Shown: positions 1 to 64,000 of the stretch, piece by piece | How the letters are laid out: the number at the start of each line of letters is the position of its first letter | How positions within the stretch are numbered: position 1 is the first letter of the stretch | NCBI GenBank assembly: GCA_947623175.1 | Contig: CANQGK010000013.1 | Span: forward strand, 1-64,000 | Source: an uncultured Clostridia bacterium | GTDB lineage: Bacteria > Bacillota > Clostridia > Oscillospirales > Acutalibacteraceae | Reading direction: 5' to 3' | Length of the DNA stretch: 64,000 nt | Made by a program: the position numbers and the translations under genes | Notes under the pieces: model-generated | What the model was told of the DNA's origin: nothing | Seen by the model: the letters and a program-made list of their open reading frames with translations, nothing else | The model's database searches: none

Positions 1-2
1 GA

Positions 3-1505
3 GTAAAGCTTGACGCCGCGCAGTATACTTATGAGTCCGACAGCTTTGGCAATGATTACGACAAGGACGCTACAGACGAAGACGGCAATAATATCGTGAT
101 GACGACCGCTTCCGCAACGATCGACAGCACTGCCGAGACCAACGATGAGCCGCTTACCTTCGTTTATTCGCACAACGCGCCGCTGCCTGCGGACGAGGAC
201 GGCGATACCAAGGTTGAGCTTGAAGCCGGAGCGCTGAAAGTCGCTTTGGGTACCGATCACACCGTAAAGCTTACGGTTGAGACCGAGTTTGAAAATTACG
301 CTACACTGCCCGAGGGAATTTTCGGGGTTGCGAAAATCGACCTTTCGCTGCTTGTTGACGGCAAGGAAATCCACGATTTCGAAGCTACTAAAACCGCTAC
401 GATCACCACCAAAATACCGACGGGGCTTGAGGGCGTAACCGTAGTTTACAACGGCGACGGCGCTAAGCCGACGGACGTTAGCTATACCAAAGAAACCGGC
501 GTACTCACCTTTAAAACCACCCATTTCAGCGAGTTTGAGGTTAAAGCTCAATCCGTACCGCTCGACGTAACGGTAGGTAATACGTTGGTAGGAAGTACAG
601 AGTTAAATGAGCGTCTTAAATATGAAAGAGCAGCGTCTGCTACTTCTTCCAGCGCAATGCGTGCGCTCATTTTCGGAACATGGTCCGAATATGCGGAAAC
701 GGTGAAAAAATCCAACTTGGTTTCAAGCAGCAAACAAAAGAAAGTATATACCGCTTGGGAAGACGGCGCTGTATTGGACGCTGTTGACGGCGAAACAAAC
801 ATTCGCGCTTTTTATGTACATAATACGGCCGATCAAACCCTGAATGATACATACGGCTTTGGGTACAACCTCTACATTCTTATAAAAGAGGGCGAAAAGA
901 TTTATTTTCCTTCCGACAGCAGCAATCTGTTTTGTGCAAGCGGTTCGGAATTTCAACACTTTGAGCAGATCCTATTTAACGGCATTGTGGACACATCCCG
1001 AGTAACAAATATGTATGGTATGTTCAAAAATCTTCAAGATCTTAAAAACATTGATTTAAGCGACTTTGACACCTCTAACGTCGAAGATATGGCGTCTATG
1101 TTTGCGGATGCATTTTTGAGTCGGGGCTCCGGTTATACATTGGATTTAAGCAGCTTTGACACAAGAAAAGTAACCTGCATGGACAGAATGTTCCAAGCCG
1201 AACAGGGTAATAGAAGCGAAAACGCAATAACAACCATAGTCCTCGGTAAGAATTTTGATACTTCAAACGTAACAAGCGCTAAATTAATGTTTGATTACAG
1301 AGAAAATCTTACCACTATTAAAGCTGTCAAAGATTTTGATCTTAGTAATTTTAATCAACAAGATGATACATTTCAGCAAGTATTTCGTGGTATGAGCAAT
1401 CTGCAAGGCGGAAACGGAACCAAGTTTACAGTGCAAAAAAACGATAAGTATTTTGCCCGCATAGACAAAGACGGTACTCCCGGTTATTTCACCCAAGCAG
1501 ATTAA
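3..1505 (+). CDS. BspA-type DUF285 surface protein, 5' end outside window
   Basis: The frame is open from base 3, so the gene starts upstream of the window; the GTG and ATG at 96 and 99 are internal. The first ~180 residues look like a beta-rich extracellular region ending in HFSEFEV, a pattern common at the end of Ig-like modules. The rest holds DUF285 (BspA-type leucine-rich) repeats with the pattern LSxFDTSNVxxMxxMF (DTSRVTNMYGMF, FDTSNVEDMASMF, FDTRKVTCMDRMF). Family knowledge: such proteins are secreted or surface-attached adhesins or binding proteins. No C-terminal sortase or dockerin motif is visible. The repeat identification is secure; the ligand is unknown. Confidence 0.85.
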   Translation, partial: VKLDAAQYTYESDSFGNDYDKDATDEDGNNIVMTTASATIDSTAETNDEPLTFVYSHNAPLPADEDGDTKVELEAGALKVALGTDHTVKLTVETEFENYATLPEGIFGVAKIDLSLLVDGKEIHDFEATKTATITTKIPTGLEGVTVVYNGDGAKPTDVSYTKETGVLTFKTTHFSEFEVKAQSVPLDVTVGNTLVGSTELNERLKYERAASATSSSAMRALIFGTWSEYAETVKKSNLVSSSKQKKVYTAWEDGAVLDAVDGETNIRAFYVHNTADQTLNDTYGFGYNLYILIKEGEKIYFPSDSSNLFCASGSEFQHFEQILFNGIVDTSRVTNMYGMFKNLQDLKNIDLSDFDTSNVEDMASMFADAFLSRGSGYTLDLSSFDTRKVTCMDRMFQAEQGNRSENAITTIVLGKNFDTSNVTSAKLMFDYRENLTTIKAVKDFDLSNFNQQDDTFQQVFRGMSNLQGGNGTKFTVQKNDKYFARIDKDGTPGYFTQAD

Positions 1506-1523
1506 TAAGTAAATATTAACACT

Positions 1524-1556
1524 AAGCCATCCTTCCGCAGAGGGGTGGCTTTAAAA
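1524..1556 (+). terminator. Weak intrinsic terminator after the DUF285 gene
   Basis: AAGCCATCC (1524-1532) can pair with GGGTGGCTT (about 1543-1551) with one G-T wobble, followed by a mixed TTAAAATT tail. It lies 19 bases after the stop codon. The U-run is poor, so efficiency is doubtful. Confidence 0.45.
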
Positions 1557-1645
1557 TTAAAGGTAATATGTAAGAAGTAATAGTGAAGAAGTTCGCTGTC
1601 CGCTCCGTGGACGGATCGTAAAAAGTAAAAGCTTGACCTACCATT

Positions 1646-1690
1646 GGCTCAGCTTACGAGGGAGCTGGCGGCGTAAGCCGACTGAGGGAG
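1646..1690. repeat. GGGAGCTGGCGGCGTAAGCC-type dispersed intergenic repeat
   Basis: CTCAGCTTACG (1648-1658) is matched imperfectly by CGTAAGCCGACTGAG (1672-1685), giving a GC-rich stem in AT-rich DNA. Blocks of the form GAGGGAGCTGGC...CTGAGGGAG are familiar as dispersed intergenic elements in gut Clostridia; that link is from memory. The rest of 1557-1770 shows no coding signal. Confidence 0.45.
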
Positions 1691-1785
1691 AGAAAAGCTA
1701 CAGACGGCGCTGAATTGAAATTTTTTAGCATTTATTAAATTTTGGCGACTTTAAAAAAACTTACAAGTATTTTGTACGATTTTGA

Positions 1786-1814
1786 TTGACTAAATCGTAC
1801 GATTTGAGTATAAT
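1786..1814 (+). promoter_or_regulatory. Promoter with palindromic operator for the decayed antitoxin gene
   Basis: TTGACT (1786-1791), a 17-base spacer and TATAAT (1809-1814) form a strong promoter. The spacer carries the perfect palindrome AAATCGTACGATTT (1792-1805). A second copy of its half, GTACGATTT, lies 23 bases upstream at 1774-1782, about two helical turns away. This is the layout expected for an autoregulating type II antitoxin. Confidence 0.8.
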
Positions 1815-1844
1815 TAGTTAAATAAAAGCACGGAGGCTTTTGCT

Positions 1845-1997
1845 ATGTCGATCACCGCAACCGAACTTAAAACAAATCTCAGCAATCCGTTTCAAGAGCG
1901 GGTGGATATTGCAAAGTCCTTGTTTGGAATTTTTCCGAACGACGCATCTCTTGAACAGGCAAAAGAGGAAAGGTTATTGAAGAATAGGCGTAAATAA
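1845..1997 (+). pseudogene. Phd/YefM-family antitoxin with its core deleted
   Basis: A 50-residue ORF with a good ribosome site (CGGAGG at 1831-1836). It starts MSITATELKTNLSN, the usual N-terminus of Phd/YefM antitoxins, then jumps to PFQERVDIAKSLFGIFPNDA and a C-terminus with the typical EERL motif. The middle that normally follows (YL...ED...ITKNGKxVAKL) is missing, about 25 residues removed in frame, so the DNA-binding domain should be broken. No toxin ORF follows before the terminator at 2024. The family call rests on pattern memory; the deletion is inferred from it. Confidence 0.7.
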
Positions 1998-2023
1998 AAC
2001 AGCTGTATGCCTAACACATAAAA

Positions 2024-2058
2024 ACGGGCTGTCGGATTTTTCCGGCAGCCCGTAAATT
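2024..2058. terminator. Bidirectional intrinsic terminator
   Basis: ACGGGCTGtCGGA (2024-2036) pairs with TCCGgCAGCCCGT (2041-2053), loop TTTT. AAATTTTTATTT follows on the plus strand and TTTTTATG on the minus strand. It separates the antitoxin remnant from the convergent glycosidase gene. Confidence 0.8.
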
Positions 2059-2059
2059 T

Positions 2060-3037
2060 TTATTTGATTTCCTTTTTGATCTCGGCAATTTTATTTTTAA
2101 GGACGTAATATGCCGGCTTCGGTACCTTGTCGGCGCCGTCGCGTTTACATCTCATAAATCCGTACATAGCTTCGCCGTGGTTTTCGCCGTAAGCTATCTG
2201 GTCAACCAGCTCGTAAAAGATACAGCCTATTACGTTGGGGCATTTGCCGCTTTTTAAAAGATTTATAAAATCGGATATCCATACCGCCTGGCAGGCGTCG
2301 CGAACCTCGGGGCCGAAGGCTTTGGCGCCCTTAGCCAAAAAGAGATCATGCTCGGTAGCGTTCATTCGCCAATTGCATTCGCAAAAAATAACCTCTCTGC
2401 CGGGAAATCTGCGCTCATGCCAAGCCATAAGATGCTCGACGCTCGATATTTCCTCCATTTCGGAGTACCAATCACAGCCGGTAACATCCCATTTACAGCC
2501 GTTTTCGTCAAGCAGCTCTAAAATCTTGGTATGCCACCAGGAAAAGTTTACGCAGGTTATGACGTCGGGATCGCCGGCTTTTACGCCGCGAAGCGCGCCC
2601 TTTACCGCCGTAACGGCTTTATCTATATATTTCGGATTGTAGTTGTCGATTATAAGTCCGTCGCCATGGTTATATAAACCGCCGTTATCGCCCGTCATTG
2701 CGGTAACGTCGATCTCGTTGAAAACCTGATAATAATCGACGTAACCCTTCATCCTTTCGGCTACCGATTTGAAATATTCGTAAAACCATTCTTCGCTTCT
2801 GTCCTCCCACCAGGGGTAATCCATGCAAAGCATAAATTTAAAGCCGTTATCCTTGTAATGCTTGGCAGTGTGTATCGCATATTCGAAGGTTTCGTCGTCC
2901 GTGGGGTTAAAATTAAAGCGTATGATATCCATGCCCAGATCCTTGCATATATCGCTGCATTCGTTTTCGAACTTTTGCGGATACGCTTCATAGCCTTTAT
3001 TGTGTATGTTCATACCGAATATAAAGTCTTTTCTCAT
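2060..3037 (-). CDS. Clan GH-A-like glycoside hydrolase
   Basis: A 325-residue protein beginning MRKDFIFGMNIH. This start is preferred because GGTGG lies 5 bases before its ATG; an upstream ATG at 3088 has no ribosome site and would place the operator inside the gene. It has TIM-barrel features of clan GH-A: YYQVFNEID, where NE is the usual acid/base pair, and REVIFCECNW near two thirds of the length, with Glu as candidate nucleophile. There is no signal peptide, so it likely acts in the cytoplasm on imported oligosaccharides. The GH family (5, 39 or 53-like) cannot be fixed by eye. Confidence 0.7.
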   Translation of the reverse strand: MRKDFIFGMNIHNKGYEAYPQKFENECSDICKDLGMDIIRFNFNPTDDETFEYAIHTAKHYKDNGFKFMLCMDYPWWEDRSEEWFYEYFKSVAERMKGYVDYYQVFNEIDVTAMTGDNGGLYNHGDGLIIDNYNPKYIDKAVTAVKGALRGVKAGDPDVITCVNFSWWHTKILELLDENGCKWDVTGCDWYSEMEEISSVEHLMAWHERRFPGREVIFCECNWRMNATEHDLFLAKGAKAFGPEVRDACQAVWISDFINLLKSGKCPNVIGCIFYELVDQIAYGENHGEAMYGFMRCKRDGADKVPKPAYYVLKNKIAEIKKEIK

Positions 3038-3062
3038 TTTTACCACCCGTGTTTCAAATTGA

Positions 3063-3119
3063 AATAACGCATTGCGGTTATTACGCAATCATTATATCCG
3101 CATTTTTGCCGTGTTTCAA
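3063..3119 (-). promoter_or_regulatory. Promoter and inverted-repeat operator of the GH-A gene
   Basis: On the minus strand TTGAAA (3114-3119), a 17-base spacer and TATAAT (3091-3096) precede the gene. Just downstream of the start point is an imperfect inverted repeat, AATAAC-N8-GTTATT (3063-3082). Its position suits repression by a sugar-responsive LacI or GntR protein; no such gene lies beside it. Confidence 0.7.
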
Positions 3120-3190
3120 GACAAAACCCTGCATTAAATAGACAAAATTAGTCTTTTGAGCGTTTGTTTATATATACGCCGCCGGCAATA

Positions 3191-3210
3191 AGGCGATTTG
3201 CAAACCGCCT
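3191..3210 (-). terminator. Hairpin just after the GH95-like gene
   Basis: AGGCGATTTGCAAACCGCCT is nearly a perfect palindrome directly after the stop codon at 3211. The U-run is short, so it may be a weak terminator or an RNA-end stabiliser. Confidence 0.4.
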
Positions 3211-5364
3211 TTAAAAGTCCGCCGTTTCGCCCGCCGCGAGGGTATAGGTGCGCGCCGCTTTACCCGCCCAATCGGGGCAAGTGACGGTAATCTCTACCGG
3301 TCGTTCTGCCGAAATACTGCCCTTGAGCATACACCGGTCGCGATCCCATTCGAAGCTTACCTTTCCGCCGGGGAAGCACCAATTGTTCACCTTGCCGTGC
3401 GGGAAACGCGCGGGGCAGGCGGGAAGCAGGGCGATCTCGCCGTCGGTCGGGCGCATCAGCATTTCCTGCATAGCGGATACCGCGCCGAGCAGTGCGTCGA
3501 GCTGGACGGGATCTTTAAAATCGCGCACAGAAATACCCATATCGCGCCAATCCGTGCCCAAAGTAAACATGTTCGAATACATGGCGGCCTTGCAAAGATT
3601 GTCTAAGCATTTTACCGCATCCTCGGCACGCCCCAGGCGCGCGTACATAGCCGACATGTAGGAGAAAGACCAACCGCAGCCGGCGTCTATTTCGCGCAGA
3701 TCCAGCGCCTTTTCACAGGCGCCAAAGAAGGGGTTGCCGCGCCGGATCTCGTCTCCGGGAAAGAGCGGGTAGAGGTGTGAGAAATGTCTGTGCAGATAGC
3801 AGTCGTCGAGCCGCTCGTCCATCCATTCGCGCAACGCTCCGTCACGGTTTACCATGTAGTCGGGCATATCCCGAAGCATGGCTTTCCAGGCGGCGACGCG
3901 CTCCTCGGGCTGAGGATGGGTTTCGTTGATCGTTAACAGATTGGTAAGCAGGTCCTTGAGAATTGCAAAATCGCCGGTGGAATTCCAAACTACGGTGTTG
4001 GGATGGCTCAGCTGCGTTTCAAAAGTATCCGGCATCAGATTGCCGGGCGTGTTTTCGGGCGATACCGAGGGAATTATTTTCAGCTTGCCATGTTCGTCGC
4101 GTACGACGTAATCCTCAAAGAAAGCGGCGGTTTCGGTCATTAAGGGGAGAATTTCCTTTTCCAACAGCTCGTCGTCGCCGGTGAAGCGGTAATATTGATA
4201 AAAATGCTGACACAGCCAGCCGGCGGCGGCTACGTAATTGACGATTACCGGCACGTTGGGGCAGGGGGTGGCGTTAAGCCGCGTGGTATAAACGCTTATG
4301 AAGATACCCCGACAGCCGAACAGCTTGCGCGCCGCGTCGCGGCAAATATCCATCTGTGAAAAATAGTAATGTATAAGCGGACGAATAAGCTCCGCATAAC
4401 CGCCTACTGCCGCATGCCAATAGATCATCTGAACGTTGGTATTGGCGACGTTTTGCGGAAATTCCAGGTTGGCGAGTCCGCCCCACAGACCGTAAAGCGG
4501 GAAGGGATCGCCCTGCTCTGCGGTTCCGCCCACAAAGAGATAACGGCCGAAACGCCAGAGCTTTTCGAGCAGCTCCGCCGGCGCGGTTTCCTCCTGAGCC
4601 TCGTCCAAAAGATCCTCGTTACAGCGCCCTTCGTTACAGAGCGACAGGTCGGCTTCGCCCAATGCGGCACGCTGGAGCGGCAGATGGCTCTCAATCAGGC
4701 TGTCGTAATCGGCTAAAATCGGTTCCTTGTCAAAGCGAGCGGCTATTAACAGAGTCTCGGCGCCTTCGATTTGGACGTAGGTGTCACCCTCGACGGTCCG
4801 AACCCGGTCGCCCTCAGCTTTAAAGCGCATTTGCAGTCGCTCGTCCTGCGGCTTGTAAATTCGAAGCTCCATAGGCTCGTCGGCGCGAACCTCCAATACC
4901 GCCTGATCGTCACTGCGGGAAACGAAGGCGCGCCGCGTAACGTGGTTGTCGCCGAGGTCAAAGGATACAAAGGCTTCGCCCCTGTCCATATCGATGCCGC
5001 GGCGGTAATGGTGATAAGCTTCCTTTACCTTAAAAAATATGCAAATTTCCACCGGCGCCATGGGCGTGGCGTCGTCGTCGGTGTAGCCTTCCGCGCGCAG
5101 ACGGTCGGAGAGCAGGTTGTTTGCCTCGGCGTAACGCCCCGCTTCCATAAGCTCACGCGCTACGGGAAGGGTTTCGGAAACGTCCGGAATTTCGGGATTG
5201 CCGCCGCCCTCCCAGCGGTCAAAGCGGTTAACCCAGAAATGCTCGTAACCGACGCTTCCGCAAAGCAGAGCCGAGGTATAGCCGTTGCCTATCGGAAGCG
5301 ACTCGCGCCAGAGCTCTTTGCGCATACCGGAGGGCTTTTTCATATAAACGGTGTTTCGATTCAT
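3211..5364 (-). CDS. GH95-like alpha-L-fucosidase/glycosidase
   Basis: A 717-residue cytosolic protein without signal peptide. Three GH95 landmarks are in order: LPIGNG near residue 25, with the following LNE-equivalent written VNRFDRWEGGGNP; an NTNVQMIYWHA segment near 300, whose Asn-x-Asn matches the catalytic asparagines of GH95; and PSVSPENT near 420 with the presumed catalytic Glu. The family hydrolyses alpha-1,2-fucosides or related galactosides. The ATG at 5364 is chosen because AAGGAAG lies 6 bases upstream; an in-frame TTG two codons earlier is unlikely. The neighbouring GH-A gene reads the same way but has its own promoter. Subfamily specificity is not visible. Confidence 0.8.
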   Translation of the reverse strand: MNRNTVYMKKPSGMRKELWRESLPIGNGYTSALLCGSVGYEHFWVNRFDRWEGGGNPEIPDVSETLPVARELMEAGRYAEANNLLSDRLRAEGYTDDDATPMAPVEICIFFKVKEAYHHYRRGIDMDRGEAFVSFDLGDNHVTRRAFVSRSDDQAVLEVRADEPMELRIYKPQDERLQMRFKAEGDRVRTVEGDTYVQIEGAETLLIAARFDKEPILADYDSLIESHLPLQRAALGEADLSLCNEGRCNEDLLDEAQEETAPAELLEKLWRFGRYLFVGGTAEQGDPFPLYGLWGGLANLEFPQNVANTNVQMIYWHAAVGGYAELIRPLIHYYFSQMDICRDAARKLFGCRGIFISVYTTRLNATPCPNVPVIVNYVAAAGWLCQHFYQYYRFTGDDELLEKEILPLMTETAAFFEDYVVRDEHGKLKIIPSVSPENTPGNLMPDTFETQLSHPNTVVWNSTGDFAILKDLLTNLLTINETHPQPEERVAAWKAMLRDMPDYMVNRDGALREWMDERLDDCYLHRHFSHLYPLFPGDEIRRGNPFFGACEKALDLREIDAGCGWSFSYMSAMYARLGRAEDAVKCLDNLCKAAMYSNMFTLGTDWRDMGISVRDFKDPVQLDALLGAVSAMQEMLMRPTDGEIALLPACPARFPHGKVNNWCFPGGKVSFEWDRDRCMLKGSISAERPVEITVTCPDWAGKAARTYTLAAGETADF

Positions 5365-5408
5365 AAACAACTTCCTTTCAAAGGTTTCAGGTCGGTAATT
5401 ACAAGGTC

Positions 5409-5437
5409 ATTATAAATAAGAAAACTCTTATATACAA
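5409..5437 (-). promoter_or_regulatory. Promoter of the GH95-like gene
   Basis: On the minus strand TTGTAT (5432-5437), a 17-base spacer and TATAAT (5409-5414), 45 bases before the start codon. The -35 is weak, which suits an activated gene. Confidence 0.6.
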
Positions 5438-5524
5438 GTAAAATTGAGGAAAAATTCAGACAAATATTGCTGAAAATCAAAAATTTTATTTTGTTTCAAA
5501 AAAAGAAAACAACCGGGGCGGGTA

Positions 5525-5795
5525 GTCAATGCAATCAGATTACAATGCGCCCGAGGCGGACGGATTTCTCCGCCGCCTGTGTCATCGTCCTTGAAATACG
5601 ACAGTATTCCCGCGTCCTCTTCCTTGCCGGACGAAAAAATCCGCTCCGACTCGGGTCGAAGATTTTGCATGAGAACGCCGTTCGTGTTCCGCGCGAAGCA
5701 CGGTTGCGAGCATACTGTCGTATGGTAAGACCGTGCGACAAAGCGGGCGCAGACGTCGTTCCACGCAAAACGCATTGTAATCTGATTGCATTGAC
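5525..5795. mobile_element. MITE copy 1, 271 bp, TA target duplication
   Basis: The ends are inverted copies of a ~25-bp repeat beginning GTCAATGCAATCAGATTAC and continuing AATGCG. TA flanks both sides (5523-5524 and 5796-5797), as for IS630/Tc1-mariner-type targets. There is no transposase. It matches the copy at 61915-62185 in opposite orientation with equal length and about six mismatches. Internal inverted segments ATACGACAGTAT and ATACTGTCGTAT would fold the transcript. It lies between the GH95-like promoter and the 3' end of the LCP gene. The ORFs across it are by-products of this structure. Confidence 0.92.
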
Positions 5796-5841
5796 TAAGC
5801 GTTTCGCGTAATAATGCCGCGCACCTCGATTGTTTTCTTTT

Positions 5842-5880
5842 AACCGTTCGGGTATAATTTTTTACCCTCGGTTTTATTTT
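5842..5880 (+). terminator. Hairpin at the 3' end of the LCP gene
   Basis: AACCGTTCGGGTA pairs imperfectly with TACCCTCGGTT, followed on the plus strand by TTATTTTT. On the minus strand, where the LCP gene ends, the U-run is absent. As written it would stop plus-strand transcription leaving the MITE. Confidence 0.45.
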
Positions 5881-7127
5881 TCGTCCTCTGCCTTGCGTTT
5901 TGCGACTTCTTCGGGCGAATAATAATTTTTTTCGAATATAAAGTCGCTTATTTCCTTTTTCGCTTTGTCGATATCATAAGTGTAGTACCATACTCCTGAA
6001 ATGGTTTGACCTTTGCCCTTGACGTTGTCGTTCGGAATACTTAACGATTCAAATTCGGGCGAAAAGAGTATCGCCCACATGCCGAGATTTAATATATCCG
6101 AGGAAGAAAGCGAGGTTTCGCATTGCTCGGTTATAAGACTTGCAAGCTGAGGCAGCTTGGTGGGATTAAGCTTTTTCGCCGCCTTGAACATAGCGGATAA
6201 AACCGTTTTTTGGCGGTTTCCGCGCTCGACGTCGCCGTCTATTTTTCGAATGCGGGCGTAGCATACGGCTTGCGTGCCGGTGAGCACCTGAAGACCGGGA
6301 GCGGAAATTTTTTTGTTTTCCATACCCTCGAATTTCGTCATGCCGATTATCCGGTTAAGCTCTTTAAATTCTTTTTCGGTTACGTCGATCTCAACGCCGC
6401 CTATGTAGTTGATAACCCTTGCAAGCTCAAAGAAATTCATCGTAACGTAATCGGTTATTTCGAGTCCGAAATTTTGATTAAGCGTTTTTACCGCAAGCTG
6501 GGATCTTCCGTAAGCGTAAGCGTGGGTAAGCTTGTCCTTGGAGTGACCGTCGATGCTTACGTAACTGTCGCGCGCTATGGAGGTAAGCTTTATTTTTCGG
6601 TGCGCTTTATCGACGGTAAGTATCACTATGGCGTCCGACCTGCCGGTTTTGTTGTCCTGCCTTGTATCGATTCCCAAAAGGGCGATGTTTTTATAACCCT
6701 TGTAATCCGTCGTGGCAATTCCCAAATCGGAGGCGTCAAGCTCGGTTCGCTTTATTTTATTTAAAAGATTGTAAGCGTAACCGTAAAAGGCGGCAAAGGC
6801 GACGATTACTACGCAAAGCAATACGGCGACTGTTTTAAGAAATATATGCTTTTTGCGCTTTTTACGCTTGGCGGCAGGTTTACTGCCGCCGTTTTTGGTT
6901 CGGTTCTGATTTACCGGTGTTCTTTGCGGCGCGGGACGATATTTTCCGGCGTCCGGCTCGTCCGTATCAGCATATCTCGAAGAACGCGAGGATATATCGG
7001 TATATGAGCGCGAGGAAACGTTCCTGCCCGAATGTGAAAAAATATCCGAATTGGAATTAGTGGTTTTATCGTCGTCGTAATCGTAATCGTAATCGTCGTC
7101 GTATTCGTAATCATTATTGTTGTACAT
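5874..7127 (-). CDS. LytR-CpsA-Psr (LCP) family cell-wall glycopolymer ligase
   Basis: A 417-residue type II membrane protein. Residues 1-20 are almost all Asp, Tyr and Asn. A Ser/Arg-rich linker runs to ~75, a basic KRKKRKK block precedes the single membrane helix (~95-118), and the extracellular LCP domain follows from ~150. LCP motifs seen: LLGIDTRQDNKTGRSDAI, TSIARDSYVSI, and DVERGNRQKTVL near 300. The family moves polyprenyl-linked polymers onto peptidoglycan. GGAG 7 bases before the ATG supports the start. The acidic N-terminal tail is unusually long and may bind other cytosolic division or wall proteins (inference). Confidence 0.9.
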   Translation of the reverse strand: MYNNNDYEYDDDYDYDYDDDKTTNSNSDIFSHSGRNVSSRSYTDISSRSSRYADTDEPDAGKYRPAPQRTPVNQNRTKNGGSKPAAKRKKRKKHIFLKTVAVLLCVVIVAFAAFYGYAYNLLNKIKRTELDASDLGIATTDYKGYKNIALLGIDTRQDNKTGRSDAIVILTVDKAHRKIKLTSIARDSYVSIDGHSKDKLTHAYAYGRSQLAVKTLNQNFGLEITDYVTMNFFELARVINYIGGVEIDVTEKEFKELNRIIGMTKFEGMENKKISAPGLQVLTGTQAVCYARIRKIDGDVERGNRQKTVLSAMFKAAKKLNPTKLPQLASLITEQCETSLSSSDILNLGMWAILFSPEFESLSIPNDNVKGKGQTISGVWYYTYDIDKAKKEISDFIFEKNYYSPEEVAKRKAEDEK

Positions 7128-7179
7128 TTTATATCTCCGAAAATTAATAAAATCCGGTATTTAATCAATACCGAACCCT

Positions 7180-7208
7180 ATTATATTACAAAAAAATATT
7201 TTTGTAAA
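7180..7208 (-). promoter_or_regulatory. Promoter of the LCP gene
   Basis: On the minus strand TTTACA (7203-7208), 17-base spacer, TATAAT (7180-7185). A small hairpin, CGGTATT-N5-AATACCG (about 7155-7173), lies in the leader. Confidence 0.65.
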
Positions 7209-7214
7209 GCTTGG

Positions 7215-7272
7215 CAAATAAAAAAATAAGGGCATGACGCGTTTATACGGATTACGTCCGCATCGCGTCATA
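7215..7272 (-). terminator. Terminator of dinB
   Basis: On the minus strand ATGACGCG pairs with CGCGTCAT about 20 bases later, followed by TTATTTTTTTATTT. It separates dinB from the LCP promoter. Confidence 0.7.
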
Positions 7273-7286
7273 CTCTTATAATAGGC

Positions 7287-8468
7287 TCAGTCGACGGTAG
7301 TTCCGCGTTTGATACCCGATTTTCCGAATTTTTTGCGCAATTCGTATACGCAGTCCTCCACGGGATCGTTTTCGGAGTATTCGCTTTCTTCGCCGAATAA
7401 ATTTTGTTGAATAAAAATTTCCTCTTCCTTTAAATTGATTACCCGCAGTCCTACCGAACGCAGCGGTTCGCCGAAGGTATAATTTTCGCAAAAAAGTTTA
7501 AAGCCGAGCTTCGCTATGGTAAGCGAGCTGTTTGTCGTAAAATTAAAGGTGCGCGAAAATTCCCTGACGGCAAGGGAAGAGGTGCGAATATGCACCTGAA
7601 CTCCGCTCGCGAACAATTGCTTTTGGCGCAGTGTGTCGGATATGCTTTGCGCAAACTTGAGAAAAGCTTTCCAAACCTCGTCGTTTGAAGCAAAATCGTG
7701 CGCCTCGGTGGTGGATTTGCCGATGCTTTTCGGCTTGCTTTCTTTATTTTCGGGGCTTACCGGGGAGGTGTCCTCGCCCAGAGCGTAAATTTTAAGCTCG
7801 ACGCCGTTTTTGCCCAAAAGGCGGGTAAGGGTGACATCGTCACAGCAGCTTATGTCGCCTATGGTATTGATACCGCAGCTTTTAAGCTTTTCGGCGGTTT
7901 TTTTGCCCACAAACAAAAGGTCGGACGCCGGAAGGCTCCAGATTTTTTCTTTGAAATTCTCGCGTGAAATAACGGTTACGGCGTCGGGCTTTTTCATATC
8001 GGAGCCTAATTTTGCAAAGACCTTGTTAAAGCTTACTCCCACGGATATCGTAATGCCCAATTCCTTTTTAATATCGTTTCGTATGCGGTTCGCCATTTTT
8101 TCGCCGTCGCCGAAAAGCAGGGTACTGCCCGTAACGTCAAGCCAACATTCGTCGATGCCGAAAGGTTCTATCAAATCGGTGTAGCGTTCGTAAATTTTAA
8201 AGGCTTTTTGCGAATATTCCTTGTATTTATCGTAAGCGGGAGGCAAGATAACAAGCTCGGGGCATTTTGTTTTCGCTTCGAATACGGCTTCGGCGGTTTT
8301 AACGCCGTAGGCTTTGGCAATTTCGTTTTTTGCAAGCACGATACCGTGGCGGTTTTCCGTATCGCCGCATACCGCGACCGGCAGTTTCTTGAGGGTGGGG
8401 TTAAAAAGCAAGGATACGGAGGCAAAAAAATTGTTAAGATCACAGTGCAGAATTATACGATCTTTCAT
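7287..8468 (-). CDS. dinB: DNA polymerase IV (Y family)
   Basis: A 393-residue translesion polymerase. The N-terminal HCDLNNFFASV carries the first metal-binding Asp. GIDECWLDVT near 105 carries the Asp-Glu pair of the palm. Thumb (helix-hairpin-helix, LLFVGKKTAEKLKSCGI) and little-finger regions follow. It copies damaged templates with low fidelity. GGAGG lies 7 bases before the ATG. The C-terminus is acidic and lacks a clear beta-clamp pentapeptide by eye, though IQQNLFG near 355 is a plausible QxxLF-type clamp motif. No LexA box is obvious upstream. Confidence 0.93.
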   Translation of the reverse strand: MKDRIILHCDLNNFFASVSLLFNPTLKKLPVAVCGDTENRHGIVLAKNEIAKAYGVKTAEAVFEAKTKCPELVILPPAYDKYKEYSQKAFKIYERYTDLIEPFGIDECWLDVTGSTLLFGDGEKMANRIRNDIKKELGITISVGVSFNKVFAKLGSDMKKPDAVTVISRENFKEKIWSLPASDLLFVGKKTAEKLKSCGINTIGDISCCDDVTLTRLLGKNGVELKIYALGEDTSPVSPENKESKPKSIGKSTTEAHDFASNDEVWKAFLKFAQSISDTLRQKQLFASGVQVHIRTSSLAVREFSRTFNFTTNSSLTIAKLGFKLFCENYTFGEPLRSVGLRVINLKEEEIFIQQNLFGEESEYSENDPVEDCVYELRKKFGKSGIKRGTTVD

Positions 8469-8532
8469 GTTCTTACCTCCGTATTTTAATCCTATTAATA
8501 TAATACTCTTTTTAAACCGTAAAGTAAAGACG

Positions 8533-8844
8533 TTACAGCTTAAATTTTTCGAGCGCTTTAATATGCAGTCTTTCGGTATGGCGTTTGCTGTAATTTAGAA
8601 TATAACCGATTTCCTCGAGCGTTCTGCCCAAGACGTATTTTTGGCATAAAAGCTCGCTTAAAACGGCGTCCTCCATACCGTCGATTTTTTGCTCGATTTC
8701 TTCGCGCAGTCTGTAAGCGTCCGAAATCCGCCTTTCGTATTCGTTTTTTCGCTGTGGATTTTTTGCCGCCAGCTCTTTTGCGTCGAGTATTATTCTTTCC
8801 TGCATTAAATATTTATTCAAATATGCTTTCTTTTCTTCGTACAT
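8533..8844 (-). CDS. Sigma-70 region 4-like phage regulator (DUF1492-type)
   Basis: A 103-residue protein. The N-terminal half is a charged helix. The C-terminal half, LCQKYVLGRTLEEIGYILNYSKRHTERLHIKAL, resembles a region 4 helix-turn-helix, as in the DUF1492/ArpU-like late-gene regulators of Firmicute phages. Its start overlaps the end of the upstream zinc-ribbon gene by 28 bases, so the two are translationally coupled. No other phage gene is near; it looks like a domesticated or stranded prophage piece. Confidence 0.65.
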   Translation of the reverse strand: MYEEKKAYLNKYLMQERIILDAKELAAKNPQRKNEYERRISDAYRLREEIEQKIDGMEDAVLSELLCQKYVLGRTLEEIGYILNYSKRHTERLHIKALEKFKL

Positions 8845-9230
8845 TTCTTTTTACCGGTTTTAAGCTTCGGCAATATGATGGCCACATATTGACCGTAGCT
8901 GTAATTCGTGTTGTTTTTAAGGTTGTATTCTTCCACTTCGCGCACAAGCATATTAAGCGGACTTTCGCTGAAGCGTCTGCGCCGCTTTTCTTCGAGCCGT
9001 CTTAAGCGTTCACCCCGTATTTTGCAGGCTTCGCTGCAATATTCGCTGTCCTCGGTCGTGAGCCTTGCTCCGCAGCAACGGCAATGACTGAAGAATCTTT
9101 CGCTTATGCAGTCGCTTTTGCAGTTGGGGCATACGTATAATTTTTCGTACGGAGGCGATAAAAAGCCGTGATTTTCGTATACCGCCGACGGCTGTTCAAA
9201 ATTGTACCCGCAGATTTTACAATAAAACAT
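8817..9230 (-). CDS. Small multi-zinc-ribbon protein, phage-like
   Basis: A 137-residue protein with many CxxC pairs: CKIC at residue 4, CPNC and CISE around 34-42, CRCC at ~50, then a Cys-rich segment to ~70. These suggest two or three zinc ribbons. The C-terminus is basic (KKCTKKRKHI). The start is supported by AGGAG 7 bases upstream. Paired with the region 4-like regulator at 8533-8844. Nucleic-acid binding is likely; the exact role is unknown. Confidence 0.6.
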   Translation of the reverse strand: MFYCKICGYNFEQPSAVYENHGFLSPPYEKLYVCPNCKSDCISERFFSHCRCCGARLTTEDSEYCSEACKIRGERLRRLEEKRRRRFSESPLNMLVREVEEYNLKNNTNYSYGQYVAIILPKLKTGKKKCTKKRKHI

Positions 9231-9319
9231 TTTATCAAACTCCTTTTTTTAAAAAAGTTTTTATATATATAAAGAAAAAAACGCTTTGATTTGTAAACGT
9301 CGGGCATTGATTTTTTAAA

Positions 9320-9360
9320 TAAAAATAAAAAACGGACCTTAAAAAAAGATCCGTTTTTGC
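9320..9360 (-). terminator. Terminator of the tsaE-upp operon
   Basis: AAAAACGGA and TCCGTTTTT form the stem. On the minus strand it is followed by TTTTTTATTTTTATTT. It sits 20 bases after the upp stop. Confidence 0.8.
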
Positions 9361-9380
9361 AAAATATTATTAAATTTCGG

Positions 9381-10013
9381 TTATTTTGTGCCGAAAATAC
9401 GGTCGCCCGCGTCGCCGAGACCGGGAACGATGTAGCAATGCTCGTTGAGACACTCGTCAAGCCCTGCGCAGTAAACCGGTACGTCGGGATGAGCCTCGGT
9501 AAAGGCTTTGACGCCTTCGGGAGCGGCGATAATGCACATAAACTTTATTCGCTTGGGAGAAAATTCTTTGATCCGAGTTACCGCGTCGATGGCGCTGCCG
9601 CCGGTTGCAAGCATCGGGTCGAGCACGAAAACGTCGCGCTCGTTAAGGTCTGCGGGCAGCTTGCAATAATAATCGATCGGCTTATGCGTTTCGGGGTCGC
9701 GATACATGCCTATATGACCTACCTTCGCCGCGGGAATAAGGCTTAACACGCCGTCCACCATACCGAGTCCGGCGCGCAAAATCGGAACAAAAGCCATTTT
9801 TCTGCCGGCTAAAACTCTGGTTTTGGCTACCGTTATGGGGGTTTTGGTTTCGACCTCGCGGGTGGGAAGGTCGCGGGTGGACTCATAGCACATAAGCATC
9901 GCAATTTCGCTTATAAGCTCGCGAAATTGCTTTGAGCCGGTTCTTTCGTCGCGTAAAATCGATAATTTGTGCTGAATGAGCGGGTGGTCCATAATAAAAA
10001 CGTTTTCATGCAT
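9381..10013 (-). CDS. upp: Uracil phosphoribosyltransferase
   Basis: A 210-residue salvage enzyme making UMP from uracil and PRPP. The PRPP-binding loop is [14 protein letters not shown] near 130, and the C-terminus ends [14 protein letters not shown] as is typical. The ATG at 10013 ([11 protein letters not shown]) is used because GGAGG lies 8 bases upstream. It overlaps the end of rpiB by 8 bases. Last gene of the tsaE-tsaB-rpiB-upp operon. Confidence 0.95.
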
Positions 10014-10464
10014 TTTCAATTCCTCCGGTATTTTCAATTTCCGTAATTTTATTTACTCGATTCTGATGACGTCCGCCCTCAAAACCGGTTTTTACAAATA
10101 TTTCCGCAAGCTCCAAAGCGGTGCCGACGCCGATAACTCTGCCTCCGAGACAGAGCACGTTCGAGTCGTTGTGAAGCCTTGTGTATTTAGCCGAAAAATG
10201 CTCGCTGCATGCGGCGGCGCGAATACCCTTTACCTTGTTAGCGGCAAGCGACATTCCTATTCCCGTGCCGCATACCAAAATGCCGCGGTCGCATTCGCCG
10301 GACACTATGCTTTTACAAACCTTAATTGCGATATCCGGATAATCTACCGGCTTTTGTTCATAAATGCCGAAATCGCACACCTCGTATCCCAAATCCTTCA
10401 AATGCTCGGCAATTGCGTTTTTGTGCTCCAATCCGCCGTGGTCACAGCCTAAAGCGATTTTCAT
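10006..10464 (-). CDS. rpiB: Ribose-5-phosphate isomerase B
   Basis: A 152-residue RpiB/LacAB-family sugar-phosphate isomerase of the pentose phosphate pathway. GCDHGG at residue 6, CGTGIGMS near 66 with the catalytic Cys, and CLGGRVIG near 106 are all present. The start overlaps the tsaB stop (ATGA), with AGGAG upstream. Its place before upp links ribose-5-phosphate/PRPP supply to nucleotide salvage. Confidence 0.93.
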
Positions 10465-11177
10465 TTTTCATTCTCCTTTTTAAGCTTTAATTCTCTTTCT
10501 GCCTGGGGCAGTCTTAAATATACGGGTAAAATTTCCTCGGGCGATAAAGTATCCCCCTTTTCAAAGACCTTTGCCGCCGCAAGACCTACGCTTGCCGCGT
10601 TTTGAAAACGCCGCGCGCCGTCCGATTTTTCTATATTGTCGATACCGTCGGTATACGGAAAAAAGACCTCGGTTCCGTCGCCGGCAACGATGATTTTTTT
10701 ATCGGTATTTGCAAAAAGCTCCTTTAAATTTTTCGCCAATTCTTCGCACATAAGCGCTCGGTCCTCGCAAATGCGCTTTATTTCACCGTCCGTTATATCA
10801 AAAAGGGCGTTGTAAACCTGATTGCACCTGGCGTCCATAACCGCGCAGACGATACAGTCGGTATCCGTAAAATTATATGCCGTCGAAAGCAGGGTCGAAA
10901 CTGCGGCGCAGGGCTTTTTTAAAGGCGCCGCCATACCCTTTACGGCGCTTATTCCGATACGCACTCCGGTAAACGAGCCGGGGCCCGCGCTCACCGCAAA
11001 ACCGTCGATATCGGCTAAGGTTATGTTATTTGACTTAAGCAGCTTTTCCACCATAGGCATCAATATCTGCGAATGAGTAAGCCCCACGTTTGCAAAATCC
11101 GATGCCGCGGTTTTACCGTTTTCGGTAATCGCCGCAGAGCAGGGGGCGGCGGAGCATTCTATGGACAGTATTTTCAT
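10461..11177 (-). CDS. tsaB: tRNA t6A synthesis protein TsaB
   Basis: A 238-residue ASKHA-fold protein that dimerises with TsaD in N6-threonylcarbamoyladenosine formation at tRNA position 37. The hallmark SAGPGSFTGVRIG is near residue 65, and the N-terminus MKILSIECS is typical. It overlaps tsaE and rpiB by 4 bases each (ATGA). tsaD is not in the window. Confidence 0.93.
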   Translation of the reverse strand: MKILSIECSAAPCSAAITENGKTAASDFANVGLTHSQILMPMVEKLLKSNNITLADIDGFAVSAGPGSFTGVRIGISAVKGMAAPLKKPCAAVSTLLSTAYNFTDTDCIVCAVMDARCNQVYNALFDITDGEIKRICEDRALMCEELAKNLKELFANTDKKIIVAGDGTEVFFPYTDGIDNIEKSDGARRFQNAASVGLAAAKVFEKGDTLSPEEILPVYLRLPQAERELKLKKENEK

Positions 11178-11608
11178 TTTTTTAAATCCTTTTTGGTAAA
11201 AATCGTAATTTTGCGGCTGTACTCTCCCGTTTTTTCGATTTCTATGTATATTGTCGAATCAGGCAGAGCGTTTTCGATGTTTTCGCTCCATTCCGCGACG
11301 ATCACCCCGCCCTGCTCGAGATATTCGAAGTAACCGGAAGAATACAGCTCATCCCATGAGGATATGCGGTACATGTCGAAATGATAAATTGGGAGCCTGC
11401 CGCCCGTGTATTCGTTTATAAGCGCAAAGGTGGGGGAGGTTACCCTGCCGCAAAATCCGAGCCCTTTTGCGATGCCGCGCGTAAAGCAGGTTTTGCCGGC
11501 GCCTAAATCGCCGCGAAAAGCTATAACCTCGCCGCCCTTCAAACCGACCGCAAAGTCGGCGGCGATTTGCTCGGTTTGCGACGGGTCGCTTGAAAAAAAT
11601 ATATCCAT
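11174..11608 (-). CDS. tsaE: tRNA t6A synthesis ATPase TsaE
   Basis: A 144-residue P-loop ATPase of the t6A complex. Walker A is GDLGAGKT near residue 35. TSPTFALINEY, HFDMYRI and the WSENIENALP region match the family. First gene of the four-gene minus-strand operon; GGAAGG precedes the ATG by 6 bases. Confidence 0.94.
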   Translation of the reverse strand: MDIFFSSDPSQTEQIAADFAVGLKGGEVIAFRGDLGAGKTCFTRGIAKGLGFCGRVTSPTFALINEYTGGRLPIYHFDMYRISSWDELYSSGYFEYLEQGGVIVAEWSENIENALPDSTIYIEIEKTGEYSRKITIFTKKDLKK

Positions 11609-11637
11609 AATAAGCCTTCCGTTTTTAAATTATATAT

Positions 11638-11665
11638 ATTCTACCACATTTTTCTTAAAATTCAA
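11638..11665 (-). promoter_or_regulatory. Promoter of tsaE-tsaB-rpiB-upp
   Basis: On the minus strand TTGAAT (11660-11665), a 16-base spacer and TAGAAT (11638-11643). It is back to back with the promoter of the SEDS gene. Confidence 0.6.
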
Positions 11666-11673
11666 AGAATTAC

Positions 11674-11702
11674 TTGCATATTTATTTAAAATAAAATATA
11701 AT
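11674..11702 (+). promoter_or_regulatory. Promoter of the SEDS gene
   Basis: TTGCAT (11674-11679), 17-base spacer, TATAAT (11697-11702). The stretch around the -35 is almost identical to the one in front of argG (13004-13020). Confidence 0.7.
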
Positions 11703-11736
11703 ATACTAAAATTTCTGTCTTAAAGGTGGCGTTACA

Positions 11737-12864
11737 GTGCGTCTAATCGGTAAAATTGCCGACTTTTTCCGCGAATCGGACAAGCTGCTGCTTATTATTT
11801 GCGTTATAGCCACGTCCTTCGGCTGCGCGGCGGTATTTTCCACCACTTTATATATGGAAAATTTTCGTCCGGTGATCACTCAGACCGCGGCAATGCTTCT
11901 GGGTATTATCGTGGCGATGATCATTTCCGCTTTCGATTACGAAAAGCTGTATAAATTCTGGTATCTTGTGGCGTTTATCGGCTTAGTGCCGGTAATTTTA
12001 ACCTTTTTCTTCGGATTTGCTCCCGAGGGAACCGACGATAAGGCATGGCTGGATCTCGGAATCACTACCTTTCAGCCGTCCGAGCTTTTAAAGGTATGCT
12101 TTATAGTTACCTTCAGCCTTCATATTAAAAAAATCAAGGCGAATATAAACAAGCTTAAATATCTTATACCGCTCCTACTTCACGGCTTATTCCCCGTAGG
12201 GCTTATTTTTCTTCAGGGCGATTGGGGCACCGCTTTGGTTTTTGCCGCTATTACCGTCATTATGCTCTGGGCGGGCGGCGTTTCCTGGAAATATTTCCTC
12301 GGCGGCATTGTGCTTGCCCTGGCGGCTTCGCCATTTTTTTACTTCTTCGTTTTGAGCGAAGACCACCGCGAACGCATTATGACCATGTTTTCCGCTCAAA
12401 AGGATATTCAGGGTATAGATTATCAGCAATGGCGCGGCTGTGTGGCTCTCGCCAACGGCGGACTTACCGGTCAGGGCTTTTTAAAGGGCGATTTGACACA
12501 GGCGGGCGCCGTGCCGATGGGGCATAACGATTTCATTTTCGACTGTATAGGCGAAGAGTTCGGATTTTTGGGCTGTCTTGCCGTTATTATCCTGCTTGCG
12601 GCGATTTGTTTGAGATGTATACGAATTTCCCGTATGTGCATTAACGACGGTGGAAAGCTTATATGCGTGGGCATATTCGCTATGATTTTTGCGCAGTCGG
12701 TTATCAATATAGGGATGTGCACTTCGGTATTGCCGGTTATAGGTGTAACTTTACCGTTCTTCAGTGCCGGCGGCACTTCGCTCGGCTGTCTCTATTTAGG
12801 CGTGGGGCTCGCGCTCAGCGTTTACCGACACCGAAACGACCGGATCATTTATCTGCGAGGATAA
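11737..12864 (+). CDS. SEDS-family peptidoglycan glycosyltransferase (RodA/FtsW/SpoVE)
   Basis: A 375-residue polytopic protein starting with GTG, with GGTGG upstream. About ten membrane segments are visible. The SEDS landmarks are KAWLDLGITTFQPSELLK near 105-120, whose Asp is the presumed catalytic residue, GDWGTALV near 165, and the C-terminal LPFFSAGGTSLG. SEDS proteins polymerise lipid II with a partner class B PBP. No PBP is adjacent. RodA versus FtsW cannot be settled by eye; its solitary position would suit RodA. Confidence 0.88.
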   Translation: MRLIGKIADFFRESDKLLLIICVIATSFGCAAVFSTTLYMENFRPVITQTAAMLLGIIVAMIISAFDYEKLYKFWYLVAFIGLVPVILTFFFGFAPEGTDDKAWLDLGITTFQPSELLKVCFIVTFSLHIKKIKANINKLKYLIPLLLHGLFPVGLIFLQGDWGTALVFAAITVIMLWAGGVSWKYFLGGIVLALAASPFFYFFVLSEDHRERIMTMFSAQKDIQGIDYQQWRGCVALANGGLTGQGFLKGDLTQAGAVPMGHNDFIFDCIGEEFGFLGCLAVIILLAAICLRCIRISRMCINDGGKLICVGIFAMIFAQSVINIGMCTSVLPVIGVTLPFFSAGGTSLGCLYLGVGLALSVYRHRNDRIIYLRG

Positions 12865-12868
12865 TTTG

Positions 12869-12905
12869 TAACCGCTTTGTCCGTAAAGCGGTTATATTTA
12901 TTCGT
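12869..12905 (+). terminator. Terminator of the SEDS gene
   Basis: AACCGCTTT (12870-12878) and AAAGCGGTT (12885-12893) form a clean stem followed by ATATTTATT, right after the stop codon. Confidence 0.75.
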
Positions 12906-13003
12906 CGCTTCGGTGCTTATTTATAAAAAATGCATAAAATTACCGATATTTTTTTAAGCGGTATGTGCAAGACGGAAAAATTCGCCGCAGAGCCAAATAA
13001 TTC

Positions 13004-13070
13004 TTGCATATTTATTCAAAACATGGTATTATAAATGCATAAAAATTCACAGTATTTGCATATTATGCAT
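13004..13070 (+). promoter_or_regulatory. Promoter and three ArgR-type boxes of the arginine operon
   Basis: TTGCAT (13004-13009), 17-base spacer, TATTAT (13027-13032). Three ARG-box-like sites overlap or follow it: TGCAT-N4-ATTCA at about 13005-13018, the same form at 13036-13049 (TGCATAAAAATTCA), and TGCATATTATGCA at 13058-13070. The Bacillus ARG box is close to TGAATAAAAATTCA, so repression by ArgR/AhrC with arginine is likely. The first box includes the -35. argR is not in the window. Confidence 0.7.
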
Positions 13071-13085
13071 TCGGAGGTTATAAAA

Positions 13086-14315
13086 ATGAATAAAAATGAA
13101 ATCAAAAAAATAGTTCTCGCATATTCCGGCGGGTTGGATACTTCGATTATTATTCCCTGGCTTAAGGAAAACTACAATAATCCCGAGATCATCGCGGTTT
13201 CGGGCAACGTAGGTCAGGCGAGCGAGCTTGAGGGTCTCGAGGAAAAGGCGCTTAAAACCGGCGCTTCCAAGCTTTATATCGAGGATTTGACCGAGGAATT
13301 TCTCACCGATTACGTTTTCCCCTGCGTTCAGGCGGGAGCGCTTTACGAGGATTACATGTTAGGTACCGCCTTTGCGCGTCCGCCTATTGCCAAAAGAATT
13401 GCCGAAATCGCCATTGCCGAAGGCGCCGACGCTATCTGCCACGGCTGTACCGGCAAGGGCAACGATCAGGTTCGTTTCGAGCTTGCGATTAAGGCCTTCG
13501 CGCCCGATATGCCCATTATCGCGCCCTGGAGAGAGTGGAGCATCAAATCGCGCGAAGAGGAAATCGACTACGCCGAGGCGCATAACGTTCCGCTTAAGAT
13601 CAACCGCGAAACCAACTATTCCAAGGATAAAAACATCTGGCATCTGTCGCACGAAGGACTTGACCTCGAAGATCCGGCAAACGAGCCGCAGTATAACAAG
13701 GAGGGCTTCCTCGAAATGGGCGTTTCTCCCGAAAAAGCGCCCGATAAGCCCACCTACGTTTCGCTTCATTTTGAAAAGGGCGTACCTACCGCGGTCGACG
13801 GTAAAGAAATGGGCGCCACGGAGCTTGTTTCTACCCTTAATAAATTGGGCGGTGAAAACGGTATAGGACTGCTTGATATTGTGGAAAATCGGCTTGTCGG
13901 TATGAAATGCCGCGGCGTTTACGAGACTCCCGGAGGCGCTATTCTTTATAAAGCGCACTCGGTTCTGGAAAGCATCTGCCTTGATAAGGAAACCGCTCAT
14001 TACAAGTCGCTCGTGGCACAAAAGCTTGCCGAACTTGTATACAACGCTCAATGGTTCACTCCTTTGACCGAGGCTATACTTTCTTTTGTAAAGACTACCC
14101 AGAAAACCGTAACAGGCGACGTAACCCTTAAGCTTTATAAGGGCAATATGATAAACGCGGGCGTTACCTCGCCTTATTCGCTGTATGATCCCGAAATCGC
14201 AACCTTTGACGAGGACGAGGTTTACGATCAGCACGATTCGGCTGGATTTATCAATCTTTACGGTCTGCCTACCAAGGTTTACGCCAAGATGAAGGCAAAA
14301 AACGGATTAAAATAA
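13086..14315 (+). CDS. argG: Argininosuccinate synthase
   Basis: A 409-residue enzyme joining citrulline and aspartate with ATP. The PP-loop AYSGGLDTS is near residue 11, and [15 protein letters not shown] near 115 is the typical nucleotide/citrulline region. The start at 13086 (MNKNEIKK) has GGAGG 8 bases upstream; the longer frame from 13035 would run through the ArgR boxes. First gene of the operon, 18 bases before argH. Confidence 0.96.
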
Positions 14316-14333
14316 GCAAAGCGGGTTTTAATA

Positions 14334-15710
14334 ATGGATAAAATGTGGGCGGGAAGATTTTCAAAATCCCTTGAAAAGGAAGCGGATGATTTTAATTCTT
14401 CCATTCATTTCGATTCGCGAATGTATAAGCAGGATATTACCGGCTCTATGGTTCACGCTATGATGCTCTCGCGCCGGGGTATTATTACCAAGGACGAGTA
14501 TGCCGATATTTTAAACGGGCTTTCCGGTATTTTAGAGGATATCGAGAGCGGAAAGCTTCAAATAGACAGCGACGCCGAAGATATTCATATGTTTATAGAA
14601 TCGGTTCTGACAAAAAGAATAGGGGATAACGGCAAAAAGCTTCACACCGCCAGAAGCCGCAACGATCAGGTAGCCCTTGATATAAGACTTTATTTAAGGG
14701 AGGAATGCGAAGAAATCGGCGGTCTGCTCAAAAAGCTTATAACCGTTATCCGTGATAAGGCGGCGGAGAATAAAAGCACTATTTTACCCGGCTACACCCA
14801 TTTACAGCGCGCCCAGCCCATAACCTTCGCGCATCATTTATTGGCATACGGCATGATGTTTAAAAGGGATTTTGAGCGGATAGGCGACGCATTAAAGCGA
14901 ATGAATTATTCGCCGATAGGCTCCTGCGCGCTGGCGGGCACCACCTACGATACCGACCGCGAATTTGAAGCCGAAAGGCTCGGATTTGACGGCATTACCC
15001 TTAACAGCATCGACGGTGTTTCGGATAGGGATTTTTGCATAGAGCTTTTGTCGGCGTTTGCCACGCTTATGATGCACCTGTCGCGCTTTTCCGAAGAAAT
15101 AATTTTATGGTCAAGCTGGGAATTTAAGTTTGTCGAGCTTGACGACGGATATACCACCGGTTCGAGTATAATGCCTCAAAAAAAGAATCCCGATATGGCG
15201 GAGCTGGTACGCGGCAAAACCGGCAGGGTATACGGCGATTTGATGGCATTGCTTACCACCCTTAAGGGCTTGCCCCTTGCCTACAATAAGGATATGCAGG
15301 AGGACAAGGAGTCTGTTTTTGACGCCGTGGACACGGTTAAAAAATGCCTTAGGGTATTTACGCCCATGGTAGAAACTATGAAGGTGCTTAAGGACAATAT
15401 GTACAAGGCGGCGGGGGAAGGCTTTATCAACGCTACCGACCTTGCGGATTATCTGGTTAAAAAGGGAATGCCTTTCAGAACGGCGTATAAGCATGTTGGC
15501 GAAATAGTGGCTTTTTGCATAGATAACGGATACATTCTCGATAATTTGCCGATTGAGAAATACAAGGAGTTCGACGCGCTGTTTGAAGACGATTTATATG
15601 CCGAAATATCGCTCGAAACCTGCGTCAACAAGCGTATTTCCGCCGGCGGAACGGGTCCTGCCTCAGTCGAAAGGCAGATCGATTACATTACGGAGTTTTT
15701 GAATGATTAA
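14334..15710 (+). CDS. argH: Argininosuccinate lyase
   Basis: A 458-residue fumarase-superfamily enzyme splitting argininosuccinate to arginine and fumarate. The signature GSSIMPQKKNPD is near residue 280, and LPGYTHLQRAQP near 155 holds the conserved His. No clear Shine-Dalgarno precedes it, so it probably relies on read-through from argG. It overlaps argC by 8 bases. Confidence 0.96.
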   Translation: MDKMWAGRFSKSLEKEADDFNSSIHFDSRMYKQDITGSMVHAMMLSRRGIITKDEYADILNGLSGILEDIESGKLQIDSDAEDIHMFIESVLTKRIGDNGKKLHTARSRNDQVALDIRLYLREECEEIGGLLKKLITVIRDKAAENKSTILPGYTHLQRAQPITFAHHLLAYGMMFKRDFERIGDALKRMNYSPIGSCALAGTTYDTDREFEAERLGFDGITLNSIDGVSDRDFCIELLSAFATLMMHLSRFSEEIILWSSWEFKFVELDDGYTTGSSIMPQKKNPDMAELVRGKTGRVYGDLMALLTTLKGLPLAYNKDMQEDKESVFDAVDTVKKCLRVFTPMVETMKVLKDNMYKAAGEGFINATDLADYLVKKGMPFRTAYKHVGEIVAFCIDNGYILDNLPIEKYKEFDALFEDDLYAEISLETCVNKRISAGGTGPASVERQIDYITEFLND

Positions 15711-16638
15711 AAGAGTATTTATCGACGGCAGCGCCGGAACTACGGGGCTTCGTATCGCCGAAAGGCTTGAAAACAGAGAGGATATCGCGCTTACGGTACT
15801 GAGCGATGCAAGCCGTAAGGATATTGCCGCGCGAAAAGCAGCGTTAAATTCTGCGGATATCGCATTTTTGTGTCTGCCCGATGCCGCCGCAAAGGAAGCG
15901 GTATCGTTAATAGAAAATCCGAAAACGGTGGTAATCGACGCCTCTACCGCCCACAGAACCGATCCCGGGTGGGCTTATGGCTTTCCCGAGCTTTCGTCTG
16001 ATTTACAAAACAAAATAGCCGCCTCAAAGCGTATTGCCGTTCCGGGCTGTCACGCAAGCGGATTTATAGCGCTCATTTACCCCCTTATTGAAAAGGGAAT
16101 AATAAAAAAGGACGCGTATTTATCCTGCTTTTCGCTTACCGGCTACAGCGGCGGCGGCAAAAAAATGATAGCGGAGTACGAAAATCCCGAAAGAAACGAC
16201 CTTTTGTCCGCGCCGAGGCAGTACGGCATTACCCAACTGCATAAGCATCTGCCCGAAATGCAGGCGGTGACCGGACTTTTAAATCCGCCCGCTTTTATAC
16301 CGGTTGTGGGCGATTTTTACAGCGGAATGGAGGTTACCGTTCTGATTTTCAGAGAAATGCTCTGCGACGGTTTCGGCATAGCCGATATTAAAACCGCATA
16401 CGCGCAAAAATATCAGGGGCCGGTAGTGACCTACGCCGAGGATTTTTCGGAGGACGGTTTTGTATCGGCAAATAAACTTAAAAATAAGGACAGTATGGAA
16501 ATTTCGGTTGCGGGAAACGAGGAACGGATACTTCTGATTTCCCGCTATGACAACCTCGGCAAGGGCGCTTCCGGCGCCGCGGTCGAATGTATGAATTTAA
16601 GTCTCGGTACGGATAAAACCCGCGGACTTGAACTGTAA
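15703..16638 (+). CDS. argC: N-acetyl-gamma-glutamyl-phosphate reductase, short (type 2) form
   Basis: A 311-residue NADPH-dependent reductase. The N-terminal FIDGSAGTTGLRI is the nucleotide-binding loop. The catalytic Cys lies in VPGCHASGF near 115. The length and GSAGTTG loop fit the shorter AGPR type 2 class rather than the ~345-residue type 1. CGGAG precedes the ATG inside argH. Confidence 0.93.
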   Translation: MIKRVFIDGSAGTTGLRIAERLENREDIALTVLSDASRKDIAARKAALNSADIAFLCLPDAAAKEAVSLIENPKTVVIDASTAHRTDPGWAYGFPELSSDLQNKIAASKRIAVPGCHASGFIALIYPLIEKGIIKKDAYLSCFSLTGYSGGGKKMIAEYENPERNDLLSAPRQYGITQLHKHLPEMQAVTGLLNPPAFIPVVGDFYSGMEVTVLIFREMLCDGFGIADIKTAYAQKYQGPVVTYAEDFSEDGFVSANKLKNKDSMEISVAGNEERILLISRYDNLGKGASGAAVECMNLSLGTDKTRGLEL

Positions 16639-16653
16639 AGAACGGAGACAAAT

Positions 16654-17868
16654 ATGAAACTTATTTCCGGCGGCGTATGCGCCGCAAAGGGCTTTTTGGC
16701 AAACGGAATACATTGCGGTATTCGAAAAAACAAATCAAAACGCGATTTAAGCCTTATTTTTTCAGAAAAAAGAGCCGCCGCCGCCGCGGTTTATACCACC
16801 AACCTTGTAAAAGGCGCGCCGCTTATCGTTACAAAGCGGCATATTGCCGACGGCTATGCCCGCGCCGTAATCTGCAACAGCGGAAATGCCAATACCTGCA
16901 ACGCGAACGGCATTGAAATAGCGGAGCAAACCTCGCTTTATCTGTCACAAGCGCTCGATATTTCCGCCGAGGACGTTGTAGTGGCGTCTACCGGCGTAAT
17001 AGGTCTGCCGCTCGAAATAGAACCGATAAAAACGGGCATACCCTCACTTGTTTCGGGCTTGAGCCACGATAAAAGCGTTGAGGCGGCGGAGGGCATTATG
17101 ACCACCGATACAAAGGTAAAGGAGATTGCCGTAAGCTTTGATATAGGCGGTAAGGAATGCAAAATAGGCGGTATCGCCAAGGGCTCGGGTATGATTCATC
17201 CGAATATGGCGACGATGCTGGTTTTTATAACCACCGACTGCGCGATAAGCCCCGAAATGCTTAAAAAGGCGTTGTCGTCCGATATAGAGACTACCTTTAA
17301 TATGGTAAGCATCGACGGCGACACTTCCACAAACGATATGGTGACGGTGCTTGCAAACGGTATGGCGGGCAATGAGGAAATAATTTCCGAGGGCGAGGCC
17401 TTCGGCGAATTTATGAAAGCACTCAATACCGTTACCGTTCACCTTTGCAGGTGCATAGCCGCCGACGGCGAGGGCGCGACAAAGCTTATAGAATGCATCG
17501 TTACGGGCGCCGCCGATAAGAAAACGGCAAAAACCGTCGCAAAATCCGTAATTTGCTCCTCCCTTACAAAGGCGGCGATGTTCGGGGCGGACGCCAATTG
17601 GGGCAGGGTGCTTTGCGCGATAGGCTATTCGGGCGCGGACGTGGACGTTAACAAAATAAACGTAGCCTTTAAGTCGAAAAAGGGCGAAATTCCGGTATGC
17701 GTCAACGGTTCGGGAATAGAATTTTCCGAAGAAAAAGCAAAAGAAATACTGCTCGAGGACGAGATTGAAATAAAGGTAAATTTGCAAAGCGGCGAATATT
17801 CTTCCACCGCCTGGGGCTGTGATTTGACCTATGAATACGTAAAAATAAACGGCGATTACAGGACTTGA
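16654..17868 (+). CDS. argJ: Glutamate N-acetyltransferase/ornithine acetyltransferase
   Basis: A 404-residue self-cleaving Ntn-type enzyme that recycles the acetyl group from acetylornithine to glutamate. The cleavage site motif KGSGMIHPNMATML (Thr nucleophile) is near residue 175-188. Its presence means the pathway runs as an acetyl cycle; whether it also uses acetyl-CoA (bifunctional form) cannot be read by eye. CGGAG precedes the ATG. Confidence 0.95.
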   Translation: MKLISGGVCAAKGFLANGIHCGIRKNKSKRDLSLIFSEKRAAAAAVYTTNLVKGAPLIVTKRHIADGYARAVICNSGNANTCNANGIEIAEQTSLYLSQALDISAEDVVVASTGVIGLPLEIEPIKTGIPSLVSGLSHDKSVEAAEGIMTTDTKVKEIAVSFDIGGKECKIGGIAKGSGMIHPNMATMLVFITTDCAISPEMLKKALSSDIETTFNMVSIDGDTSTNDMVTVLANGMAGNEEIISEGEAFGEFMKALNTVTVHLCRCIAADGEGATKLIECIVTGAADKKTAKTVAKSVICSSLTKAAMFGADANWGRVLCAIGYSGADVDVNKINVAFKSKKGEIPVCVNGSGIEFSEEKAKEILLEDEIEIKVNLQSGEYSSTAWGCDLTYEYVKINGDYRT

Positions 17869-17890
17869 TTTAAAGAGGACGGATTTTCAC

Positions 17891-18772
17891 ATGTATATTG
17901 ACGATATTACAAACGCGCAAAGAGCCGAGGTATTGACCGCGGCACTGCCGTACATAAAAAAATATTACGGCAAGGTGATCGTGGTCAAATACGGCGGCAA
18001 TGCCATGATAAACGAAAGCCTTAAACAGCAGGTCATGGAGGACATAGTGCTTTTGACCCTTATAGGCGTGAAGGTGGTTTTGGTTCATGGCGGCGGTCCG
18101 GAAATTACCGATATGCTTAACAAAATCGGTAAAGAATCCACCTTTGTGGACGGTCTGCGCGTAACCGACAAGGAAACCGCGGAAGTGGTACAAATGGTGC
18201 TTGCGGGCAAGATAAACAAAAGCCTCGTAAACCTTTTGGGGTTAAAGGGCGGCAAGGCTATGGGTATTTCCGGACTTGACGCTCACCTGATAGAGGCGGA
18301 AACCAAGGACGACCGCTTGGGCTTTGTCGGCAGAATTACCAAGGTAAACGTCGAGCCTATAGCAGACCTGCTCGAAAACGATTATATTCCCGTAGTATCC
18401 ACCGTGGGATGTGACAAGAGCGGCAACGTTTACAATATAAACGCCGATTCCGCCGCGGCGTACATCGCGGGAGCTTTAAACGCCGAGAGGCTGATTTCGA
18501 TGACCGATATTGCCGGTATTCTGCGCGATAAAAACGATCCGTCGTCACTTATTCCCTGCATTGATACCAAGCAGGCGGTCGAGCTGTTTAACGACGGTAC
18601 GATTTCCGGCGGTATGATACCTAAGGTGGAATGCTGTCTCGAAGCGATTTCACGCGGGGTGAAAAAGGTTATTATAATGGACGGCAGGGTTCCGCACTCG
18701 CTTCTTATCGAAATTCTTACCGACGAGGGCGCCGGAACAATGGTTACCGAGGGTGATTTTAATGAACGTTAA
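17891..18772 (+). CDS. argB: Acetylglutamate kinase
   Basis: A 293-residue amino acid kinase. VVKYGGNAM near residue 35 and VHGGGPEI near 70 bind phosphate and substrate. Length and a helical N-terminal extension (~20 residues) suit the arginine-inhibited hexameric class, which would add feedback control (inference). It overlaps argD by 11 bases. Confidence 0.95.
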   Translation: MYIDDITNAQRAEVLTAALPYIKKYYGKVIVVKYGGNAMINESLKQQVMEDIVLLTLIGVKVVLVHGGGPEITDMLNKIGKESTFVDGLRVTDKETAEVVQMVLAGKINKSLVNLLGLKGGKAMGISGLDAHLIEAETKDDRLGFVGRITKVNVEPIADLLENDYIPVVSTVGCDKSGNVYNINADSAAAYIAGALNAERLISMTDIAGILRDKNDPSSLIPCIDTKQAVELFNDGTISGGMIPKVECCLEAISRGVKKVIIMDGRVPHSLLIEILTDEGAGTMVTEGDFNER

Positions 18773-19922
18773 GGAAAAGGACGGTTTATACATAGCAAAT
18801 ACATACGCCAGATTTCCGATATGCTTAAAATCGGGAAAGGGCTCGCTTGTAACCGACGAAGAGGGCAAGGAATACATAGATATGGCTACGGGTATTGCGG
18901 TAAACAGCTTCGGCTTTTGCGATAACGCATGGATCGACGCCGTAACGAAACAGCTGGGTACCTTACAGCATACCTCCAATCTCTACTATTCAAAGCCTTG
19001 CGCGGATTTGGCGGAGCTTATCTGTACCAAAACCGCAATGAAAAAGGTATTCTTTTCAAATTCGGGCGCCGAAGCCAACGAATGCGCCATCAAAACGGCA
19101 AGAAAATACGCGGCGGAAAAGAAGGGTTCGGATTATTACACGATAATCACCCTTAAAAACAGCTTTCACGGCAGAACCGTAACCACACTTGCCGCAACCG
19201 GACAGGAGGCTTTTCACAAGGACTTTTTGCCGCTTACCGACGGCTTTGTCTATGTCGAAGCCGATAATTGTGACGAGCTTATAAAAGCGGTGGAAAACAA
19301 TAAGGTCGCCGCCGTCATGTTCGAAACGGTTCAAGGTGAGGGCGGGGTTTTGCCGCTCGACGAAAAATTTGTAAAAACCGTTTTCGAATTGGCGGAAAAG
19401 TACGACTTTTTAACCATAGCCGACGAGGTTCAGACCGGCAACGGCAGAACCGGTAAGCTTTACGGTTATATGAATTACGGCGTAAAGCCGGATATTTTTA
19501 CCACGGCAAAGGGACTCGGCGGCGGACTGCCGCTCGGGGCTACCGTATTGGGCGAGAAAGCGGCGGACGTGCTCACGCCCGGCTCGCACGGCTCGACCTT
19601 CGGCGGCAATCCCGCTGTCTGCGCGGGCGCCATAAGCATTTTAAGCCGCATAACGGACGAGCTTTTAGCCGAGGTAAACGCAAAATCGGACTATATTTTT
19701 AAAAGCCTCTCTTCCGCAAAAGGGGTAAAATCGGTTACGGGAAAAGGACTTATGATAGGAATAGAAACCGAAAAGGACGCATCGGAAGTAATAGCGGAAT
19801 GTCAAAAAAACGGCGTCCTTGTAATAAAGGCAAAATCAAAGGTTCGTCTGCTGCCGGCGCTTAATATTCCCGACGATTTGCTTAAAAAAGCGGTGGACGT
19901 AATAATAAAAGCCTGCGAATAA
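18762..19922 (+). CDS. argD: Acetylornithine aminotransferase
   Basis: A 386-residue class III PLP aminotransferase. The PLP lysine is in [14 protein letters not shown] near 245, and [10 protein letters not shown] near 105 binds the cofactor phosphate. The ATG at 18762 (MNVKEKDG) is preferred over a GTG 9 bases earlier because GAGGG sits 8 bases upstream. Confidence 0.95.
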
Positions 19923-19974
19923 CTTAAGCCGGCAATCGGTTTTGTTTGGTTTGAGCTTAAATAGGAGAATGAAA

Positions 19975-20958
19975 ATGGATTTTAAGGGAAAAAGCTTTTT
20001 AAAACTTTTGGATTTTACCCCCGAAGAAATTACCTGTCTTATAGATTTGGCGGCGGAGCTTAAGGATAAAAAGAAAAAGGGGATACCTCACCGACTGTGC
20101 GAGGGCAAAAATATCGTGCTGATATTTGAAAAAACGAGCACGAGAACCCGCTGCAGCTTTGAAACCGCGGCGTATGACCTCGGAATGGGGGTAACCTACC
20201 TTGATCCGAAGGCGTCGCAAATAGGTAAAAAGGAAAGCATCGCCGATACCGCGCGGGTTTTGGGGCGCATTTACGACGGCATCGAATACCGCGGTTACGA
20301 GCAGAAAATTGTCGAGGATCTGGCAAAATATTCGGGTGTTCCGGTTTGGAACGGACTTACTAACGAATTTCATCCCACCCAGATTTTGGCGGATTTTTTA
20401 ACCGTGCGCGAGCATTTCGGCAGGCTTAAGGGCATTAATTTGGTATATATGGGCGACGCCCGCTACAATATGGGAAATTCACTCATGGTCGGCTGTGCAA
20501 AATTAGGGCTTAATTTTACCGCCTGCGCGCCGAAAAAATATTTTCCCGATAAGGCGCTTATCGAGGAGTGCCGCAAAATAGCCGAAATAAGCGGGGCGAA
20601 GCTTGATTTTTGCGAGGATCCCATAAAGGCTTCAAAGGGAGCGGACGTTATTTACACCGACGTTTGGGTTTCCATGGGCGAGCCGGACGAGGTCTGGGAG
20701 GAGCGCATTAGGGATTTGTCGCCTTACAGGGTGGATAAAAAAATAATGGATAACGCCGGTAGTTCGGCGGTATTTATGCATTGCCTGCCGGCTTTTCACG
20801 ATTTGAACACACAGGTCGGTAAAGAAATGGGAGACAAATTCGGAATAACCGCAATGGAGGTTACCGACGAGGTCTTCGAAAGCGAACGGTCGATAGTTTT
20901 CGACGAGGCGGAAAACCGCATGCATACCATAAAAGCGGTTATGGCGGCTACATTGTAA
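19975..20958 (+). CDS. argF: Ornithine carbamoyltransferase
   Basis: A 327-residue enzyme making citrulline. The carbamoyl-phosphate motif EKTSTRTR is near 55 and the ornithine motif [10 protein letters not shown] near 265. The start is the ATG at 19975 with AGGAG 7 bases upstream; an upstream TTG frame lacks a ribosome site. Last gene of the arginine operon. carAB is not here, so carbamoyl phosphate must be made elsewhere. Confidence 0.96.
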
Positions 20959-21001
20959 ACCGCCCCCGACGGCAAATACTTTTTTAATAAAATCAAAGAA
21001 C

Positions 21002-21048
21002 AAAAAATCCGAAGCTCACCTTGTCTGCGAGCTTCGGATTTTTTTAGG
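21002..21048. terminator. Strong bidirectional terminator between argF and metY
   Basis: AATCCGAAGCTC (21006-21017) pairs perfectly with GAGCTTCGGATT (21029-21040), with T-runs on both strands. Confidence 0.92.
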
Positions 21049-21076
21049 ATAATCGGATGAAAATTTTGCGAAATTT

Positions 21077-22381
21077 TTATTTTACCGCTTCAAACGCTTC
21101 GTCAAGGGCGGCAATCAGATCCTTTACGTTTTCGGTACCTATCGAAAGGCGTATGGTATTCGGCTTGATGCCCTGATCGAGCAGCTCTTCCTCAGTGAGC
21201 TGGGAATGGGTGGTGCTTGCGGGATGTATAACCAGGGATTTCACGTCGGCAACGTTGGCAAGCAGAGAGAAAATCGCGAGATTATCGATGAATTTTTGCG
21301 CCGTTTCGGCGTCGCCCTTGATTTCAAAGGTAAAGATCGATCCCGCTCCGTTCGGGAAGTATTTTTTATACAGCTTGTGGCTCGGTTCGCTTTCAAGTGA
21401 GGGATGATGCACCGCTTCCACCTGCGGATGACCGTTCAAATAGTCGACGATTTTAAGCGCGTTTTCGACGTGACGCTCTACGCGAAGCGATAGGGTTTCG
21501 AGCCCCTGCAGGAACAAAAAGGCATGGAAAGGCGAGAGGGTAGAGCCGGTATCGCGAAGCAAAATCGCTCGGATATAAGTGACAAAGGCGGCGGCGCCTA
21601 CCGCTTCGGCAAAGGAAATGCCGTGATAGCTGGGATTAGCCTCCGAAATCCACGGATATTTGCCCGAAGCCTTCCAATCGAAATTACCGCTGTCTATAAT
21701 CACACCGCCTATTGCGGTTCCATGACCGCCGATAAACTTGGTTGCGGAGTGTATGACGATATCCGCGCCGTATTCTATGGGGCGAATGAGATAGGGAGTT
21801 GCGAAGGTGGAGTCGATAACAAGCGGGATGCCATGCTTGTGAGCGACGGCGGCAACCGCTTCGATGTCGATGATATTCGAGTTCGGATTGCCGAGCGTTT
21901 CAATGAAAACAGCTTTGGTGTTTTCTTTTATAGCCGCTTCAAAGGCGCCTTCCTCATCCGGATCGACAAAGGTCGTGGTGATTCCCGATGACAAAGGCAG
22001 TGTATGCGCCAGCAAATTATAGGTGCCGCCGTAAATCGTTTTGGAGGCGACGATATGTTCGCCGCTTCTTGCCAGCGCGCCTATGGTGTAGTTGATAGCC
22101 GCCGCGCCCGAAGCGGTCGCCAGCGCCGCAACGCCGCCCTCGAGCGACGCGATACGCTGTTCGAAAATATCCTGCGTCGGGTTAGTCAGTCTGCCGTAGA
22201 TGTTGCCGGCGTCCTTGAGACCGAAGCGGTCCGCCGCGTGCTGTGAATTGTGAAATACAAACGAAGTCGACGCGTAAATCGGCACCGCTCTTGCGTCGGT
22301 GGCGGGATCCGCCTGCTCCTGTCCGATATGTAACTGTTTGGTTTCAAAGCTCCAATTTTTTGAATCATGAATATTAGCCAT
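21077..22381 (-). CDS. metY: O-acetylhomoserine sulfhydrylase
   Basis: A 434-residue Cys/Met-metabolism PLP enzyme. The PLP lysine is in VIHSATKFIGGHGTAIGG near 210. Length and the long insert after the lysine fit O-acetylhomoserine (thiol) lyases, which make homocysteine directly from sulfide. AGGAGG precedes the ATG. It is downstream of a LysR gene with its own promoter and a dyad operator, so it is likely controlled by sulfur status. Confidence 0.92.
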   Translation of the reverse strand: MANIHDSKNWSFETKQLHIGQEQADPATDARAVPIYASTSFVFHNSQHAADRFGLKDAGNIYGRLTNPTQDIFEQRIASLEGGVAALATASGAAAINYTIGALARSGEHIVASKTIYGGTYNLLAHTLPLSSGITTTFVDPDEEGAFEAAIKENTKAVFIETLGNPNSNIIDIEAVAAVAHKHGIPLVIDSTFATPYLIRPIEYGADIVIHSATKFIGGHGTAIGGVIIDSGNFDWKASGKYPWISEANPSYHGISFAEAVGAAAFVTYIRAILLRDTGSTLSPFHAFLFLQGLETLSLRVERHVENALKIVDYLNGHPQVEAVHHPSLESEPSHKLYKKYFPNGAGSIFTFEIKGDAETAQKFIDNLAIFSLLANVADVKSLVIHPASTTHSQLTEEELLDQGIKPNTIRLSIGTENVKDLIAALDEAFEAVK

Positions 22382-22460
22382 TGTATTATCCTCCTGCGCT
22401 TACAGCGCTATAATTTTTTTGATTTCGGTTTAAATTCATTTGTTTTTTGCTTACAAGCCT

Positions 22461-22530
22461 ATTATAATCGGGTTAAGGCTTTGTGTCAAATACGATAAAC
22501 CAATGCCCGGATATAGGTTGAACCTATATC
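22461..22530 (-). promoter_or_regulatory. metY promoter with GATATAGGTT dyad
   Basis: On the minus strand TTGACA (22484-22489), a 17-base spacer and TATAAT (22461-22466): a consensus promoter. About 20 bases upstream of the -35 is a 21-bp palindrome, GATATAGGTT-G-AACCTATATC (22510-22530), overlapping the LysR stop codon. The position, near -60, is that of a LysR recognition site. Confidence 0.8.
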
Positions 22531-23449
22531 ATTCAATTTGCAAATACTTTTTTATTTCCTCAATATATTTTTGCCCCGTATTGCTTAATAAACTGTTTTT
22601 TCTTGTGATATATCCTATTTCCATTATGCTGTTTTCGGCTGTCGACTCCGCCTCAAAGGGCACGGCAAGATAATCGTCGCCGTTTAATTCCTCGCAGATA
22701 ATGCCGGAGCAAAGTGTATACCCGTTAAGGCCGATCATCAAATTCAACATGGTTGCCCGATCGTTTGCCTTGATCGTGCGGACGTATTCGTTTGTGCTTA
22801 ATATTTCCTCCGCAAAATAAAACGAGCCGGTATCACCCTGCTCAAAGGAAAGGCAGGGGTAGTCCGCAAGCTCCTCAAACCGAATGGATTTGTTTTTGGC
22901 AAGAGGATGACCCGACCACAGATAAACGTAAGCGCCGCAGTTTATCAAATGATGAAACTCGAGCCCGGCGGTACGCAGGAGCTTATTTATCGCGGCACGG
23001 TTAAAATCGCTTAAATACAAAATGCCGATCTCGCTTTTCATACTTGCAACGTCGCTTATAACGTCCTTCGTTTTGGTTTCGCGAACGGCAAACTCGTAGT
23101 AAGAGGTATCAAACGCCTTTACCAGCTCCACAAAGGCCTTTACCGCGAAGGAATAATGCTGTGTGGAGACGCCGAATTTCTTTTTTAAATTTTTGGGATT
23201 TTCATATTTTTCAATAAGATTCTCGTACTGCGCGTAGACTTGCTTTGCATATTGCAAAAACTCCGAGCCGTCGGCTGTAAGGGTAACCCCTCTTCCGCTC
23301 CGGTTAAACACGGTAATTCCGAGCCCTTTTTCAAGCTCCTTCATAGATTCCGTAAGCGAGGGCTGTGAAATATACAGAATTTCGGCGGCTTTGTTTAACG
23401 AGCCGCTTTCGGCAATCGTGATGGCGTAATGTAATTGCTGAAGCGTCAT
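22529..23449 (-). CDS. LysR-family regulator of the sulfur unit
   Basis: A 306-residue LysR protein. The winged HTH at residues 1-60 includes AITIAESGSLNKAAEILYISQPSLTESMKELE. An effector domain follows. The start at 23449 (MTLQQLHYAI) has AAGGGA upstream; an earlier ATG is six codons before. It lies between metY and the divergent nifS operon and shares TATAGGTT-type half-sites with both, so control of sulfur assimilation, in the style of CysL/YtlI-type regulators, is inferred. Confidence 0.85.
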   Translation of the reverse strand: MTLQQLHYAITIAESGSLNKAAEILYISQPSLTESMKELEKGLGITVFNRSGRGVTLTADGSEFLQYAKQVYAQYENLIEKYENPKNLKKKFGVSTQHYSFAVKAFVELVKAFDTSYYEFAVRETKTKDVISDVASMKSEIGILYLSDFNRAAINKLLRTAGLEFHHLINCGAYVYLWSGHPLAKNKSIRFEELADYPCLSFEQGDTGSFYFAEEILSTNEYVRTIKANDRATMLNLMIGLNGYTLCSGIICEELNGDDYLAVPFEAESTAENSIMEIGYITRKNSLLSNTGQKYIEEIKKYLQIE

Positions 23450-23478
23450 AATAACATCCCTTTTCATATCTTACTTTA

Positions 23479-23510
23479 CTTATAGGTTTTATATATAATA
23501 ACATATAACC
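23479..23510 (-). promoter_or_regulatory. LysR leader motif CTTATAGGTTTTATATAT
   Basis: CTTATAGGTTTTATATAT (23479-23496) is identical to the motif at 23659-23676 before the nifS operon. ATATAACC (about 23503-23510) adds a partial inverted half. Likely an operator for autoregulation. Confidence 0.6.
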
Positions 23511-23619
23511 GCTCCGAAGTCAATAAAAAGGCTGTCGCTTTCGGCGGAAATTTTCCGTTGTTTTAAAGCCGGCTATAAAAATTGTAATTTAAAAAAGTCT
23601 TCTTTTTTCTTTGACTCTA

Positions 23620-23676
23620 TTGACAAGCGGAAAAAAAGCGCGTATAATACTTATAAAGCTTATAGGTTTTATATAT
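23620..23676 (+). promoter_or_regulatory. Promoter and operator-like motif of the nifS-iscU-mnmA operon
   Basis: TTGACA (23620-23625), a 17-base spacer and TATAAT (23643-23648). The 18-mer CTTATAGGTTTTATATAT lies just downstream of the start point at 23659-23676, where a bound protein would block transcription. Confidence 0.75.
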
Positions 23677-23714
23677 TTATATATTTTTCAGAAATTCAAA
23701 CCGGAGGAATGTTT

Positions 23715-24905
23715 ATGCAGATTTATTTGGATAATGCGGCTACGACCAAAATGAGTAAAACGGCTATAGAGGCAATGCTGCCTTATATGGACGGTATTTA
23801 CGCAAATCCGTCAAGTCTTCATCTTTTGGGGCAGCAGGCAAATGAAGCGCTCTTTCACGCCCGTGAGAAAATTGCCGGACTGCTCGGGTGTGACGCGGGC
23901 GAAATCACCTTTACGTCGGGAGGGAGCGAGGCGGATAATCAGGCGATCGTTTCGGCGGCGCGTATCGGGGAAAAGCAAAACAAAAAGCATATTATTTCCA
24001 CCGCATTCGAGCATCACGCCGTTTTGCATACGCTTGAGAGGCTTGAACGCGAGGGCTTTGAGGTTACCCTGCTCGACGTAAATGAAAACGGCGTAATTCA
24101 TCCTCGGCAGGTAGCGGAGGCCATTCGTCCGGATACCTGTCTTGTCACGGTCATGTATGCGAATAATGAAATAGGCACGGTGGAGCCCATAGCCGAAATA
24201 GGGCAAATCTGCCGCGAAAAGGGTGTGTTGTTCCATACGGACGCCGTGCAGGCGGCAGGGCATTTGAAAATTGACGTGAAGGAGCAAAATATTGATATGC
24301 TCTCCTTATCCGCTCACAAATTTCACGGTCCGAAGGGCGTCGGCGCACTGTATGCGCGCAAGGGGATTCGGCTTACGAGCCTGATGGAGGGCGGCGCTCA
24401 GGAAAGGGGCAAGCGCGCAGGCACCGAAAATATTCCCGGGATTATCGGTTTGGCGGCGGCGTTTGAGGAAGCTTGCGAAAATATCGACCGAAACGCCGAA
24501 AAAACGACATATTTGCGGGATATGCTGATCGCGGGGATTTCCGAAATTCCGCACTCGATTTTAAACGGAGACGCGAAAAAGCGCCTTCCCGGCAACGTTA
24601 ATTTTTGTTTTGAGGGAATAGAGGGAGAGTCTTTGCTTTTGTGTCTGAGCGACAAGGGGGTATACGGCTCTTCGGGTTCGGCGTGTACCTCCGGTTCTCT
24701 TGATCCGAGCCACGTATTGCTTGCCATAGGCAGAACGCATGATATAGCGCACGGCTCGCTTCGACTGACCTTATCGGAAGAAAATACCGAGGAAGAAATT
24801 AAGTATACCATAGCCGCCGTAAAGGAAATCGTGGCGTATCTGCGCGGTTTTTCGCCGGTTTGGCGGGATTGCGTAAGCGGCAAAAAAGATTTTATAATTA
24901 AGTGA
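23715..24905 (+). CDS. NifS/IscS-type cysteine desulfurase
   Basis: A 396-residue class V PLP enzyme taking sulfur from cysteine. MQIYLDNAATT is the standard N-terminus, LSAHKFHGPKG near 200 carries the PLP lysine, and YGSSGSACTSGS near 320 carries the persulfide Cys on the flexible loop of group I enzymes. The ATG at 23715 is 7 bases after GGAGG; an ATG at 23709 is too close. It leads an operon with iscU and mnmA, so its sulfur goes to Fe-S clusters and to tRNA thiolation. Confidence 0.94.
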   Translation: MQIYLDNAATTKMSKTAIEAMLPYMDGIYANPSSLHLLGQQANEALFHAREKIAGLLGCDAGEITFTSGGSEADNQAIVSAARIGEKQNKKHIISTAFEHHAVLHTLERLEREGFEVTLLDVNENGVIHPRQVAEAIRPDTCLVTVMYANNEIGTVEPIAEIGQICREKGVLFHTDAVQAAGHLKIDVKEQNIDMLSLSAHKFHGPKGVGALYARKGIRLTSLMEGGAQERGKRAGTENIPGIIGLAAAFEEACENIDRNAEKTTYLRDMLIAGISEIPHSILNGDAKKRLPGNVNFCFEGIEGESLLLCLSDKGVYGSSGSACTSGSLDPSHVLLAIGRTHDIAHGSLRLTLSEENTEEEIKYTIAAVKEIVAYLRGFSPVWRDCVSGKKDFIIK

Positions 24906-24915
24906 GGGTGTTATT

Positions 24916-25359
24916 ATGGCTTTATACAGTGAAAAAGTAATGGATCATTTCCGTAATCCGCGAAACGTGGGGGTTATAGAGAATGCCGACGGTATCGGTG
25001 AAGTAGGCAACGCCAAATGCGGCGATATTATGAAAATCTACCTTAAAATAGATAACGATATAATTACCGACGTAAAGTTTGAAACCTTCGGCTGCGGCAG
25101 TGCGATCGCGTCAAGCTCTATGGCTACAGAGCTTATAAAGGGTAAGCCGGTTTGCGAGGCGCTTGCCCTTACAAACAAGGCGGTTGCGGAAGCGCTTGAC
25201 GGACTTCCGGCGCACAAGCTTCACTGTTCGGTACTTGCGGAGGAAGCGATAAAAGCCGCGCTTAAGGACTATTACGATAAAAACAATATAGCCTACGACG
25301 CCGCTATTTTTCCCGACTGTGCCTCTTGCGGACATTGCTCGTCGGAAAACGACGGCTGA
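24916..25359 (+). CDS. iscU: IscU/NifU-like Fe-S scaffold
   Basis: A 147-residue scaffold. The three cluster Cys are in GNAKCGD (~36), TFGCGSAIASSS (~62) and LHCSVLAEEAI (~105). The C-terminus adds a PDCASCGHC stretch. GAGGGTG precedes the ATG; the gap to nifS is 10 bases. Confidence 0.92.
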   Translation: MALYSEKVMDHFRNPRNVGVIENADGIGEVGNAKCGDIMKIYLKIDNDIITDVKFETFGCGSAIASSSMATELIKGKPVCEALALTNKAVAEALDGLPAHKLHCSVLAEEAIKAALKDYYDKNNIAYDAAIFPDCASCGHCSSENDG

Positions 25360-25393
25360 AAAAGCTTTTGACGGATAAAATTGAGGTGATCGG

Positions 25394-26473
25394 ATGCGCA
25401 AAAAGGCGATTATTGCCATGAGCGGCGGTGTGGATTCGAGCGTTGCGGCGTATCTTACGAAGGAACGCGGCTTCGAATGTATAGGAGCTACTATGAAGCT
25501 TTATGACAATGAGGATATCGGACTGCCTCGCGGGCATACCTGCTGTTCGCTTGACGACTTCGAGGACGCAAAAAGCATAGCTTACAGGATAGGCATTCCG
25601 CATTACGTTTTTAATTTTTCCGACCTCTTTTGCGAAAAGGTGATTGCCGAATTTGTCTCCGCCTACCTTAACGGCGCGACGCCAAATCCATGCATAGACT
25701 GTAACCGTTTTTTGAAATTCGATAAGCTACTTATGAGGGCAAAGGAGCTTAACTGCGACTACGTGGTAACCGGGCATTACGCCCGTATTGAAAAGGACGA
25801 AACGACCGGAAGATACCTGCTTAAAAAGGCGGCGGACTCTACAAAGGATCAAAGCTACGTTTTGTATTCTATGACTCAAGAACAGCTCTCGCACACCCTT
25901 TTTCCGCTCGGCGGCTACCGCAAAACGCAGGTGCGCGAAATCGCCGAACGTTTGGGCTTTTGTACGGCGAAAAAACATGACAGTCAGGATATCTGCTTTG
26001 TTCCGAACGGGCGATATGCCGAATTTATAGAAAAGTATACCGGTAAATCTTCGTCAAAGGGAGATTTTCTGGACGCCGACGGTAACCTTTTGGGGCGCCA
26101 CGGCGGCATTATCCGATATACGATAGGTCAGCGAAAGGGCTTGGGTATTTCGGCGAAGAAGCCTTTATACGTTACAAAAATCGACCCCGCCGCCAACACC
26201 GTAACCCTTGGAAGGGAAGAAATGCTTTATTCAAAACGATTTACCGCCTCCGATCTTAACTTTATTTCCGTCGCCGCGAAAGAAGCGGACTTTCCGATGC
26301 GCATTAAGGCGAAGATACGCTACCGCGGGCCCGAACAGCCGGCGACTCTTACACGGATCGATACGGATTTGGCAGAAATCGCCTTTGACGAACCGCAAAG
26401 AGCCGTCACAAAAGGACAGGCGGTTGTTTTCTATGACGGCGACGTTGTAGTAGGCGGGGGAACCATACGATAA
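25394..26473 (+). CDS. mnmA: tRNA-specific 2-thiouridylase
   Basis: A 359-residue enzyme that thiolates U34 of tRNA-Lys, -Glu and -Gln. The PP-loop is AMSGGVDSS at residue 8. The catalytic Cys lie in PNPCIDCN near 100 and QDICFVPNG near 197. Linked to the desulfurase two genes upstream, which supplies its sulfur. Confidence 0.95.
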   Translation: MRKKAIIAMSGGVDSSVAAYLTKERGFECIGATMKLYDNEDIGLPRGHTCCSLDDFEDAKSIAYRIGIPHYVFNFSDLFCEKVIAEFVSAYLNGATPNPCIDCNRFLKFDKLLMRAKELNCDYVVTGHYARIEKDETTGRYLLKKAADSTKDQSYVLYSMTQEQLSHTLFPLGGYRKTQVREIAERLGFCTAKKHDSQDICFVPNGRYAEFIEKYTGKSSSKGDFLDADGNLLGRHGGIIRYTIGQRKGLGISAKKPLYVTKIDPAANTVTLGREEMLYSKRFTASDLNFISVAAKEADFPMRIKAKIRYRGPEQPATLTRIDTDLAEIAFDEPQRAVTKGQAVVFYDGDVVVGGGTIR

Positions 26474-26484
26474 CAGAAAAGCTG

Positions 26485-26517
26485 AGCGCCGGCGCAAACG
26501 CCGACGCTTTTTTATTT
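26485..26517 (+). terminator. Terminator of the nifS-iscU-mnmA operon
   Basis: AGCGCCGGCG (26485-26494) pairs with CGCCGACGCT (26499-26508) except one mismatch, followed by TTTTTTATTTTG. Confidence 0.85.
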
Positions 26518-26617
26518 TGCTTATTAAGTCTTCTGATTTTTTACCTTGCTTTTAAGTTCGATTAAGGAAAGGGCGCTATAATCTTGATAAACGGTCGCGG
26601 AAAAGGAGGCGAATAAG

Positions 26618-27235
26618 TTGACGCTTGACGAGTTTTACGGACCGGCGCTTTATCGCATGCGGCGGGCGGAGCAAATTTTGCGTTCGGTAGCACAGCGATA
26701 TGCGGAGATTTCGGCACATGATGAGGATGTTCGGTCGGTTATTTATATTCGTTCTCGCATCAAATCTCCCGACAGCGCAAAAAAGAAACTGCATCGCTTA
26801 TCCTTACCCGAAACGGGAGAGACTGCCATGCGGGAAATCTACGATACGGTAGGGATTCGCATCGTATGCGCTTTTGCCGATGATATTTATACGGCGGTCG
26901 ATTGGCTGAAAGAACAGTCGGAGCTTGTCGTCATCCGACAAAAAGACTATTGTGCTTACCCCAAGCCCAACGGGTACCGAAGCTATCATATTCGTGCTTT
27001 GGTATCGGTTCCGGATGAAGAACCGGTGCGGTCGGAAATTCAGCTTCGCACCATTGCCGAGGATTTCTGGGCAACGTTGGAACATCAGATGAAATATAAG
27101 AAAAATCTCCCTCACGAAGAAATGATCCGAAATGAGCTGAAACGTTGCGCGGATGAAATCGCCTCGGTGGATCTGTCGATGCAGACTCTGCGCGATATTA
27201 TTTTAAAATCATCACAATCGACGTTTCGGTTATAA
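26618..27235 (+). CDS. Small alarmone synthetase (RelA/SpoT synthetase domain only)
   Basis: A 205-residue (p)ppGpp synthetase of the SAS class, without the hydrolase, TGS or ACT domains of Rel. Motifs: TVGIRIVCAF near 80, the GTP-binding KDYCAYPKPNGYRSYH near 110-125, and SEIQLRT near 145. It starts with TTG, supported by AGGAGG 8 bases upstream; TATAAT lies at 26577-26582 with a poor -35. It sits directly before an ABC exporter unit, 19 bases apart, so co-transcription is possible. RelP versus RelQ type cannot be told by eye. Confidence 0.88.
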   Translation: MTLDEFYGPALYRMRRAEQILRSVAQRYAEISAHDEDVRSVIYIRSRIKSPDSAKKKLHRLSLPETGETAMREIYDTVGIRIVCAFADDIYTAVDWLKEQSELVVIRQKDYCAYPKPNGYRSYHIRALVSVPDEEPVRSEIQLRTIAEDFWATLEHQMKYKKNLPHEEMIRNELKRCADEIASVDLSMQTLRDIILKSSQSTFRL

Positions 27236-27254
27236 AAGAAAGGAAGAACCTCCC

Positions 27255-28907
27255 ATGTATATTATCAAAAACGCGCTCAAATGTATCGGGCGCTCAAAAG
27301 GAAGAAATATCTTGATTGGCATCATCGCATTGGTGATCGCCGTTTCCGCCTGCATCGGGCTTTCGATAAGACAGGCGGCGGAAAGCGCTAAAAGCAGTAC
27401 GCTTGAAGGCATGTCGGTTACCGCAAGCATTTCCTTTGACCGGCAAGCCATGATGCGGGAAATGCGTCAGTCCTCCGACAGCTCCGCGTCCGGCGGAACG
27501 CAAGACGGCGCGTTTGACCGAGAACAGTTTAAAGATCTTATGAACGGCGGTACGGCGCTTACCTTGGACGAATATCAAACCTACGCTGAGGCTGAGTCGG
27601 TGGAGGATTTTTATTACACCTTGACCGCCTATTTTGACGGTTCCGATAATCTGGAAGCGGTCAGCAGTGAAGCGGATACCGAGACCGAAACCGAATCGTC
27701 TTCCGGAACGCCGGGCGGCGGGATGAATTTCGGACGCGGAAAAGGCGATCGCATGGGCAACATGTCAACCGGAGATTTTACGGTAATCGGTTATAGCGGC
27801 GACAATGCCATGACCGCCTTTCAGTCGGGAACGACCTCAATCAGCGACGGCGCGGTTTTCTCGGAGGGAACAGAGGAGCGGCTGTGCCTTATCTCGGAGG
27901 AGCTTGCCGCCTATAACGAGCTTACGGTGGGCGATAAGATCACGCTTACCAATCCGGACAGCGAAGCGGAAACCTATGAGCTTACCGTTTCGGGTATTTA
28001 CAAGAACAACGAAGCCAACGATCTGTCGGTATCCATGTTCGGCGTCGGGCAGGATCCCGCCAACCGAATTTATCTGAGCGCCGCCGCTTTGCAGGGGATT
28101 TTGGACGCGTCCGCATCTGTATCCGAGAAGGTGACAGATGAAACCACCGGACGGGAAACGGAAACGGCGGTAGGCAGTTCTTTGTCCGCGACTTATGTGT
28201 TTGCCGACGCCGACGCCTACCATCGTTTTGAAGATGAAGTCCGCACGCTGGGGCTTGACGATTCTTATACCGTTTCCTCTGCCGATCTGACGGCGTTTGA
28301 AAACAGTTTAACCCCGTTGAATACGCTCAGCAAGACAGCGGGTTGGTTCCTGCTGGTCATTCTCTTGATTGGCGCGGTGATTTTAGTAGTGCTCAACATC
28401 TTCAATATCCGCGAACGTAAATACGAAATCGGCGTTTTGACCGCCATGGGTATGAAAAAAGGCAAGGTCGCACTGCAATTCCTGACCGAAATTCTGGTCG
28501 TGACAATGGCGGCTATCCTGATCGGCGCAGGGGTAGGTGCTGTAAGCGCAGTTCCGGTCACCAACGCGCTGCTTGCGAATCAGGTAGAGAGTCAGCAATC
28601 GTCACTGCAGCAGATGGAAAACAGCTTCGGGCGCGGCGGCAATTTCAAGGGCGGTATGCAGACCGCCGCACCGAACGCTCCGAATGACCTGCCCGACGAC
28701 CTTCCGAACGGCGGTGGGCGCGGTGGAGTTACAAGGCTCGGACAGAATGTTTCAAATTACATTACCGAAGTCAATTCAGCTATGAATTTCACGGTGCTTT
28801 TACAGCTGCTCGGAATCGGGCTTTTGTTGACGATTGCCGCCGGGGCGGTATCCGTACTGTTCGTGATGCGGTACGATCCGCTTAAGATTCTCGCAAACCG
28901 CGACTGA
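27255..28907 (+). CDS. MacB/FtsX-type ABC transporter permease
   Basis: A 550-residue permease. One N-terminal helix (~20-40), a large extracytoplasmic domain rich in Ser, Gly and acidic residues (~45-365), then three C-terminal helices typical of the FtsX core, with the conserved ERKYEIGVLTAMGMKK loop near 388 and a C-terminus RYDPLKILANRD. A Gly/Asn/Pro-rich loop (~455-495) lies between the last helices. Such pumps export or sense peptides and antibiotics with the ATPase downstream. Confidence 0.88.
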   Translation: MYIIKNALKCIGRSKGRNILIGIIALVIAVSACIGLSIRQAAESAKSSTLEGMSVTASISFDRQAMMREMRQSSDSSASGGTQDGAFDREQFKDLMNGGTALTLDEYQTYAEAESVEDFYYTLTAYFDGSDNLEAVSSEADTETETESSSGTPGGGMNFGRGKGDRMGNMSTGDFTVIGYSGDNAMTAFQSGTTSISDGAVFSEGTEERLCLISEELAAYNELTVGDKITLTNPDSEAETYELTVSGIYKNNEANDLSVSMFGVGQDPANRIYLSAAALQGILDASASVSEKVTDETTGRETETAVGSSLSATYVFADADAYHRFEDEVRTLGLDDSYTVSSADLTAFENSLTPLNTLSKTAGWFLLVILLIGAVILVVLNIFNIRERKYEIGVLTAMGMKKGKVALQFLTEILVVTMAAILIGAGVGAVSAVPVTNALLANQVESQQSSLQQMENSFGRGGNFKGGMQTAAPNAPNDLPDDLPNGGGRGGVTRLGQNVSNYITEVNSAMNFTVLLQLLGIGLLLTIAAGAVSVLFVMRYDPLKILANRD

Positions 28908-28921
28908 GAAAGGAGAAAAAC

Positions 28922-29596
28922 ATGGAAATTTTAACATTGCAGGATATCTGCTTTTCTTACGGGAAGGTGCCGGTCTTAAAGGACGTAAATTATCGGTTTG
29001 AAACCGGAAAAATGTACTGTATCATCGGGAGGTCGGGAGCCGGAAAGACTACGTTGCTCTCCCTGCTCTCCGGGCTTGCCGCACCGAACAGCGGCAGTAT
29101 TTTATACGACGGTAAGGATATAGCGAAGCAGGACAAATACGCCTTTCGCAGTAAATACATCGGCGTGATTTTCCAGAACTTTAATCTCATTACCAAATTT
29201 ACGGCGCTTGAAAACGTGATGCTGTCTATGGACATCGCAGGCGTTAAGGGGAAGGGTAAACGACAAAAGGCGATGGAGCTGCTTTCCGGCGTCGGCTTGG
29301 ATGAGGACGAGGCCAACCGGCGGGTGCTCAAGCTCTCAGGCGGACAACAACAGCGAGTTGCCATCGCACGGGCGCTGTCCTACGATCCGCAGATTATTCT
29401 GGCAGATGAACCGACAGGAAACCTTGACGGGGAAACACAGAAAGAGATCATGAATATTTTTCGAAAGCTTACTGAACAAGAAAAATGCGTGATTTTAGTC
29501 AGCCATTCACCGGAGGTTGCCGCAGTATGCGATGAAAAATACGAGCTGCAAAAGTTGTCCGGAAAGAACAATTCGAAAGAAAAAGCGATCAGCTGA
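28922..29596 (+). CDS. ABC transporter ATPase of the MacB-type exporter
   Basis: A 224-residue ATPase. Walker A GRSGAGKTT near 38, signature KLSGGQQQRVAIARAL near 140, and Walker B IILADEPTGNLD near 160. AAGGAG precedes the ATG. It pairs with the permease just upstream. Confidence 0.93.
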   Translation: MEILTLQDICFSYGKVPVLKDVNYRFETGKMYCIIGRSGAGKTTLLSLLSGLAAPNSGSILYDGKDIAKQDKYAFRSKYIGVIFQNFNLITKFTALENVMLSMDIAGVKGKGKRQKAMELLSGVGLDEDEANRRVLKLSGGQQQRVAIARALSYDPQIILADEPTGNLDGETQKEIMNIFRKLTEQEKCVILVSHSPEVAAVCDEKYELQKLSGKNNSKEKAIS

Positions 29597-29626
29597 ACCC
29601 GATTGCCGATTTCAAATTCCACATAG

Positions 29627-30100
29627 ATCCGCAAACAGAAACAAACGCCCATTATCATGCTGTCGGCACTTGGCGCCGAATATGACAAGCTGATGGGCTT
29701 TGAATTGGGTATCGACGATTATGTGGTAAAGCCGTTTTCCCCGCGGGAACTGATGGCGCGGGTCAAGGCGGTACTTGCACGGCAACCCGCCGGTAAAACA
29801 AAAGATGAAATCGTAATACAGGGGCTTCGTATCAATATGCTCTCCCATGAGGTCTTTGTAGACGGCGTAAAGACGGAGTTGACCGCGAAGGAGTATGAAC
29901 TGCTCTCCTATCTCATACAGAACAAAGGCATCGCCCTGACGCGGGAAAACATATTGAACAACGTGTGGGGCTACGACTATTACGGTGACGACCGCACGGT
30001 GGATTGGCAGATAAAGCTCCTTCGCGGCAAGCTGGGGCAGTATCGAAAATGTATCATAACTTTGCGGGGAACGGGGTATCGGTTTGATGAGAAAGCGTAA
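29627..30100 (+). pseudogene. OmpR-family response regulator missing its N-terminal half-domain
   Basis: The open frame begins after a TAG at 29624 with IRKQKQTPIIMLSALGAEYDK, the second half of a receiver domain (beta4 and alpha4), and runs through VVKPFSPRELMARVKAVL into a complete winged-helix DNA-binding domain ending GTGYRFDEKA. The first ~70 codons, including the acidic pocket and the phosphoacceptor Asp, are absent; 30 bases of unrelated sequence join it to the ATPase stop. The ATG at 29657 has no ribosome site. A deletion is the likely cause. Confidence 0.82.
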
Positions 30101-31523
30101 ATCCTTCGGCGTCAAGCTGTGGCTGTGGTTTCTTTTATTTTCCGCCGTCATTTTTCTGGCGCTTTGGCTGCTGCAGACGGTTTTTTTAGAGAGCTTCTAT
30201 AACGATATGGCGATTAGAAACGTAAAAAAAGCGGTAGACGAAATGACCGCCCACGCTTCCGATTCGGATTTCTATGAGGTAATCGGCAAAGTTGCCGTAA
30301 AAAATTCGCTTTTAGTATTCGTGACGGACAAAGACGGCAATGTACTTTACAGCGCCGACGAATATCGGCGACTTTACGGAGAATCGGAACAGTCCGAGAG
30401 CGTAACCGAAAATCCGTATTATGCGGACGACGTTATGAATTGGGAAAAGGGGGCGCTCCGCAATCTGCCGTACAGATATCGAACGCTTGTAAACGAGCTG
30501 AACGAAGCCGGAACCGACAGTGTCGGCTTTGTGACCGAGGACGAGACAGCCTACGTGACGGGCGTCCGATTGGTAGACGGAATGATGCTGTCGGTAAGCC
30601 TTCCCCTCGGTACGGTAGGCGGCACAGTCGGAATTTTGCGGGTTCAGCTTGTGTGGGTATCGGTTTTATCGCTGGCGCTGGGCTTTGTCCTCGCGTGGAT
30701 CATCTCCAAACGCTTCGGGAAGCCGGTCGCGCAGATTGCGGCTTCCGCCAAACAGATTGCCGAAGGCAACTTTCATCCGGAGCTTCCGAAGGGATTTTGC
30801 GCGGAGCTGGACGAGCTTTCAGATACGTTGGGAGAAACGGCGTCGCGTTTGGAAAAGGCGCAAAATGCCCGGCGGGAATTTCTTGCCAACGTCTCTCACG
30901 ATCTGCGAACGCCGCTTACCATGATCAAGGGCTATGCGGAAATGGTCAAAGAAATTTCGTGGAGCGACGAGGAAAAGCGAGAGAAAGATTTGGATATTAT
31001 AATGCGGGAGGCGGACAGGCTCACGGCGCTGGTTAATGAGATTTTGGAATTTTCCGCTATGCAGGCAGACGGTTCGGTGAAAGAATACGAAAAAATCGAC
31101 CTCAGCTGTGCGGTCTGCGAAGTAATCGAACAATTCGCGCCATTCTGCGAGCAAAACGGCTATGTTATTGAAAACAAGATCACAGACGGCATTACGGCAA
31201 GAGCAGACGATGCGCAGATCAAGCGGGTTATCTATAATTTCATTGACAATGCCGTTAACCACACAGACGAGAGCAAAAAAATCGAGGTGTCGCTGACTTT
31301 ATCCTACGGTCGTGCCCGGTTTGCGGTGACCGACTACGGCAAAGGAATTGCAGATGAGGATCTACCCTATATCTGGGATCGCTACTACACCTCCCGCAAC
31401 CGAAAAAACAAGACGGTAGTCTCCGGGCTTGGGCTGTCTGTTGCAAAGGAAATTTTAATTGCGCATAAAGCAAAATTCGGCGTTGACAACAGGAATCATT
31501 GTACCTTCTGGTTTGAACTTTAA
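30087..31523 (+). CDS. Sensor histidine kinase
   Basis: A 478-residue kinase. Two membrane helices (~10-32 and ~185-207) flank an extracellular sensor region. A HAMP linker follows, then FLANVSHDLRTPLTMIKGYAE near 265 with the phospho-His, the N box NFIDNAVNH near 390, and G boxes DYGKGIADEDL and VVSGLGLSVAKEIL near 420-450. It overlaps the truncated regulator by 14 bases, so the pair was once a normal two-component system, probably for the ABC pump. All kinase motifs look intact although the regulator is not. Confidence 0.9.
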   Translation: MRKRKSFGVKLWLWFLLFSAVIFLALWLLQTVFLESFYNDMAIRNVKKAVDEMTAHASDSDFYEVIGKVAVKNSLLVFVTDKDGNVLYSADEYRRLYGESEQSESVTENPYYADDVMNWEKGALRNLPYRYRTLVNELNEAGTDSVGFVTEDETAYVTGVRLVDGMMLSVSLPLGTVGGTVGILRVQLVWVSVLSLALGFVLAWIISKRFGKPVAQIAASAKQIAEGNFHPELPKGFCAELDELSDTLGETASRLEKAQNARREFLANVSHDLRTPLTMIKGYAEMVKEISWSDEEKREKDLDIIMREADRLTALVNEILEFSAMQADGSVKEYEKIDLSCAVCEVIEQFAPFCEQNGYVIENKITDGITARADDAQIKRVIYNFIDNAVNHTDESKKIEVSLTLSYGRARFAVTDYGKGIADEDLPYIWDRYYTSRNRKNKTVVSGLGLSVAKEILIAHKAKFGVDNRNHCTFWFEL

Positions 31524-31576
31524 ATCCGATCCGAATTACCCGTAAAAATATTGGTTTTGATTGCATTGCTATCTAA

Positions 31577-31613
31577 TATCCGTCCACTCTGCTTTGCGGG
31601 CGGGTATTTTTTA
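31577..31613 (+). terminator. Terminator after the histidine kinase
   Basis: TATCCGTCC (31577-31585) pairs with GGGCGGGTA (31598-31606) using G-T pairs, followed by TTTTTTA. Confidence 0.6.
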
Positions 31614-31633
31614 CAAAAAAATATAAAAAACTA

Positions 31634-31675
31634 TTGACAATTATGCTTTAACTGTATATAATGCAAATATACAGT
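31634..31675 (+). promoter_or_regulatory. Promoter and 9-bp-arm operator of the YtrA-type operon
   Basis: TTGACA (31634-31639), 17-base spacer, TATAAT (31657-31662). A perfect inverted repeat, ACTGTATAT-N7-ATATACAGT (31651-31675), covers the -10. Its TGTA...TACA ends fit YtrA-type GntR regulators, so the first gene probably represses its own operon. Confidence 0.85.
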
Positions 31676-31693
31676 ATTTACGGAGGCGGGCTT

Positions 31694-32071
31694 GTGTATA
31701 TTTTAATCGATAACCGGACCGGAGCGCCGATTTACGATCAGATATATTCGCAAATAAAGGATCAGATTATAAGCGGCGCGTTAAAGGAGGACGAAATGCT
31801 GCCCTCCATTCGCGGTCTTGCAAAGGATTTGCGTATCAGCTTTATAACTACCAAGCGGGCTTACGAGGAGCTCGAAAAGGACGGATTTTTATATACGGTG
31901 CCGGGAAAGGGATGCTTTGTGGCGCCGAAAAACTTAGAGCTGTTAAGAGAGGAAAACCTTAAAAAGATCGAGGAGCATATCGACAGCATAGTAAAGCTTG
32001 CCGCCGCCTGTAATCTTGAAACAAAGGATATTATAGAGATGGTAAAATTCGGTATGGAGGAATCGCAATGA
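31694..32071 (+). CDS. GntR-family regulator, YtrA subgroup
   Basis: A 125-residue repressor with an N-terminal winged HTH (PIYDQIYSQIKDQIISGALKEDE...LPSIRGLAKDLRIS) and a short C-terminal helical dimer domain, typical of YtrA. It starts at GTG 31694 with GGAGG upstream; an upstream ATG at 31661 lies inside the operator. It overlaps the ABC ATPase by 4 bases. Confidence 0.88.
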   Translation: MYILIDNRTGAPIYDQIYSQIKDQIISGALKEDEMLPSIRGLAKDLRISFITTKRAYEELEKDGFLYTVPGKGCFVAPKNLELLREENLKKIEEHIDSIVKLAAACNLETKDIIEMVKFGMEESQ

Positions 32072-32907
32072 ACGCAATTGAAATCAAAGGATTGACAAAA
32101 TCCTATTCCGGCTTTAAGCTTGACAATCTGAATTTGATTTTGCCGGAAGGCTGTATTATGGGGCTTGTCGGGCAAAACGGCGCCGGAAAAAGCACCGTAA
32201 TAAAGCTTATTTTGGATATGATACGCAAGGACGGCGGGAGCATATGCATATTCGGCAGGGATAATACCGACAATACCGCTTTAAAGGAAGAAATCGGGGT
32301 TGTACTCGATAGTATTGGTATTCCCGAATGTCTTACGGCATACGAAGTGGGGCAGGTTATGCGCCGCACCTTTAAAAATTGGGATCGGCATAAATATTCT
32401 TTCCTTTTGCAAAAGCTGTCGCTGCCGTCAAAAAAGCCTTTTAAGGAATTTTCAAAAGGTATGAAAATGAAATTGGGCATTGCGGTGGCGCTCTCGCACA
32501 ACGCGCGGCTTTTGGTGCTTGACGAGCCGACTTCGGGGCTTGATCCCGTGGTGAGAGACGAGGTCGTGGAAATGCTTATGGATTTTACGAGAGACGAAAA
32601 AAACGCCGTTTTGATATCCTCGCATATTGTAAGCGATCTCGAAAAATTATGCGATTACGTCGCCTTTCTGCACAAAGGGAAATTACTGCTTTGCGAGGAA
32701 AAGGATAGACTGCTTGAGGAATACGGGCTTGTTAACTGTACCGAAGAAGAGCTGATTTGCTTTCCTCGAAAGGCCGTTATGTATAAAAAGCAAAGTCCTT
32801 ACGGAACGCAGGCACTTGTTAAGCGAGACGACATGCCATGCGGCGTTAAGGTGAGCCCCGTCGGCATAGAAGAACTGTTTGTATTTATGGTAAAGGAGGC
32901 GAAGTAA
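32068..32907 (+). CDS. ABC transporter ATPase of the YtrA operon
   Basis: A 279-residue ATPase. Walker A GQNGAGKST near 37, signature FSKGMKMKLGIAVALS near 130, Walker B LLVLDEPTSGLDP near 150. It has the short ~220-residue domain plus a C-terminal tail, as in YtrB-like importers/exporters. Works with the permease directly downstream. Confidence 0.92.
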   Translation: MNAIEIKGLTKSYSGFKLDNLNLILPEGCIMGLVGQNGAGKSTVIKLILDMIRKDGGSICIFGRDNTDNTALKEEIGVVLDSIGIPECLTAYEVGQVMRRTFKNWDRHKYSFLLQKLSLPSKKPFKEFSKGMKMKLGIAVALSHNARLLVLDEPTSGLDPVVRDEVVEMLMDFTRDEKNAVLISSHIVSDLEKLCDYVAFLHKGKLLLCEEKDRLLEEYGLVNCTEEELICFPRKAVMYKKQSPYGTQALVKRDDMPCGVKVSPVGIEELFVFMVKEAK

Positions 32908-33534
32908 ATGAAAGGCTTGCTTTTAAAGGAATGGTATCTTATAAAAAGGTATTGCAGAGTTTATTTAATTATTACGGCTTTATTTCTCGCGCTGTCCGCA
33001 TTTTACGACGGCAATTCGTTTATTTTGTTTTATCCCTCTCTTTTGTGCGGGATGATACCCGTTAATCTGCAAAGCTTTGACGAGCGAAGCGGCTGGAGCA
33101 AATACAGCGGCGCCCTGCCTTATACAAAATCACAATTGGTTTCCGTAAAATATCTCACGGGCTTGCTTGCTGTGATTGCAATTATGTCGGCGACAGTCGT
33201 TATACAAACGATTAAAGCGATTTCCGTCGGCGAATTTAGCTTGCATCGGCTGTTTGTTACGATATTTGTGATGAGTATTCTCGAGTTCTTTTTCTCTTCG
33301 TTGTGTTTACCCCTCGTTTTCAAATTCGGCACCGAAAAGGGAAGAATAGTTTATATTGTTATGGTCGGAATATTTTGCGGCGTCCTTGCGTCTATATCCG
33401 GCGGGTTTGCAAAAATTCCCGTTTTAAAAATTAATACAAATATGCTTTTAATATGCATACTTTTGGCGGGCTGCGCACTTTATGCCGCTTCCTGGACACT
33501 CTCAATTGCATTATACAAAAAACGCGAGATATAA
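32908..33534 (+). CDS. ABC-2 type permease of the YtrA operon
   Basis: A 208-residue polytopic protein with about six helices, beginning MKGLLLKEWYLIKRY, a common start for ABC-2 permeases of this class (ABC2_membrane_5-like). It follows the ATPase stop without a gap, with GGAGG inside the ATPase end. Such operons respond to cell-wall antibiotics; the substrate is unknown. Confidence 0.82.
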   Translation: MKGLLLKEWYLIKRYCRVYLIITALFLALSAFYDGNSFILFYPSLLCGMIPVNLQSFDERSGWSKYSGALPYTKSQLVSVKYLTGLLAVIAIMSATVVIQTIKAISVGEFSLHRLFVTIFVMSILEFFFSSLCLPLVFKFGTEKGRIVYIVMVGIFCGVLASISGGFAKIPVLKINTNMLLICILLAGCALYAASWTLSIALYKKREI

Positions 33535-33539
33535 CAAGT

Positions 33540-33590
33540 CAAAACCTTATGAAAGAATTTTTGATTTTTTTGTAAGGTTTTGCTTTTTTC
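33540..33590 (+). terminator. Terminator of the YtrA-type operon
   Basis: CAAAACCTTA (33540-33549) pairs perfectly with TAAGGTTTTG (33573-33582), followed by CTTTTTTC. The loop is 23 bases and T-rich. Confidence 0.75.
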
Positions 33591-33620
33591 CCGGTCTTAT
33601 AGATGAAAGGGGGCGATGTA

Positions 33621-34124
33621 GTGACCGAGTTCGAGGAAATATACCGAACCTATTTCGGCGACGTCTACCGCTATATACGCAGGCTGTCGGGCAGTGAAAG
33701 CATAGCCGATGAAGTTACAAGCGATACGTTTTTTAAAGCGATGCGTGCTATAGGCGGATTTAAGGGGAATTGCGATATCAGAGTATGGCTTTGCCAAATA
33801 GCCAAGAATTGCTATTATACCTACCTCAAAAAATCCGCCAAAACCGATACTTTAGAGGACGACGAGCTTTTAAAATTGCCCTGCTTTGATCCGACGGCGG
33901 AGGAACAAATCATAAATCGGGATGAAGCCGAAAAAATACGACGGGTTTTGCATACCTTGCCCGAAACTTATAAGGAAGTCTTTATGTGGCGTGTGTTTGC
34001 GGAGCTTAATTTCGCTCAAATCGGTCAATTGTTCGGAAAATCCGATAATTGGGCTTGCGTTACCTACCACCGCGCCAAGGAAATGATAAAAACGAGATTG
34101 GGAGATGGAACCGATGAAAAATGA
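33621..34124 (+). CDS. ECF-type sigma factor
   Basis: A 167-residue sigma factor. Region 2 is FEEIYRTYFGDVYRYIRRLSG...ADEVTSDTFFKAM; region 4 runs from LPETYKEVFMWRVFAELNFAQIGQLFGKSDNWACVTYHRAKEMI. The GTG at 33621 is chosen because AAAGGGGG lies 7 bases upstream; the frame extends to an ATG at 33603 that overlaps this site. It overlaps a zinc-finger anti-sigma gene by 11 bases. Confidence 0.88.
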   Translation: MTEFEEIYRTYFGDVYRYIRRLSGSESIADEVTSDTFFKAMRAIGGFKGNCDIRVWLCQIAKNCYYTYLKKSAKTDTLEDDELLKLPCFDPTAEEQIINRDEAEKIRRVLHTLPETYKEVFMWRVFAELNFAQIGQLFGKSDNWACVTYHRAKEMIKTRLGDGTDEK

Positions 34125-35061
34125 ATGTAATATTGTGCGTGACCTTTTGCCGCTGTATGCGGAAAATATGGTAAGCGACGACACGGCGGCTTTTGTCGAG
34201 GAACATTTTAAAGAATGTGACGCCTGTAAAAAGGAATACGAAAAAATCAAGGAACCGAGGTCTGTACAAAGAAACGGTGAAGCGGCATCCTTGCAAAAGC
34301 TCGGTCGTAAGCTTAAAATCATACGAATCAGGACGGTAGTCTTTACCGCCGTATTCGTTACGGTTTTGCTCGTTTCCGCCTTTGCCGCAGTGAGCGCGCC
34401 TATATACAGCCCGTATTCGGAAGGGCTTGTAACCGTAGAAAAATCGAGCGACAGCAAACTTACGCTTATCTTTGACGGCAACGTAACCGACTTTGACTGT
34501 GACCTGCATGACGATCCCGAGTACGGCGACGCTCGCGTTTGCGATATTGAAGCATGGACGACGCTTTGGGATAAATGGTTTTCAAAAGGCGGGGAAAAGC
34601 TCTCGACCGCTATCGAGTGTGAAAATAAACCGCTTTACCTATTTTACGTTCCGAACGACGGCGGCGAAAATATCTGCCTTGCAAAATATGATCCGAAAGC
34701 CGAAAATCAAATCGAACCGGACGGCGAAACGAAGGGCGTAATCACTCTGCCGCGATTGGTGCTCGGATATTACCTTATCCTTGCTTTTGCGGCGTTGATC
34801 CTTACGGTGATCGTATGGCTTTCCGTGAGAAAAAGGCAAAACATACGCCTGTGGACGGAGCGCGTCGCTCTTTATCCCGTCGCGTATATTATAAGCTATT
34901 TTATCATATCCGGTATAAATCCGACGAGCTATTCAATAAACCGCGACTTTTCGCTTGCCGTCTTTTTGTCTCTCTTGATTTACGGCGGACTGCTGTTGGC
35001 TCACAATATTTGGTATTTGAAAAAGGATATTAAAGCGATAAACCGCGGTAAGAAATTTTAG
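34114..35061 (+). CDS. Zinc-finger anti-sigma factor with membrane domain
   Basis: A 315-residue protein. The N-terminal DLLPLYAENMVSDDTAAFVEEHFKEC, ending in a Cys-Asp-Ala-Cys pair, is the ZAS (zf-HC2) fold that clamps ECF sigma factors. One helix at ~75-95, an extracytoplasmic domain to ~205, then three or four C-terminal helices. The start at 34114 (MKNECN) has GGGAG upstream. It probably releases the sigma factor after an envelope signal. Confidence 0.85.
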   Translation: MKNECNIVRDLLPLYAENMVSDDTAAFVEEHFKECDACKKEYEKIKEPRSVQRNGEAASLQKLGRKLKIIRIRTVVFTAVFVTVLLVSAFAAVSAPIYSPYSEGLVTVEKSSDSKLTLIFDGNVTDFDCDLHDDPEYGDARVCDIEAWTTLWDKWFSKGGEKLSTAIECENKPLYLFYVPNDGGENICLAKYDPKAENQIEPDGETKGVITLPRLVLGYYLILAFAALILTVIVWLSVRKRQNIRLWTERVALYPVAYIISYFIISGINPTSYSINRDFSLAVFLSLLIYGGLLLAHNIWYLKKDIKAINRGKKF

Positions 35062-35070
35062 TATAAAAAA

Positions 35071-35143
35071 GGAAAATTCACCCGAAATACGGTAATCTGT
35101 CAAATTGCCCTCAAGACAAAACACCGTATCGGGTGAATTTTCC
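35071..35143. repeat. Long inverted repeat after the anti-sigma gene
   Basis: GGAAAATTCACCCGA (35071-35085) is the exact inverse of TCGGGTGAATTTTCC (35129-35143), and the match extends inward as ATACGGT/ACCGTAT with one extra base. The loop is about 28 bases. No T-run follows, so it may be a weak terminator, an mRNA end, or a small hairpin element. Confidence 0.7.
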
Positions 35144-35189
35144 GTAACAAATATAACATTAAAAGCGGTATTTTGTCAATAAGCGGTTA

Positions 35190-35232
35190 GTCAATGCAAT
35201 CAGATTACGCATTGTAATCTGATTGCATTGAC
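35190..35232. mobile_element. MITE derivative, 43 bp: the two ends fused
   Basis: GTCAATGCAATCAGATTAC is joined directly to GCATTGTAATCTGATTGC plus ATTGAC; the 220-bp interior of the full MITE is gone. TA flanks both sides. It folds as a 19-bp stem with a 5-base loop and lies 20 bases before the tRNA-Leu promoter. Confidence 0.9.
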
Positions 35233-35251
35233 TAAATATTAAAAAAAATAC

Positions 35252-35280
35252 TTGATTTAATTGAACGGTTGTAGTATAAT
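35252..35280 (+). promoter_or_regulatory. Promoter of tRNA-Leu
   Basis: TTGATT (35252-35257), 17-base spacer, TATAAT (35275-35280), 18 bases before the tRNA. Confidence 0.75.
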
Positions 35281-35298
35281 ACTTAAGCAACTTAATAC

Positions 35299-35385
35299 GC
35301 CGGTGTGTCGGAATTGGCAGACGAGACAGACTCAAAATCTGTTATCCGCAAGGGTGTGTGGGTTCGAGTCCCACCACCGGCACCA
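35299..35385 (+). tRNA. tRNA-Leu, anticodon CAA
   Basis: The acceptor stem GCCGGTG pairs with CACCGGC, discriminator A, and CCA is encoded. The anticodon stem ACAGA/TCTGT holds the loop CTCAAAA with anticodon CAA (UUG codons). The long variable arm and GGTTCGAGTCC T-arm fit a class II leucine tRNA. Confidence 0.95.
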
Positions 35386-35386
35386 G

Positions 35387-35424
35387 AAAAAGCCGATTGT
35401 AGCAGCAATCGGCTTTTTCTTGTT
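35387..35424 (+). terminator. Terminator of tRNA-Leu
   Basis: AAAAAGCCGATTG and CAATCGGCTTTTT form a perfect stem with a small loop directly after the CCA, ending in a T-run. Confidence 0.93.
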
Positions 35425-35445
35425 GTGAACGATTTGGATTATGGT

Positions 35446-35667
35446 TTATTTTTGCATATTCGGGTTGTCGGTTCTGTCAAGCAAATAATCAACGCTTACG
35501 TCGTAAAAATCGGCGAGCTTGATCAAAACCTCCACAGTCAGCGAAATTACCCCCCCGTTTCGTATTGCGAATATGTGTTTTGCGATACGTTTAAATATTT
35601 TGAATTTCACCGACCGCCGCAAAGCTTGACACGAACGGTGTTTTGATAGTATCATATAAATGCGCAT
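35446..35667 (-). pseudogene. C-terminal remnant of a Cro/CI-type HTH regulator
   Basis: The last ~30 residues, TVEVLIKLADFYDVSVDYLLDRT, are the well-known end of XRE-family repressors. The N-terminal part of the frame does not resemble the HTH core, and a run of seven C (plus strand, about 35549-35555) lies where recognisable sequence starts. The gene looks truncated and frameshifted. Confidence 0.65.
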
Positions 35668-35757
35668 ATTAAAGCGCTTTCATATTGATTTTTACGGCTT
35701 TGCTTTGAAATGCCTGTAACGGCGGGCGCGAGATATTTATTTATGCGAGGGAAAGGT

Positions 35758-36198
35758 ATGTTGAATATTAAATCGGACGAAAAAGGGTACAAAGCGTTTA
35801 TCGATTTTGCGGGCGAAACCTGTGACTATATAAGCTTGGTTTTTGAAAAAAGCGAAACGGATAATTCCCGCTACGTTTTTCAAGACGAATATTTTTTGCT
35901 CCGCGACAGCCTTATTAAAAAGGAAAATTTGCATATTCATCCCGACACGGGAAGCTGTTTTGACAACGCCGATATTTTATATTTTAATGCGGACGCGTCC
36001 GTTATTTCGTTTTTGAAGCACGCGAGCGGTATATCCGATTGGAACGGTGAACTCTTCCCCGAAGAGCTCTGCTTTTACCGCGGCAATAAAGCGTGGTTCA
36101 CCTTTGCCTCCCACGAAAATTTATTGCGAATATACGACGAAACGGATGAAGATTTAAAATTTTTAAAGTCGAATAAAATTGAGTTTTCATATGAGTAA
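35758..36198 (+). CDS. Unrecognised 146-residue cytosolic protein
   Basis: Starts MLNIKSDEKG; GAGGG lies 6 bases before the ATG, and the longer frame from 35710 has no ribosome site. Acidic, rich in aromatic residues, no signal peptide or membrane helix. The general look (FIDFAGETCDYISLVFEK, WFTFASHENLLRIYDE) is like a small stand-alone immunity-type or regulatory protein, but no family is recognised. It ends 47 bases before the next gene. Confidence 0.6.
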   Translation: MLNIKSDEKGYKAFIDFAGETCDYISLVFEKSETDNSRYVFQDEYFLLRDSLIKKENLHIHPDTGSCFDNADILYFNADASVISFLKHASGISDWNGELFPEELCFYRGNKAWFTFASHENLLRIYDETDEDLKFLKSNKIEFSYE

Positions 36199-36244
36199 AG
36201 CTTGGCATTTGTATATAAAATGCAACAAATCCGAGGAGGGTAAA

Positions 36245-36766
36245 ATGAAAAACAGAAAATCCATGTCGATTTCAAAAAGCGATAAACGGCTGTTGACGGC
36301 AGCTGCGGTAATGGTATGTATATTATTATTGTTGATTTTTTCACCCGTGAAAGGCAACAGAAAGAAAAGCGAGCAGTTTAAAAACTATAAGCCTTATTTC
36401 GAAGAATTTAACGCTTTTATGGAAGATTATTATTCGAATCGAAATGAAGAAGAAGCGGCGATATATCTTTCGAAAAATGAGTCAAATATAATTACACATT
36501 ATTCCGATGCCAACTCACCGGATATTGAGTTTGATGAAGAAAATTATATAGCCATAAATAAAATTAAAAATGCATTTCGTTATGATTTTTCCGTTGTCTC
36601 GGTTTCTCGGGATAGAATTTCTTACGGCGGAGAGGGTTACGAACGTTACGTTTATTTAAAAAAAGGCCTTTATCCGAAGTATTTTATCGATCCGAACGAA
36701 AAGGTGAATTTTTTCTGCTATGCCTTGGGTGACGGATGGTTTTATTTGGAATTAAACGTCAGGTAA
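36245..36766 (+). CDS. Unrecognised membrane-anchored protein
   Basis: A 173-residue protein starting MKNRKSMSISKSD, with GGAGG 4 bases upstream. One membrane helix at ~17-36 with a basic cytosolic end, then an extracytoplasmic domain rich in Tyr, Asn and acidic residues. No family recognised. Codon use is AT-rich compared with the arginine operon. Confidence 0.6.
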   Translation: MKNRKSMSISKSDKRLLTAAAVMVCILLLLIFSPVKGNRKKSEQFKNYKPYFEEFNAFMEDYYSNRNEEEAAIYLSKNESNIITHYSDANSPDIEFDEENYIAINKIKNAFRYDFSVVSVSRDRISYGGEGYERYVYLKKGLYPKYFIDPNEKVNFFCYALGDGWFYLELNVR

Positions 36767-36820
36767 ATTCTATGCTGCGATTTTGGAGAATACGGAGGAG
36801 AGAATACAAGGGAGATTATT

Positions 36821-36913
36821 ATGAAAAAATATTTAATATGCCAACGGATAAGCTTACCGATATTTTCATTAATGATAAATATAATTGTTTATTTGATAAT
36901 TTTATTGACTTGA
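36821..36913 (+). CDS. Possible 30-residue membrane peptide
   Basis: The ORF MKKYLICQRISLPIFSLMIN... ends in a hydrophobic stretch (INIIVYLIILLT) and has AAGGGAG 6 bases before its ATG. Its stop codon is one base before the next ATG. Could be a real small protein or the N-terminal leftover of a broken gene. Confidence 0.35.
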   Translation: MKKYLICQRISLPIFSLMINIIVYLIILLT

Positions 36914-36914
36914 T

Positions 36915-37265
36915 ATGAAAACTAAAACTAAAATTGCTTTTATCGTAACAGCCTTGGCGGTAGTGGTTATTTTGTCGGTTTTACCTTGGGTGATAACGGC
37001 GGTATCTGCCCTTTTTTCAAAAAAGCCGCCCGAACCCAAAAATAAATATGGCGAATTTCCGTTTAAGCTTGTATACGAATCGGGCGATAAAACAATAACT
37101 TTGGAGGATTCCCTTGTTATTGAATACTTGGGAACAGGCTATAATGAAGGCATCGGAAAATACAATAAGTGGAACACTTATTATAAAAGCGATAACAAAT
37201 GAAGAACTTTACGAAAATTATAATATTCGCATTATCGAAAAGACGGTATCCTTGCCGCTATCGTA
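36915..37265 (+). pseudogene. Membrane-anchored protein with a C-terminal frameshift
   Basis: The first frame (95 codons, to 37202) has an N-terminal helix at ~7-33 and a YGEFPFKLVYES domain start. Right at its end another frame continues with TNEELYENYNIRIIEKTVSLPLS to a stop near 37265, which reads as natural continuation. A one-base frameshift near 37190, probably after earlier truncation, is inferred. No function recognised. Confidence 0.5.
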
Positions 37266-37374
37266 ATATACCTTTATATAACTTGAAAATTGTGATGAAA
37301 AATGTTATATTAAAGAAGCCGAGAAGAAGCTGACGATTTATAAAATAAAATTTTCAAAAGGGGGGTATTTTGCA

Positions 37375-37911
37375 GTGTTATTGTTTTATTTGAGCTTGTT
37401 GGAAACCGAGGAAGAGCAATCAAAATTCGAAAAATTGTATTATCGGTATAATGCCTTGATGAAATATATCGCTTTTGAAATTTTAAGGGACGACGGCATG
37501 GCGGAGGACGCGGTTCACGACGCTTTTGTAAAATTATCTCGGCATTTGGACACCATCGACGACGTCGCGGACAGCAAAACGGCGGGGTTTATAATCATAT
37601 TGATAAAATACATCTCTTTGGACAAGCTTAAAAAACGAAAGCGCTGCACGATTTGCGATTTGGACGAAGTCGCCGATGATAGAAACGTAGAGGAAATCGT
37701 GTTGGGCAATATTTCGGCGCAGGAGATTTTGGAAAAAATAGCGTCGCTGCCGGATATACATAGAGACATCCTGATGTTAAAGGTTTATTACGAATATCCC
37801 GACAAAAAGATAGCGGATATACTCGGGATATCCCACCGGGCAGCAAGGAAAAGATTACAAAGGGCGAGAAGCGCGCTCGCGAAATTATTGGAAATGGATG
37901 GTGAGTATTGA
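37375..37911 (+). CDS. Second ECF-type sigma factor
   Basis: A 178-residue sigma factor with GTG start after a G-rich ribosome site. Region 2 is FEKLYYRYNALMKYIAFEILRDDGMAEDAVHDAFVKL; region 4 is LPDIHRDILMLKVYYEYPDKKIADILGISHRAARKRLQRARSAL. The stop overlaps the next start (TGATG). Its cargo may be the secreted proteins downstream (inference). Confidence 0.85.
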   Translation: MLLFYLSLLETEEEQSKFEKLYYRYNALMKYIAFEILRDDGMAEDAVHDAFVKLSRHLDTIDDVADSKTAGFIIILIKYISLDKLKKRKRCTICDLDEVADDRNVEEIVLGNISAQEILEKIASLPDIHRDILMLKVYYEYPDKKIADILGISHRAARKRLQRARSALAKLLEMDGEY

Positions 37912-38591
37912 TGTTTATATCCGAGGAATGCGATAATAAATTAAAATCGGCGTTTGAATTATACAATCAACGGCTGATCGAAAGCCTGCCGTCTTCCGAA
38001 GAGCTTTTAAAAATTTCCTTTTCCGAAGCGTTTGAGCGAAGGATGGAAAAATTGCTTTCATTGCAAAAGAAATCGTATTACCGGTTAATTAACACCGTAG
38101 GCAAGAAGGTCGCGGTTATCATAGTGGCGGTAATAATCGGTCTTACCGCCACCACCTTCAGTGTAAAAGCATTAAGAGAAGCCGTTTTGGAATTTATTAC
38201 GGAAACTCATAAAAAATATACAAAGGTTTCCACCAACATTGTACAGCAGCCGCAAAACGGTTTTGAAAAAACGGCGCCGCAATACATTCCGGAAGGATAC
38301 GTACTTAAATACGAGGAAAATTACGGCACTACATATCAAATTACATATATGGACGACGAAAAAAATACCATAGATTACGATCAAAGCGTTACCTTTGGCG
38401 CAACTCTTCATGTCAACACAGAAGGCGTCGATTATGAAATAATAAAAATAAATTCGCTTGAAGGAATAGCATACGTGAAAAATGGATTCAGCTGCATAGT
38501 ATTTGCCGATGAAACTTATTTCTACTCATTGTTGGGTAAAGTACCTATGGAGGAACTTATTAAAATGGCGGAATCAATTGAAATTAATTAA
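37911..38591 (+). CDS. DUF4367-type membrane anti-sigma protein
   Basis: A 226-residue protein. The cytosolic N-terminus (~1-60) precedes one helix (~66-88). The extracytoplasmic part, PQYIPEGYVLKYEENYGTTY... to the end, resembles DUF4367, common in partners of ECF sigma factors. It overlaps the sigma gene by one base. There is no zinc-finger motif, unlike the pair at 33.6 kb. Confidence 0.72.
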   Translation: MFISEECDNKLKSAFELYNQRLIESLPSSEELLKISFSEAFERRMEKLLSLQKKSYYRLINTVGKKVAVIIVAVIIGLTATTFSVKALREAVLEFITETHKKYTKVSTNIVQQPQNGFEKTAPQYIPEGYVLKYEENYGTTYQITYMDDEKNTIDYDQSVTFGATLHVNTEGVDYEIIKINSLEGIAYVKNGFSCIVFADETYFYSLLGKVPMEELIKMAESIEIN

Positions 38592-38663
38592 AATTTTTAA
38601 AATTTTTAAATTTTTTTAAAAAAATATGTCACAAAACTCCCCCCTTAATCGTTTGTATTAATA

Positions 38664-38683
38664 GAGAGGTAAATAATCTCTGT
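38664..38683. repeat. Inverted-repeat element, left copy
   Basis: GAGAGGTAAATAATCTCTGT lies in the leader of the secreted-protein gene. An inverted relative, ACAGAGATATTTACCTCT, lies at 39258-39275 beyond that gene. Flanking similarity extends to about 40 bases with gaps. Confidence 0.5.
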
Positions 38684-38711
38684 AAAATACTGCGGGAAAG
38701 GGGGGAGTTTT

Positions 38712-39164
38712 ATGTTGAAGAAGTTTTGCATCGCACTTATGAGTGTGATACTTATGTGCTGCAGTATGAATCTGTTGGTAAATGCCGAAAGTTACGCGGC
38801 TGTTGAAGATTACGCTATCGACTCTTCCGTAGTCGGAAACGAAATTCAACCGTGTTACAATTATGCCAATACCGTTAATGCCATTCTTAATAATTCAAAC
38901 GGGAAGGCTGAATGCAAAGGTGTTGTTACAGGTTACAACGGCACAACCACAAAAATCAAAATAACAATGACTTTGCAAAAGAAGAAATTGTTATGGTGGA
39001 GCAAAGCGGAAGAATGGACTACAACCGTAAGCGATTATAAAACGACTTTTGCAAAAACCGCAGCGGTTAGCAGCGGAAAATACCGCGTTAAGGTTGAAGC
39101 AGTCGTTTACAGCGGCAGCAAAAGCGAGACCATTACCGTTTACAGCTCAACGGTGGAATTTTAG
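38712..39164 (+). CDS. Small secreted protein of unknown function
   Basis: A 150-residue protein. Signal peptide at 1-25 (MLKKFCIALMSVILMCCSMNLLVNAES), ribosome site AAAGGGGGGAG. The mature part is beta-rich, with WTTTVSDYKTTFAKTAAVSSGKYRVKVEAVVYSG resembling an Ig-like fold seen in small exported Clostridial proteins. It sits between the ECF sigma pair and the Rhs gene. Confidence 0.7.
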   Translation: MLKKFCIALMSVILMCCSMNLLVNAESYAAVEDYAIDSSVVGNEIQPCYNYANTVNAILNNSNGKAECKGVVTGYNGTTTKIKITMTLQKKKLLWWSKAEEWTTTVSDYKTTFAKTAAVSSGKYRVKVEAVVYSGSKSETITVYSSTVEF

Positions 39165-39257
39165 TTTTTTCGGAGAATTAAACCATTGAAACGGAGTGAT
39201 GCGAAAAAATAAGCGTGTAATTTATTTTAGGATTTAATATACGAGCAGCTATTATTT

Positions 39258-39275
39258 ACAGAGATATTTACCTCT
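39258..39275. repeat. Inverted-repeat element, right copy
   Basis: ACAGAGATATTTACCTCT is inverted relative to the element at 38664-38683. The two frame the 150-residue secreted-protein gene. Confidence 0.5.
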
Positions 39276-39320
39276 TTATATCATTTATAAATGAAATACA
39301 AAAATGGGAAGGATAAAACC

Positions 39321-42300
39321 ATGAAAAACAAACGATTTTACAAAAAAATATTAGCTTTTATTCTTTGCTTTACTGTTTTTGCAAGCTCTCTTACCGGTGT
39401 TGTATTGGCGGATTATCATAAAGTCGTTAATGAAGCGATTGCAAATCCGACGATATTCGGCAGCGTATATGCCAAGGAAACATATATTGCCGTCGGTGAA
39501 GGCGGAGCGATCTATACTTCAAAAGACGCCGCCAAATGGACAAAACAGGAAATTTACACCGATAATGATTTAAACGATATTATTTTTGCGAATAATAAAT
39601 TTATTATTGTCGGAAATAACGGTACTGTTTTGGTTTCCGATAACGGAAATAGCTGGACACAGAAAAGCAGTGGAATTTCCTCGTCTTTAAATGCAATCAT
39701 ATTTGAAAAAAATCTTTTTGTGGCTGTAGGCGATAACGGTATAGTGCTGACTTCATCGAATACAAATGAATGGACGCAAATGCCGACCAATGTTGCGGAA
39801 GATTTACATGATATTATTTATGCAAAGGAAAAGTACATTGCGGTTGGAAACAACGGTACTGTTATTTCTTCAATTGCCGGTAATTCGTGGTCTGTATTAA
39901 CTTCGAATACTCATGAAAATTTATATACAATTGCCACCGATGAAAGCAGTATCGGCAAAGAAAACAGCAGAATCCTTGTCGGCGGAGAAAACGGAACCGT
40001 TTTAATGTCATTTAATGCGGATTCCTGGTCACCGCAAATTTCTCCGATTGCGAGCGGCGCCGTCATGGATATGGCGTTTAATAAGGATCAATTTGTTCTG
40101 GTAGGGTTGAAGTCCGTAATAATGACGTCTGCCGACGGTATTTCATGGACTCCTCAAAATACACAAAGCGCTGCCGATTGGTATGACGTTTCTTATTTAA
40201 ACAATCGATATTTTTGCTTTGGAGAGTCCTGCACGGCGGCAAGCTCAAATGACGCCGAGGCATGGACGGTATTCAGCGTTGGCGGCATACCTAATTTAAA
40301 TCAAATTATTTATGTAAATAATCAATTTATTGCGGTAGGTAACAACGGCACAATTGTGACGTCGACGGACGGAAATTCATGGATCAGTCAATTGCAGGAA
40401 GTCGACGAAACTTTAAACAGCATTGCATACGGTGATAACCTTTATGTTGCCGTAGGTGAAAAAGGCGCGATATACACATCCACCAACGGTATGACCTGGC
40501 ATAATAACAGTAAAAAAGGTTTTAGCGAAACTCTCAATCATATTTGCTTTGGCGAGAATAGCTTTATTGCCGTAGGCGATAACGGAACGGTGCTTTCCCT
40601 TGTCAAAAAAGATTCGGATTTGAGTCTTGATTTGAGCTTTGTTGACGCGGACAGTCAAAATGATTTTAATTCCGTATGCTATGGCGATACAAAATTTGTA
40701 ATTGCGGGAGACGGCGGCACAATTCTGTCATCAAGCGGCGAAGGCTTCAATACCGTAAGTACGGGCGGAGCCAATTTATATGACGTTGCATACATAGACA
40801 ATCAATTTGTGGCGGTCGGCGCTTCACATACCGTAAAATATTCTTCCGATGCCATAGTATGGAATAATGCGACGGTTGATTCCAAGGCTGCATTACGCGG
40901 TTTGGCGGAAAATAAAAAAATTGCCGTAGGCGGCAACAGTATTGTAGGAGCAAATTCCGTATCCGAATGGAAAGACGTCTTGACCACAAAGGTCAGCTTA
41001 AACAGTGTTGCATACGGAACGGGCAAATATATTGCGGTCGGCGAGGACATAGTTTCTTTTATCGCCGATATAACCGCGCCGACTATTACGCTTCGGGAAC
41101 AGTCGGAATACACTGCCGGAAATGTTAAAATTACCGTTGAAATAGAAGACGAAAGCGATATTGTACTTCAAAAATGGGCGGCAGGCGATCAAAGTGTTGA
41201 TTATTTTGCCGACGGTGGTACAAAGTTTGACGGTAATACATTTGAAGTTCCCCAAAACGGAGTATATACCGTTTATGCAAAGGATCAGGGAGATCTGGAA
41301 ACCACAGCAACCGTTAATGTCACAAAACAGGATACGACTCCTCCGGATACTCCGGCTTGGGCGGAGCATTATGCACAAGTAAATACTCAGGTAGTAATCA
41401 CTTGGGATTTTCTTCACGATTCGACCTTGGCGGGTTATGCAATTTATAGGGATTCCGTATTGATCGGAACTGCCGGCGCCGGCAATACGTCGTATGTGGA
41501 CGAAACTCCGTTTGACGGAAGTTCCGTCTATAGCGTGGCAGCTTTTGATAAGGCGGGAAATTATTCCGACATGGTAACATCGGTTTATCAAAGCTCTATG
41601 ATAATCGACGGATTTTATTCCGGAATAACCGCCGGGGATATGCGTCAAAAGATAAAGCTGAATGACGGTGAAACCGTACAAATTTATAACTCCGCCGGCG
41701 AAGTGGCTTCCGATTCCGAATTGATAGGCACACGAACCAAAATTGTTATTTCGCTGAATGACTCGGAAACGGAAACATATTTGGTAGCTTTATACGGCGA
41801 TTTTAACGGTGACGGTTTAATTAACAAAACCGACTTTAATAAAATCAAAGGATTACTTTTTGAAATTTATGACGGAAGAAACCTTAATCATTTGGTAGGT
41901 GATATCAATAACGATCATACTATTAATATTATAGATCTGACGAGATTACAAAGTGTTATTGACGGCGACCGATTTATTACACAAAATCGACTTTGCGGAA
42001 CCCCTGAAAGATTTTCAGATATTATAGATAATCAAGGACCGGTAATTAAAGCTTCGGCATCTCAGGAATGGGGTACGGAAAATGCATTGACAATTTCCGT
42101 GACCGATACGCAAAGCGGTGTACACAGCAAAACCATATCCGATGGCACGAGCAGTCACGATATAACCGGAAGCACGGAAATTGTAAACAAAAACGGTATT
42201 TATACTATTACCGCATATGATAATGGCGGCAATGAATCCGTTGAGACGGTTATTGTAAATCATATTATCGAAACCGAAACAATGGGCGCTTATGAAAAAT

Positions 42301-45300
42301 CATTTGACGATTTTGAGATTGAAGCGAAGGGTATCGATATTAAATTAACCAGATACTATAATTCAATGAATAATGAAACGGGTATATTTGGTAAAAGATG
42401 GCAATCTACTTATGAAATCAGATGTGTCGATTATGATCCCGACGTAAATCTGAATTTGAAAAAGGTGATTTTCCCCGGTGAAGGTCAGATACTGTTTGCA
42501 TATGAAAACGGTACCTATACCTCCGGTACTTGCCGAATGAAATTGACGGATAAATCCGGCGGATATACGTTAAAGTCTCCGGAAGGTCTTACGTATCAAT
42601 TTAATTCAAACGGTTATTTGACGTCAATTAATGATCGTATAGGCAACAAAGTCACTTTGAATTTGGACTCGGACGGAAAAATTCAAAGCATAGTCGATTC
42701 TACTTCCCACAAATATACTTTTGAATACGGGAATAACGGGTTGGTATCTAAAGTAACCGATCCTGCCGGCAGAACGTTTCAATATCAATACAATAATGAA
42801 GCTCAATTGATTAATTATTTAAATCCGCTGAAAACCGTAACGACAAAATACATATATAATATTGACGGTTATCTTTCGGCATTACGTGATGATTTCGGCA
42901 ACAATACAGAAAGCGTAGATTATCTCGAAAACAGCGATCGTATCAAAAAGATAACCGACGCAAACGGAAGTTATATACTGTATGATTTTGACGATGAAAA
43001 AAGAACTGAAACCCAAACGGATGTTTTCGGTCAATCCGTAATTTATACGTATGATCAATATATGCAGCCGTTAGAGGTCACAGGCGACGGTGAAACAACT
43101 TCGACAACATATTATAATGCATACGGCGATATTAATACCGTAACCGATTCTACAGGTAAAACAACCCGGTATGAATACGACGCCGACGGTAATGTTATTA
43201 AAGTAACATATACGGACGGCGACGACGTCACTACCGAGGAATATACCTATAATGAAAACGGCGATATGCTTTCCTCTCGGGATACCAACGGTAATCGCAA
43301 ATATTATGAATATGATAGCCAAGGAAAGATCATCAGGGAAATCACTCCAAAAAACGGAACCGACGTTTATGATGAAAATTTAAGTGATGAAAATGATTTT
43401 ATAATAGGATATTATACTTATATTACAATGCCTCCCTTTAATAAAGGTCTGCTTTTCAATATTTATTATGATGAATATAACTATATAAGCTACGCATATG
43501 ACAATAATGGTTATGTTACACAGGAAACGACACAAGATGGCATTACGCAATATACGTATAATGTGATAGGCTGGTTATATAGTCAAAAATCTTCGGATTC
43601 TCAAAATAAACCATTGTCTTCTTACAATTACAAATACGACGATAATCACAATACATTATGTGTGACGAACGGTGATGATAAAGTAATAACAAGAACCGTC
43701 TATGATACCTATGGAAGAATCAAACAAATTATTGAAGGCTTTGAATATAATGATGCCTATGACGGTTTGAATAAAACCCCCGCCTTTGATACTTACATGG
43801 ATAATTATTTTAACGAAATTCCCGTCGGAACACGTTATTATTACGGAAATAATGAAAAGCTGTCTTCCGCAAAAATCAGTGAGTATGAAATTAATTACAA
43901 CTCGGACAATACCGTCGGTAATGTTCAAGTACAAAAAAATAATTTGGTTTCGTATCATTATACCAATGACGCTAAAAAGTTATTAACGCAAACCGAATAT
44001 AATAACGGTCAATCGGTGGCTTATACCTATAATGACGACGGAAGTGTTGCTTCGATTGCGCTTGACGGTGCAAGTGAGCCGGCATTTACTTACACTTATG
44101 AAGACGGTGAAATTAAAAGCAAGACCGATCATCTTAATAATCTGCAAACCGATTATGCGAAAAACGGTTTTACTGTAAGTAAAATCAACGCGGATTCTTC
44201 TTTAACGGTGCTGCATAAATATATGACTGATGAAGAGCTCGGTACGGTAACCGAGACTGTGGGATCAAATGTGTATACCGTTACACAGAATGAGGAAGAA
44301 GACGTATTTGCGCTTAACAACGGCGAAAACATCACCAAATCATACGTCACAAACGATGATAATACGGTTACTTCTATCTCTAAAACCGCAAATGATCTTA
44401 CTTCGACGTTGGTAACGGCAACAAACTATTACGATACCTCGGATCAACTTTCTTCTCTTACTACGGTTACACCGAATGATACAATTGAATATACTTATAA
44501 GTATGCAAATGATCTGTTAATAGGAGTAATACAGGGCGATACCGAAATATACAGATATTATTATAACGAATTTGAACAATTGAATCGAGTCGATGACGTA
44601 CGACAAGCCAAAACAATACTATACGACTATGACGGCGCAAGGGGCAATATCACGGCAATAAGGGAATATGCTCTGAGCAATGAAGAAAATCCTACTACGT
44701 TGATTAGCATTAAAACCTTTACTTACGGCGATTCCGATTGGTCGCATAAATTGACCGCAGTGGATAACAACACCATTACATATGATAATATAGGCAATCC
44801 TCTGACTTATGACGGTTGGACTTACGTATGGGAGGCAGGTCGTCAATTAAAACGCATGACCAAAAACGGTTCTGTGATAGATTATAAATATGACGATAAC
44901 GGCATACGAATTTCCAAAACCGTAAACGGTACAACCACCGATTATACTACCGTGGACGGTATGATTACAGGTCAAAGCGACGGAACACATTCTATGTATT
45001 TCCGCTATGACCGTAACGGTGCGTTGGTAGGGCTCAATTTAGACGGTACCGAATATCTGTATCTTAAAAACGGTCAGGGCGATATAGAGGGAATACTTGA
45101 CACAAACGGCGCTTTGGTGGTATCATATATGTATGATGCATGGGGCAAGACGGTTTCGGTTACCGGTTCATTGGCAAACACGGTCGGACAACTCAATCCT
45201 ATGCGTTACAGAGATTATTACCTTGACAGCGAGACCGGATATTACTATTTGCAATCCCGTTATTATAACCCCGATATTTGCCGATTTATTAATTCCGACG

Positions 45301-45938
45301 ATCCGACTGTTCTGGAATTAAGCTTTGGAAATGTACGCGAAGCAAACTTATTTGCGTATTGTCTTAATAATCCGGTGATGAACAGTGATCCAAGCGGTAT
45401 GTTGCCAATTATAGTTGGTGCAGCATTGCAATTTGAGTTTTCGATTTCGGTTGGTGCTTTTTCATTTTCTGCCGGCCTCGAATTTGTATATTTTTGGTCT
45501 AAATTATATAAAGATAAAAGATCAAGGTGTTTGCTATATTTCTATGTTACCGTTATGCCTTCGGTAGATGTGTATCAACTCAAAAAATGTGTTAATATAT
45601 CTTATTTTAGAAATAAAATTAAACTCAATCCCAAGAATTTATTAGCAAAACCAAGTATAAATGCATCAGTTTCTTTGATCGCCATTACAGTCAAAAAAAA
45701 TAGGTCTTTTTCCTCGGAAGACTATAAACGCTATTTTTCGACCACAACAATTTCCATCGGGGGATTCAAAACCTTTAAATCGTCTTCACCGGTTTTTCTG
45801 ACAGGCGGTGTTGGTAAAACTTGGGGGTTGCCTTCAAAGGGATTGTCGTATTCTAAAAGTTACTATTGGTTGTTAGCCGACGTAAGTGCAATAATGAAAA
45901 ATATAATGGCGGTAATGAAAAGGCAAGCTAAATTTTAA
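39321..45938 (+). CDS. Secreted Rhs/YD-repeat polymorphic-toxin-like protein with propeller and dockerin-like modules
   Basis: A 2205-residue protein. The start at 39321 (MKNKRFYKK) has GGAAGG upstream and begins a signal peptide to ~32; an ATG ten codons earlier is less likely. Order: ~14 repeats of the form IAVGxxGTVxxSxD (about 35-585), compatible with one or two seven-bladed Ycf48/BNR-like propellers; an FN3 domain (about 673-757) after DTTPPDTP; a dockerin-like pair of calcium loops (GDFNGDGLINKTD and GDINNDHTINIID, ~826-881); a DUF6531-like entry to the Rhs cage (~988); YD repeats; the Rhs core YYYLQSRYYNPDICRF (~1975); and an unrecognised ~180-residue tip after SDPSG (~2026). The tip has a hydrophobic start and basic end. 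Function as contact or released toxin is inferred. Confidence 0.85.
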   Translation: MKNKRFYKKILAFILCFTVFASSLTGVVLADYHKVVNEAIANPTIFGSVYAKETYIAVGEGGAIYTSKDAAKWTKQEIYTDNDLNDIIFANNKFIIVGNNGTVLVSDNGNSWTQKSSGISSSLNAIIFEKNLFVAVGDNGIVLTSSNTNEWTQMPTNVAEDLHDIIYAKEKYIAVGNNGTVISSIAGNSWSVLTSNTHENLYTIATDESSIGKENSRILVGGENGTVLMSFNADSWSPQISPIASGAVMDMAFNKDQFVLVGLKSVIMTSADGISWTPQNTQSAADWYDVSYLNNRYFCFGESCTAASSNDAEAWTVFSVGGIPNLNQIIYVNNQFIAVGNNGTIVTSTDGNSWISQLQEVDETLNSIAYGDNLYVAVGEKGAIYTSTNGMTWHNNSKKGFSETLNHICFGENSFIAVGDNGTVLSLVKKDSDLSLDLSFVDADSQNDFNSVCYGDTKFVIAGDGGTILSSSGEGFNTVSTGGANLYDVAYIDNQFVAVGASHTVKYSSDAIVWNNATVDSKAALRGLAENKKIAVGGNSIVGANSVSEWKDVLTTKVSLNSVAYGTGKYIAVGEDIVSFIADITAPTITLREQSEYTAGNVKITVEIEDESDIVLQKWAAGDQSVDYFADGGTKFDGNTFEVPQNGVYTVYAKDQGDLETTATVNVTKQDTTPPDTPAWAEHYAQVNTQVVITWDFLHDSTLAGYAIYRDSVLIGTAGAGNTSYVDETPFDGSSVYSVAAFDKAGNYSDMVTSVYQSSMIIDGFYSGITAGDMRQKIKLNDGETVQIYNSAGEVASDSELIGTRTKIVISLNDSETETYLVALYGDFNGDGLINKTDFNKIKGLLFEIYDGRNLNHLVGDINNDHTINIIDLTRLQSVIDGDRFITQNRLCGTPERFSDIIDNQGPVIKASASQEWGTENALTISVTDTQSGVHSKTISDGTSSHDITGSTEIVNKNGIYTITAYDNGGNESVETVIVNHIIETETMGAYEKSFDDFEIEAKGIDIKLTRYYNSMNNETGIFGKRWQSTYEIRCVDYDPDVNLNLKKVIFPGEGQILFAYENGTYTSGTCRMKLTDKSGGYTLKSPEGLTYQFNSNGYLTSINDRIGNKVTLNLDSDGKIQSIVDSTSHKYTFEYGNNGLVSKVTDPAGRTFQYQYNNEAQLINYLNPLKTVTTKYIYNIDGYLSALRDDFGNNTESVDYLENSDRIKKITDANGSYILYDFDDEKRTETQTDVFGQSVIYTYDQYMQPLEVTGDGETTSTTYYNAYGDINTVTDSTGKTTRYEYDADGNVIKVTYTDGDDVTTEEYTYNENGDMLSSRDTNGNRKYYEYDSQGKIIREITPKNGTDVYDENLSDENDFIIGYYTYITMPPFNKGLLFNIYYDEYNYISYAYDNNGYVTQETTQDGITQYTYNVIGWLYSQKSSDSQNKPLSSYNYKYDDNHNTLCVTNGDDKVITRTVYDTYGRIKQIIEGFEYNDAYDGLNKTPAFDTYMDNYFNEIPVGTRYYYGNNEKLSSAKISEYEINYNSDNTVGNVQVQKNNLVSYHYTNDAKKLLTQTEYNNGQSVAYTYNDDGSVASIALDGASEPAFTYTYEDGEIKSKTDHLNNLQTDYAKNGFTVSKINADSSLTVLHKYMTDEELGTVTETVGSNVYTVTQNEEEDVFALNNGENITKSYVTNDDNTVTSISKTANDLTSTLVTATNYYDTSDQLSSLTTVTPNDTIEYTYKYANDLLIGVIQGDTEIYRYYYNEFEQLNRVDDVRQAKTILYDYDGARGNITAIREYALSNEENPTTLISIKTFTYGDSDWSHKLTAVDNNTITYDNIGNPLTYDGWTYVWEAGRQLKRMTKNGSVIDYKYDDNGIRISKTVNGTTTDYTTVDGMITGQSDGTHSMYFRYDRNGALVGLNLDGTEYLYLKNGQGDIEGILDTNGALVVSYMYDAWGKTVSVTGSLANTVGQLNPMRYRDYYLDSETGYYYLQSRYYNPDICRFINSDDPTVLELSFGNVREANLFAYCLNNPVMNSDPSGMLPIIVGAALQFEFSISVGAFSFSAGLEFVYFWSKLYKDKRSRCLLYFYVTVMPSVDVYQLKKCVNISYFRNKIKLNPKNLLAKPSINASVSLIAITVKKNRSFSSEDYKRYFSTTTISIGGFKTFKSSSPVFLTGGVGKTWGLPSKGLSYSKSYYWLLADVSAIMKNIMAVMKRQAKF

Positions 45939-45972
45939 CTTTTCTTATTGCATTATAAAGGAGACCGGCATA

Positions 45973-46446
45973 ATGTATAATTGCAAACATTTTTTTATAA
46001 CCCCTGTAATTTTAATTCCTTTGGCGATCTTTGCTTTCGGAATATATTGCTTGCTTAATATCAAAAATCCATTTGTAATAAGCGCAAAACGGATTTTTGT
46101 ATTCGGTACGCTATGTACTCTTATAAGCTTAATCGCTATTTCGGCGATATTGTTTAATTATATCAAAGAGTATAAAAATGTATTCCTTGAGTATAAAAAA
46201 GGAAATTATGAAGAAATAGAGGGTTATGTAAGCGAATTGGAGGTTGCTCCGTTTTTGGGCTCCGGTACAGACAGCTTTGTTATCGATGATAAAAAATTCA
46301 ATTCGGGAATTGATTTCGGCGCCGGATATAAAAGGGGAGCCGCTTACGGCGGTATTATCAATAAAAACGGACTGCATGTTAAAATAAAGTATGTTCCGTA
46401 CGAAGATACTTTACACATTATGTACATAAAGATAATCGACGGATAG
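45973..46446 (+). CDS. Two-helix membrane protein behind the Rhs tip, immunity candidate
   Basis: A 157-residue protein with AAAGGAG upstream, 34 bases after the Rhs stop. Helices at ~8-30 and ~42-62, then a soluble domain with TDSFVIDDKKFNSGID...AAYGGIINKNGLHVKIKY. That domain pattern is familiar from small uncharacterised membrane proteins, from memory. Being first behind the Rhs tip makes it the leading immunity candidate, but the domain is not specific to immunity proteins. Confidence 0.6.
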   Translation: MYNCKHFFITPVILIPLAIFAFGIYCLLNIKNPFVISAKRIFVFGTLCTLISLIAISAILFNYIKEYKNVFLEYKKGNYEEIEGYVSELEVAPFLGSGTDSFVIDDKKFNSGIDFGAGYKRGAAYGGIINKNGLHVKIKYVPYEDTLHIMYIKIIDG

Positions 46447-46493
46447 AATATCGGGCGCTGTTTTGTAATCAACAGAGTTTAAAAGAGGTATAC

Positions 46494-46625
46494 CATGAGC
46501 CGAAAAAATCAAATTGATAACGGTCAAGCATGGCACAACGATTTATAATGTTATGCGATAGAAGGTTGCTTCGGTATAGAAAGCTTTGTTATCAATGATA
46601 AAAAATTGAATGGTTGGATAAAACT
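46494..46625 (+). pseudogene. Degenerate fragment of a second copy of the 45973 gene
   Basis: The stretch around 46560-46612 encodes, with stops and shifts, a version of ESFVINDKKLN and matches 46264-46312 at the DNA level (GAAGGTTGCT... and AGCTTTGTTATC-ATGATAAAAAATT). A 17-codon ORF starts at 46495. It looks like the tail of a duplicated cassette. Confidence 0.6.
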
Positions 46626-47309
46626 ATGATAGAACTTTTCTTAAATATCAAAATAAACGAATTAATTGCATCAACGGATTCGGTTGTGGAGGTCATATTA
46701 AATAATAATGTGATAACTTCATTAAATTCCGAAAAGTGCAGTTATTCCGATAATTTGATATTACCGGAATCAAAAAATCATCTTGTTATCAGGCGTAAAT
46801 ATGCCGCAGGAGATGTACGCAAAACGGGTTTTATTAAACAACTGATTTCAAGTGTGATTTGCTTTGCGGTTCTTTCTTGTTCGTCTATCGATTCATTTGA
46901 CTGTTTATGTGAATGTCAAGAAGAATTTGAAATCTGTTTCAATAAAGATACCGCAAAGATGGAAATTAACTGTTATCAAAACGAAGATGATTTTTATCCG
47001 ACTTTTCTTATTAAATGCGATGAATGTGATTTATCCTCAAGCAAAACTTTGTTTGTTTCCGATGAAGAACTCAAAAATACTTGTAAAGAAAGAAGAAAAA
47101 TGATGCAATCGTTGATTTTGTTAATGACCGTTGTGTATTTGCTTCTTATAGTAATTTCTGTTGTCTATATGAAAATAGTGACGATCGTTTTTTCTACGCT
47201 GATTTTTTCACTGTTTCTTTTATGCTTTTTTTATTCTTTGAAAAATTTGAAAAAACAGAGTTCGAATTTTAAGAAAAAATTTAACAATCATTCATTGCCG
47301 GTAAAATAA
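46626..47309 (+). CDS. Unrecognised membrane protein of the Rhs cassette
   Basis: A 227-residue protein. The preferred start is the ATG at 46626 (MIELFLNIKINELIAS); a TTG four codons earlier also fits and the ribosome site is weak. One helix near 70-90, a Cys-rich soluble middle (SFDCLCECQEEFEICF, KCDECDLSS), and two C-terminal helices (~160-205) followed by a basic tail. No family recognised. Confidence 0.6.
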   Translation: MIELFLNIKINELIASTDSVVEVILNNNVITSLNSEKCSYSDNLILPESKNHLVIRRKYAAGDVRKTGFIKQLISSVICFAVLSCSSIDSFDCLCECQEEFEICFNKDTAKMEINCYQNEDDFYPTFLIKCDECDLSSSKTLFVSDEELKNTCKERRKMMQSLILLMTVVYLLLIVISVVYMKIVTIVFSTLIFSLFLLCFFYSLKNLKKQSSNFKKKFNNHSLPVK

Positions 47310-47313
47310 GAAT

Positions 47314-47931
47314 ATGAAAATATTAAAAATTTTAGATTTCATTTTATTGCTCACCTTTATAATTCTATCCTTTTTAGGAAGTCATAAGATATTGTTATTC
47401 TTCTTGCTGTTCAATTACGTTTATTTAACAGTCACGTTTAACTTATATTACAAAGAGAGCAAACCGTTTCTTGTATTCAGAAGCTTATGCTGGCTGTATG
47501 CCGGGGCTTCCTTTATGAATGCCGTGGATTTTTTAGCTAACGGTAATGTTTATAAATTTTCAATCGGTATATCTTTGCTCATTCTTCCGATATTGTGCTT
47601 TGTTTTTAAGAAAAATTTAAAATCCGCAATTGCGCTTCTTTTGCTTGCTGCCGCGACAAATACGATTTATTTGAGTACCGTAATGGTTACCGCGTCAAAG
47701 GCGTTTTTGTATACGCCTGCCGCAAGCGGCGTGGGCGAAGTATCTGATTTGGGCGTTGCAAGATATTATTTCTTAAATATAAGCGATTCTTTTACCGTAG
47801 AAATAAATCTTGATGATGAAAATTCAAAACAGATGAAAATAACGGAAAGTAAAGTATCGGTAAGCGAAGAATATTATTACAATTGTAATATAGGCGACGA
47901 TATAAATTATACCGTTTACGACGGACTGTGA
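47314..47931 (+). CDS. Unrecognised polytopic membrane protein
   Basis: A 205-residue protein with about five helices in residues 5-130, then a soluble acidic tail (SDSFTVEINLDDENSKQMKI). It follows the preceding gene by 4 bases with no clear ribosome site. The tail again has an SFTVEINLDD look but no firm similarity to the 45973 gene. Possible immunity or accessory protein. Confidence 0.55.
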   Translation: MKILKILDFILLLTFIILSFLGSHKILLFFLLFNYVYLTVTFNLYYKESKPFLVFRSLCWLYAGASFMNAVDFLANGNVYKFSIGISLLILPILCFVFKKNLKSAIALLLLAAATNTIYLSTVMVTASKAFLYTPAASGVGEVSDLGVARYYFLNISDSFTVEINLDDENSKQMKITESKVSVSEEYYYNCNIGDDINYTVYDGL

Positions 47932-48005
47932 GGAGAAAAATATATTGTCTCCGAAACGTGATTTGGAGAATAACCGCTTTATTTTAATAAGGAGGGAAAG
48001 TATAA

Positions 48006-48389
48006 ATGCTGTTTATTTCTTTTTTCGCTTTTGTCGTTTTTTGGCTTTTTATGCTTTTTTATCAATGCCGTTCAATAAAGAACTTTGACGGATATATCAG
48101 CATGAGAGATTATACCTTTTGCAGCAATCTTATATTTAATTTTCCCGGATGGTTAATATGGATTTTATTTTTTAATAACCGGCTCACTAAAATACCCCTT
48201 CCGATAGTTTTGCATCAAATAAACAATTATTTTATGTTTATTTTATCTTGCGTTTGCAAGTATTTCTTCTCTGCAGACGATGATTTTCTGTTTTTGCTGT
48301 TTAAGATTTGGTTTAGTATATGCATTCTGCTGTTTGTCGTTATGTGTATCGATCATGAAATCTTTTGCTTCAGAAAAAAGAGAAAATGA
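48006..48389 (+). CDS. Unrecognised three-helix membrane protein
   Basis: A 127-residue protein with AAGGAGG upstream. Helices at ~1-20, ~40-58 and ~92-117, very rich in Phe, with a basic end FRKKRK. Last of the AT-rich membrane-protein run behind the Rhs gene. Confidence 0.55.
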   Translation: MLFISFFAFVVFWLFMLFYQCRSIKNFDGYISMRDYTFCSNLIFNFPGWLIWILFFNNRLTKIPLPIVLHQINNYFMFILSCVCKYFFSADDDFLFLLFKIWFSICILLFVVMCIDHEIFCFRKKRK

Positions 48390-48448
48390 AAAAATACGGA
48401 TCGGGTTACAGGTTGGATTTTTACAGACTTTAATACCGATTTACAATA

Positions 48449-48473
48449 GTCAATGCAATCAGATTGCATTGAC
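48449..48473. mobile_element. MITE derivative, 25 bp
   Basis: GTCAATGCAATC-A-GATTGCATTGAC: the outer 12 bases of both MITE ends around a single A, flanked by TA on each side (48447-48448, 48474-48475). It is the shortest of the four related elements and lies 28 bases before the start codon of the LRR_5 gene. Confidence 0.85.
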
Positions 48474-48501
48474 TAAATAAAAATGAAAAGAAGTGTTTTA
48501 T

Positions 48502-50583
48502 TTGAAAAAATTGTTTAGTATTTTATTGGCGGGATTATTTATTGCACTTTCTTTGCCGTTTGTGCCGCAAGCGGAAGGCTTTGCGGAAAATCAATGCGGA
48601 GAAAACCTTTTTTGGTCGTTTGATGAAACCTCCGCAACCCTGACCGTTTACGGTGAGGGCGAAATGGAGGATTACTCTATTTCTCGCCATCCCACGTGGT
48701 GGGATATTAAGGACGATGTCGAGCATATTGTGATCGAAGAAGGGGTGACCTCCATAGGCAATTGGGCATTTTACCTTCTTTATGCCGAAACGCTTACATT
48801 GCCGTCTACTTTGCTCAGAATCGGATCGAATGCGTTTAGAGTGTTATGTGTTACCGAGCTTGTTATTCCCAAAAACGTGGTTACAATAGGAAACAATGCA
48901 TTTGAAGATTCGCCGTATCTTCGTTCCGTAATTATAGAAAACGGAAATCTGTCCTCAATTGGTGATTTCGCTTTTAACTATTGCACCGAATTGGAAAGCT
49001 TGGTCTTGCCGGAAAATCCTGTCGCAATAGGAAAATATGCATTCGATTCAACAGCCATCAAAGACCTTACGATCCCTCGCGGATTTACCGAAATAGGCGA
49101 ATATTCATTTACTTATATGAATAACTTGGAGTCGGTTCATATCGCGGGCACCGTTAAAAAAATCGGTAAACATGCGTTTTCGGGTCTTTCAAAACTTAAA
49201 GAGCTTGTATTCGAAGAGGGATTAGAGGAAATAGGCGACAGTGCGTTTGCGGGCGATTCGGGACTTAAAAACATTGTATTAAAAGAGGGATTGGAGAAAA
49301 TCGGCGACGAAGCATTTATTTCATGTGGTTTAGAAAGCGTGGTTCTGCCCGATTCCTTAAAAACCATTGGGAAAGGTGCGTTCGAAAATAACAGGCTTAA
49401 AAACGTTGTATTCGGAAATAAAATTGAATTTATAGGCGTATACGCATTTTACAAAAACCAAATTAAATCGGTCTTTTTGCCGGAGTCTGTTAGAGTTAGA
49501 CCCCTATACTATTATGAGTTTGATAAATCGGTGATCATTTACGGCGTGCCGGGCAGCGCTTTGGAAGAAGTTGAAAATTTTTATCCTTTGCCGAATTTAA
49601 CCGTAGATACCGTGACGCTCGATAAGGTCGCATTTGTACCCATGCCCGGTATGGAATACAGCATCGACGGCGAAAATTGGCAGGACGAGCCCGTATTTAC
49701 GGGGCTTTCGCCGAATACCGAATACACCTTTTATCACCGCTACGCGGCAAATGGCGAGCAGGAGGCTTCGCCCTACGGCACGCGGCTTAAATTAAAAACA
49801 AACGACGGCGAATTTTCCGATGAAAGCTTTTGGGATTATGCCGCCGGCGCGGCTTCGCTCACCGTTTCGGGCGACGTTTATTTGCATGATTACGGCACGG
49901 GCTGGTCGGAGCAAAGCTGGTATTTGTATAAAACTAAAATCAAAACGCTTACGCTCCAAAACGCCGACAAAATCGGCGCCCGGGCGTTTGCAAAGCTTAC
50001 ACGGCTTGAAAGCGTTTCATTGCCCGACGGACTTCGCATAATCGGCGCGCATGCCTTTGAAAATGCCGTTAGTCTGCAAAATATCGCTTTGCCGCCTACG
50101 GTTACGGAAATCGGCGATAACGCGTTTTACCGCGCCGGGCTCAAAGATGAGCTCGACTTAAGCGGCGTTTCGGTGATAGGGGATAACGCCTTCGCCGACT
50201 GCGGCGGCATAACCCGCGTACGCTTTTCCGAAAACCCGCTTTACATAGGCTTCGGCGCCTTCTCGGGCGAAAAAACCGTAACTTTTGTCTTCCCGAACGA
50301 GGCGGAATTTATCGCGCCGGATTTTTGGGAAAATTGCGAAAACTCGACTGTTTATTGTAAGAAAAATTCCTCCGTAGAGGAATACGCCGCAAACAATGGC
50401 GCCGCCTACCGTATATTCGGCGACTTGAACGACGATAAAATTCTGAACGCGCAGGACCTTTTGCAGCTCAAAAAACTGCTCATAAACTCCGAAACAGACA
50501 ATTTGTCTTCAGACGCCAACGCCGACGCCAAAACCGACATCCTCGACCTTATACACCTCAAAAAACTCCTCACGGATGAGTAA
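48502..50583 (+). CDS. Secreted LRR_5 (BspA-like) protein with dockerin-like C-terminus
   Basis: A 693-residue protein. TTG at 48502 is preferred: AGAAG lies 8 bases upstream and the frame begins MKKLFSILLAGLFIALSLPF, a signal peptide; a GTG three codons earlier has no ribosome site. About ten LRR_5 repeats of the form LxxIGxxAFxxCxxLxxVxLP (90-330), a linker with SIDGENWQDEPVFTGLSPNTEYTF (~380), a second LRR_5 block (~470-600), then a dockerin type I-like pair (GDLNDDKILNAQDL and SDANADAKTDILDL, ~640-690). A surface or cellulosome-like adhesin is inferred. Confidence 0.85.
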   Translation: MKKLFSILLAGLFIALSLPFVPQAEGFAENQCGENLFWSFDETSATLTVYGEGEMEDYSISRHPTWWDIKDDVEHIVIEEGVTSIGNWAFYLLYAETLTLPSTLLRIGSNAFRVLCVTELVIPKNVVTIGNNAFEDSPYLRSVIIENGNLSSIGDFAFNYCTELESLVLPENPVAIGKYAFDSTAIKDLTIPRGFTEIGEYSFTYMNNLESVHIAGTVKKIGKHAFSGLSKLKELVFEEGLEEIGDSAFAGDSGLKNIVLKEGLEKIGDEAFISCGLESVVLPDSLKTIGKGAFENNRLKNVVFGNKIEFIGVYAFYKNQIKSVFLPESVRVRPLYYYEFDKSVIIYGVPGSALEEVENFYPLPNLTVDTVTLDKVAFVPMPGMEYSIDGENWQDEPVFTGLSPNTEYTFYHRYAANGEQEASPYGTRLKLKTNDGEFSDESFWDYAAGAASLTVSGDVYLHDYGTGWSEQSWYLYKTKIKTLTLQNADKIGARAFAKLTRLESVSLPDGLRIIGAHAFENAVSLQNIALPPTVTEIGDNAFYRAGLKDELDLSGVSVIGDNAFADCGGITRVRFSENPLYIGFGAFSGEKTVTFVFPNEAEFIAPDFWENCENSTVYCKKNSSVEEYAANNGAAYRIFGDLNDDKILNAQDLLQLKKLLINSETDNLSSDANADAKTDILDLIHLKKLLTDE

Positions 50584-50697
50584 CCTTACCATGCCTATCG
50601 CACCATATTTTCCTGCTTAGTACAAAAAATCTTTGAAAAAAGGAATAATTTTACCCTTTCGCTATATCTGCTTGTTTTTATCTGTTTTCTGATAGGC

Positions 50698-50745
50698 TAT
50701 ATTCAAAACCCCAAATCTCGTTTGAGATTTGGGGTTTTGAATATA
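50698..50745. terminator. Perfect 22-bp-arm hairpin between convergent genes
   Basis: Arms at 50698-50719 and 50724-50745 are exact inverses (TATATTCAAAACCCCAAATC...), loop GTTT. It has no T-run on either strand, but its place between two convergent genes suggests a bidirectional transcription end. Confidence 0.6.
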
Positions 50746-50832
50746 CTGTGGTTACCGGATTGGGCGGGGGGATTTTGGCGGGTTGGTTATTTTGGGGAAC
50801 GAGGGAGTGTGTGGATATGACGATTTGTAATA

Positions 50833-51570
50833 TTATATTTTTCTGTACTGCCCGGGTGACATGCTGTATTTTTCTCTGAACATCTTTGAAAATTGCGCCG
50901 AATCGGAAAAACCGCATTTTTCGGATATTTCGGTGCAGGAATAATTTGTGGTACGGAGCATATCATGGGCGGTTTCGAGTCGTTTATTAATGATATATTC
51001 TTGCGGTGAAAAGCCGGTAATTTCTTTGAACTTATGGCGAAAATAATCGTAACTTATATTAAGCTGCTCGGCGTAATCTTGAAAGCATATTTTTTCGTTG
51101 AATTTTTCTTCCATAGTGTTGATTATGTATTCAAAATTGGACGTTATCGCTTTCTCTTGGCGGGCATTGGCCTTGTAACGATTAATGTAAACAAACATTT
51201 CGTTAAGCTTTGTGGAAAAGAAATCCCTGGAATTGAATTGCAAATTCAGGTGCTCTTTATACATATCGTTTAGCACGCGATTGATTTTCCCGGAAGGATC
51301 TTTTTGATAAATGAGCGGAATTTTTGAGCCGCAATAAAACCCAATGCAGAATTTTTTTGAGCCGAGATATTGAGTTTCGCAATGCGGTATACCGGGTGGG
51401 ATTATTGCATAATTGCCTTCGCCCACGGAAAAATTTTTTTCGTCTGCAGTCAAGAGACCTGTGCCGTTAGGGTAATAAACCATTTCGTAAAAATCGTGAA
51501 TGTGGATCGGATAAAAATAATCATGCTTATATTCTTCTGTCCAGATATACCGCAATTCTAAATTCAACAT
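50833..51570 (-). CDS. AraC-family regulator
   Basis: A 245-residue protein. The N-terminal cupin (HIHDFYEMVYYPNGTG..., IIPPGIPHCETQ near 70) senses a ligand, and the C-terminal double HTH (~150-245) ends FREKYSMSPGQYRKI. The ATG at 51570 (MLNLELRY) has GAGGTGG 5 bases upstream. It faces the decayed glycan locus, which it probably once activated. Confidence 0.87.
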   Translation of the reverse strand: MLNLELRYIWTEEYKHDYFYPIHIHDFYEMVYYPNGTGLLTADEKNFSVGEGNYAIIPPGIPHCETQYLGSKKFCIGFYCGSKIPLIYQKDPSGKINRVLNDMYKEHLNLQFNSRDFFSTKLNEMFVYINRYKANARQEKAITSNFEYIINTMEEKFNEKICFQDYAEQLNISYDYFRHKFKEITGFSPQEYIINKRLETAHDMLRTTNYSCTEISEKCGFSDSAQFSKMFREKYSMSPGQYRKI

Positions 51571-51743
51571 TTTTTCCACCTCTTGTATCTGTTTTATTAT
51601 AGAATACCACAAAAGATTTCCGATTTCAATGCAAATTTTAAGTAAATGCAGAAAATGCCATAAAATCTGATGATTTCGAATTTATAGCCGATTTATACAA
51701 AAATACGACCTGTAAATCATAGAAACTTCGGGTATAGACATTG

Positions 51744-51749
51744 TATAAT
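51744..51749 (+). promoter_or_regulatory. -10 of the decayed glycan locus
   Basis: TATAAT without a good -35 at the right distance, which suits an activator such as the divergent AraC protein. AAGGAG follows before the ATG at 51839. Confidence 0.45.
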
Positions 51750-51838
51750 AATATTGATGATTTTCAATGTCTTCTATTAGCAATCGTAATTCAATTATCG
51801 GAAGGTAAATAAAAATAACTTTTAAAGGAGAATGACAA

Positions 51839-53661
51839 ATGAAAATGATTTCACGCAGCAAGATCCTCTCGACAATTTTAGTATTGTCACTGATTCTGTC
51901 GGCAATATTGCCTACAGGCATCGTTTCACAGGCAGCGGCAGGAGACGTTGTAACGAAGCCGGATTATTCAAATTTATTAAGGGATGTGTCTGCAATGGAC
52001 GCGGACGGTTGGAAGGCTTCTTATTCAAGAGATCCTCAAAACGGAACGCCTTTTGTTTATGAAGAATCTTCTAAAGGTACTATTTCTAAAATTGGCGACA
52101 TTTTGAAACATGGGGCGGCTCGCTTATTACTCGCTGTCAGCAACCGGGAATATATTATGACGCACGTTCTACCGAAACGCCTTTTAATCGCATGGGCGCC
52201 GTTACTTATACCAAACAGAAGTACAAGTACTTTACCTTAACGGCAGAGTATAGATTTTATCAAAGAAATGCTCCTTGGCCCGTGATTTCATTTAACCAAC
52301 CGGATACAACGCCCGAAATGTTTTATGCGCCGGAAATTTGGGGTTCCAAGATAACTAATCCTACGGGCGGCGACAGCGCGATCGGTGCCGTTGTCGAATA
52401 TGAAGGTAATCTAAGAGTTTACGGCAGAATGGCAAATGCCAAAGTTAACAGTACGGCGATAGACGATACGCAGTTCCATAAGGTGCAATTGACCGTTACA
52501 CCCGGTCAGGTTTATTTAGCTGTTTATAATACCGACGGCTCTGTTGCAAAGGAAGTTACAACCGAGCTTGCCGACAGCTATGAGGGCGGATATATTTCGC
52601 TGATGCTTAACAGCAGAAGCACTTTCTTCAGAAATGTGTCAATAAAAGAGTTTACATATGCCGATATGACTCAAAAAGAGGGCGAAGAACAGGTAATTGT
52701 AGACTTGAACGAGAGACAGAGCGCTAATCCTATTTTAGTATCTACGACCGCTAAAAGATTTTATGAACTTAAGTCAATATCCGCTGTCAGCGAAGACGGA
52801 ATTTCTTACAAGGTAAGCCTTTACTCAACAAATACTTATAAGATAGAAGGCGGGAAACCTTTAAGACTTACGGTGACATATCAAAAACGTAAGCTTGATT
52901 ATGATCAGGAGTATACGTTGAAATATTATTTTGATTGGAAAGAGGAGCTTGATGATTTTGTTGCAACAAGAACGCCTCATCCCGAAGAAGCGCCGTTTAA
53001 ATATGTAGCGGCAAATGATATTTGGAAGATTTCAAACGACGTATTAATGAAACCGAATATCGACGTTTCCGATACTTCGCAAGGCGACAATGTTTTCGCA
53101 GATTTTAACATTTTAATGCTGAAAGATATAAAATTCCGTAATTTTGAGCTTACCTTACAATATAAACACGGTAAAGCGGGCGGTTATTCGGGCGGAATAA
53201 TTTTCGGATTGGAAGATCCGACCGCATATTGCGGAAATAAAGACGGCGGAATATTTGCAATGGTCGAGTCCGACGGACGCGGTACGCTTTACGGAAAATC
53301 CTTGAGGAATGCCGACCTTCGCTTAAGACCCGGTGAAGGTATAATTAATATACCCGGATATCCGCAATGGGATACCACCCAAATACACACAATGAAACTG
53401 AGGGTACTTGACGGTAAGGTAGTAATGATTATTGACGACGCAAATACCGAAGATCCCGTAGTAGGTCTTATTCCGAAAGATTATTACGGTTATATTGCGC
53501 TTGCGGTAGCTAACAATAAAGGTTGGTTTGATAATCTTACAATCCAGCCCTTAGATGAGTGGGGGAATAAAATTACGCTTGCGGAAAATGAAAATCAAGC
53601 GGAATTCAAAGCCGAGGATATCGAAACCGATACTTGGGTAGATAATTCCGAATGGGATTAA
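51839..53661 (+). pseudogene. Secreted two-domain ConA-like protein, frameshifted
   Basis: Frame one starts at 51839 (AAGGAG 8 bases before) with a signal peptide to ~35 and is sensible up to about KGTISKIGDI. The protein then continues in another frame, clearly by YYDARSTETPFNRMGAVTYTKQ (~52160) and to the stop at 53659. A frameshift lies between about 52100 and 52160. Both halves contain beta-sandwich domains with GGxxxGxxF patterns (AIGAVVEYEGNLRVYG, YSGGIIFGLEDP), like LamG/DUF1080-type glycan modules. Family unknown. Confidence 0.7.
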
Positions 53662-54342
53662 GGCTTGCAAAACTTATTAAACGGCAAATTCAAGCTTGCT
53701 CCTATGACAAAAGGTCTTACCCTTATGACAGAGTTGAGAAAGTATCCCGGTCTTGAGGCGTTTGCACTTCGTATGAGCGGTATTGAAAACTACACCGCTA
53801 AGTTCGGCAACAGTAATACAAACGATGAACGTATGGCGCTTAAACTCGGCAGAACATTGGTTGAATTTGACTCGGGAACTTGGGAAGAACCGAATCTTCG
53901 CAATTTTAAATTTAATACTGTGTTATGGCCCTATCCGCAGTCCACTAAAGGCAGCATGCCTATCCATGTAGACCATTCTATGATGATGAAGAATACCAAA
54001 AATTCCGACGCGGCATTTCAGCTGCTTAGATTTATTACATACTCGACGGAAGGTAACATGGCAAGGCTGAGCATGTATGACAGCGCTCACAAAAATAATT
54101 ATGTGCTTTCAAGTAAATTCTATTTCCCCGTTACAAGTCATCCGGACGTTAAGGCAAAATTCAATTCGTTGAAAGTGTCGGAAGAATATCAATATATGTA
54201 CGATAACATTTCCAAATGTTATCGCGCCGATATCAGAAAATATATGGTCGACTATCAAAACGTAATGGTAGTTGCGTAGCCGGAATGGGATAAGGTTACA
54301 GATGGACTTGCCGATGCAATAAAAAACATCGAATATACAAAA
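53662..54342 (+). pseudogene. C-terminal part of a sugar ABC solute-binding protein
   Basis: In the same frame as the preceding gene, after its TAA: GLQNLLNGKFKLAPMTKGL..., then HVDHSMMMKNTKNSDAAFQLLRFITYS, typical of family 1 solute-binding proteins. An in-frame TAG at 54277 cuts it, and the frame resumes with PEWDKVTDGLADAIKNIEY, the usual SBP end. The N-terminal half with signal peptide is missing, so this is a deletion remnant. Confidence 0.72.
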
Positions 54343-55570
54343 TTGCTTTGCGATGAATTTAATGCGTTTTTTGACGAATTGACCGAAATACAAAGTCAAA
54401 AAATCAAAATGAGAGAAAAAACGCTTCCGAATAGATTGCAAAATACTTCCGCAATGCTTTCTTTTTTGGCGGATTTTTATGAACTGACGAAGAATATCGG
54501 GTATCTGAATAAAGCGAATGATTTGGCGGAAAATTTAATGAGTTTACAAGTCGATGACGGAAGTTACCGTAATAACGGTACGCATTATACCTGTGTTATT
54601 TATCCTGCAAAGTCTATGCTTGAATTGGCGTTAGCCGAGAAAAAAAGCAGGTCTTACAGAGAGATATAATATTCATTTTAAAAGCGCATATAAGGCAATT
54701 AAGAATTTAGAAGAGCTATTGGATAATATTCAAACGGAAGGGCAAATGACCTTTGAGGACGGCATGATTTCCTGTGAAAGTCTTCAATTGGGCTTTTTGG
54801 CGCTTTTACTGCCCGAAGGTGAGGAACGAAATAAGCTTGCAAAATCCGCAGAAACGGTATTAAAAAAGCATAGATGCCTTGAGCAGCAGTTTTTACCCGA
54901 TTGCCGTGTAAGGGGTTGTACGGCTCGCTTTTGGGAAGCGCGATATGATATTAATTTATTCGCTAACATGATAAACGCTCCTCACGGCTGGAGCAGTTGG
55001 AAAAATTATGCCACATATTACCTTTATTTGCTTACGGGAAAGCTCGAATATCTAAAGGATACAATGGATACTGTCGGCGCATGTATGCAATGTGTTGACA
55101 GTGACGGTACCCTCAATTGGGGTTATGCGGTTGATCCATGTATAGTCGGTCAAAATTTAAAAAGAGGCTCATTTAAAGGAAATATCAAAACGGTTAAAAC
55201 GGTTGTGGGAGAATGCTATTTGCCTATGATCTCCGATTGGTGGAGACAAGAAAGCGGAACTCTTATCAATCAGTATCTCGAACCGTGGGATAAGCCGGAG
55301 CTATGGGATCTAAACTGCGGCGGAAGCTGCAATAATGATGTTCACGAGCATTTTAAATGTTTGATGGAAACGGTTTTCGGAAAGGCTTTTATCCATGAAA
55401 CGGAAAAAGGTTTTGTTACCTATAATTGCCGTCAAAAAGACGGTCGATTTATTTGTGAGGATAGGTTTTTATCCGAATTAATAATCTTTTCCGACCGTGA
55501 TCGTAAAATCGTTTTGAACGATAAAGAAATCGAAGTTTTAAAGGGCATGAATACAATTACGGTTAATTGA
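54343..55570 (+). pseudogene. Fragment of a six-hairpin-type glycosidase, frameshifted
   Basis: Joined in frame to the SBP remnant. NTSAMLSFLADFYELTKNIGYLNKANDLAENLMSLQ is an alpha/alpha-toroid repeat. The frame breaks near 54660 and continues as RYNIHFKSAYKAIKNLEELLDN to a C-terminal part with HGWSSWKNYATYYLYLLTGKLEYL and a Cys-rich NCGGSCNNDVHEHFKC. The catalytic N-terminus appears missing. GH family not fixed. Confidence 0.68.
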
Positions 55571-55595
55571 GTTATGCGTCGGAGTGGGTGTTAGG

Positions 55596-55706
55596 ATGAA
55601 ACTCGAGAATGAAAAGAAAATAAATGAGATTTTGTGTGAAATGACCTTGGAAGAAAAAGTTGCAATGTGTCACGCAAATTCTAAATTTTATTCAAGGCGA
55701 TTTTGA
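55596..55706 (+). pseudogene. N-terminal stub of a GH3 beta-glycosidase
   Basis: A 36-residue ORF with INEILCEMTLEEKVAMCHANSKF, the usual opening of GH3 enzymes (MTLEEKVAL). It stops at once; the remaining ~700 residues are absent. Confidence 0.72.
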
Positions 55707-55733
55707 ATATTACGAATAAATCAGGTGGTTTTT

Positions 55734-57186
55734 ATGTCTGTGAAAATATTTTCTTCTCTTGAAAAATGTTTTTTGGATGAGAATTTTTACGGCAAGAAAG
55801 AATATGCTCGAGGCTCATGTCTTTTAAACGAACGTTTCCGTTTTACAGTAGGTTATGCAGTCGGTGAGAAGTGTCAAAATAATCAATATTTTAATTTGAG
55901 TATTCGGTCTCCCTTAAAAGAATATATAAATATTTATAATATTGAGCATGTTCCGGTTCATATGCCTTGTTATCTTAATAATAAGGATGAGAACTATTTA
56001 AGAACATCCCCCGGACTTTATCCGGATTTATTGTTACCGATTTTTGATGGCGAAAAGCTTGTTGTAAGTGCTAATTATGAATCACTTTATGTGGAAATTG
56101 ATACAAAAGGCGAAGTTGAGCATGGCGAGTATCCTATTGAAATTTGTTTGTTAAACGAGGATGGAACCGTGTGGGATACGGCTGTATTTACACTTGAAAT
56201 AATTGATGCGATGCTGCCCGAGCAGGAGCTGATAAATACGCAATGGCTGCACTGTGACTGTCTGAGTGAATATTATAAAACGGAAAGTTTTGATGAACGA
56301 CATTGGAAGATAATCGAAAATTATATCGGTACGGCTGTAAAACGCGGAATAAATATGATACTTACTCCGATATTTACGCCGCCGATCGATACCGCGGTCG
56401 GCGGTGAGCGTAAAACCACTCAGCTGGTGGGCGTAACCGCAGATAACGGAAAATATGATTTTGATTTCACTTTACTTGAGCGTTGGGTAGAATTGTGTGA
56501 TAGATTGGGTGTAAAATATTTCGAAATTTCGCACTTTTTCACACAGTGGGGCGCCGCTCATGCACCGAAAATAATGGCAAATGTAAACGGTGAATACAAA
56601 AAGATTTTCGGTTGGGAAACGGATGCTCGCGGCAAAGAATACAAAGAATTTTTGGAAGCTTTTATTCCGAAATTTCTTGCATTTATGAAATCAAAAAACA
56701 ATGCCGACAAAAGATGTTGGTTTCATGTTTCCGATGAGCCTAAAATGAAAGATATGGAACAATATAAGGCGTCGTATGGCATAGTCAAAGATTTGTTAAA
56801 GGATTATGCCGTAATAGACGCTCTTTCGGATTATGAATTTTACAAGGAAGGTATAGTAAAAAGACCGATCCCTTCTACCGACCGCATTGAAGATTTTTTG
56901 ATAAATAATGTTCCGAATTTATGGATCTATTATTGTTGTGTGCAAACAAAAAAGGTTTCAAACAGATTTATTTCAATGCCATTCGCGCGCAACCGTATTA
57001 TCGGATTTCAAATGTATAAATTTGATATAATGCGAAATGCTTTGCGGCAGAGAAAAGGTTTTGGAAATATTGGAAGACGGTATAAATCCGATAACCTTTA
57101 ATGAATATCCCCGAAATGCGGAATGGATACTCAATGCAAGAGAAAGAATTAATAAGCAAATAAAAAAATATGCAGATAAGAGATAG
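55734..57186 (+). pseudogene. DUF4091 glycoside hydrolase-like protein with deletion and frameshift
   Basis: The start at 55734 has AGGTGG 5 bases upstream. The frame is good through WFHVSDEPKMKDMEQY and IIGFQMYKFDI (~430), where DUF4091 proteins normally continue with a HWGYNFY segment and ~80 more residues. Instead a short joint follows, then a shifted frame: EKVLEILEDGINPITFNEYPR to a TAG at 57184. An internal deletion plus frameshift near 57050 is inferred. Confidence 0.8.
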
Positions 57187-57223
57187 TTGTATTTTGAAAA
57201 GATAAAATTCAAGGAGCATAATT

Positions 57224-57410
57224 ATGTTATATCCAATCGAAAACGAAATCAGACAAGTGAAAAATCTTAACGGAATTTGGAAATTTAAAAAAAGATAACA
57301 GATATAATCAAGGGTTTGATGAAAAGTGGTATGAAAAACCGTTATCCGATTTCATAGAAATGCCTGTTCCTGCAAGTTATAACGACTGGAACTACCGGCT
57401 TGGCCGGTAG
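57224..57410 (+). pseudogene. N-terminal stub of a GH2 beta-glucuronidase/galactosidase
   Basis: MLYPIENEIRQVKNLNGIWKFK is the opening of GH2 beta-glucuronidases. A run of seven A at 57287-57293 shifts the frame, after which FDEKWYEKPLSDFIEMPVP and ASYNDW continue the same family. It ends at 57408 in a terminator. AAGGAG precedes the ATG. Confidence 0.8.
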
Positions 57411-57416
57411 TTTTTA
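57391..57416 (+). terminator. Terminator closing the decayed glycan locus
   Basis: ACTACCGGC (57391-57399) and GCCGGTAGT (57403-57411) with a TTG loop and TTTTTAA after. It lies inside the last codons of the GH2 stub. Confidence 0.85.
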
Positions 57417-57611
57417 AGACATTATGTCGTAGAAGAACAGCTTTGCTGTGTGCTTTTCGGGAATTGTAAGGGTGAAGCCTTCGCTTTCGAGCTGTTCGGC
57501 TGTGAGAACGAAAGTGCTGTCGTCCTTGGCGTCGATCTGTATGTCATGCTGTTCAAGCGGCTTGCCGTCGTAGGTCAAGCTGAATCGCCTTTGTTCATTC
57601 AGTAAATCCAT
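57414..57611 (-). CDS. Unrecognised 65-residue protein
   Basis: Begins MDLLNEQRRFSLTYDGKPL, with AGGAGG upstream and its own consensus promoter. Acidic, beta-rich look, no signal peptide. The first 19 residues vaguely recall the opening of some family 36 glycosidases, but the rest does not. Complete small protein or rearranged remnant cannot be decided. Confidence 0.5.
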   Translation of the reverse strand: MDLLNEQRRFSLTYDGKPLEQHDIQIDAKDDSTFVLTAEQLESEGFTLTIPEKHTAKLFFYDIMS

Positions 57612-57639
57612 TTTGATCTCCTCCTGTCATTTGTCGGAT

Positions 57640-57668
57640 ATTATAGCAATAATATTTATAATTGTCAA
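57640..57668 (-). promoter_or_regulatory. Promoter of the 65-residue gene
   Basis: On the minus strand TTGACA (57663-57668), 17-base spacer, TATAAT (57640-57645): full consensus. Confidence 0.8.
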
Positions 57669-57700
57669 GAATGTTATTTCACTTTTTCTCCGCAACAGCC

Positions 57701-57729
57701 TTGAAAAAGTTTGTTTAAACGTATATAAT
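57701..57729 (+). promoter_or_regulatory. Promoter of the LysR gene
   Basis: TTGAAA (57701-57706), 17-base spacer, TATAAT (57724-57729), 49 bases before the start. Confidence 0.75.
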
Positions 57730-57777
57730 ATTCATATCAAAGGAAAAGGCAGTCAAAAACCGAGGTGGAAGATGATA

Positions 57778-58686
57778 ATGAACATCAATAATATCAATTT
57801 TACATCCTTTATCCGTGTGGCGGAGGCGGGAAGTTTTAACAAGGCGGCAGAGGATCTATACATAACTTCCACTGCGCTGATAAAGCAAATCAATCTGCTG
57901 GAAAATGATTTGGGCGTGCGGCTTTTTGACAGAACGCATCGGGGGCTTACGCTGACAAAGGCCGGTGAATCCCTATACAAAGACGCCCGTTACATAACGG
58001 ACTACTGCCGAGAAGCGGTGGAACGCGCAAGGAGTGCAGAGCTTCAGCAGGAGCAGGTGATACGTATAGGCACCTCACCCATGACGCCCGCTCAGCTTCT
58101 CACCGATCTGTGGCCGCAGATCCACAAGCATTGTTCGGACATAAACTTTCAGCTTGTTCCTTTTGAAAACACCCCGGAAAACGCCAGAGAGATTTTGAGA
58201 AACCTCGGCGATAAGATCGACGTGGTGGCGGGAATTTTCGATGAGACCATGCTTAAACTGCGGGAGTGTGACGGTTTTGAAATATCACGCGAGCCGATCT
58301 GCGTTGCCGTGTCCATTTATCATCCGCTGGCGTCTAAAGAGAAACTGACGGTCGAAGATTTATACGGCGAGACGCTGATGATCATGCATCGGGGCTGGAG
58401 CCGTCAAATGGACGAAATTCGGGATGAGCTTACGGAACATCACCAGAAAATCACGCTGGAAACCTTTGATTTTTACAATATGGAAGCATTTAACCGATGT
58501 GAGCGCGAGAAAAAGGGATTGCTTGTCATCGGAAAATAGTCCTGCGTCCATCCGATGATGAAGGTGATCCCCGTCGAGTGGAACCATGATATTCCTTTCG
58601 GGATTCTTCACTCTCCGACGCCTACCAAAATGCTTTCCCGATTTCTCTCCGCCGTGCGGCAGGTTACAAGTGAGAACAGGTCATAA
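57778..58686 (+). pseudogene. LysR-family regulator with an in-frame TAG
   Basis: A 302-codon frame starting MNINNINFTSFIRVAEAG, with GAGGTGG 9 bases upstream. The HTH (~1-60) and effector domain are normal up to LLVIGK (253). There a TAG (58537) stands where a Trp codon would fit; the frame continues CVHPMMKVIPVEWNHDIPFGILHSPT to a natural TAA at 58684. Without read-through the protein lacks its last ~50 residues. Three matching operator boxes lie in front of downstream units, the first beginning at its own stop codon. Confidence 0.8.
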
Positions 58687-58720
58687 CCTGAGGTTATAAC
58701 CGATAAACCAATCGAAACTT
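58683..58720 (+). promoter_or_regulatory. LysR-type box A, before the PNPOx-like gene
   Basis: ATAACCT-G-AGGTTAT (58683-58697) is a perfect 15-bp dyad, followed by AACCGATAAACCAATCGA and AACTTC. The same block recurs at 59254 and 61251. Confidence 0.82.
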
Positions 58721-58778
58721 CCCATTCGGGCGGCGAAGCGCTATTATAAAATCAAACACATACAAGGAGGACTTTGTT

Positions 58779-59171
58779 ATGCAAAGCGTTTACGATTTTT
58801 TAAAGAAGGTCGGCACCTATTACCTCGCGACCGTTGAGGACGGTCAGCCCCGCGTGCGTCCGTTCGGCACGGTAGATTTATTTGAAGGAAAACTGTATAT
58901 TCAGACCGGCAAGGTCAAAGAGGTCTCTCGGCAGATCGCAAAAAATCCGCTTGTGGAGCTGTGTGCTTTCGACGGCGAAAAATGGCTGCGGCTTTCCGGC
59001 CGACTTGTGCGCGACGACCGTGTCGAAGCCAAAAAGCACATGCTCGATGCCTATCCGAATTTGCAGGCGATGTATTCGCCGACCGACTACAACACCGAGG
59101 TGCTGTATTTTGAAAACGCCACCGCCGTCTTTTCCTCTTTTACCGAGGCGCCGGTTACCGTCAAGTTTTAA
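58779..59171 (+). CDS. Pyridoxamine 5'-phosphate oxidase-like FMN-binding protein
   Basis: A 130-residue split-barrel flavoprotein. MQSVYDFLKKVGTYYLATVEDGQPRVRPFG is the standard opening, with GKLYIQTGKVKEVSRQI binding the FMN phosphate. Single-domain, so more likely a general flavin reductase than a true PdxH. GGAGG is upstream. First unit under the shared operator. Confidence 0.85.
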   Translation: MQSVYDFLKKVGTYYLATVEDGQPRVRPFGTVDLFEGKLYIQTGKVKEVSRQIAKNPLVELCAFDGEKWLRLSGRLVRDDRVEAKKHMLDAYPNLQAMYSPTDYNTEVLYFENATAVFSSFTEAPVTVKF

Positions 59172-59253
59172 GCGTAATTTGAGGACGACGACAGAAGTGA
59201 GTTTTACTGTTTTGAAAAAAGACGGCGAATGGAGCCATGCCATTCTCTGAGTC

Positions 59254-59292
59254 ATAACCTATGGTTAGAACCGATAAACCAATCGAGACTTC
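59254..59292 (+). promoter_or_regulatory. LysR-type box B, before the double esterase gene
   Basis: ATAACCT-A-TGGTTAG (59254-59268) followed by AACCGATAAACCAATCGAG and ACTTC. TATAAT lies about 50 bases downstream, placing the box near -60. Confidence 0.8.
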
Positions 59293-59343
59293 TACGGAAG
59301 CCTCGGTTTTTTTATAATGTAATCAAAGGAGGAGTAGACGATT

Positions 59344-61242
59344 ATGAAAAAACTTACGGTTCTTTTCATTCCGATATTGCTTATATTGATTTTTACATTA
59401 CTCTGTGCTTGCAGCGCGCATACGGATAATCCGGAGAAATCATCCGCTGAAAGCGAGAAATCGGGGGTTGACAACATAGGAATACCGCAGACCGGCCGGA
59501 CGCAAGCGGTTCCGGCAGAGTACACAGAGGCGGCAGCAGAACAAGGAAACGTCGTTCGGCTCGACTATAAGTCCGAAGATTATGTGCGGGACGGCAGCTC
59601 TATCACAAAAACCGCATATGTTTATACGCCCTACGGTTACGATGAAGCAGACCTTGAGGCGCGGTACAACATTCTATATCTGATGCACGGCTGGGGCGGT
59701 CATGCCGGAGAATATTTTGATTTTACGGCGACGAAAAATATGTTTGACAACCTAATTGCAAAGAGCGATATTCCGCCTATCATCATCGTGTCGGCGACTT
59801 TTTACAATGAAAACAGCAGCACGGATTTTGGGAGCTCTATTGAAGAATTCCGCGCCTTTCATCAGGATTTTGAAAATCACCTGATGCCCGCGGTTGAGGG
59901 ACGGTTCCATACCTACGCCGCGTCCACTTCCCCGGATGACTTAAAAGCTTCCCGTGACCATCGGGCGTTCGGCGGCTTCTCCCTCGGTTCGGTGACCACA
60001 TGGCTTCAATTCTGCTATGATTACGATTATATCCGTTATTTTCTTCCGATGAGCGGTTCCTGCTGGTACTACGGCACCTATGGCGATTTCCGCTTTGAGG
60101 ACAACGTGGACTTTATAGAGCAGCTTGTAAAAGACGAAAACCTCGACGAGTGTGGGTACTTTATCTATCATGCCGTCGGTACAGAAGATGCGGTCAAGAG
60201 TCAGTCGGTAGAAATGGCTGAGGAAATGCTGTCGCGGGAGATTTTTACGCCGGATCATTACGTTTTCTACCAAAAGGACGGCGGCTACCACGATTTTAAT
60301 GCCGTGCAGGAATATCTCTATAACGCGCTCCCGCTGTTTTTTAGAGATAATTCTGCAAAAACGCGGACGGAAAGTCAGCCATACACCGCCGATACCGCCA
60401 TTTCGGATGTGACGGGCGATCCCGCTTTCAAAGCCTTCGGGCGGTTGATTTTTCCCGTGGACACCGGGTATTTCGGCGGCGAGACGCTTCGGGATCTTCG
60501 TTTGACCTGGTATTCCAACATCGACGCGGACAAGACGGTTGAGATTTGCAACTATATGAAAACGCACGCCGAAGCGGGCGAGACGATCTTTTACGATATT
60601 TATACCGATAAAGAAAAAGCCGACGATCCCGACAAGGCGGATACGGGTCTCTTCTTTTTTAGGGGCAATCCCGGTGAGAAGTTTGCCGTGTGTAATGCCG
60701 GAGGCGGATTTGCCTATGTCGGCGCGATGCACGACAGCTTTCCACACGCGCTTGAGCTTTCCAAAATGGGCTACAACGCCTTTGCGCTGATTTACCGCCC
60801 CGGCTCGGATACGGCGATGGAAGATCTGGCGCGGGCGATAAGCTTTATTTTTGCACATGCAAAAGAGCTGCAAGTGGATACCGACTGTTATTCCCTGTGG
60901 GGCGGCTCGGCGGGCGCACGGATGGCGGCGAACGTCGGCTCCTACGGTACCGCTTACTTCGGCGGAAACAAATTGCCCCAGGCGGGCTGTGTTGTCATGC
61001 AGTACACAGGCCACAGCGAGTGGCAGAAAACCGATCCGCCTACTTATGTATGCGTTGGAAAAAATGACGGTATTGCAAATTGGCGCACGATGCAAAACCG
61101 GATAAATGCGATGTCCGCCGCAGGCATTCCGACAGAGTTTCACGCTTATGACGGTCTTTCCCACGGCTTCGGGCTTGGTACGGGAACGGTTGCCGAGGGC
61201 TGGATAAACGACGCGGTGGCGTTCTGGAAAGAACAAATGTAG
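59344..61242 (+). CDS. Lipoprotein with two alpha/beta-hydrolase domains
   Basis: A 632-residue protein. N-terminal signal and lipobox ending LLCACS (~23). Domain 1 (~70-340) is an esterase D/feruloyl-esterase-like fold with LMHGWGG and nucleophile GGFSLGS near 215, and HDF near 315 as the candidate His. Domain 2 (~365-630) is a second hydrolase with LWGGSAGAR near 520 and LSHGFG near 605. Two full hydrolases in one chain is unusual and suggests coupled deacylation of an outside substrate, perhaps glycan esters (inference). Confidence 0.82.
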   Translation: MKKLTVLFIPILLILIFTLLCACSAHTDNPEKSSAESEKSGVDNIGIPQTGRTQAVPAEYTEAAAEQGNVVRLDYKSEDYVRDGSSITKTAYVYTPYGYDEADLEARYNILYLMHGWGGHAGEYFDFTATKNMFDNLIAKSDIPPIIIVSATFYNENSSTDFGSSIEEFRAFHQDFENHLMPAVEGRFHTYAASTSPDDLKASRDHRAFGGFSLGSVTTWLQFCYDYDYIRYFLPMSGSCWYYGTYGDFRFEDNVDFIEQLVKDENLDECGYFIYHAVGTEDAVKSQSVEMAEEMLSREIFTPDHYVFYQKDGGYHDFNAVQEYLYNALPLFFRDNSAKTRTESQPYTADTAISDVTGDPAFKAFGRLIFPVDTGYFGGETLRDLRLTWYSNIDADKTVEICNYMKTHAEAGETIFYDIYTDKEKADDPDKADTGLFFFRGNPGEKFAVCNAGGGFAYVGAMHDSFPHALELSKMGYNAFALIYRPGSDTAMEDLARAISFIFAHAKELQVDTDCYSLWGGSAGARMAANVGSYGTAYFGGNKLPQAGCVVMQYTGHSEWQKTDPPTYVCVGKNDGIANWRTMQNRINAMSAAGIPTEFHAYDGLSHGFGLGTGTVAEGWINDAVAFWKEQM

Positions 61243-61250
61243 AATAAGTT

Positions 61251-61290
61251 ATAACCTGCGGTTAGAACCGATAAACCAATCGAGACTTCC
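61251..61290 (+). promoter_or_regulatory. LysR-type box C, before the chimeric gene and flavodoxin
   Basis: ATAACCT-G-CGGTTAG (61251-61265) followed by AACCGATAAACCAATCGAG and ACTTCC. TATAAT-like sequence follows near 61310. Confidence 0.8.
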
Positions 61291-61344
61291 CCGAAAGTCT
61301 TGAGCTATTTATAATTATAATATCATCGGAAAGGAAGGATTATT

Positions 61345-62175
61345 ATGAAACGAATCGGTGCGCTGATGCTTGCTGTTATTCTCATCTTCGGCCTCGCCGC
61401 TTGCGGCGGGAAGGCGGACGTTGACGGCTTGGCGAGTGAAGATCACTTATCCCACAACATCGAGGACGTCGATCCCGATCAAAGTACGGGGGGCGCCGCG
61501 ACGGGTCTCGGTACGGCGCTCGGCGAAGCATTTTTGCCGATGCATCTGCCGATTTTGCTGGTAGGACTTTTGGCAGGCCCGTATGCGGGCGCCGTTTCGG
61601 GATTTTTAAGCCCGCTTTTGAGCTTCGCGCTTTCGGGTATGCCGCGCGCCGCAATGCTCCCCTTTATGATGATCGAGCTTTGCGTTTACGGCCTTGCGAC
61701 GGGACTTCTGCGCAACGTTAAAATGCCGACGATAGGCAAGGTAGTTGCGGCGCAGGTTGCCGTTCGTGCCGTTCGTGCTGCCGCGATATTGCTGTCCGTT
61801 TACGCTTTCGGCAACAGTCAAATCGCCGTTGCGACCATTTGGACGAGTATAGCGGCGGGGCTGTTCGGACTTGTGCTTCAATGGGCGTTTTTACCGCTTA
61901 TCGTTTATCGTATAGTCAATGCAATCAGATTACAATGCGTTTTGCGTGGAACGACGTCCGCGCCCGCTTTGTCGCACGGTCTTACCATACGACAGTATGC
62001 TCTCAACCGTGCTTCGTGCGGAACACGAACGGCGTTCTCATGCAAAATCTTCGACCCGAGTCGGAGCGGATTTTTTCGTCCGGCAAGGAAGAGGACGCAG
62101 GAATACTGTCGTATTTCAAGGACGATGACACAGACGGCGGATAAATCCGTCCGCCTCGGGCGCATTGTAATCTGA
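61345..62175 (+). CDS. Chimera: lipoprotein leader, ECF-transporter S-component, MITE-coded tail
   Basis: A 276-residue ORF. Residues 1-45 are a lipoprotein signal (FGLAACGG lipobox) and linker. From about GTALGEAFLPMHLPILLVGLL (~58) it is an ECF S-component core with PYAGAVSGFLSPLLSFALSGMPRA and MIELCVYGLATGLL; its first helix is missing. At codon 190 (61912) the MITE at 61915-62185 enters and supplies the last ~86 residues. Without the MITE the gene would end RIENLKK at 62205. Function is doubtful. Confidence 0.8.
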   Translation: MKRIGALMLAVILIFGLAACGGKADVDGLASEDHLSHNIEDVDPDQSTGGAATGLGTALGEAFLPMHLPILLVGLLAGPYAGAVSGFLSPLLSFALSGMPRAAMLPFMMIELCVYGLATGLLRNVKMPTIGKVVAAQVAVRAVRAAAILLSVYAFGNSQIAVATIWTSIAAGLFGLVLQWAFLPLIVYRIVNAIRLQCVLRGTTSAPALSHGLTIRQYALNRASCGTRTAFSCKIFDPSRSGFFRPARKRTQEYCRISRTMTQTADKSVRLGRIVI

Positions 62176-62185
62176 TTGCATTGAC
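61915..62185. mobile_element. MITE copy 2, 271 bp, inserted in the chimeric gene
   Basis: Same length as copy 1 and inverted relative to it, about six mismatches, terminal repeat GTCAATGCAATCAGATTAC plus AATGCG. TA duplication at 61913-61914 and 62186-62187. Internal inverted segments ATACGACAGTAT (61987-61998) and ATACTGTCGTAT (62103-62114). Removing the element plus one TA gives codons ATA GAG AAT TTA AAG AAA TAA. Confidence 0.95.
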
Positions 62186-62222
62186 TAGAGAATTTAAAGA
62201 AATAAGAAAGGATATAAGGATT

Positions 62223-62869
62223 ATGAAAAGAATTTTGATTGCCGTTTTAAGTATGATTTTGATTATTTCTCTTGCCGCTTGCGGCAGTTCAAATGCCGTC
62301 GACTCATCCTCGGCGTCGACCGAAGACAGCGACGGAGCGTCGATCGGATCCGAAACGGAGCAAACCGAGTCGACCGGAAGTGCCGGCGGAAAAACGCTGG
62401 TTGTCGTGTATTCCGCATCCGGAAATACGAAGCGGATTGCCGATGTGATCGCCTCCGCCACCGGCGGCGACCTATTTGAGATTACGCCGAAAGAACCCTA
62501 CACCTCAGATGATTTGGACTGGACGAACAGAGACAGCCGCGTATCAAAAGAGTATGCCGACGAAGCTTTGCGCGATGTGGAGCTGACGACCACGGCCGTG
62601 GAAAATTGGGACGAATACGACACCGTGTTTATCGGCTCCCGATTTGGTGGGGCATCGCCGCATGGCCGACAGATACTTTCGTAAAAGCCAATGATTTCAC
62701 CGACAAAACGGTCATTCCGTTCTGTACCTCCTCCTCGTCGGGCTTAGGTCAAAGCGGAGAGCTGCTCAAAGAGGAAGCCAAAGGCGGAAATTGGCTCGAA
62801 GGCCGGCGTTTCCAATCGGGTGCGAGTGAGGACACGGTGAAGGAATGGGTAAAGAGCCTCAATTTATGA
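62223..62869 (+). pseudogene. Lipoprotein flavodoxin with a one-base frameshift
   Basis: Starts at 62223 (MKRILIAVLSMILIISLAACGS, lipobox at ~20). VVVYSASGNTKRIADVI near 62 is the FMN-phosphate loop. At VFIGS (about 62638) the frame slips; the next frame reads LPIWWGIAAWPTDTFVKAN to the normal end VKEWVKSLNL. The DNA GGCTCCCGATT should be one base longer to encode G-Y-P-I. The upstream part alone lacks the second FMN loop. Sequencing error is possible. Confidence 0.85.
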
Positions 62870-63771
62870 TAACGCGGACAGTTTTGCCTTTAATTTTGGT
62901 GATTTGTCTGTTTTTGACCGGCTGTGTAAATACCGCGGACAAAAACGCGTTATCCGACATCGGAGAATTGCAAGACAGCACAGAACCGGCATCCGGCGCT
63001 TCTTACGCAGAGAATTTTGCCGAAACAAAACCGCAGGCTCTCGGCAGCGTAACGGCAGGAACCGAGACCTATCGCGACTTTGTAATCGACAACGTATATC
63101 ATTCTCCGAATGACGGGGATATTCACTATAACGTCTATATCCCCGAAAGCTACGACGGCAGCCGCCCCTATGCGTTGTTTTTTACACTTCCGGGCTATGA
63201 GGGGCTCTATTTTCAGGGCGTGGCGCGGAATTTGGAAGCGGAAGCGTTCGGCTTTGAAGCACAGAAGTACAATGAGGAAATGATCGTCGTCGCACCCCAG
63301 CTTTCCGATTGGGGTGAAACCTCCGCAAACCAAACCGTCGCTCTGCTGGAATACTTCCTTGCCGCCTACAACATCGACCGCGAGAAGATCTACGCGAACG
63401 GTTATTCGGGCGGCGGCGAGACCATGTCGCTTGTGATGGGAAAACGCCCTGAACTGTTCACCGCCTATCTACACTGTTCTTCTCAGTGGGACGGTGATCT
63501 CAAAGTTTTGGCAGAAAGCCGTACACCGGTGTATCTTGCCATAGGCGAGGACGACGAGTATTACGGCTCCGAGCCTACTAAGCAAGCCTACAACGAACTG
63601 CACGCGCTTTATGCCGCTCAGGGGCTTTCGGAGAACGAAATTTCGAAGCTGCTTGTTTTGGACGTCAAAGACGCCGCCTATTTTGAAGAAAAAGGGATAA
63701 CTAACCAGCACGGGGGCGGCGGACTGTTTGCAAACGATAAGAAAATCATGGGCTGGCTGTTCGGGAATTAG
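62866..63771 (+). CDS. Lipoprotein esterase/prolyl-oligopeptidase-like hydrolase
   Basis: A 301-residue protein. Start at 62866 overlaps the flavodoxin stop (ATGA), giving the signal MITRTVLPLILVICLFLTGC with lipobox. FFTLPGYEGLYF (~105) and nucleophile NGYSGGGE (~180), then IGEDDEYYG (~225) with the candidate acid and NQHGGGG (~283) with the candidate His. Third exported hydrolase of the cluster. Confidence 0.85.
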   Translation: MITRTVLPLILVICLFLTGCVNTADKNALSDIGELQDSTEPASGASYAENFAETKPQALGSVTAGTETYRDFVIDNVYHSPNDGDIHYNVYIPESYDGSRPYALFFTLPGYEGLYFQGVARNLEAEAFGFEAQKYNEEMIVVAPQLSDWGETSANQTVALLEYFLAAYNIDREKIYANGYSGGGETMSLVMGKRPELFTAYLHCSSQWDGDLKVLAESRTPVYLAIGEDDEYYGSEPTKQAYNELHALYAAQGLSENEISKLLVLDVKDAAYFEEKGITNQHGGGGLFANDKKIMGWLFGN

Positions 63772-63842
63772 AGGAAAAAAGATTATGTATAGACCAACTG
63801 TCAAAAGCGTTGCAAAGCAGGCTAAAATAGAATTACAAGTAA

Positions 63843-64000
<158 letters not shown>

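Follow-up and report, generated by a model that had tools for sequence, protein, structure and literature searches.

What are the TA-flanked repeats in this stretch of DNA, and what could have moved them? The window, meaning the whole 64-kb stretch that was analysed, belongs to contig 13 of a 2.38-Mb genome assembled in 54 contigs and 94% complete. An earlier note on it had described four such repeats, two full copies that are inverted and about 98% identical and two of 43 and 25 bp in which only fused ends are left between TAs. Both descriptions were borne out. The long copies (275 bp with their TAs) are mutually inverted, share 97.8% identity and carry perfect 27-bp terminal repeats, and each short one has no mismatch to a left end joined to a right end (Table 1). 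The full element resembles a MITE in being short, in its inverted ends and in carrying no gene. Open frames cross it; a coding role of the interior was considered and rejected, the frames there being judged incidental. A 15-base end pattern, allowing three mismatches, was matched 8 times in the window, compared with a mean of 1.21 and a maximum of 5 in 100 shuffles. Beyond the four repeats already noted, a half relic was found in the window, and 55 end matches were found elsewhere in the genome. The 47-bp hairpin lies upstream of a tRNA-Leu gene (35299-35385).

Table 1. Element copies, fused-end hairpins and module arms located in the window.
Feature	Position	Strand	Details
Full element, type-1 ends (TA + 271 bp + TA)	5523..5797	+	275 bp
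Left 27-bp terminal repeat with TA	5523..5549	+	
Right 27-bp terminal repeat with TA	5771..5797	-	
Hairpin module, first arm	5582..5622	+	model R2, 53.1 bits; row helped build R2
Core ATACGACAGTAT of first arm	5596-5607		
Hairpin module, second arm, inverted	5697..5737	-	model R2, 44.4 bits; core 5712-5723
Half relic, one type-2 end	31554..31572	-	14 exact bases ATAGCAATGCAATC
47-bp fused-end hairpin (43 between TAs)	35188..35234	.	0 mismatches to left end + right end
29-bp fused-end hairpin (25 between TAs)	48447..48475	.	0 mismatches to left end + right end
Full element, type-1 ends, in 3' end of ECF-transporter gene	61913..62187	-	275 bp
Hairpin module, second arm, inverted	61973..62013	+	model R2, 42.2 bits; row helped build R2; core 61987-61998
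Hairpin module, first arm	62088..62128	-	model R2, 54.9 bits; core 62103-62114

The four repeats belong to a larger family in this genome. An 18-base end pattern with up to two mismatches was matched 63 times genome-wide, 8 of these in the window, and its reversed control was never matched. The 25 copies with both ends read out have a common interior and stand at different sites, 20 with type-1 ends (TA|GTCAATGC) and five with type-2 ends (ATAGCAATGC). Type-1 copies are pairwise 95.6-100% identical; two of them, at different sites, carry an identical 42-bp internal deletion, and one has a 5-bp duplication. The type-2 letters were present on both ends in all five type-2 copies (L103 with one further change), and the mean identity between the two types is 95.3%, ends included. 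Nine element pieces are cut by contig ends. Three copies (L048, L101 and L104) adjoin what looks like an older, decayed end. In the search of the genome and its relatives that the earlier note had called for, the end core, with up to two mismatches, was matched 136 times in the own genome; among 69 others in the genus, 68 had no match and one had a single match that is chance-like. Within this sample of 69 genomes the family is restricted to its species. The exact ends had no match in viral contigs or in a collection of 84,980 species (one genome each, from which the own or very near genomes may be missing), and the element had no match among phages. Its one plasmid match, a weak one in Streptomyces (E 0.2), was judged to be chance.

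Does the element insert at TA and duplicate it, as had been proposed? After removal of the element 43 sites were joined and twelve were translated, the remainder being intergenic or uninformative. An AraC-type gene is interrupted by the element at C1 (L031), and taking the element out together with one TA restored, across the junction, the HTH_18 domain over profile positions 1-79 of 80. At window position 61913 the ECF transporter gene reads 87 further codons into the element, and the same operation gave the gene a short natural stop (...PLIVYRIENLKK). A third site (L045) is consistent with TA, since joining with one TA gives the longer frame (402 vs 347 codons). Two sites did not fit: L048 joined without TA is one codon short compared with its homologues, and the frame of L035 stays open for 390 codons when no TA is kept, yet is shorter when one is. 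These misfits to a bare TA may reflect drift or another duplication length; both genes are broken and may have drifted. At the type-2 gene site L102 the frame is kept with two added bases, which could be TA or AT. Judged from the joined sequences, TA target duplication is exact in two genes and agrees with a third site but not with two others, and the proposal stands to that extent. Together with copies at different sites, the two exact cases argue for mobility. As a candidate empty site, the tRNA-Leu hairpin was compared with three relatives (L066, L068 and L072); a similar promoter stands there without the hairpin, a weak case because the flank on the left does not align.

Is any part of the element found in other genomes? 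The interior (window 5549-5771) had matches in 21 of 394 genomes of the order, the own genome included, some of them short and seemingly unrelated (e.g. L164, L168). In another genus of the same family (G371) the whole element is present at 276 bp and 80.8% identity, with ends TA|GGCAATAC; G170 has a 381-bp version with ends TA|GACGAT. In further genomes only the part around ATACGACAGTAT is shared, inside fold-back elements with different ends. The core pattern CTTGNNATACGNCNGTATTCC, allowing one mismatch, was found in 24 of 391 genomes of the class, own included, with up to 53 matches per genome; at least three of the 24 are probably chance (loci L177, L178 and L183), and the reversed pattern, used as a control, gave two matches in total. 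Under stricter filters a model built from the core matched five of 398 sampled genomes of the phylum, again including the own. Outside the class, G1132 holds module-like sequence (E 0.0016 and 0.009), and a scripted search there found no TA-ended inverted ends; at 10 further module loci such ends were found in three. Beyond the class the elements would be traced by the module alone. The exact core was not found in viral contigs. The end of an element from another lineage (family A) occurs in viral contigs as three single ends, and the module, sought at these three loci, was not found. The family A element had no match among plasmids and matched two phage records (best 77% over 90%), in which an altered core is present and a scripted search found no TA-ended inverted ends.

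For the most part the module is found within TA-flanked fold-back elements whose ends differ. In an automatic search 26 of the 44 motif loci had inverted ends of the TA...TA kind (L104 lying off-centre and L151 having no motif), compared with 1 of 51 control windows from the same loci. The ends include TAGTCAATGC, TAGGCAATAC, TAAGGCAATA, TAGGCATAAG, TAAGCAGTTG, TAAGGCGAGG, TACTAATATC and TATTGCTCCC; by eye, some are alike and others unlike. Among 20 elements anchored by hand, with ends supplied manually, fourteen two-armed ones measure 274-281 bp, a fifteenth 266 bp and five one-armed ones 159-176 bp. The spacing test, to which two elements were added, showed that in 15 of 17 two-armed elements a GNCR loop stands 72-79 nt from the left end; the two exceptions carry the module at that position but with a different loop. 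On the right, 11 of the 17 have the inverted loop, YGNC, at 77-79 nt from the end. The six exceptions comprise three with a five-base loop in that position, G170 with its loop at 184, and L173 and L186, in which the rule used finds none. In the own element the loops are 77 and 78 nt from its ends and inverted. Three of the five one-armed elements have a GNCR loop 79, 90 and 92 nt from the left end, and in two the same rule finds none. Only 0.18% and 0.14% of shuffled elements (0.0018 and 0.0014) reached this spacing, and the 17 elements include near relatives of one another. The inner stem and loop of the first-arm hairpin were part of the search pattern, so that what counts independently is the outer stem, the distance to the ends and the second arm. 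In that second arm the stem differs in sequence from element to element (catac, gccttgc, ggcaggc, aaatgc, gctaatgc) around a constant loop.

Is this pairing maintained, and at the level of DNA or RNA? An alignment was made from 38 of 52 motif places and reduced to 36 rows, 33 of them distinct, when two rows shifted by insertions (L153, L166) were dropped. The places omitted were chance-like ones (window 56169, L177, L178, L183, L189 2076), alternative readings (L165 896, L166 980), four further places in the own element (L170, L194 and two in the window), the second tandem copy in L161, the deleted L191, and L198. In these 36 rows 81.2% of cells are paired (64.6% shuffled). The covariation score is 0.369; shuffles gave 0.123 (0/500), and sliding the structure gave no more than 0.165. 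Of five measures two are unremarkable: pairs altered on both sides number 9 (8.9 shuffled), and further pair types 27 (23.6 shuffled; 41/500). The outer stem, which lies outside the search pattern except for its closing C, is 72.1% paired and covaries. The earlier note had singled out the folded interior and suggested an RNA role. The interior did deserve a second look: going beyond what was noted then, comparison of the genomes indicates that it is a covarying hairpin module shared with fold-back elements of different ends. The RNA role itself fared less well. On this reading the module would be transcribed from the element as a structured RNA, serving as a processing site or regulator, and the mobility of the DNA would be incidental. 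In favour are the covarying outer stem, the asymmetric internal loop (TTGA/CCTGC), which is conserved along with a tetraloop of GNCA type, and a fold of the interior that is better than that of its shuffles (z -2.95 and -3.65). Yet G-T mismatches are about as common as A-C ones, both in the terminal stems of the 20 elements (25:25) and in the outer stem (10:12), so there is no sign of RNA wobble and the pairing is read as DNA-level. The hairpin is also copied in inverted form at both ends, and no Rfam family exceeded its gathering score at an element, among the own one and nine loci of other lineages. An RNA of this kind is accordingly quite improbable. The tRNA and TPP families reached their scores away from the elements. 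Below threshold, MIR839 scored 35.6 bits over the family A element (200 needed), probably because any long fold-back resembles it, and SNORD88 scored 22.4 (46 needed). The outer-stem pairing could also be kept without selection, by hairpin-templated repair in which one arm is copied from the other.

What, then, moves these elements? The earlier note had looked to an IS630/Tc1-mariner enzyme acting in trans, which found no support. The IS630-type transposase domain DDE_3 had no hit in the own genome. Of 20 genomes from several families that were treated as carrying relatives, 19 lacked it as well; the same search was positive in 3 of 14 control genomes. For Y1_Tnp the own genome was likewise negative, with 5 of 14 control genomes positive; these two transposase families were the ones covered. 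An autonomous element with the same ends was also sought, and no end pair among the matches listed encloses a gene, except where separate copies are neighbours. Given the completeness of the assembly, its number of contigs and the nine contig ends inside copies, an autonomous copy could be unassembled. The family could in principle consist of ordinary MITEs of such a lost or unassembled IS630/Tc1-mariner insertion sequence, the interior being a relic of the parent's ends. TA duplication, perfect terminal repeats and a recent burst would all fit. However, MITEs of one insertion sequence are expected to show the reverse pattern, with the ends shared rather than the interior; here the interior is shared while the terminal repeats differ by lineage. 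With DDE_3 also missing here and in 19 of the 20 carriers, this origin is considered unlikely. A second candidate is a REPIN- or IS200/IS605-like system in which an HUH enzyme acts on single strands. Hairpins just inside both ends are what IS200/IS605 transposases bind (PMC6006769), and hairpins in this position are seen here. The genome has no Y1_Tnp, however, TA is duplicated, and the ends (TAGTC and ATAGC) do not have the GTAG/GTGG that the same paper places at the foot of canonical REP hairpins. On the Y1_Tnp search and these features of the ends, an HUH system is quite improbable.

How did the short forms arise? At least 13 of 29 bp and at least five of 45-50 bp (L141 being counted here) were found, plus single- and half-end relics; these counts are lower bounds because the 29-position model was applied to 150 of 521 candidates and the end-core matches were covered in part. 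When the two terminal repeats are read on one strand, they match directly at 16 of 25 positions at one offset and at no more than 10 of 23 at the twelve other offsets tried, and fusion at the best offset yields 29 bp. Deletion would account for the 29-bp class, since the ends match directly in the sole register that gives this length; the pattern is the one expected of deletion by mispairing across the hairpin, which we infer to be its origin. Compared with a plain fusion of left and right end, six of the 13 29-mers have 0-1 mismatch and seven have 2-5. Eleven were found with one-end patterns that presuppose no length; L088 and L090, with five mismatches each, were found only with the 29-position model. 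The 29-mer L049 may have one extra base. The suggestion that the size series reflects internal deletion down to hairpins is thus supported by this register and by the exact fusions in the window (29-mer and 47-mer). Its alternative, that minimal substrates were mobilised, need not be invoked for the 29-bp class but is possible for type 2, where five of six 29-mers have one common junction. Independent deletions do not predict a common junction, which counts against collapse of the type-2 29-mers. The 29-bp hairpins might accordingly be mobile themselves, or be an ancestral unit doubled into the long element, as REP singlets relate to REPINs. Two identical type-2 29-mers at different sites point the same way, as does each terminal repeat being nearly a 29-mer. 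The direct register nevertheless predicts 29 bp without mobility, type-1 29-mers have at least three junction classes, the 2-5 differences in seven of 13 exceed those among long copies, and no Y1 transposase is present; overall the chance of such a unit is small.

The reading that is probably correct is that of a MITE-like fold-back superfamily that inserts at TA by means of a trans enzyme other than IS630 and later collapses by deletion. The elements would be non-autonomous fold-backs without a transposase, which insert at TA and duplicate it. They would form a broad superfamily that spans several families within one class and is marked by the hairpin module about 78 nt inside the ends; two-armed members would have one module copy per end, inverted, and terminal repeats that differ by lineage. 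An enzyme supplied in trans, not of the IS630/DDE_3 kind, would recognise TA, the long terminal stem and the subterminal hairpin, cut the element out and re-insert it. Inserted copies would then lose their middle by deletion between the ends. Deletion at the hairpin tip would leave the 45-50 bp forms, deletion in the sole register of direct resemblance the 29-bp forms, and further loss the half ends. A bolder extension, possible but tentative, is that this is bacterial mobile DNA recognised by its shape, with a TA-specific enzyme acting on the folded element: a long terminal stem and a pair of equal arms tipped with GNCA-type loops. Under shape recognition the terminal sequences may drift provided that pairing is kept, and only the arm tips would keep their sequence.

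A module that is shared and covarying, combined with different ends and the lack of the expected transposase, points to a mover present in many related lineages, and module and spacing together offer a handle for finding the enzyme. The module would also account for a number of intergenic repeats that have had no name in these genomes, and the 29-bp forms would be a natural record of how inverted-repeat elements collapse. A literature search, sequence strings included, returned no description of the elements, with subscription journals thinly covered. Among known systems, the Correia elements of Neisseria (NEMIS/CREE) are 100-160 bp long, duplicate TA, have inverted ends of about 26 bp, occur in internally deleted versions and fold back. 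The present family is like them in TA duplication, inverted ends, internally deleted forms and fold-back; the Correia ends are conserved, whereas the ends of the present superfamily differ, and Correia elements are not known to share an interior module with elements of other ends. In nearly precise excision of Tn10 the middle is lost between short direct repeats near the ends, leaving a short palindrome; the counterpart here is read from sequence alone, where one register is favoured and yields 29 bp. Prokaryotic MITEs as described in PMC10969869 are similarly small, with inverted ends, a duplicated target and a stable fold. Unlike MITEs in general, the present elements have a shared covarying module at fixed spacing and ends that differ, and their parent insertion sequence was not found. 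REPINs and REP sequences with RAYT, as portrayed in PMC3116915 and PMC6006769, are alike in their paired hairpins, single shorter forms and lack of an own gene. The present elements differ from them in having no Y1 transposase, in duplicating TA and in their long perfect inverted ends.

Sequences like family A, a group of fold-back elements from other lineages, also occur in phage and viral records. One sequence resembling a family A element (77% over 90%) is part of a phage scaffold from human faeces (MT835572.1, locus L231), and single family A ends were found in three viral contigs (L199-L201).

At locus L048, the left end of a copy of the element reads TATAGT and lies 17 bases past a TTGACA by eye. 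This TATAGT could complete a -10 box, and the inserted element may create a promoter.

Features at or beside element copies
Feature	Position	Setting
Inverted self-match	window 35071-35180	on the 5' side of the tRNA-Leu hairpin
Large BspA-type leucine-rich repeat protein	window 48493-50583	directly downstream of the 29-bp hairpin
TTGACA/TATAGT	L048 2520-2620 (G000:C19)	TATAGT at the left end of an element copy

The inverted self-match is also similar to places in three relatives (G021, G023, G027) and is perhaps a member of a further repeat family. The BspA-type protein has a dockerin match slightly under its cut-off.

Several lineages share GTTCGG/GTTCGA-like letters close to the right end (L174-L198, L153-L167; by eye), which we take to resemble the tRNA T-arm.
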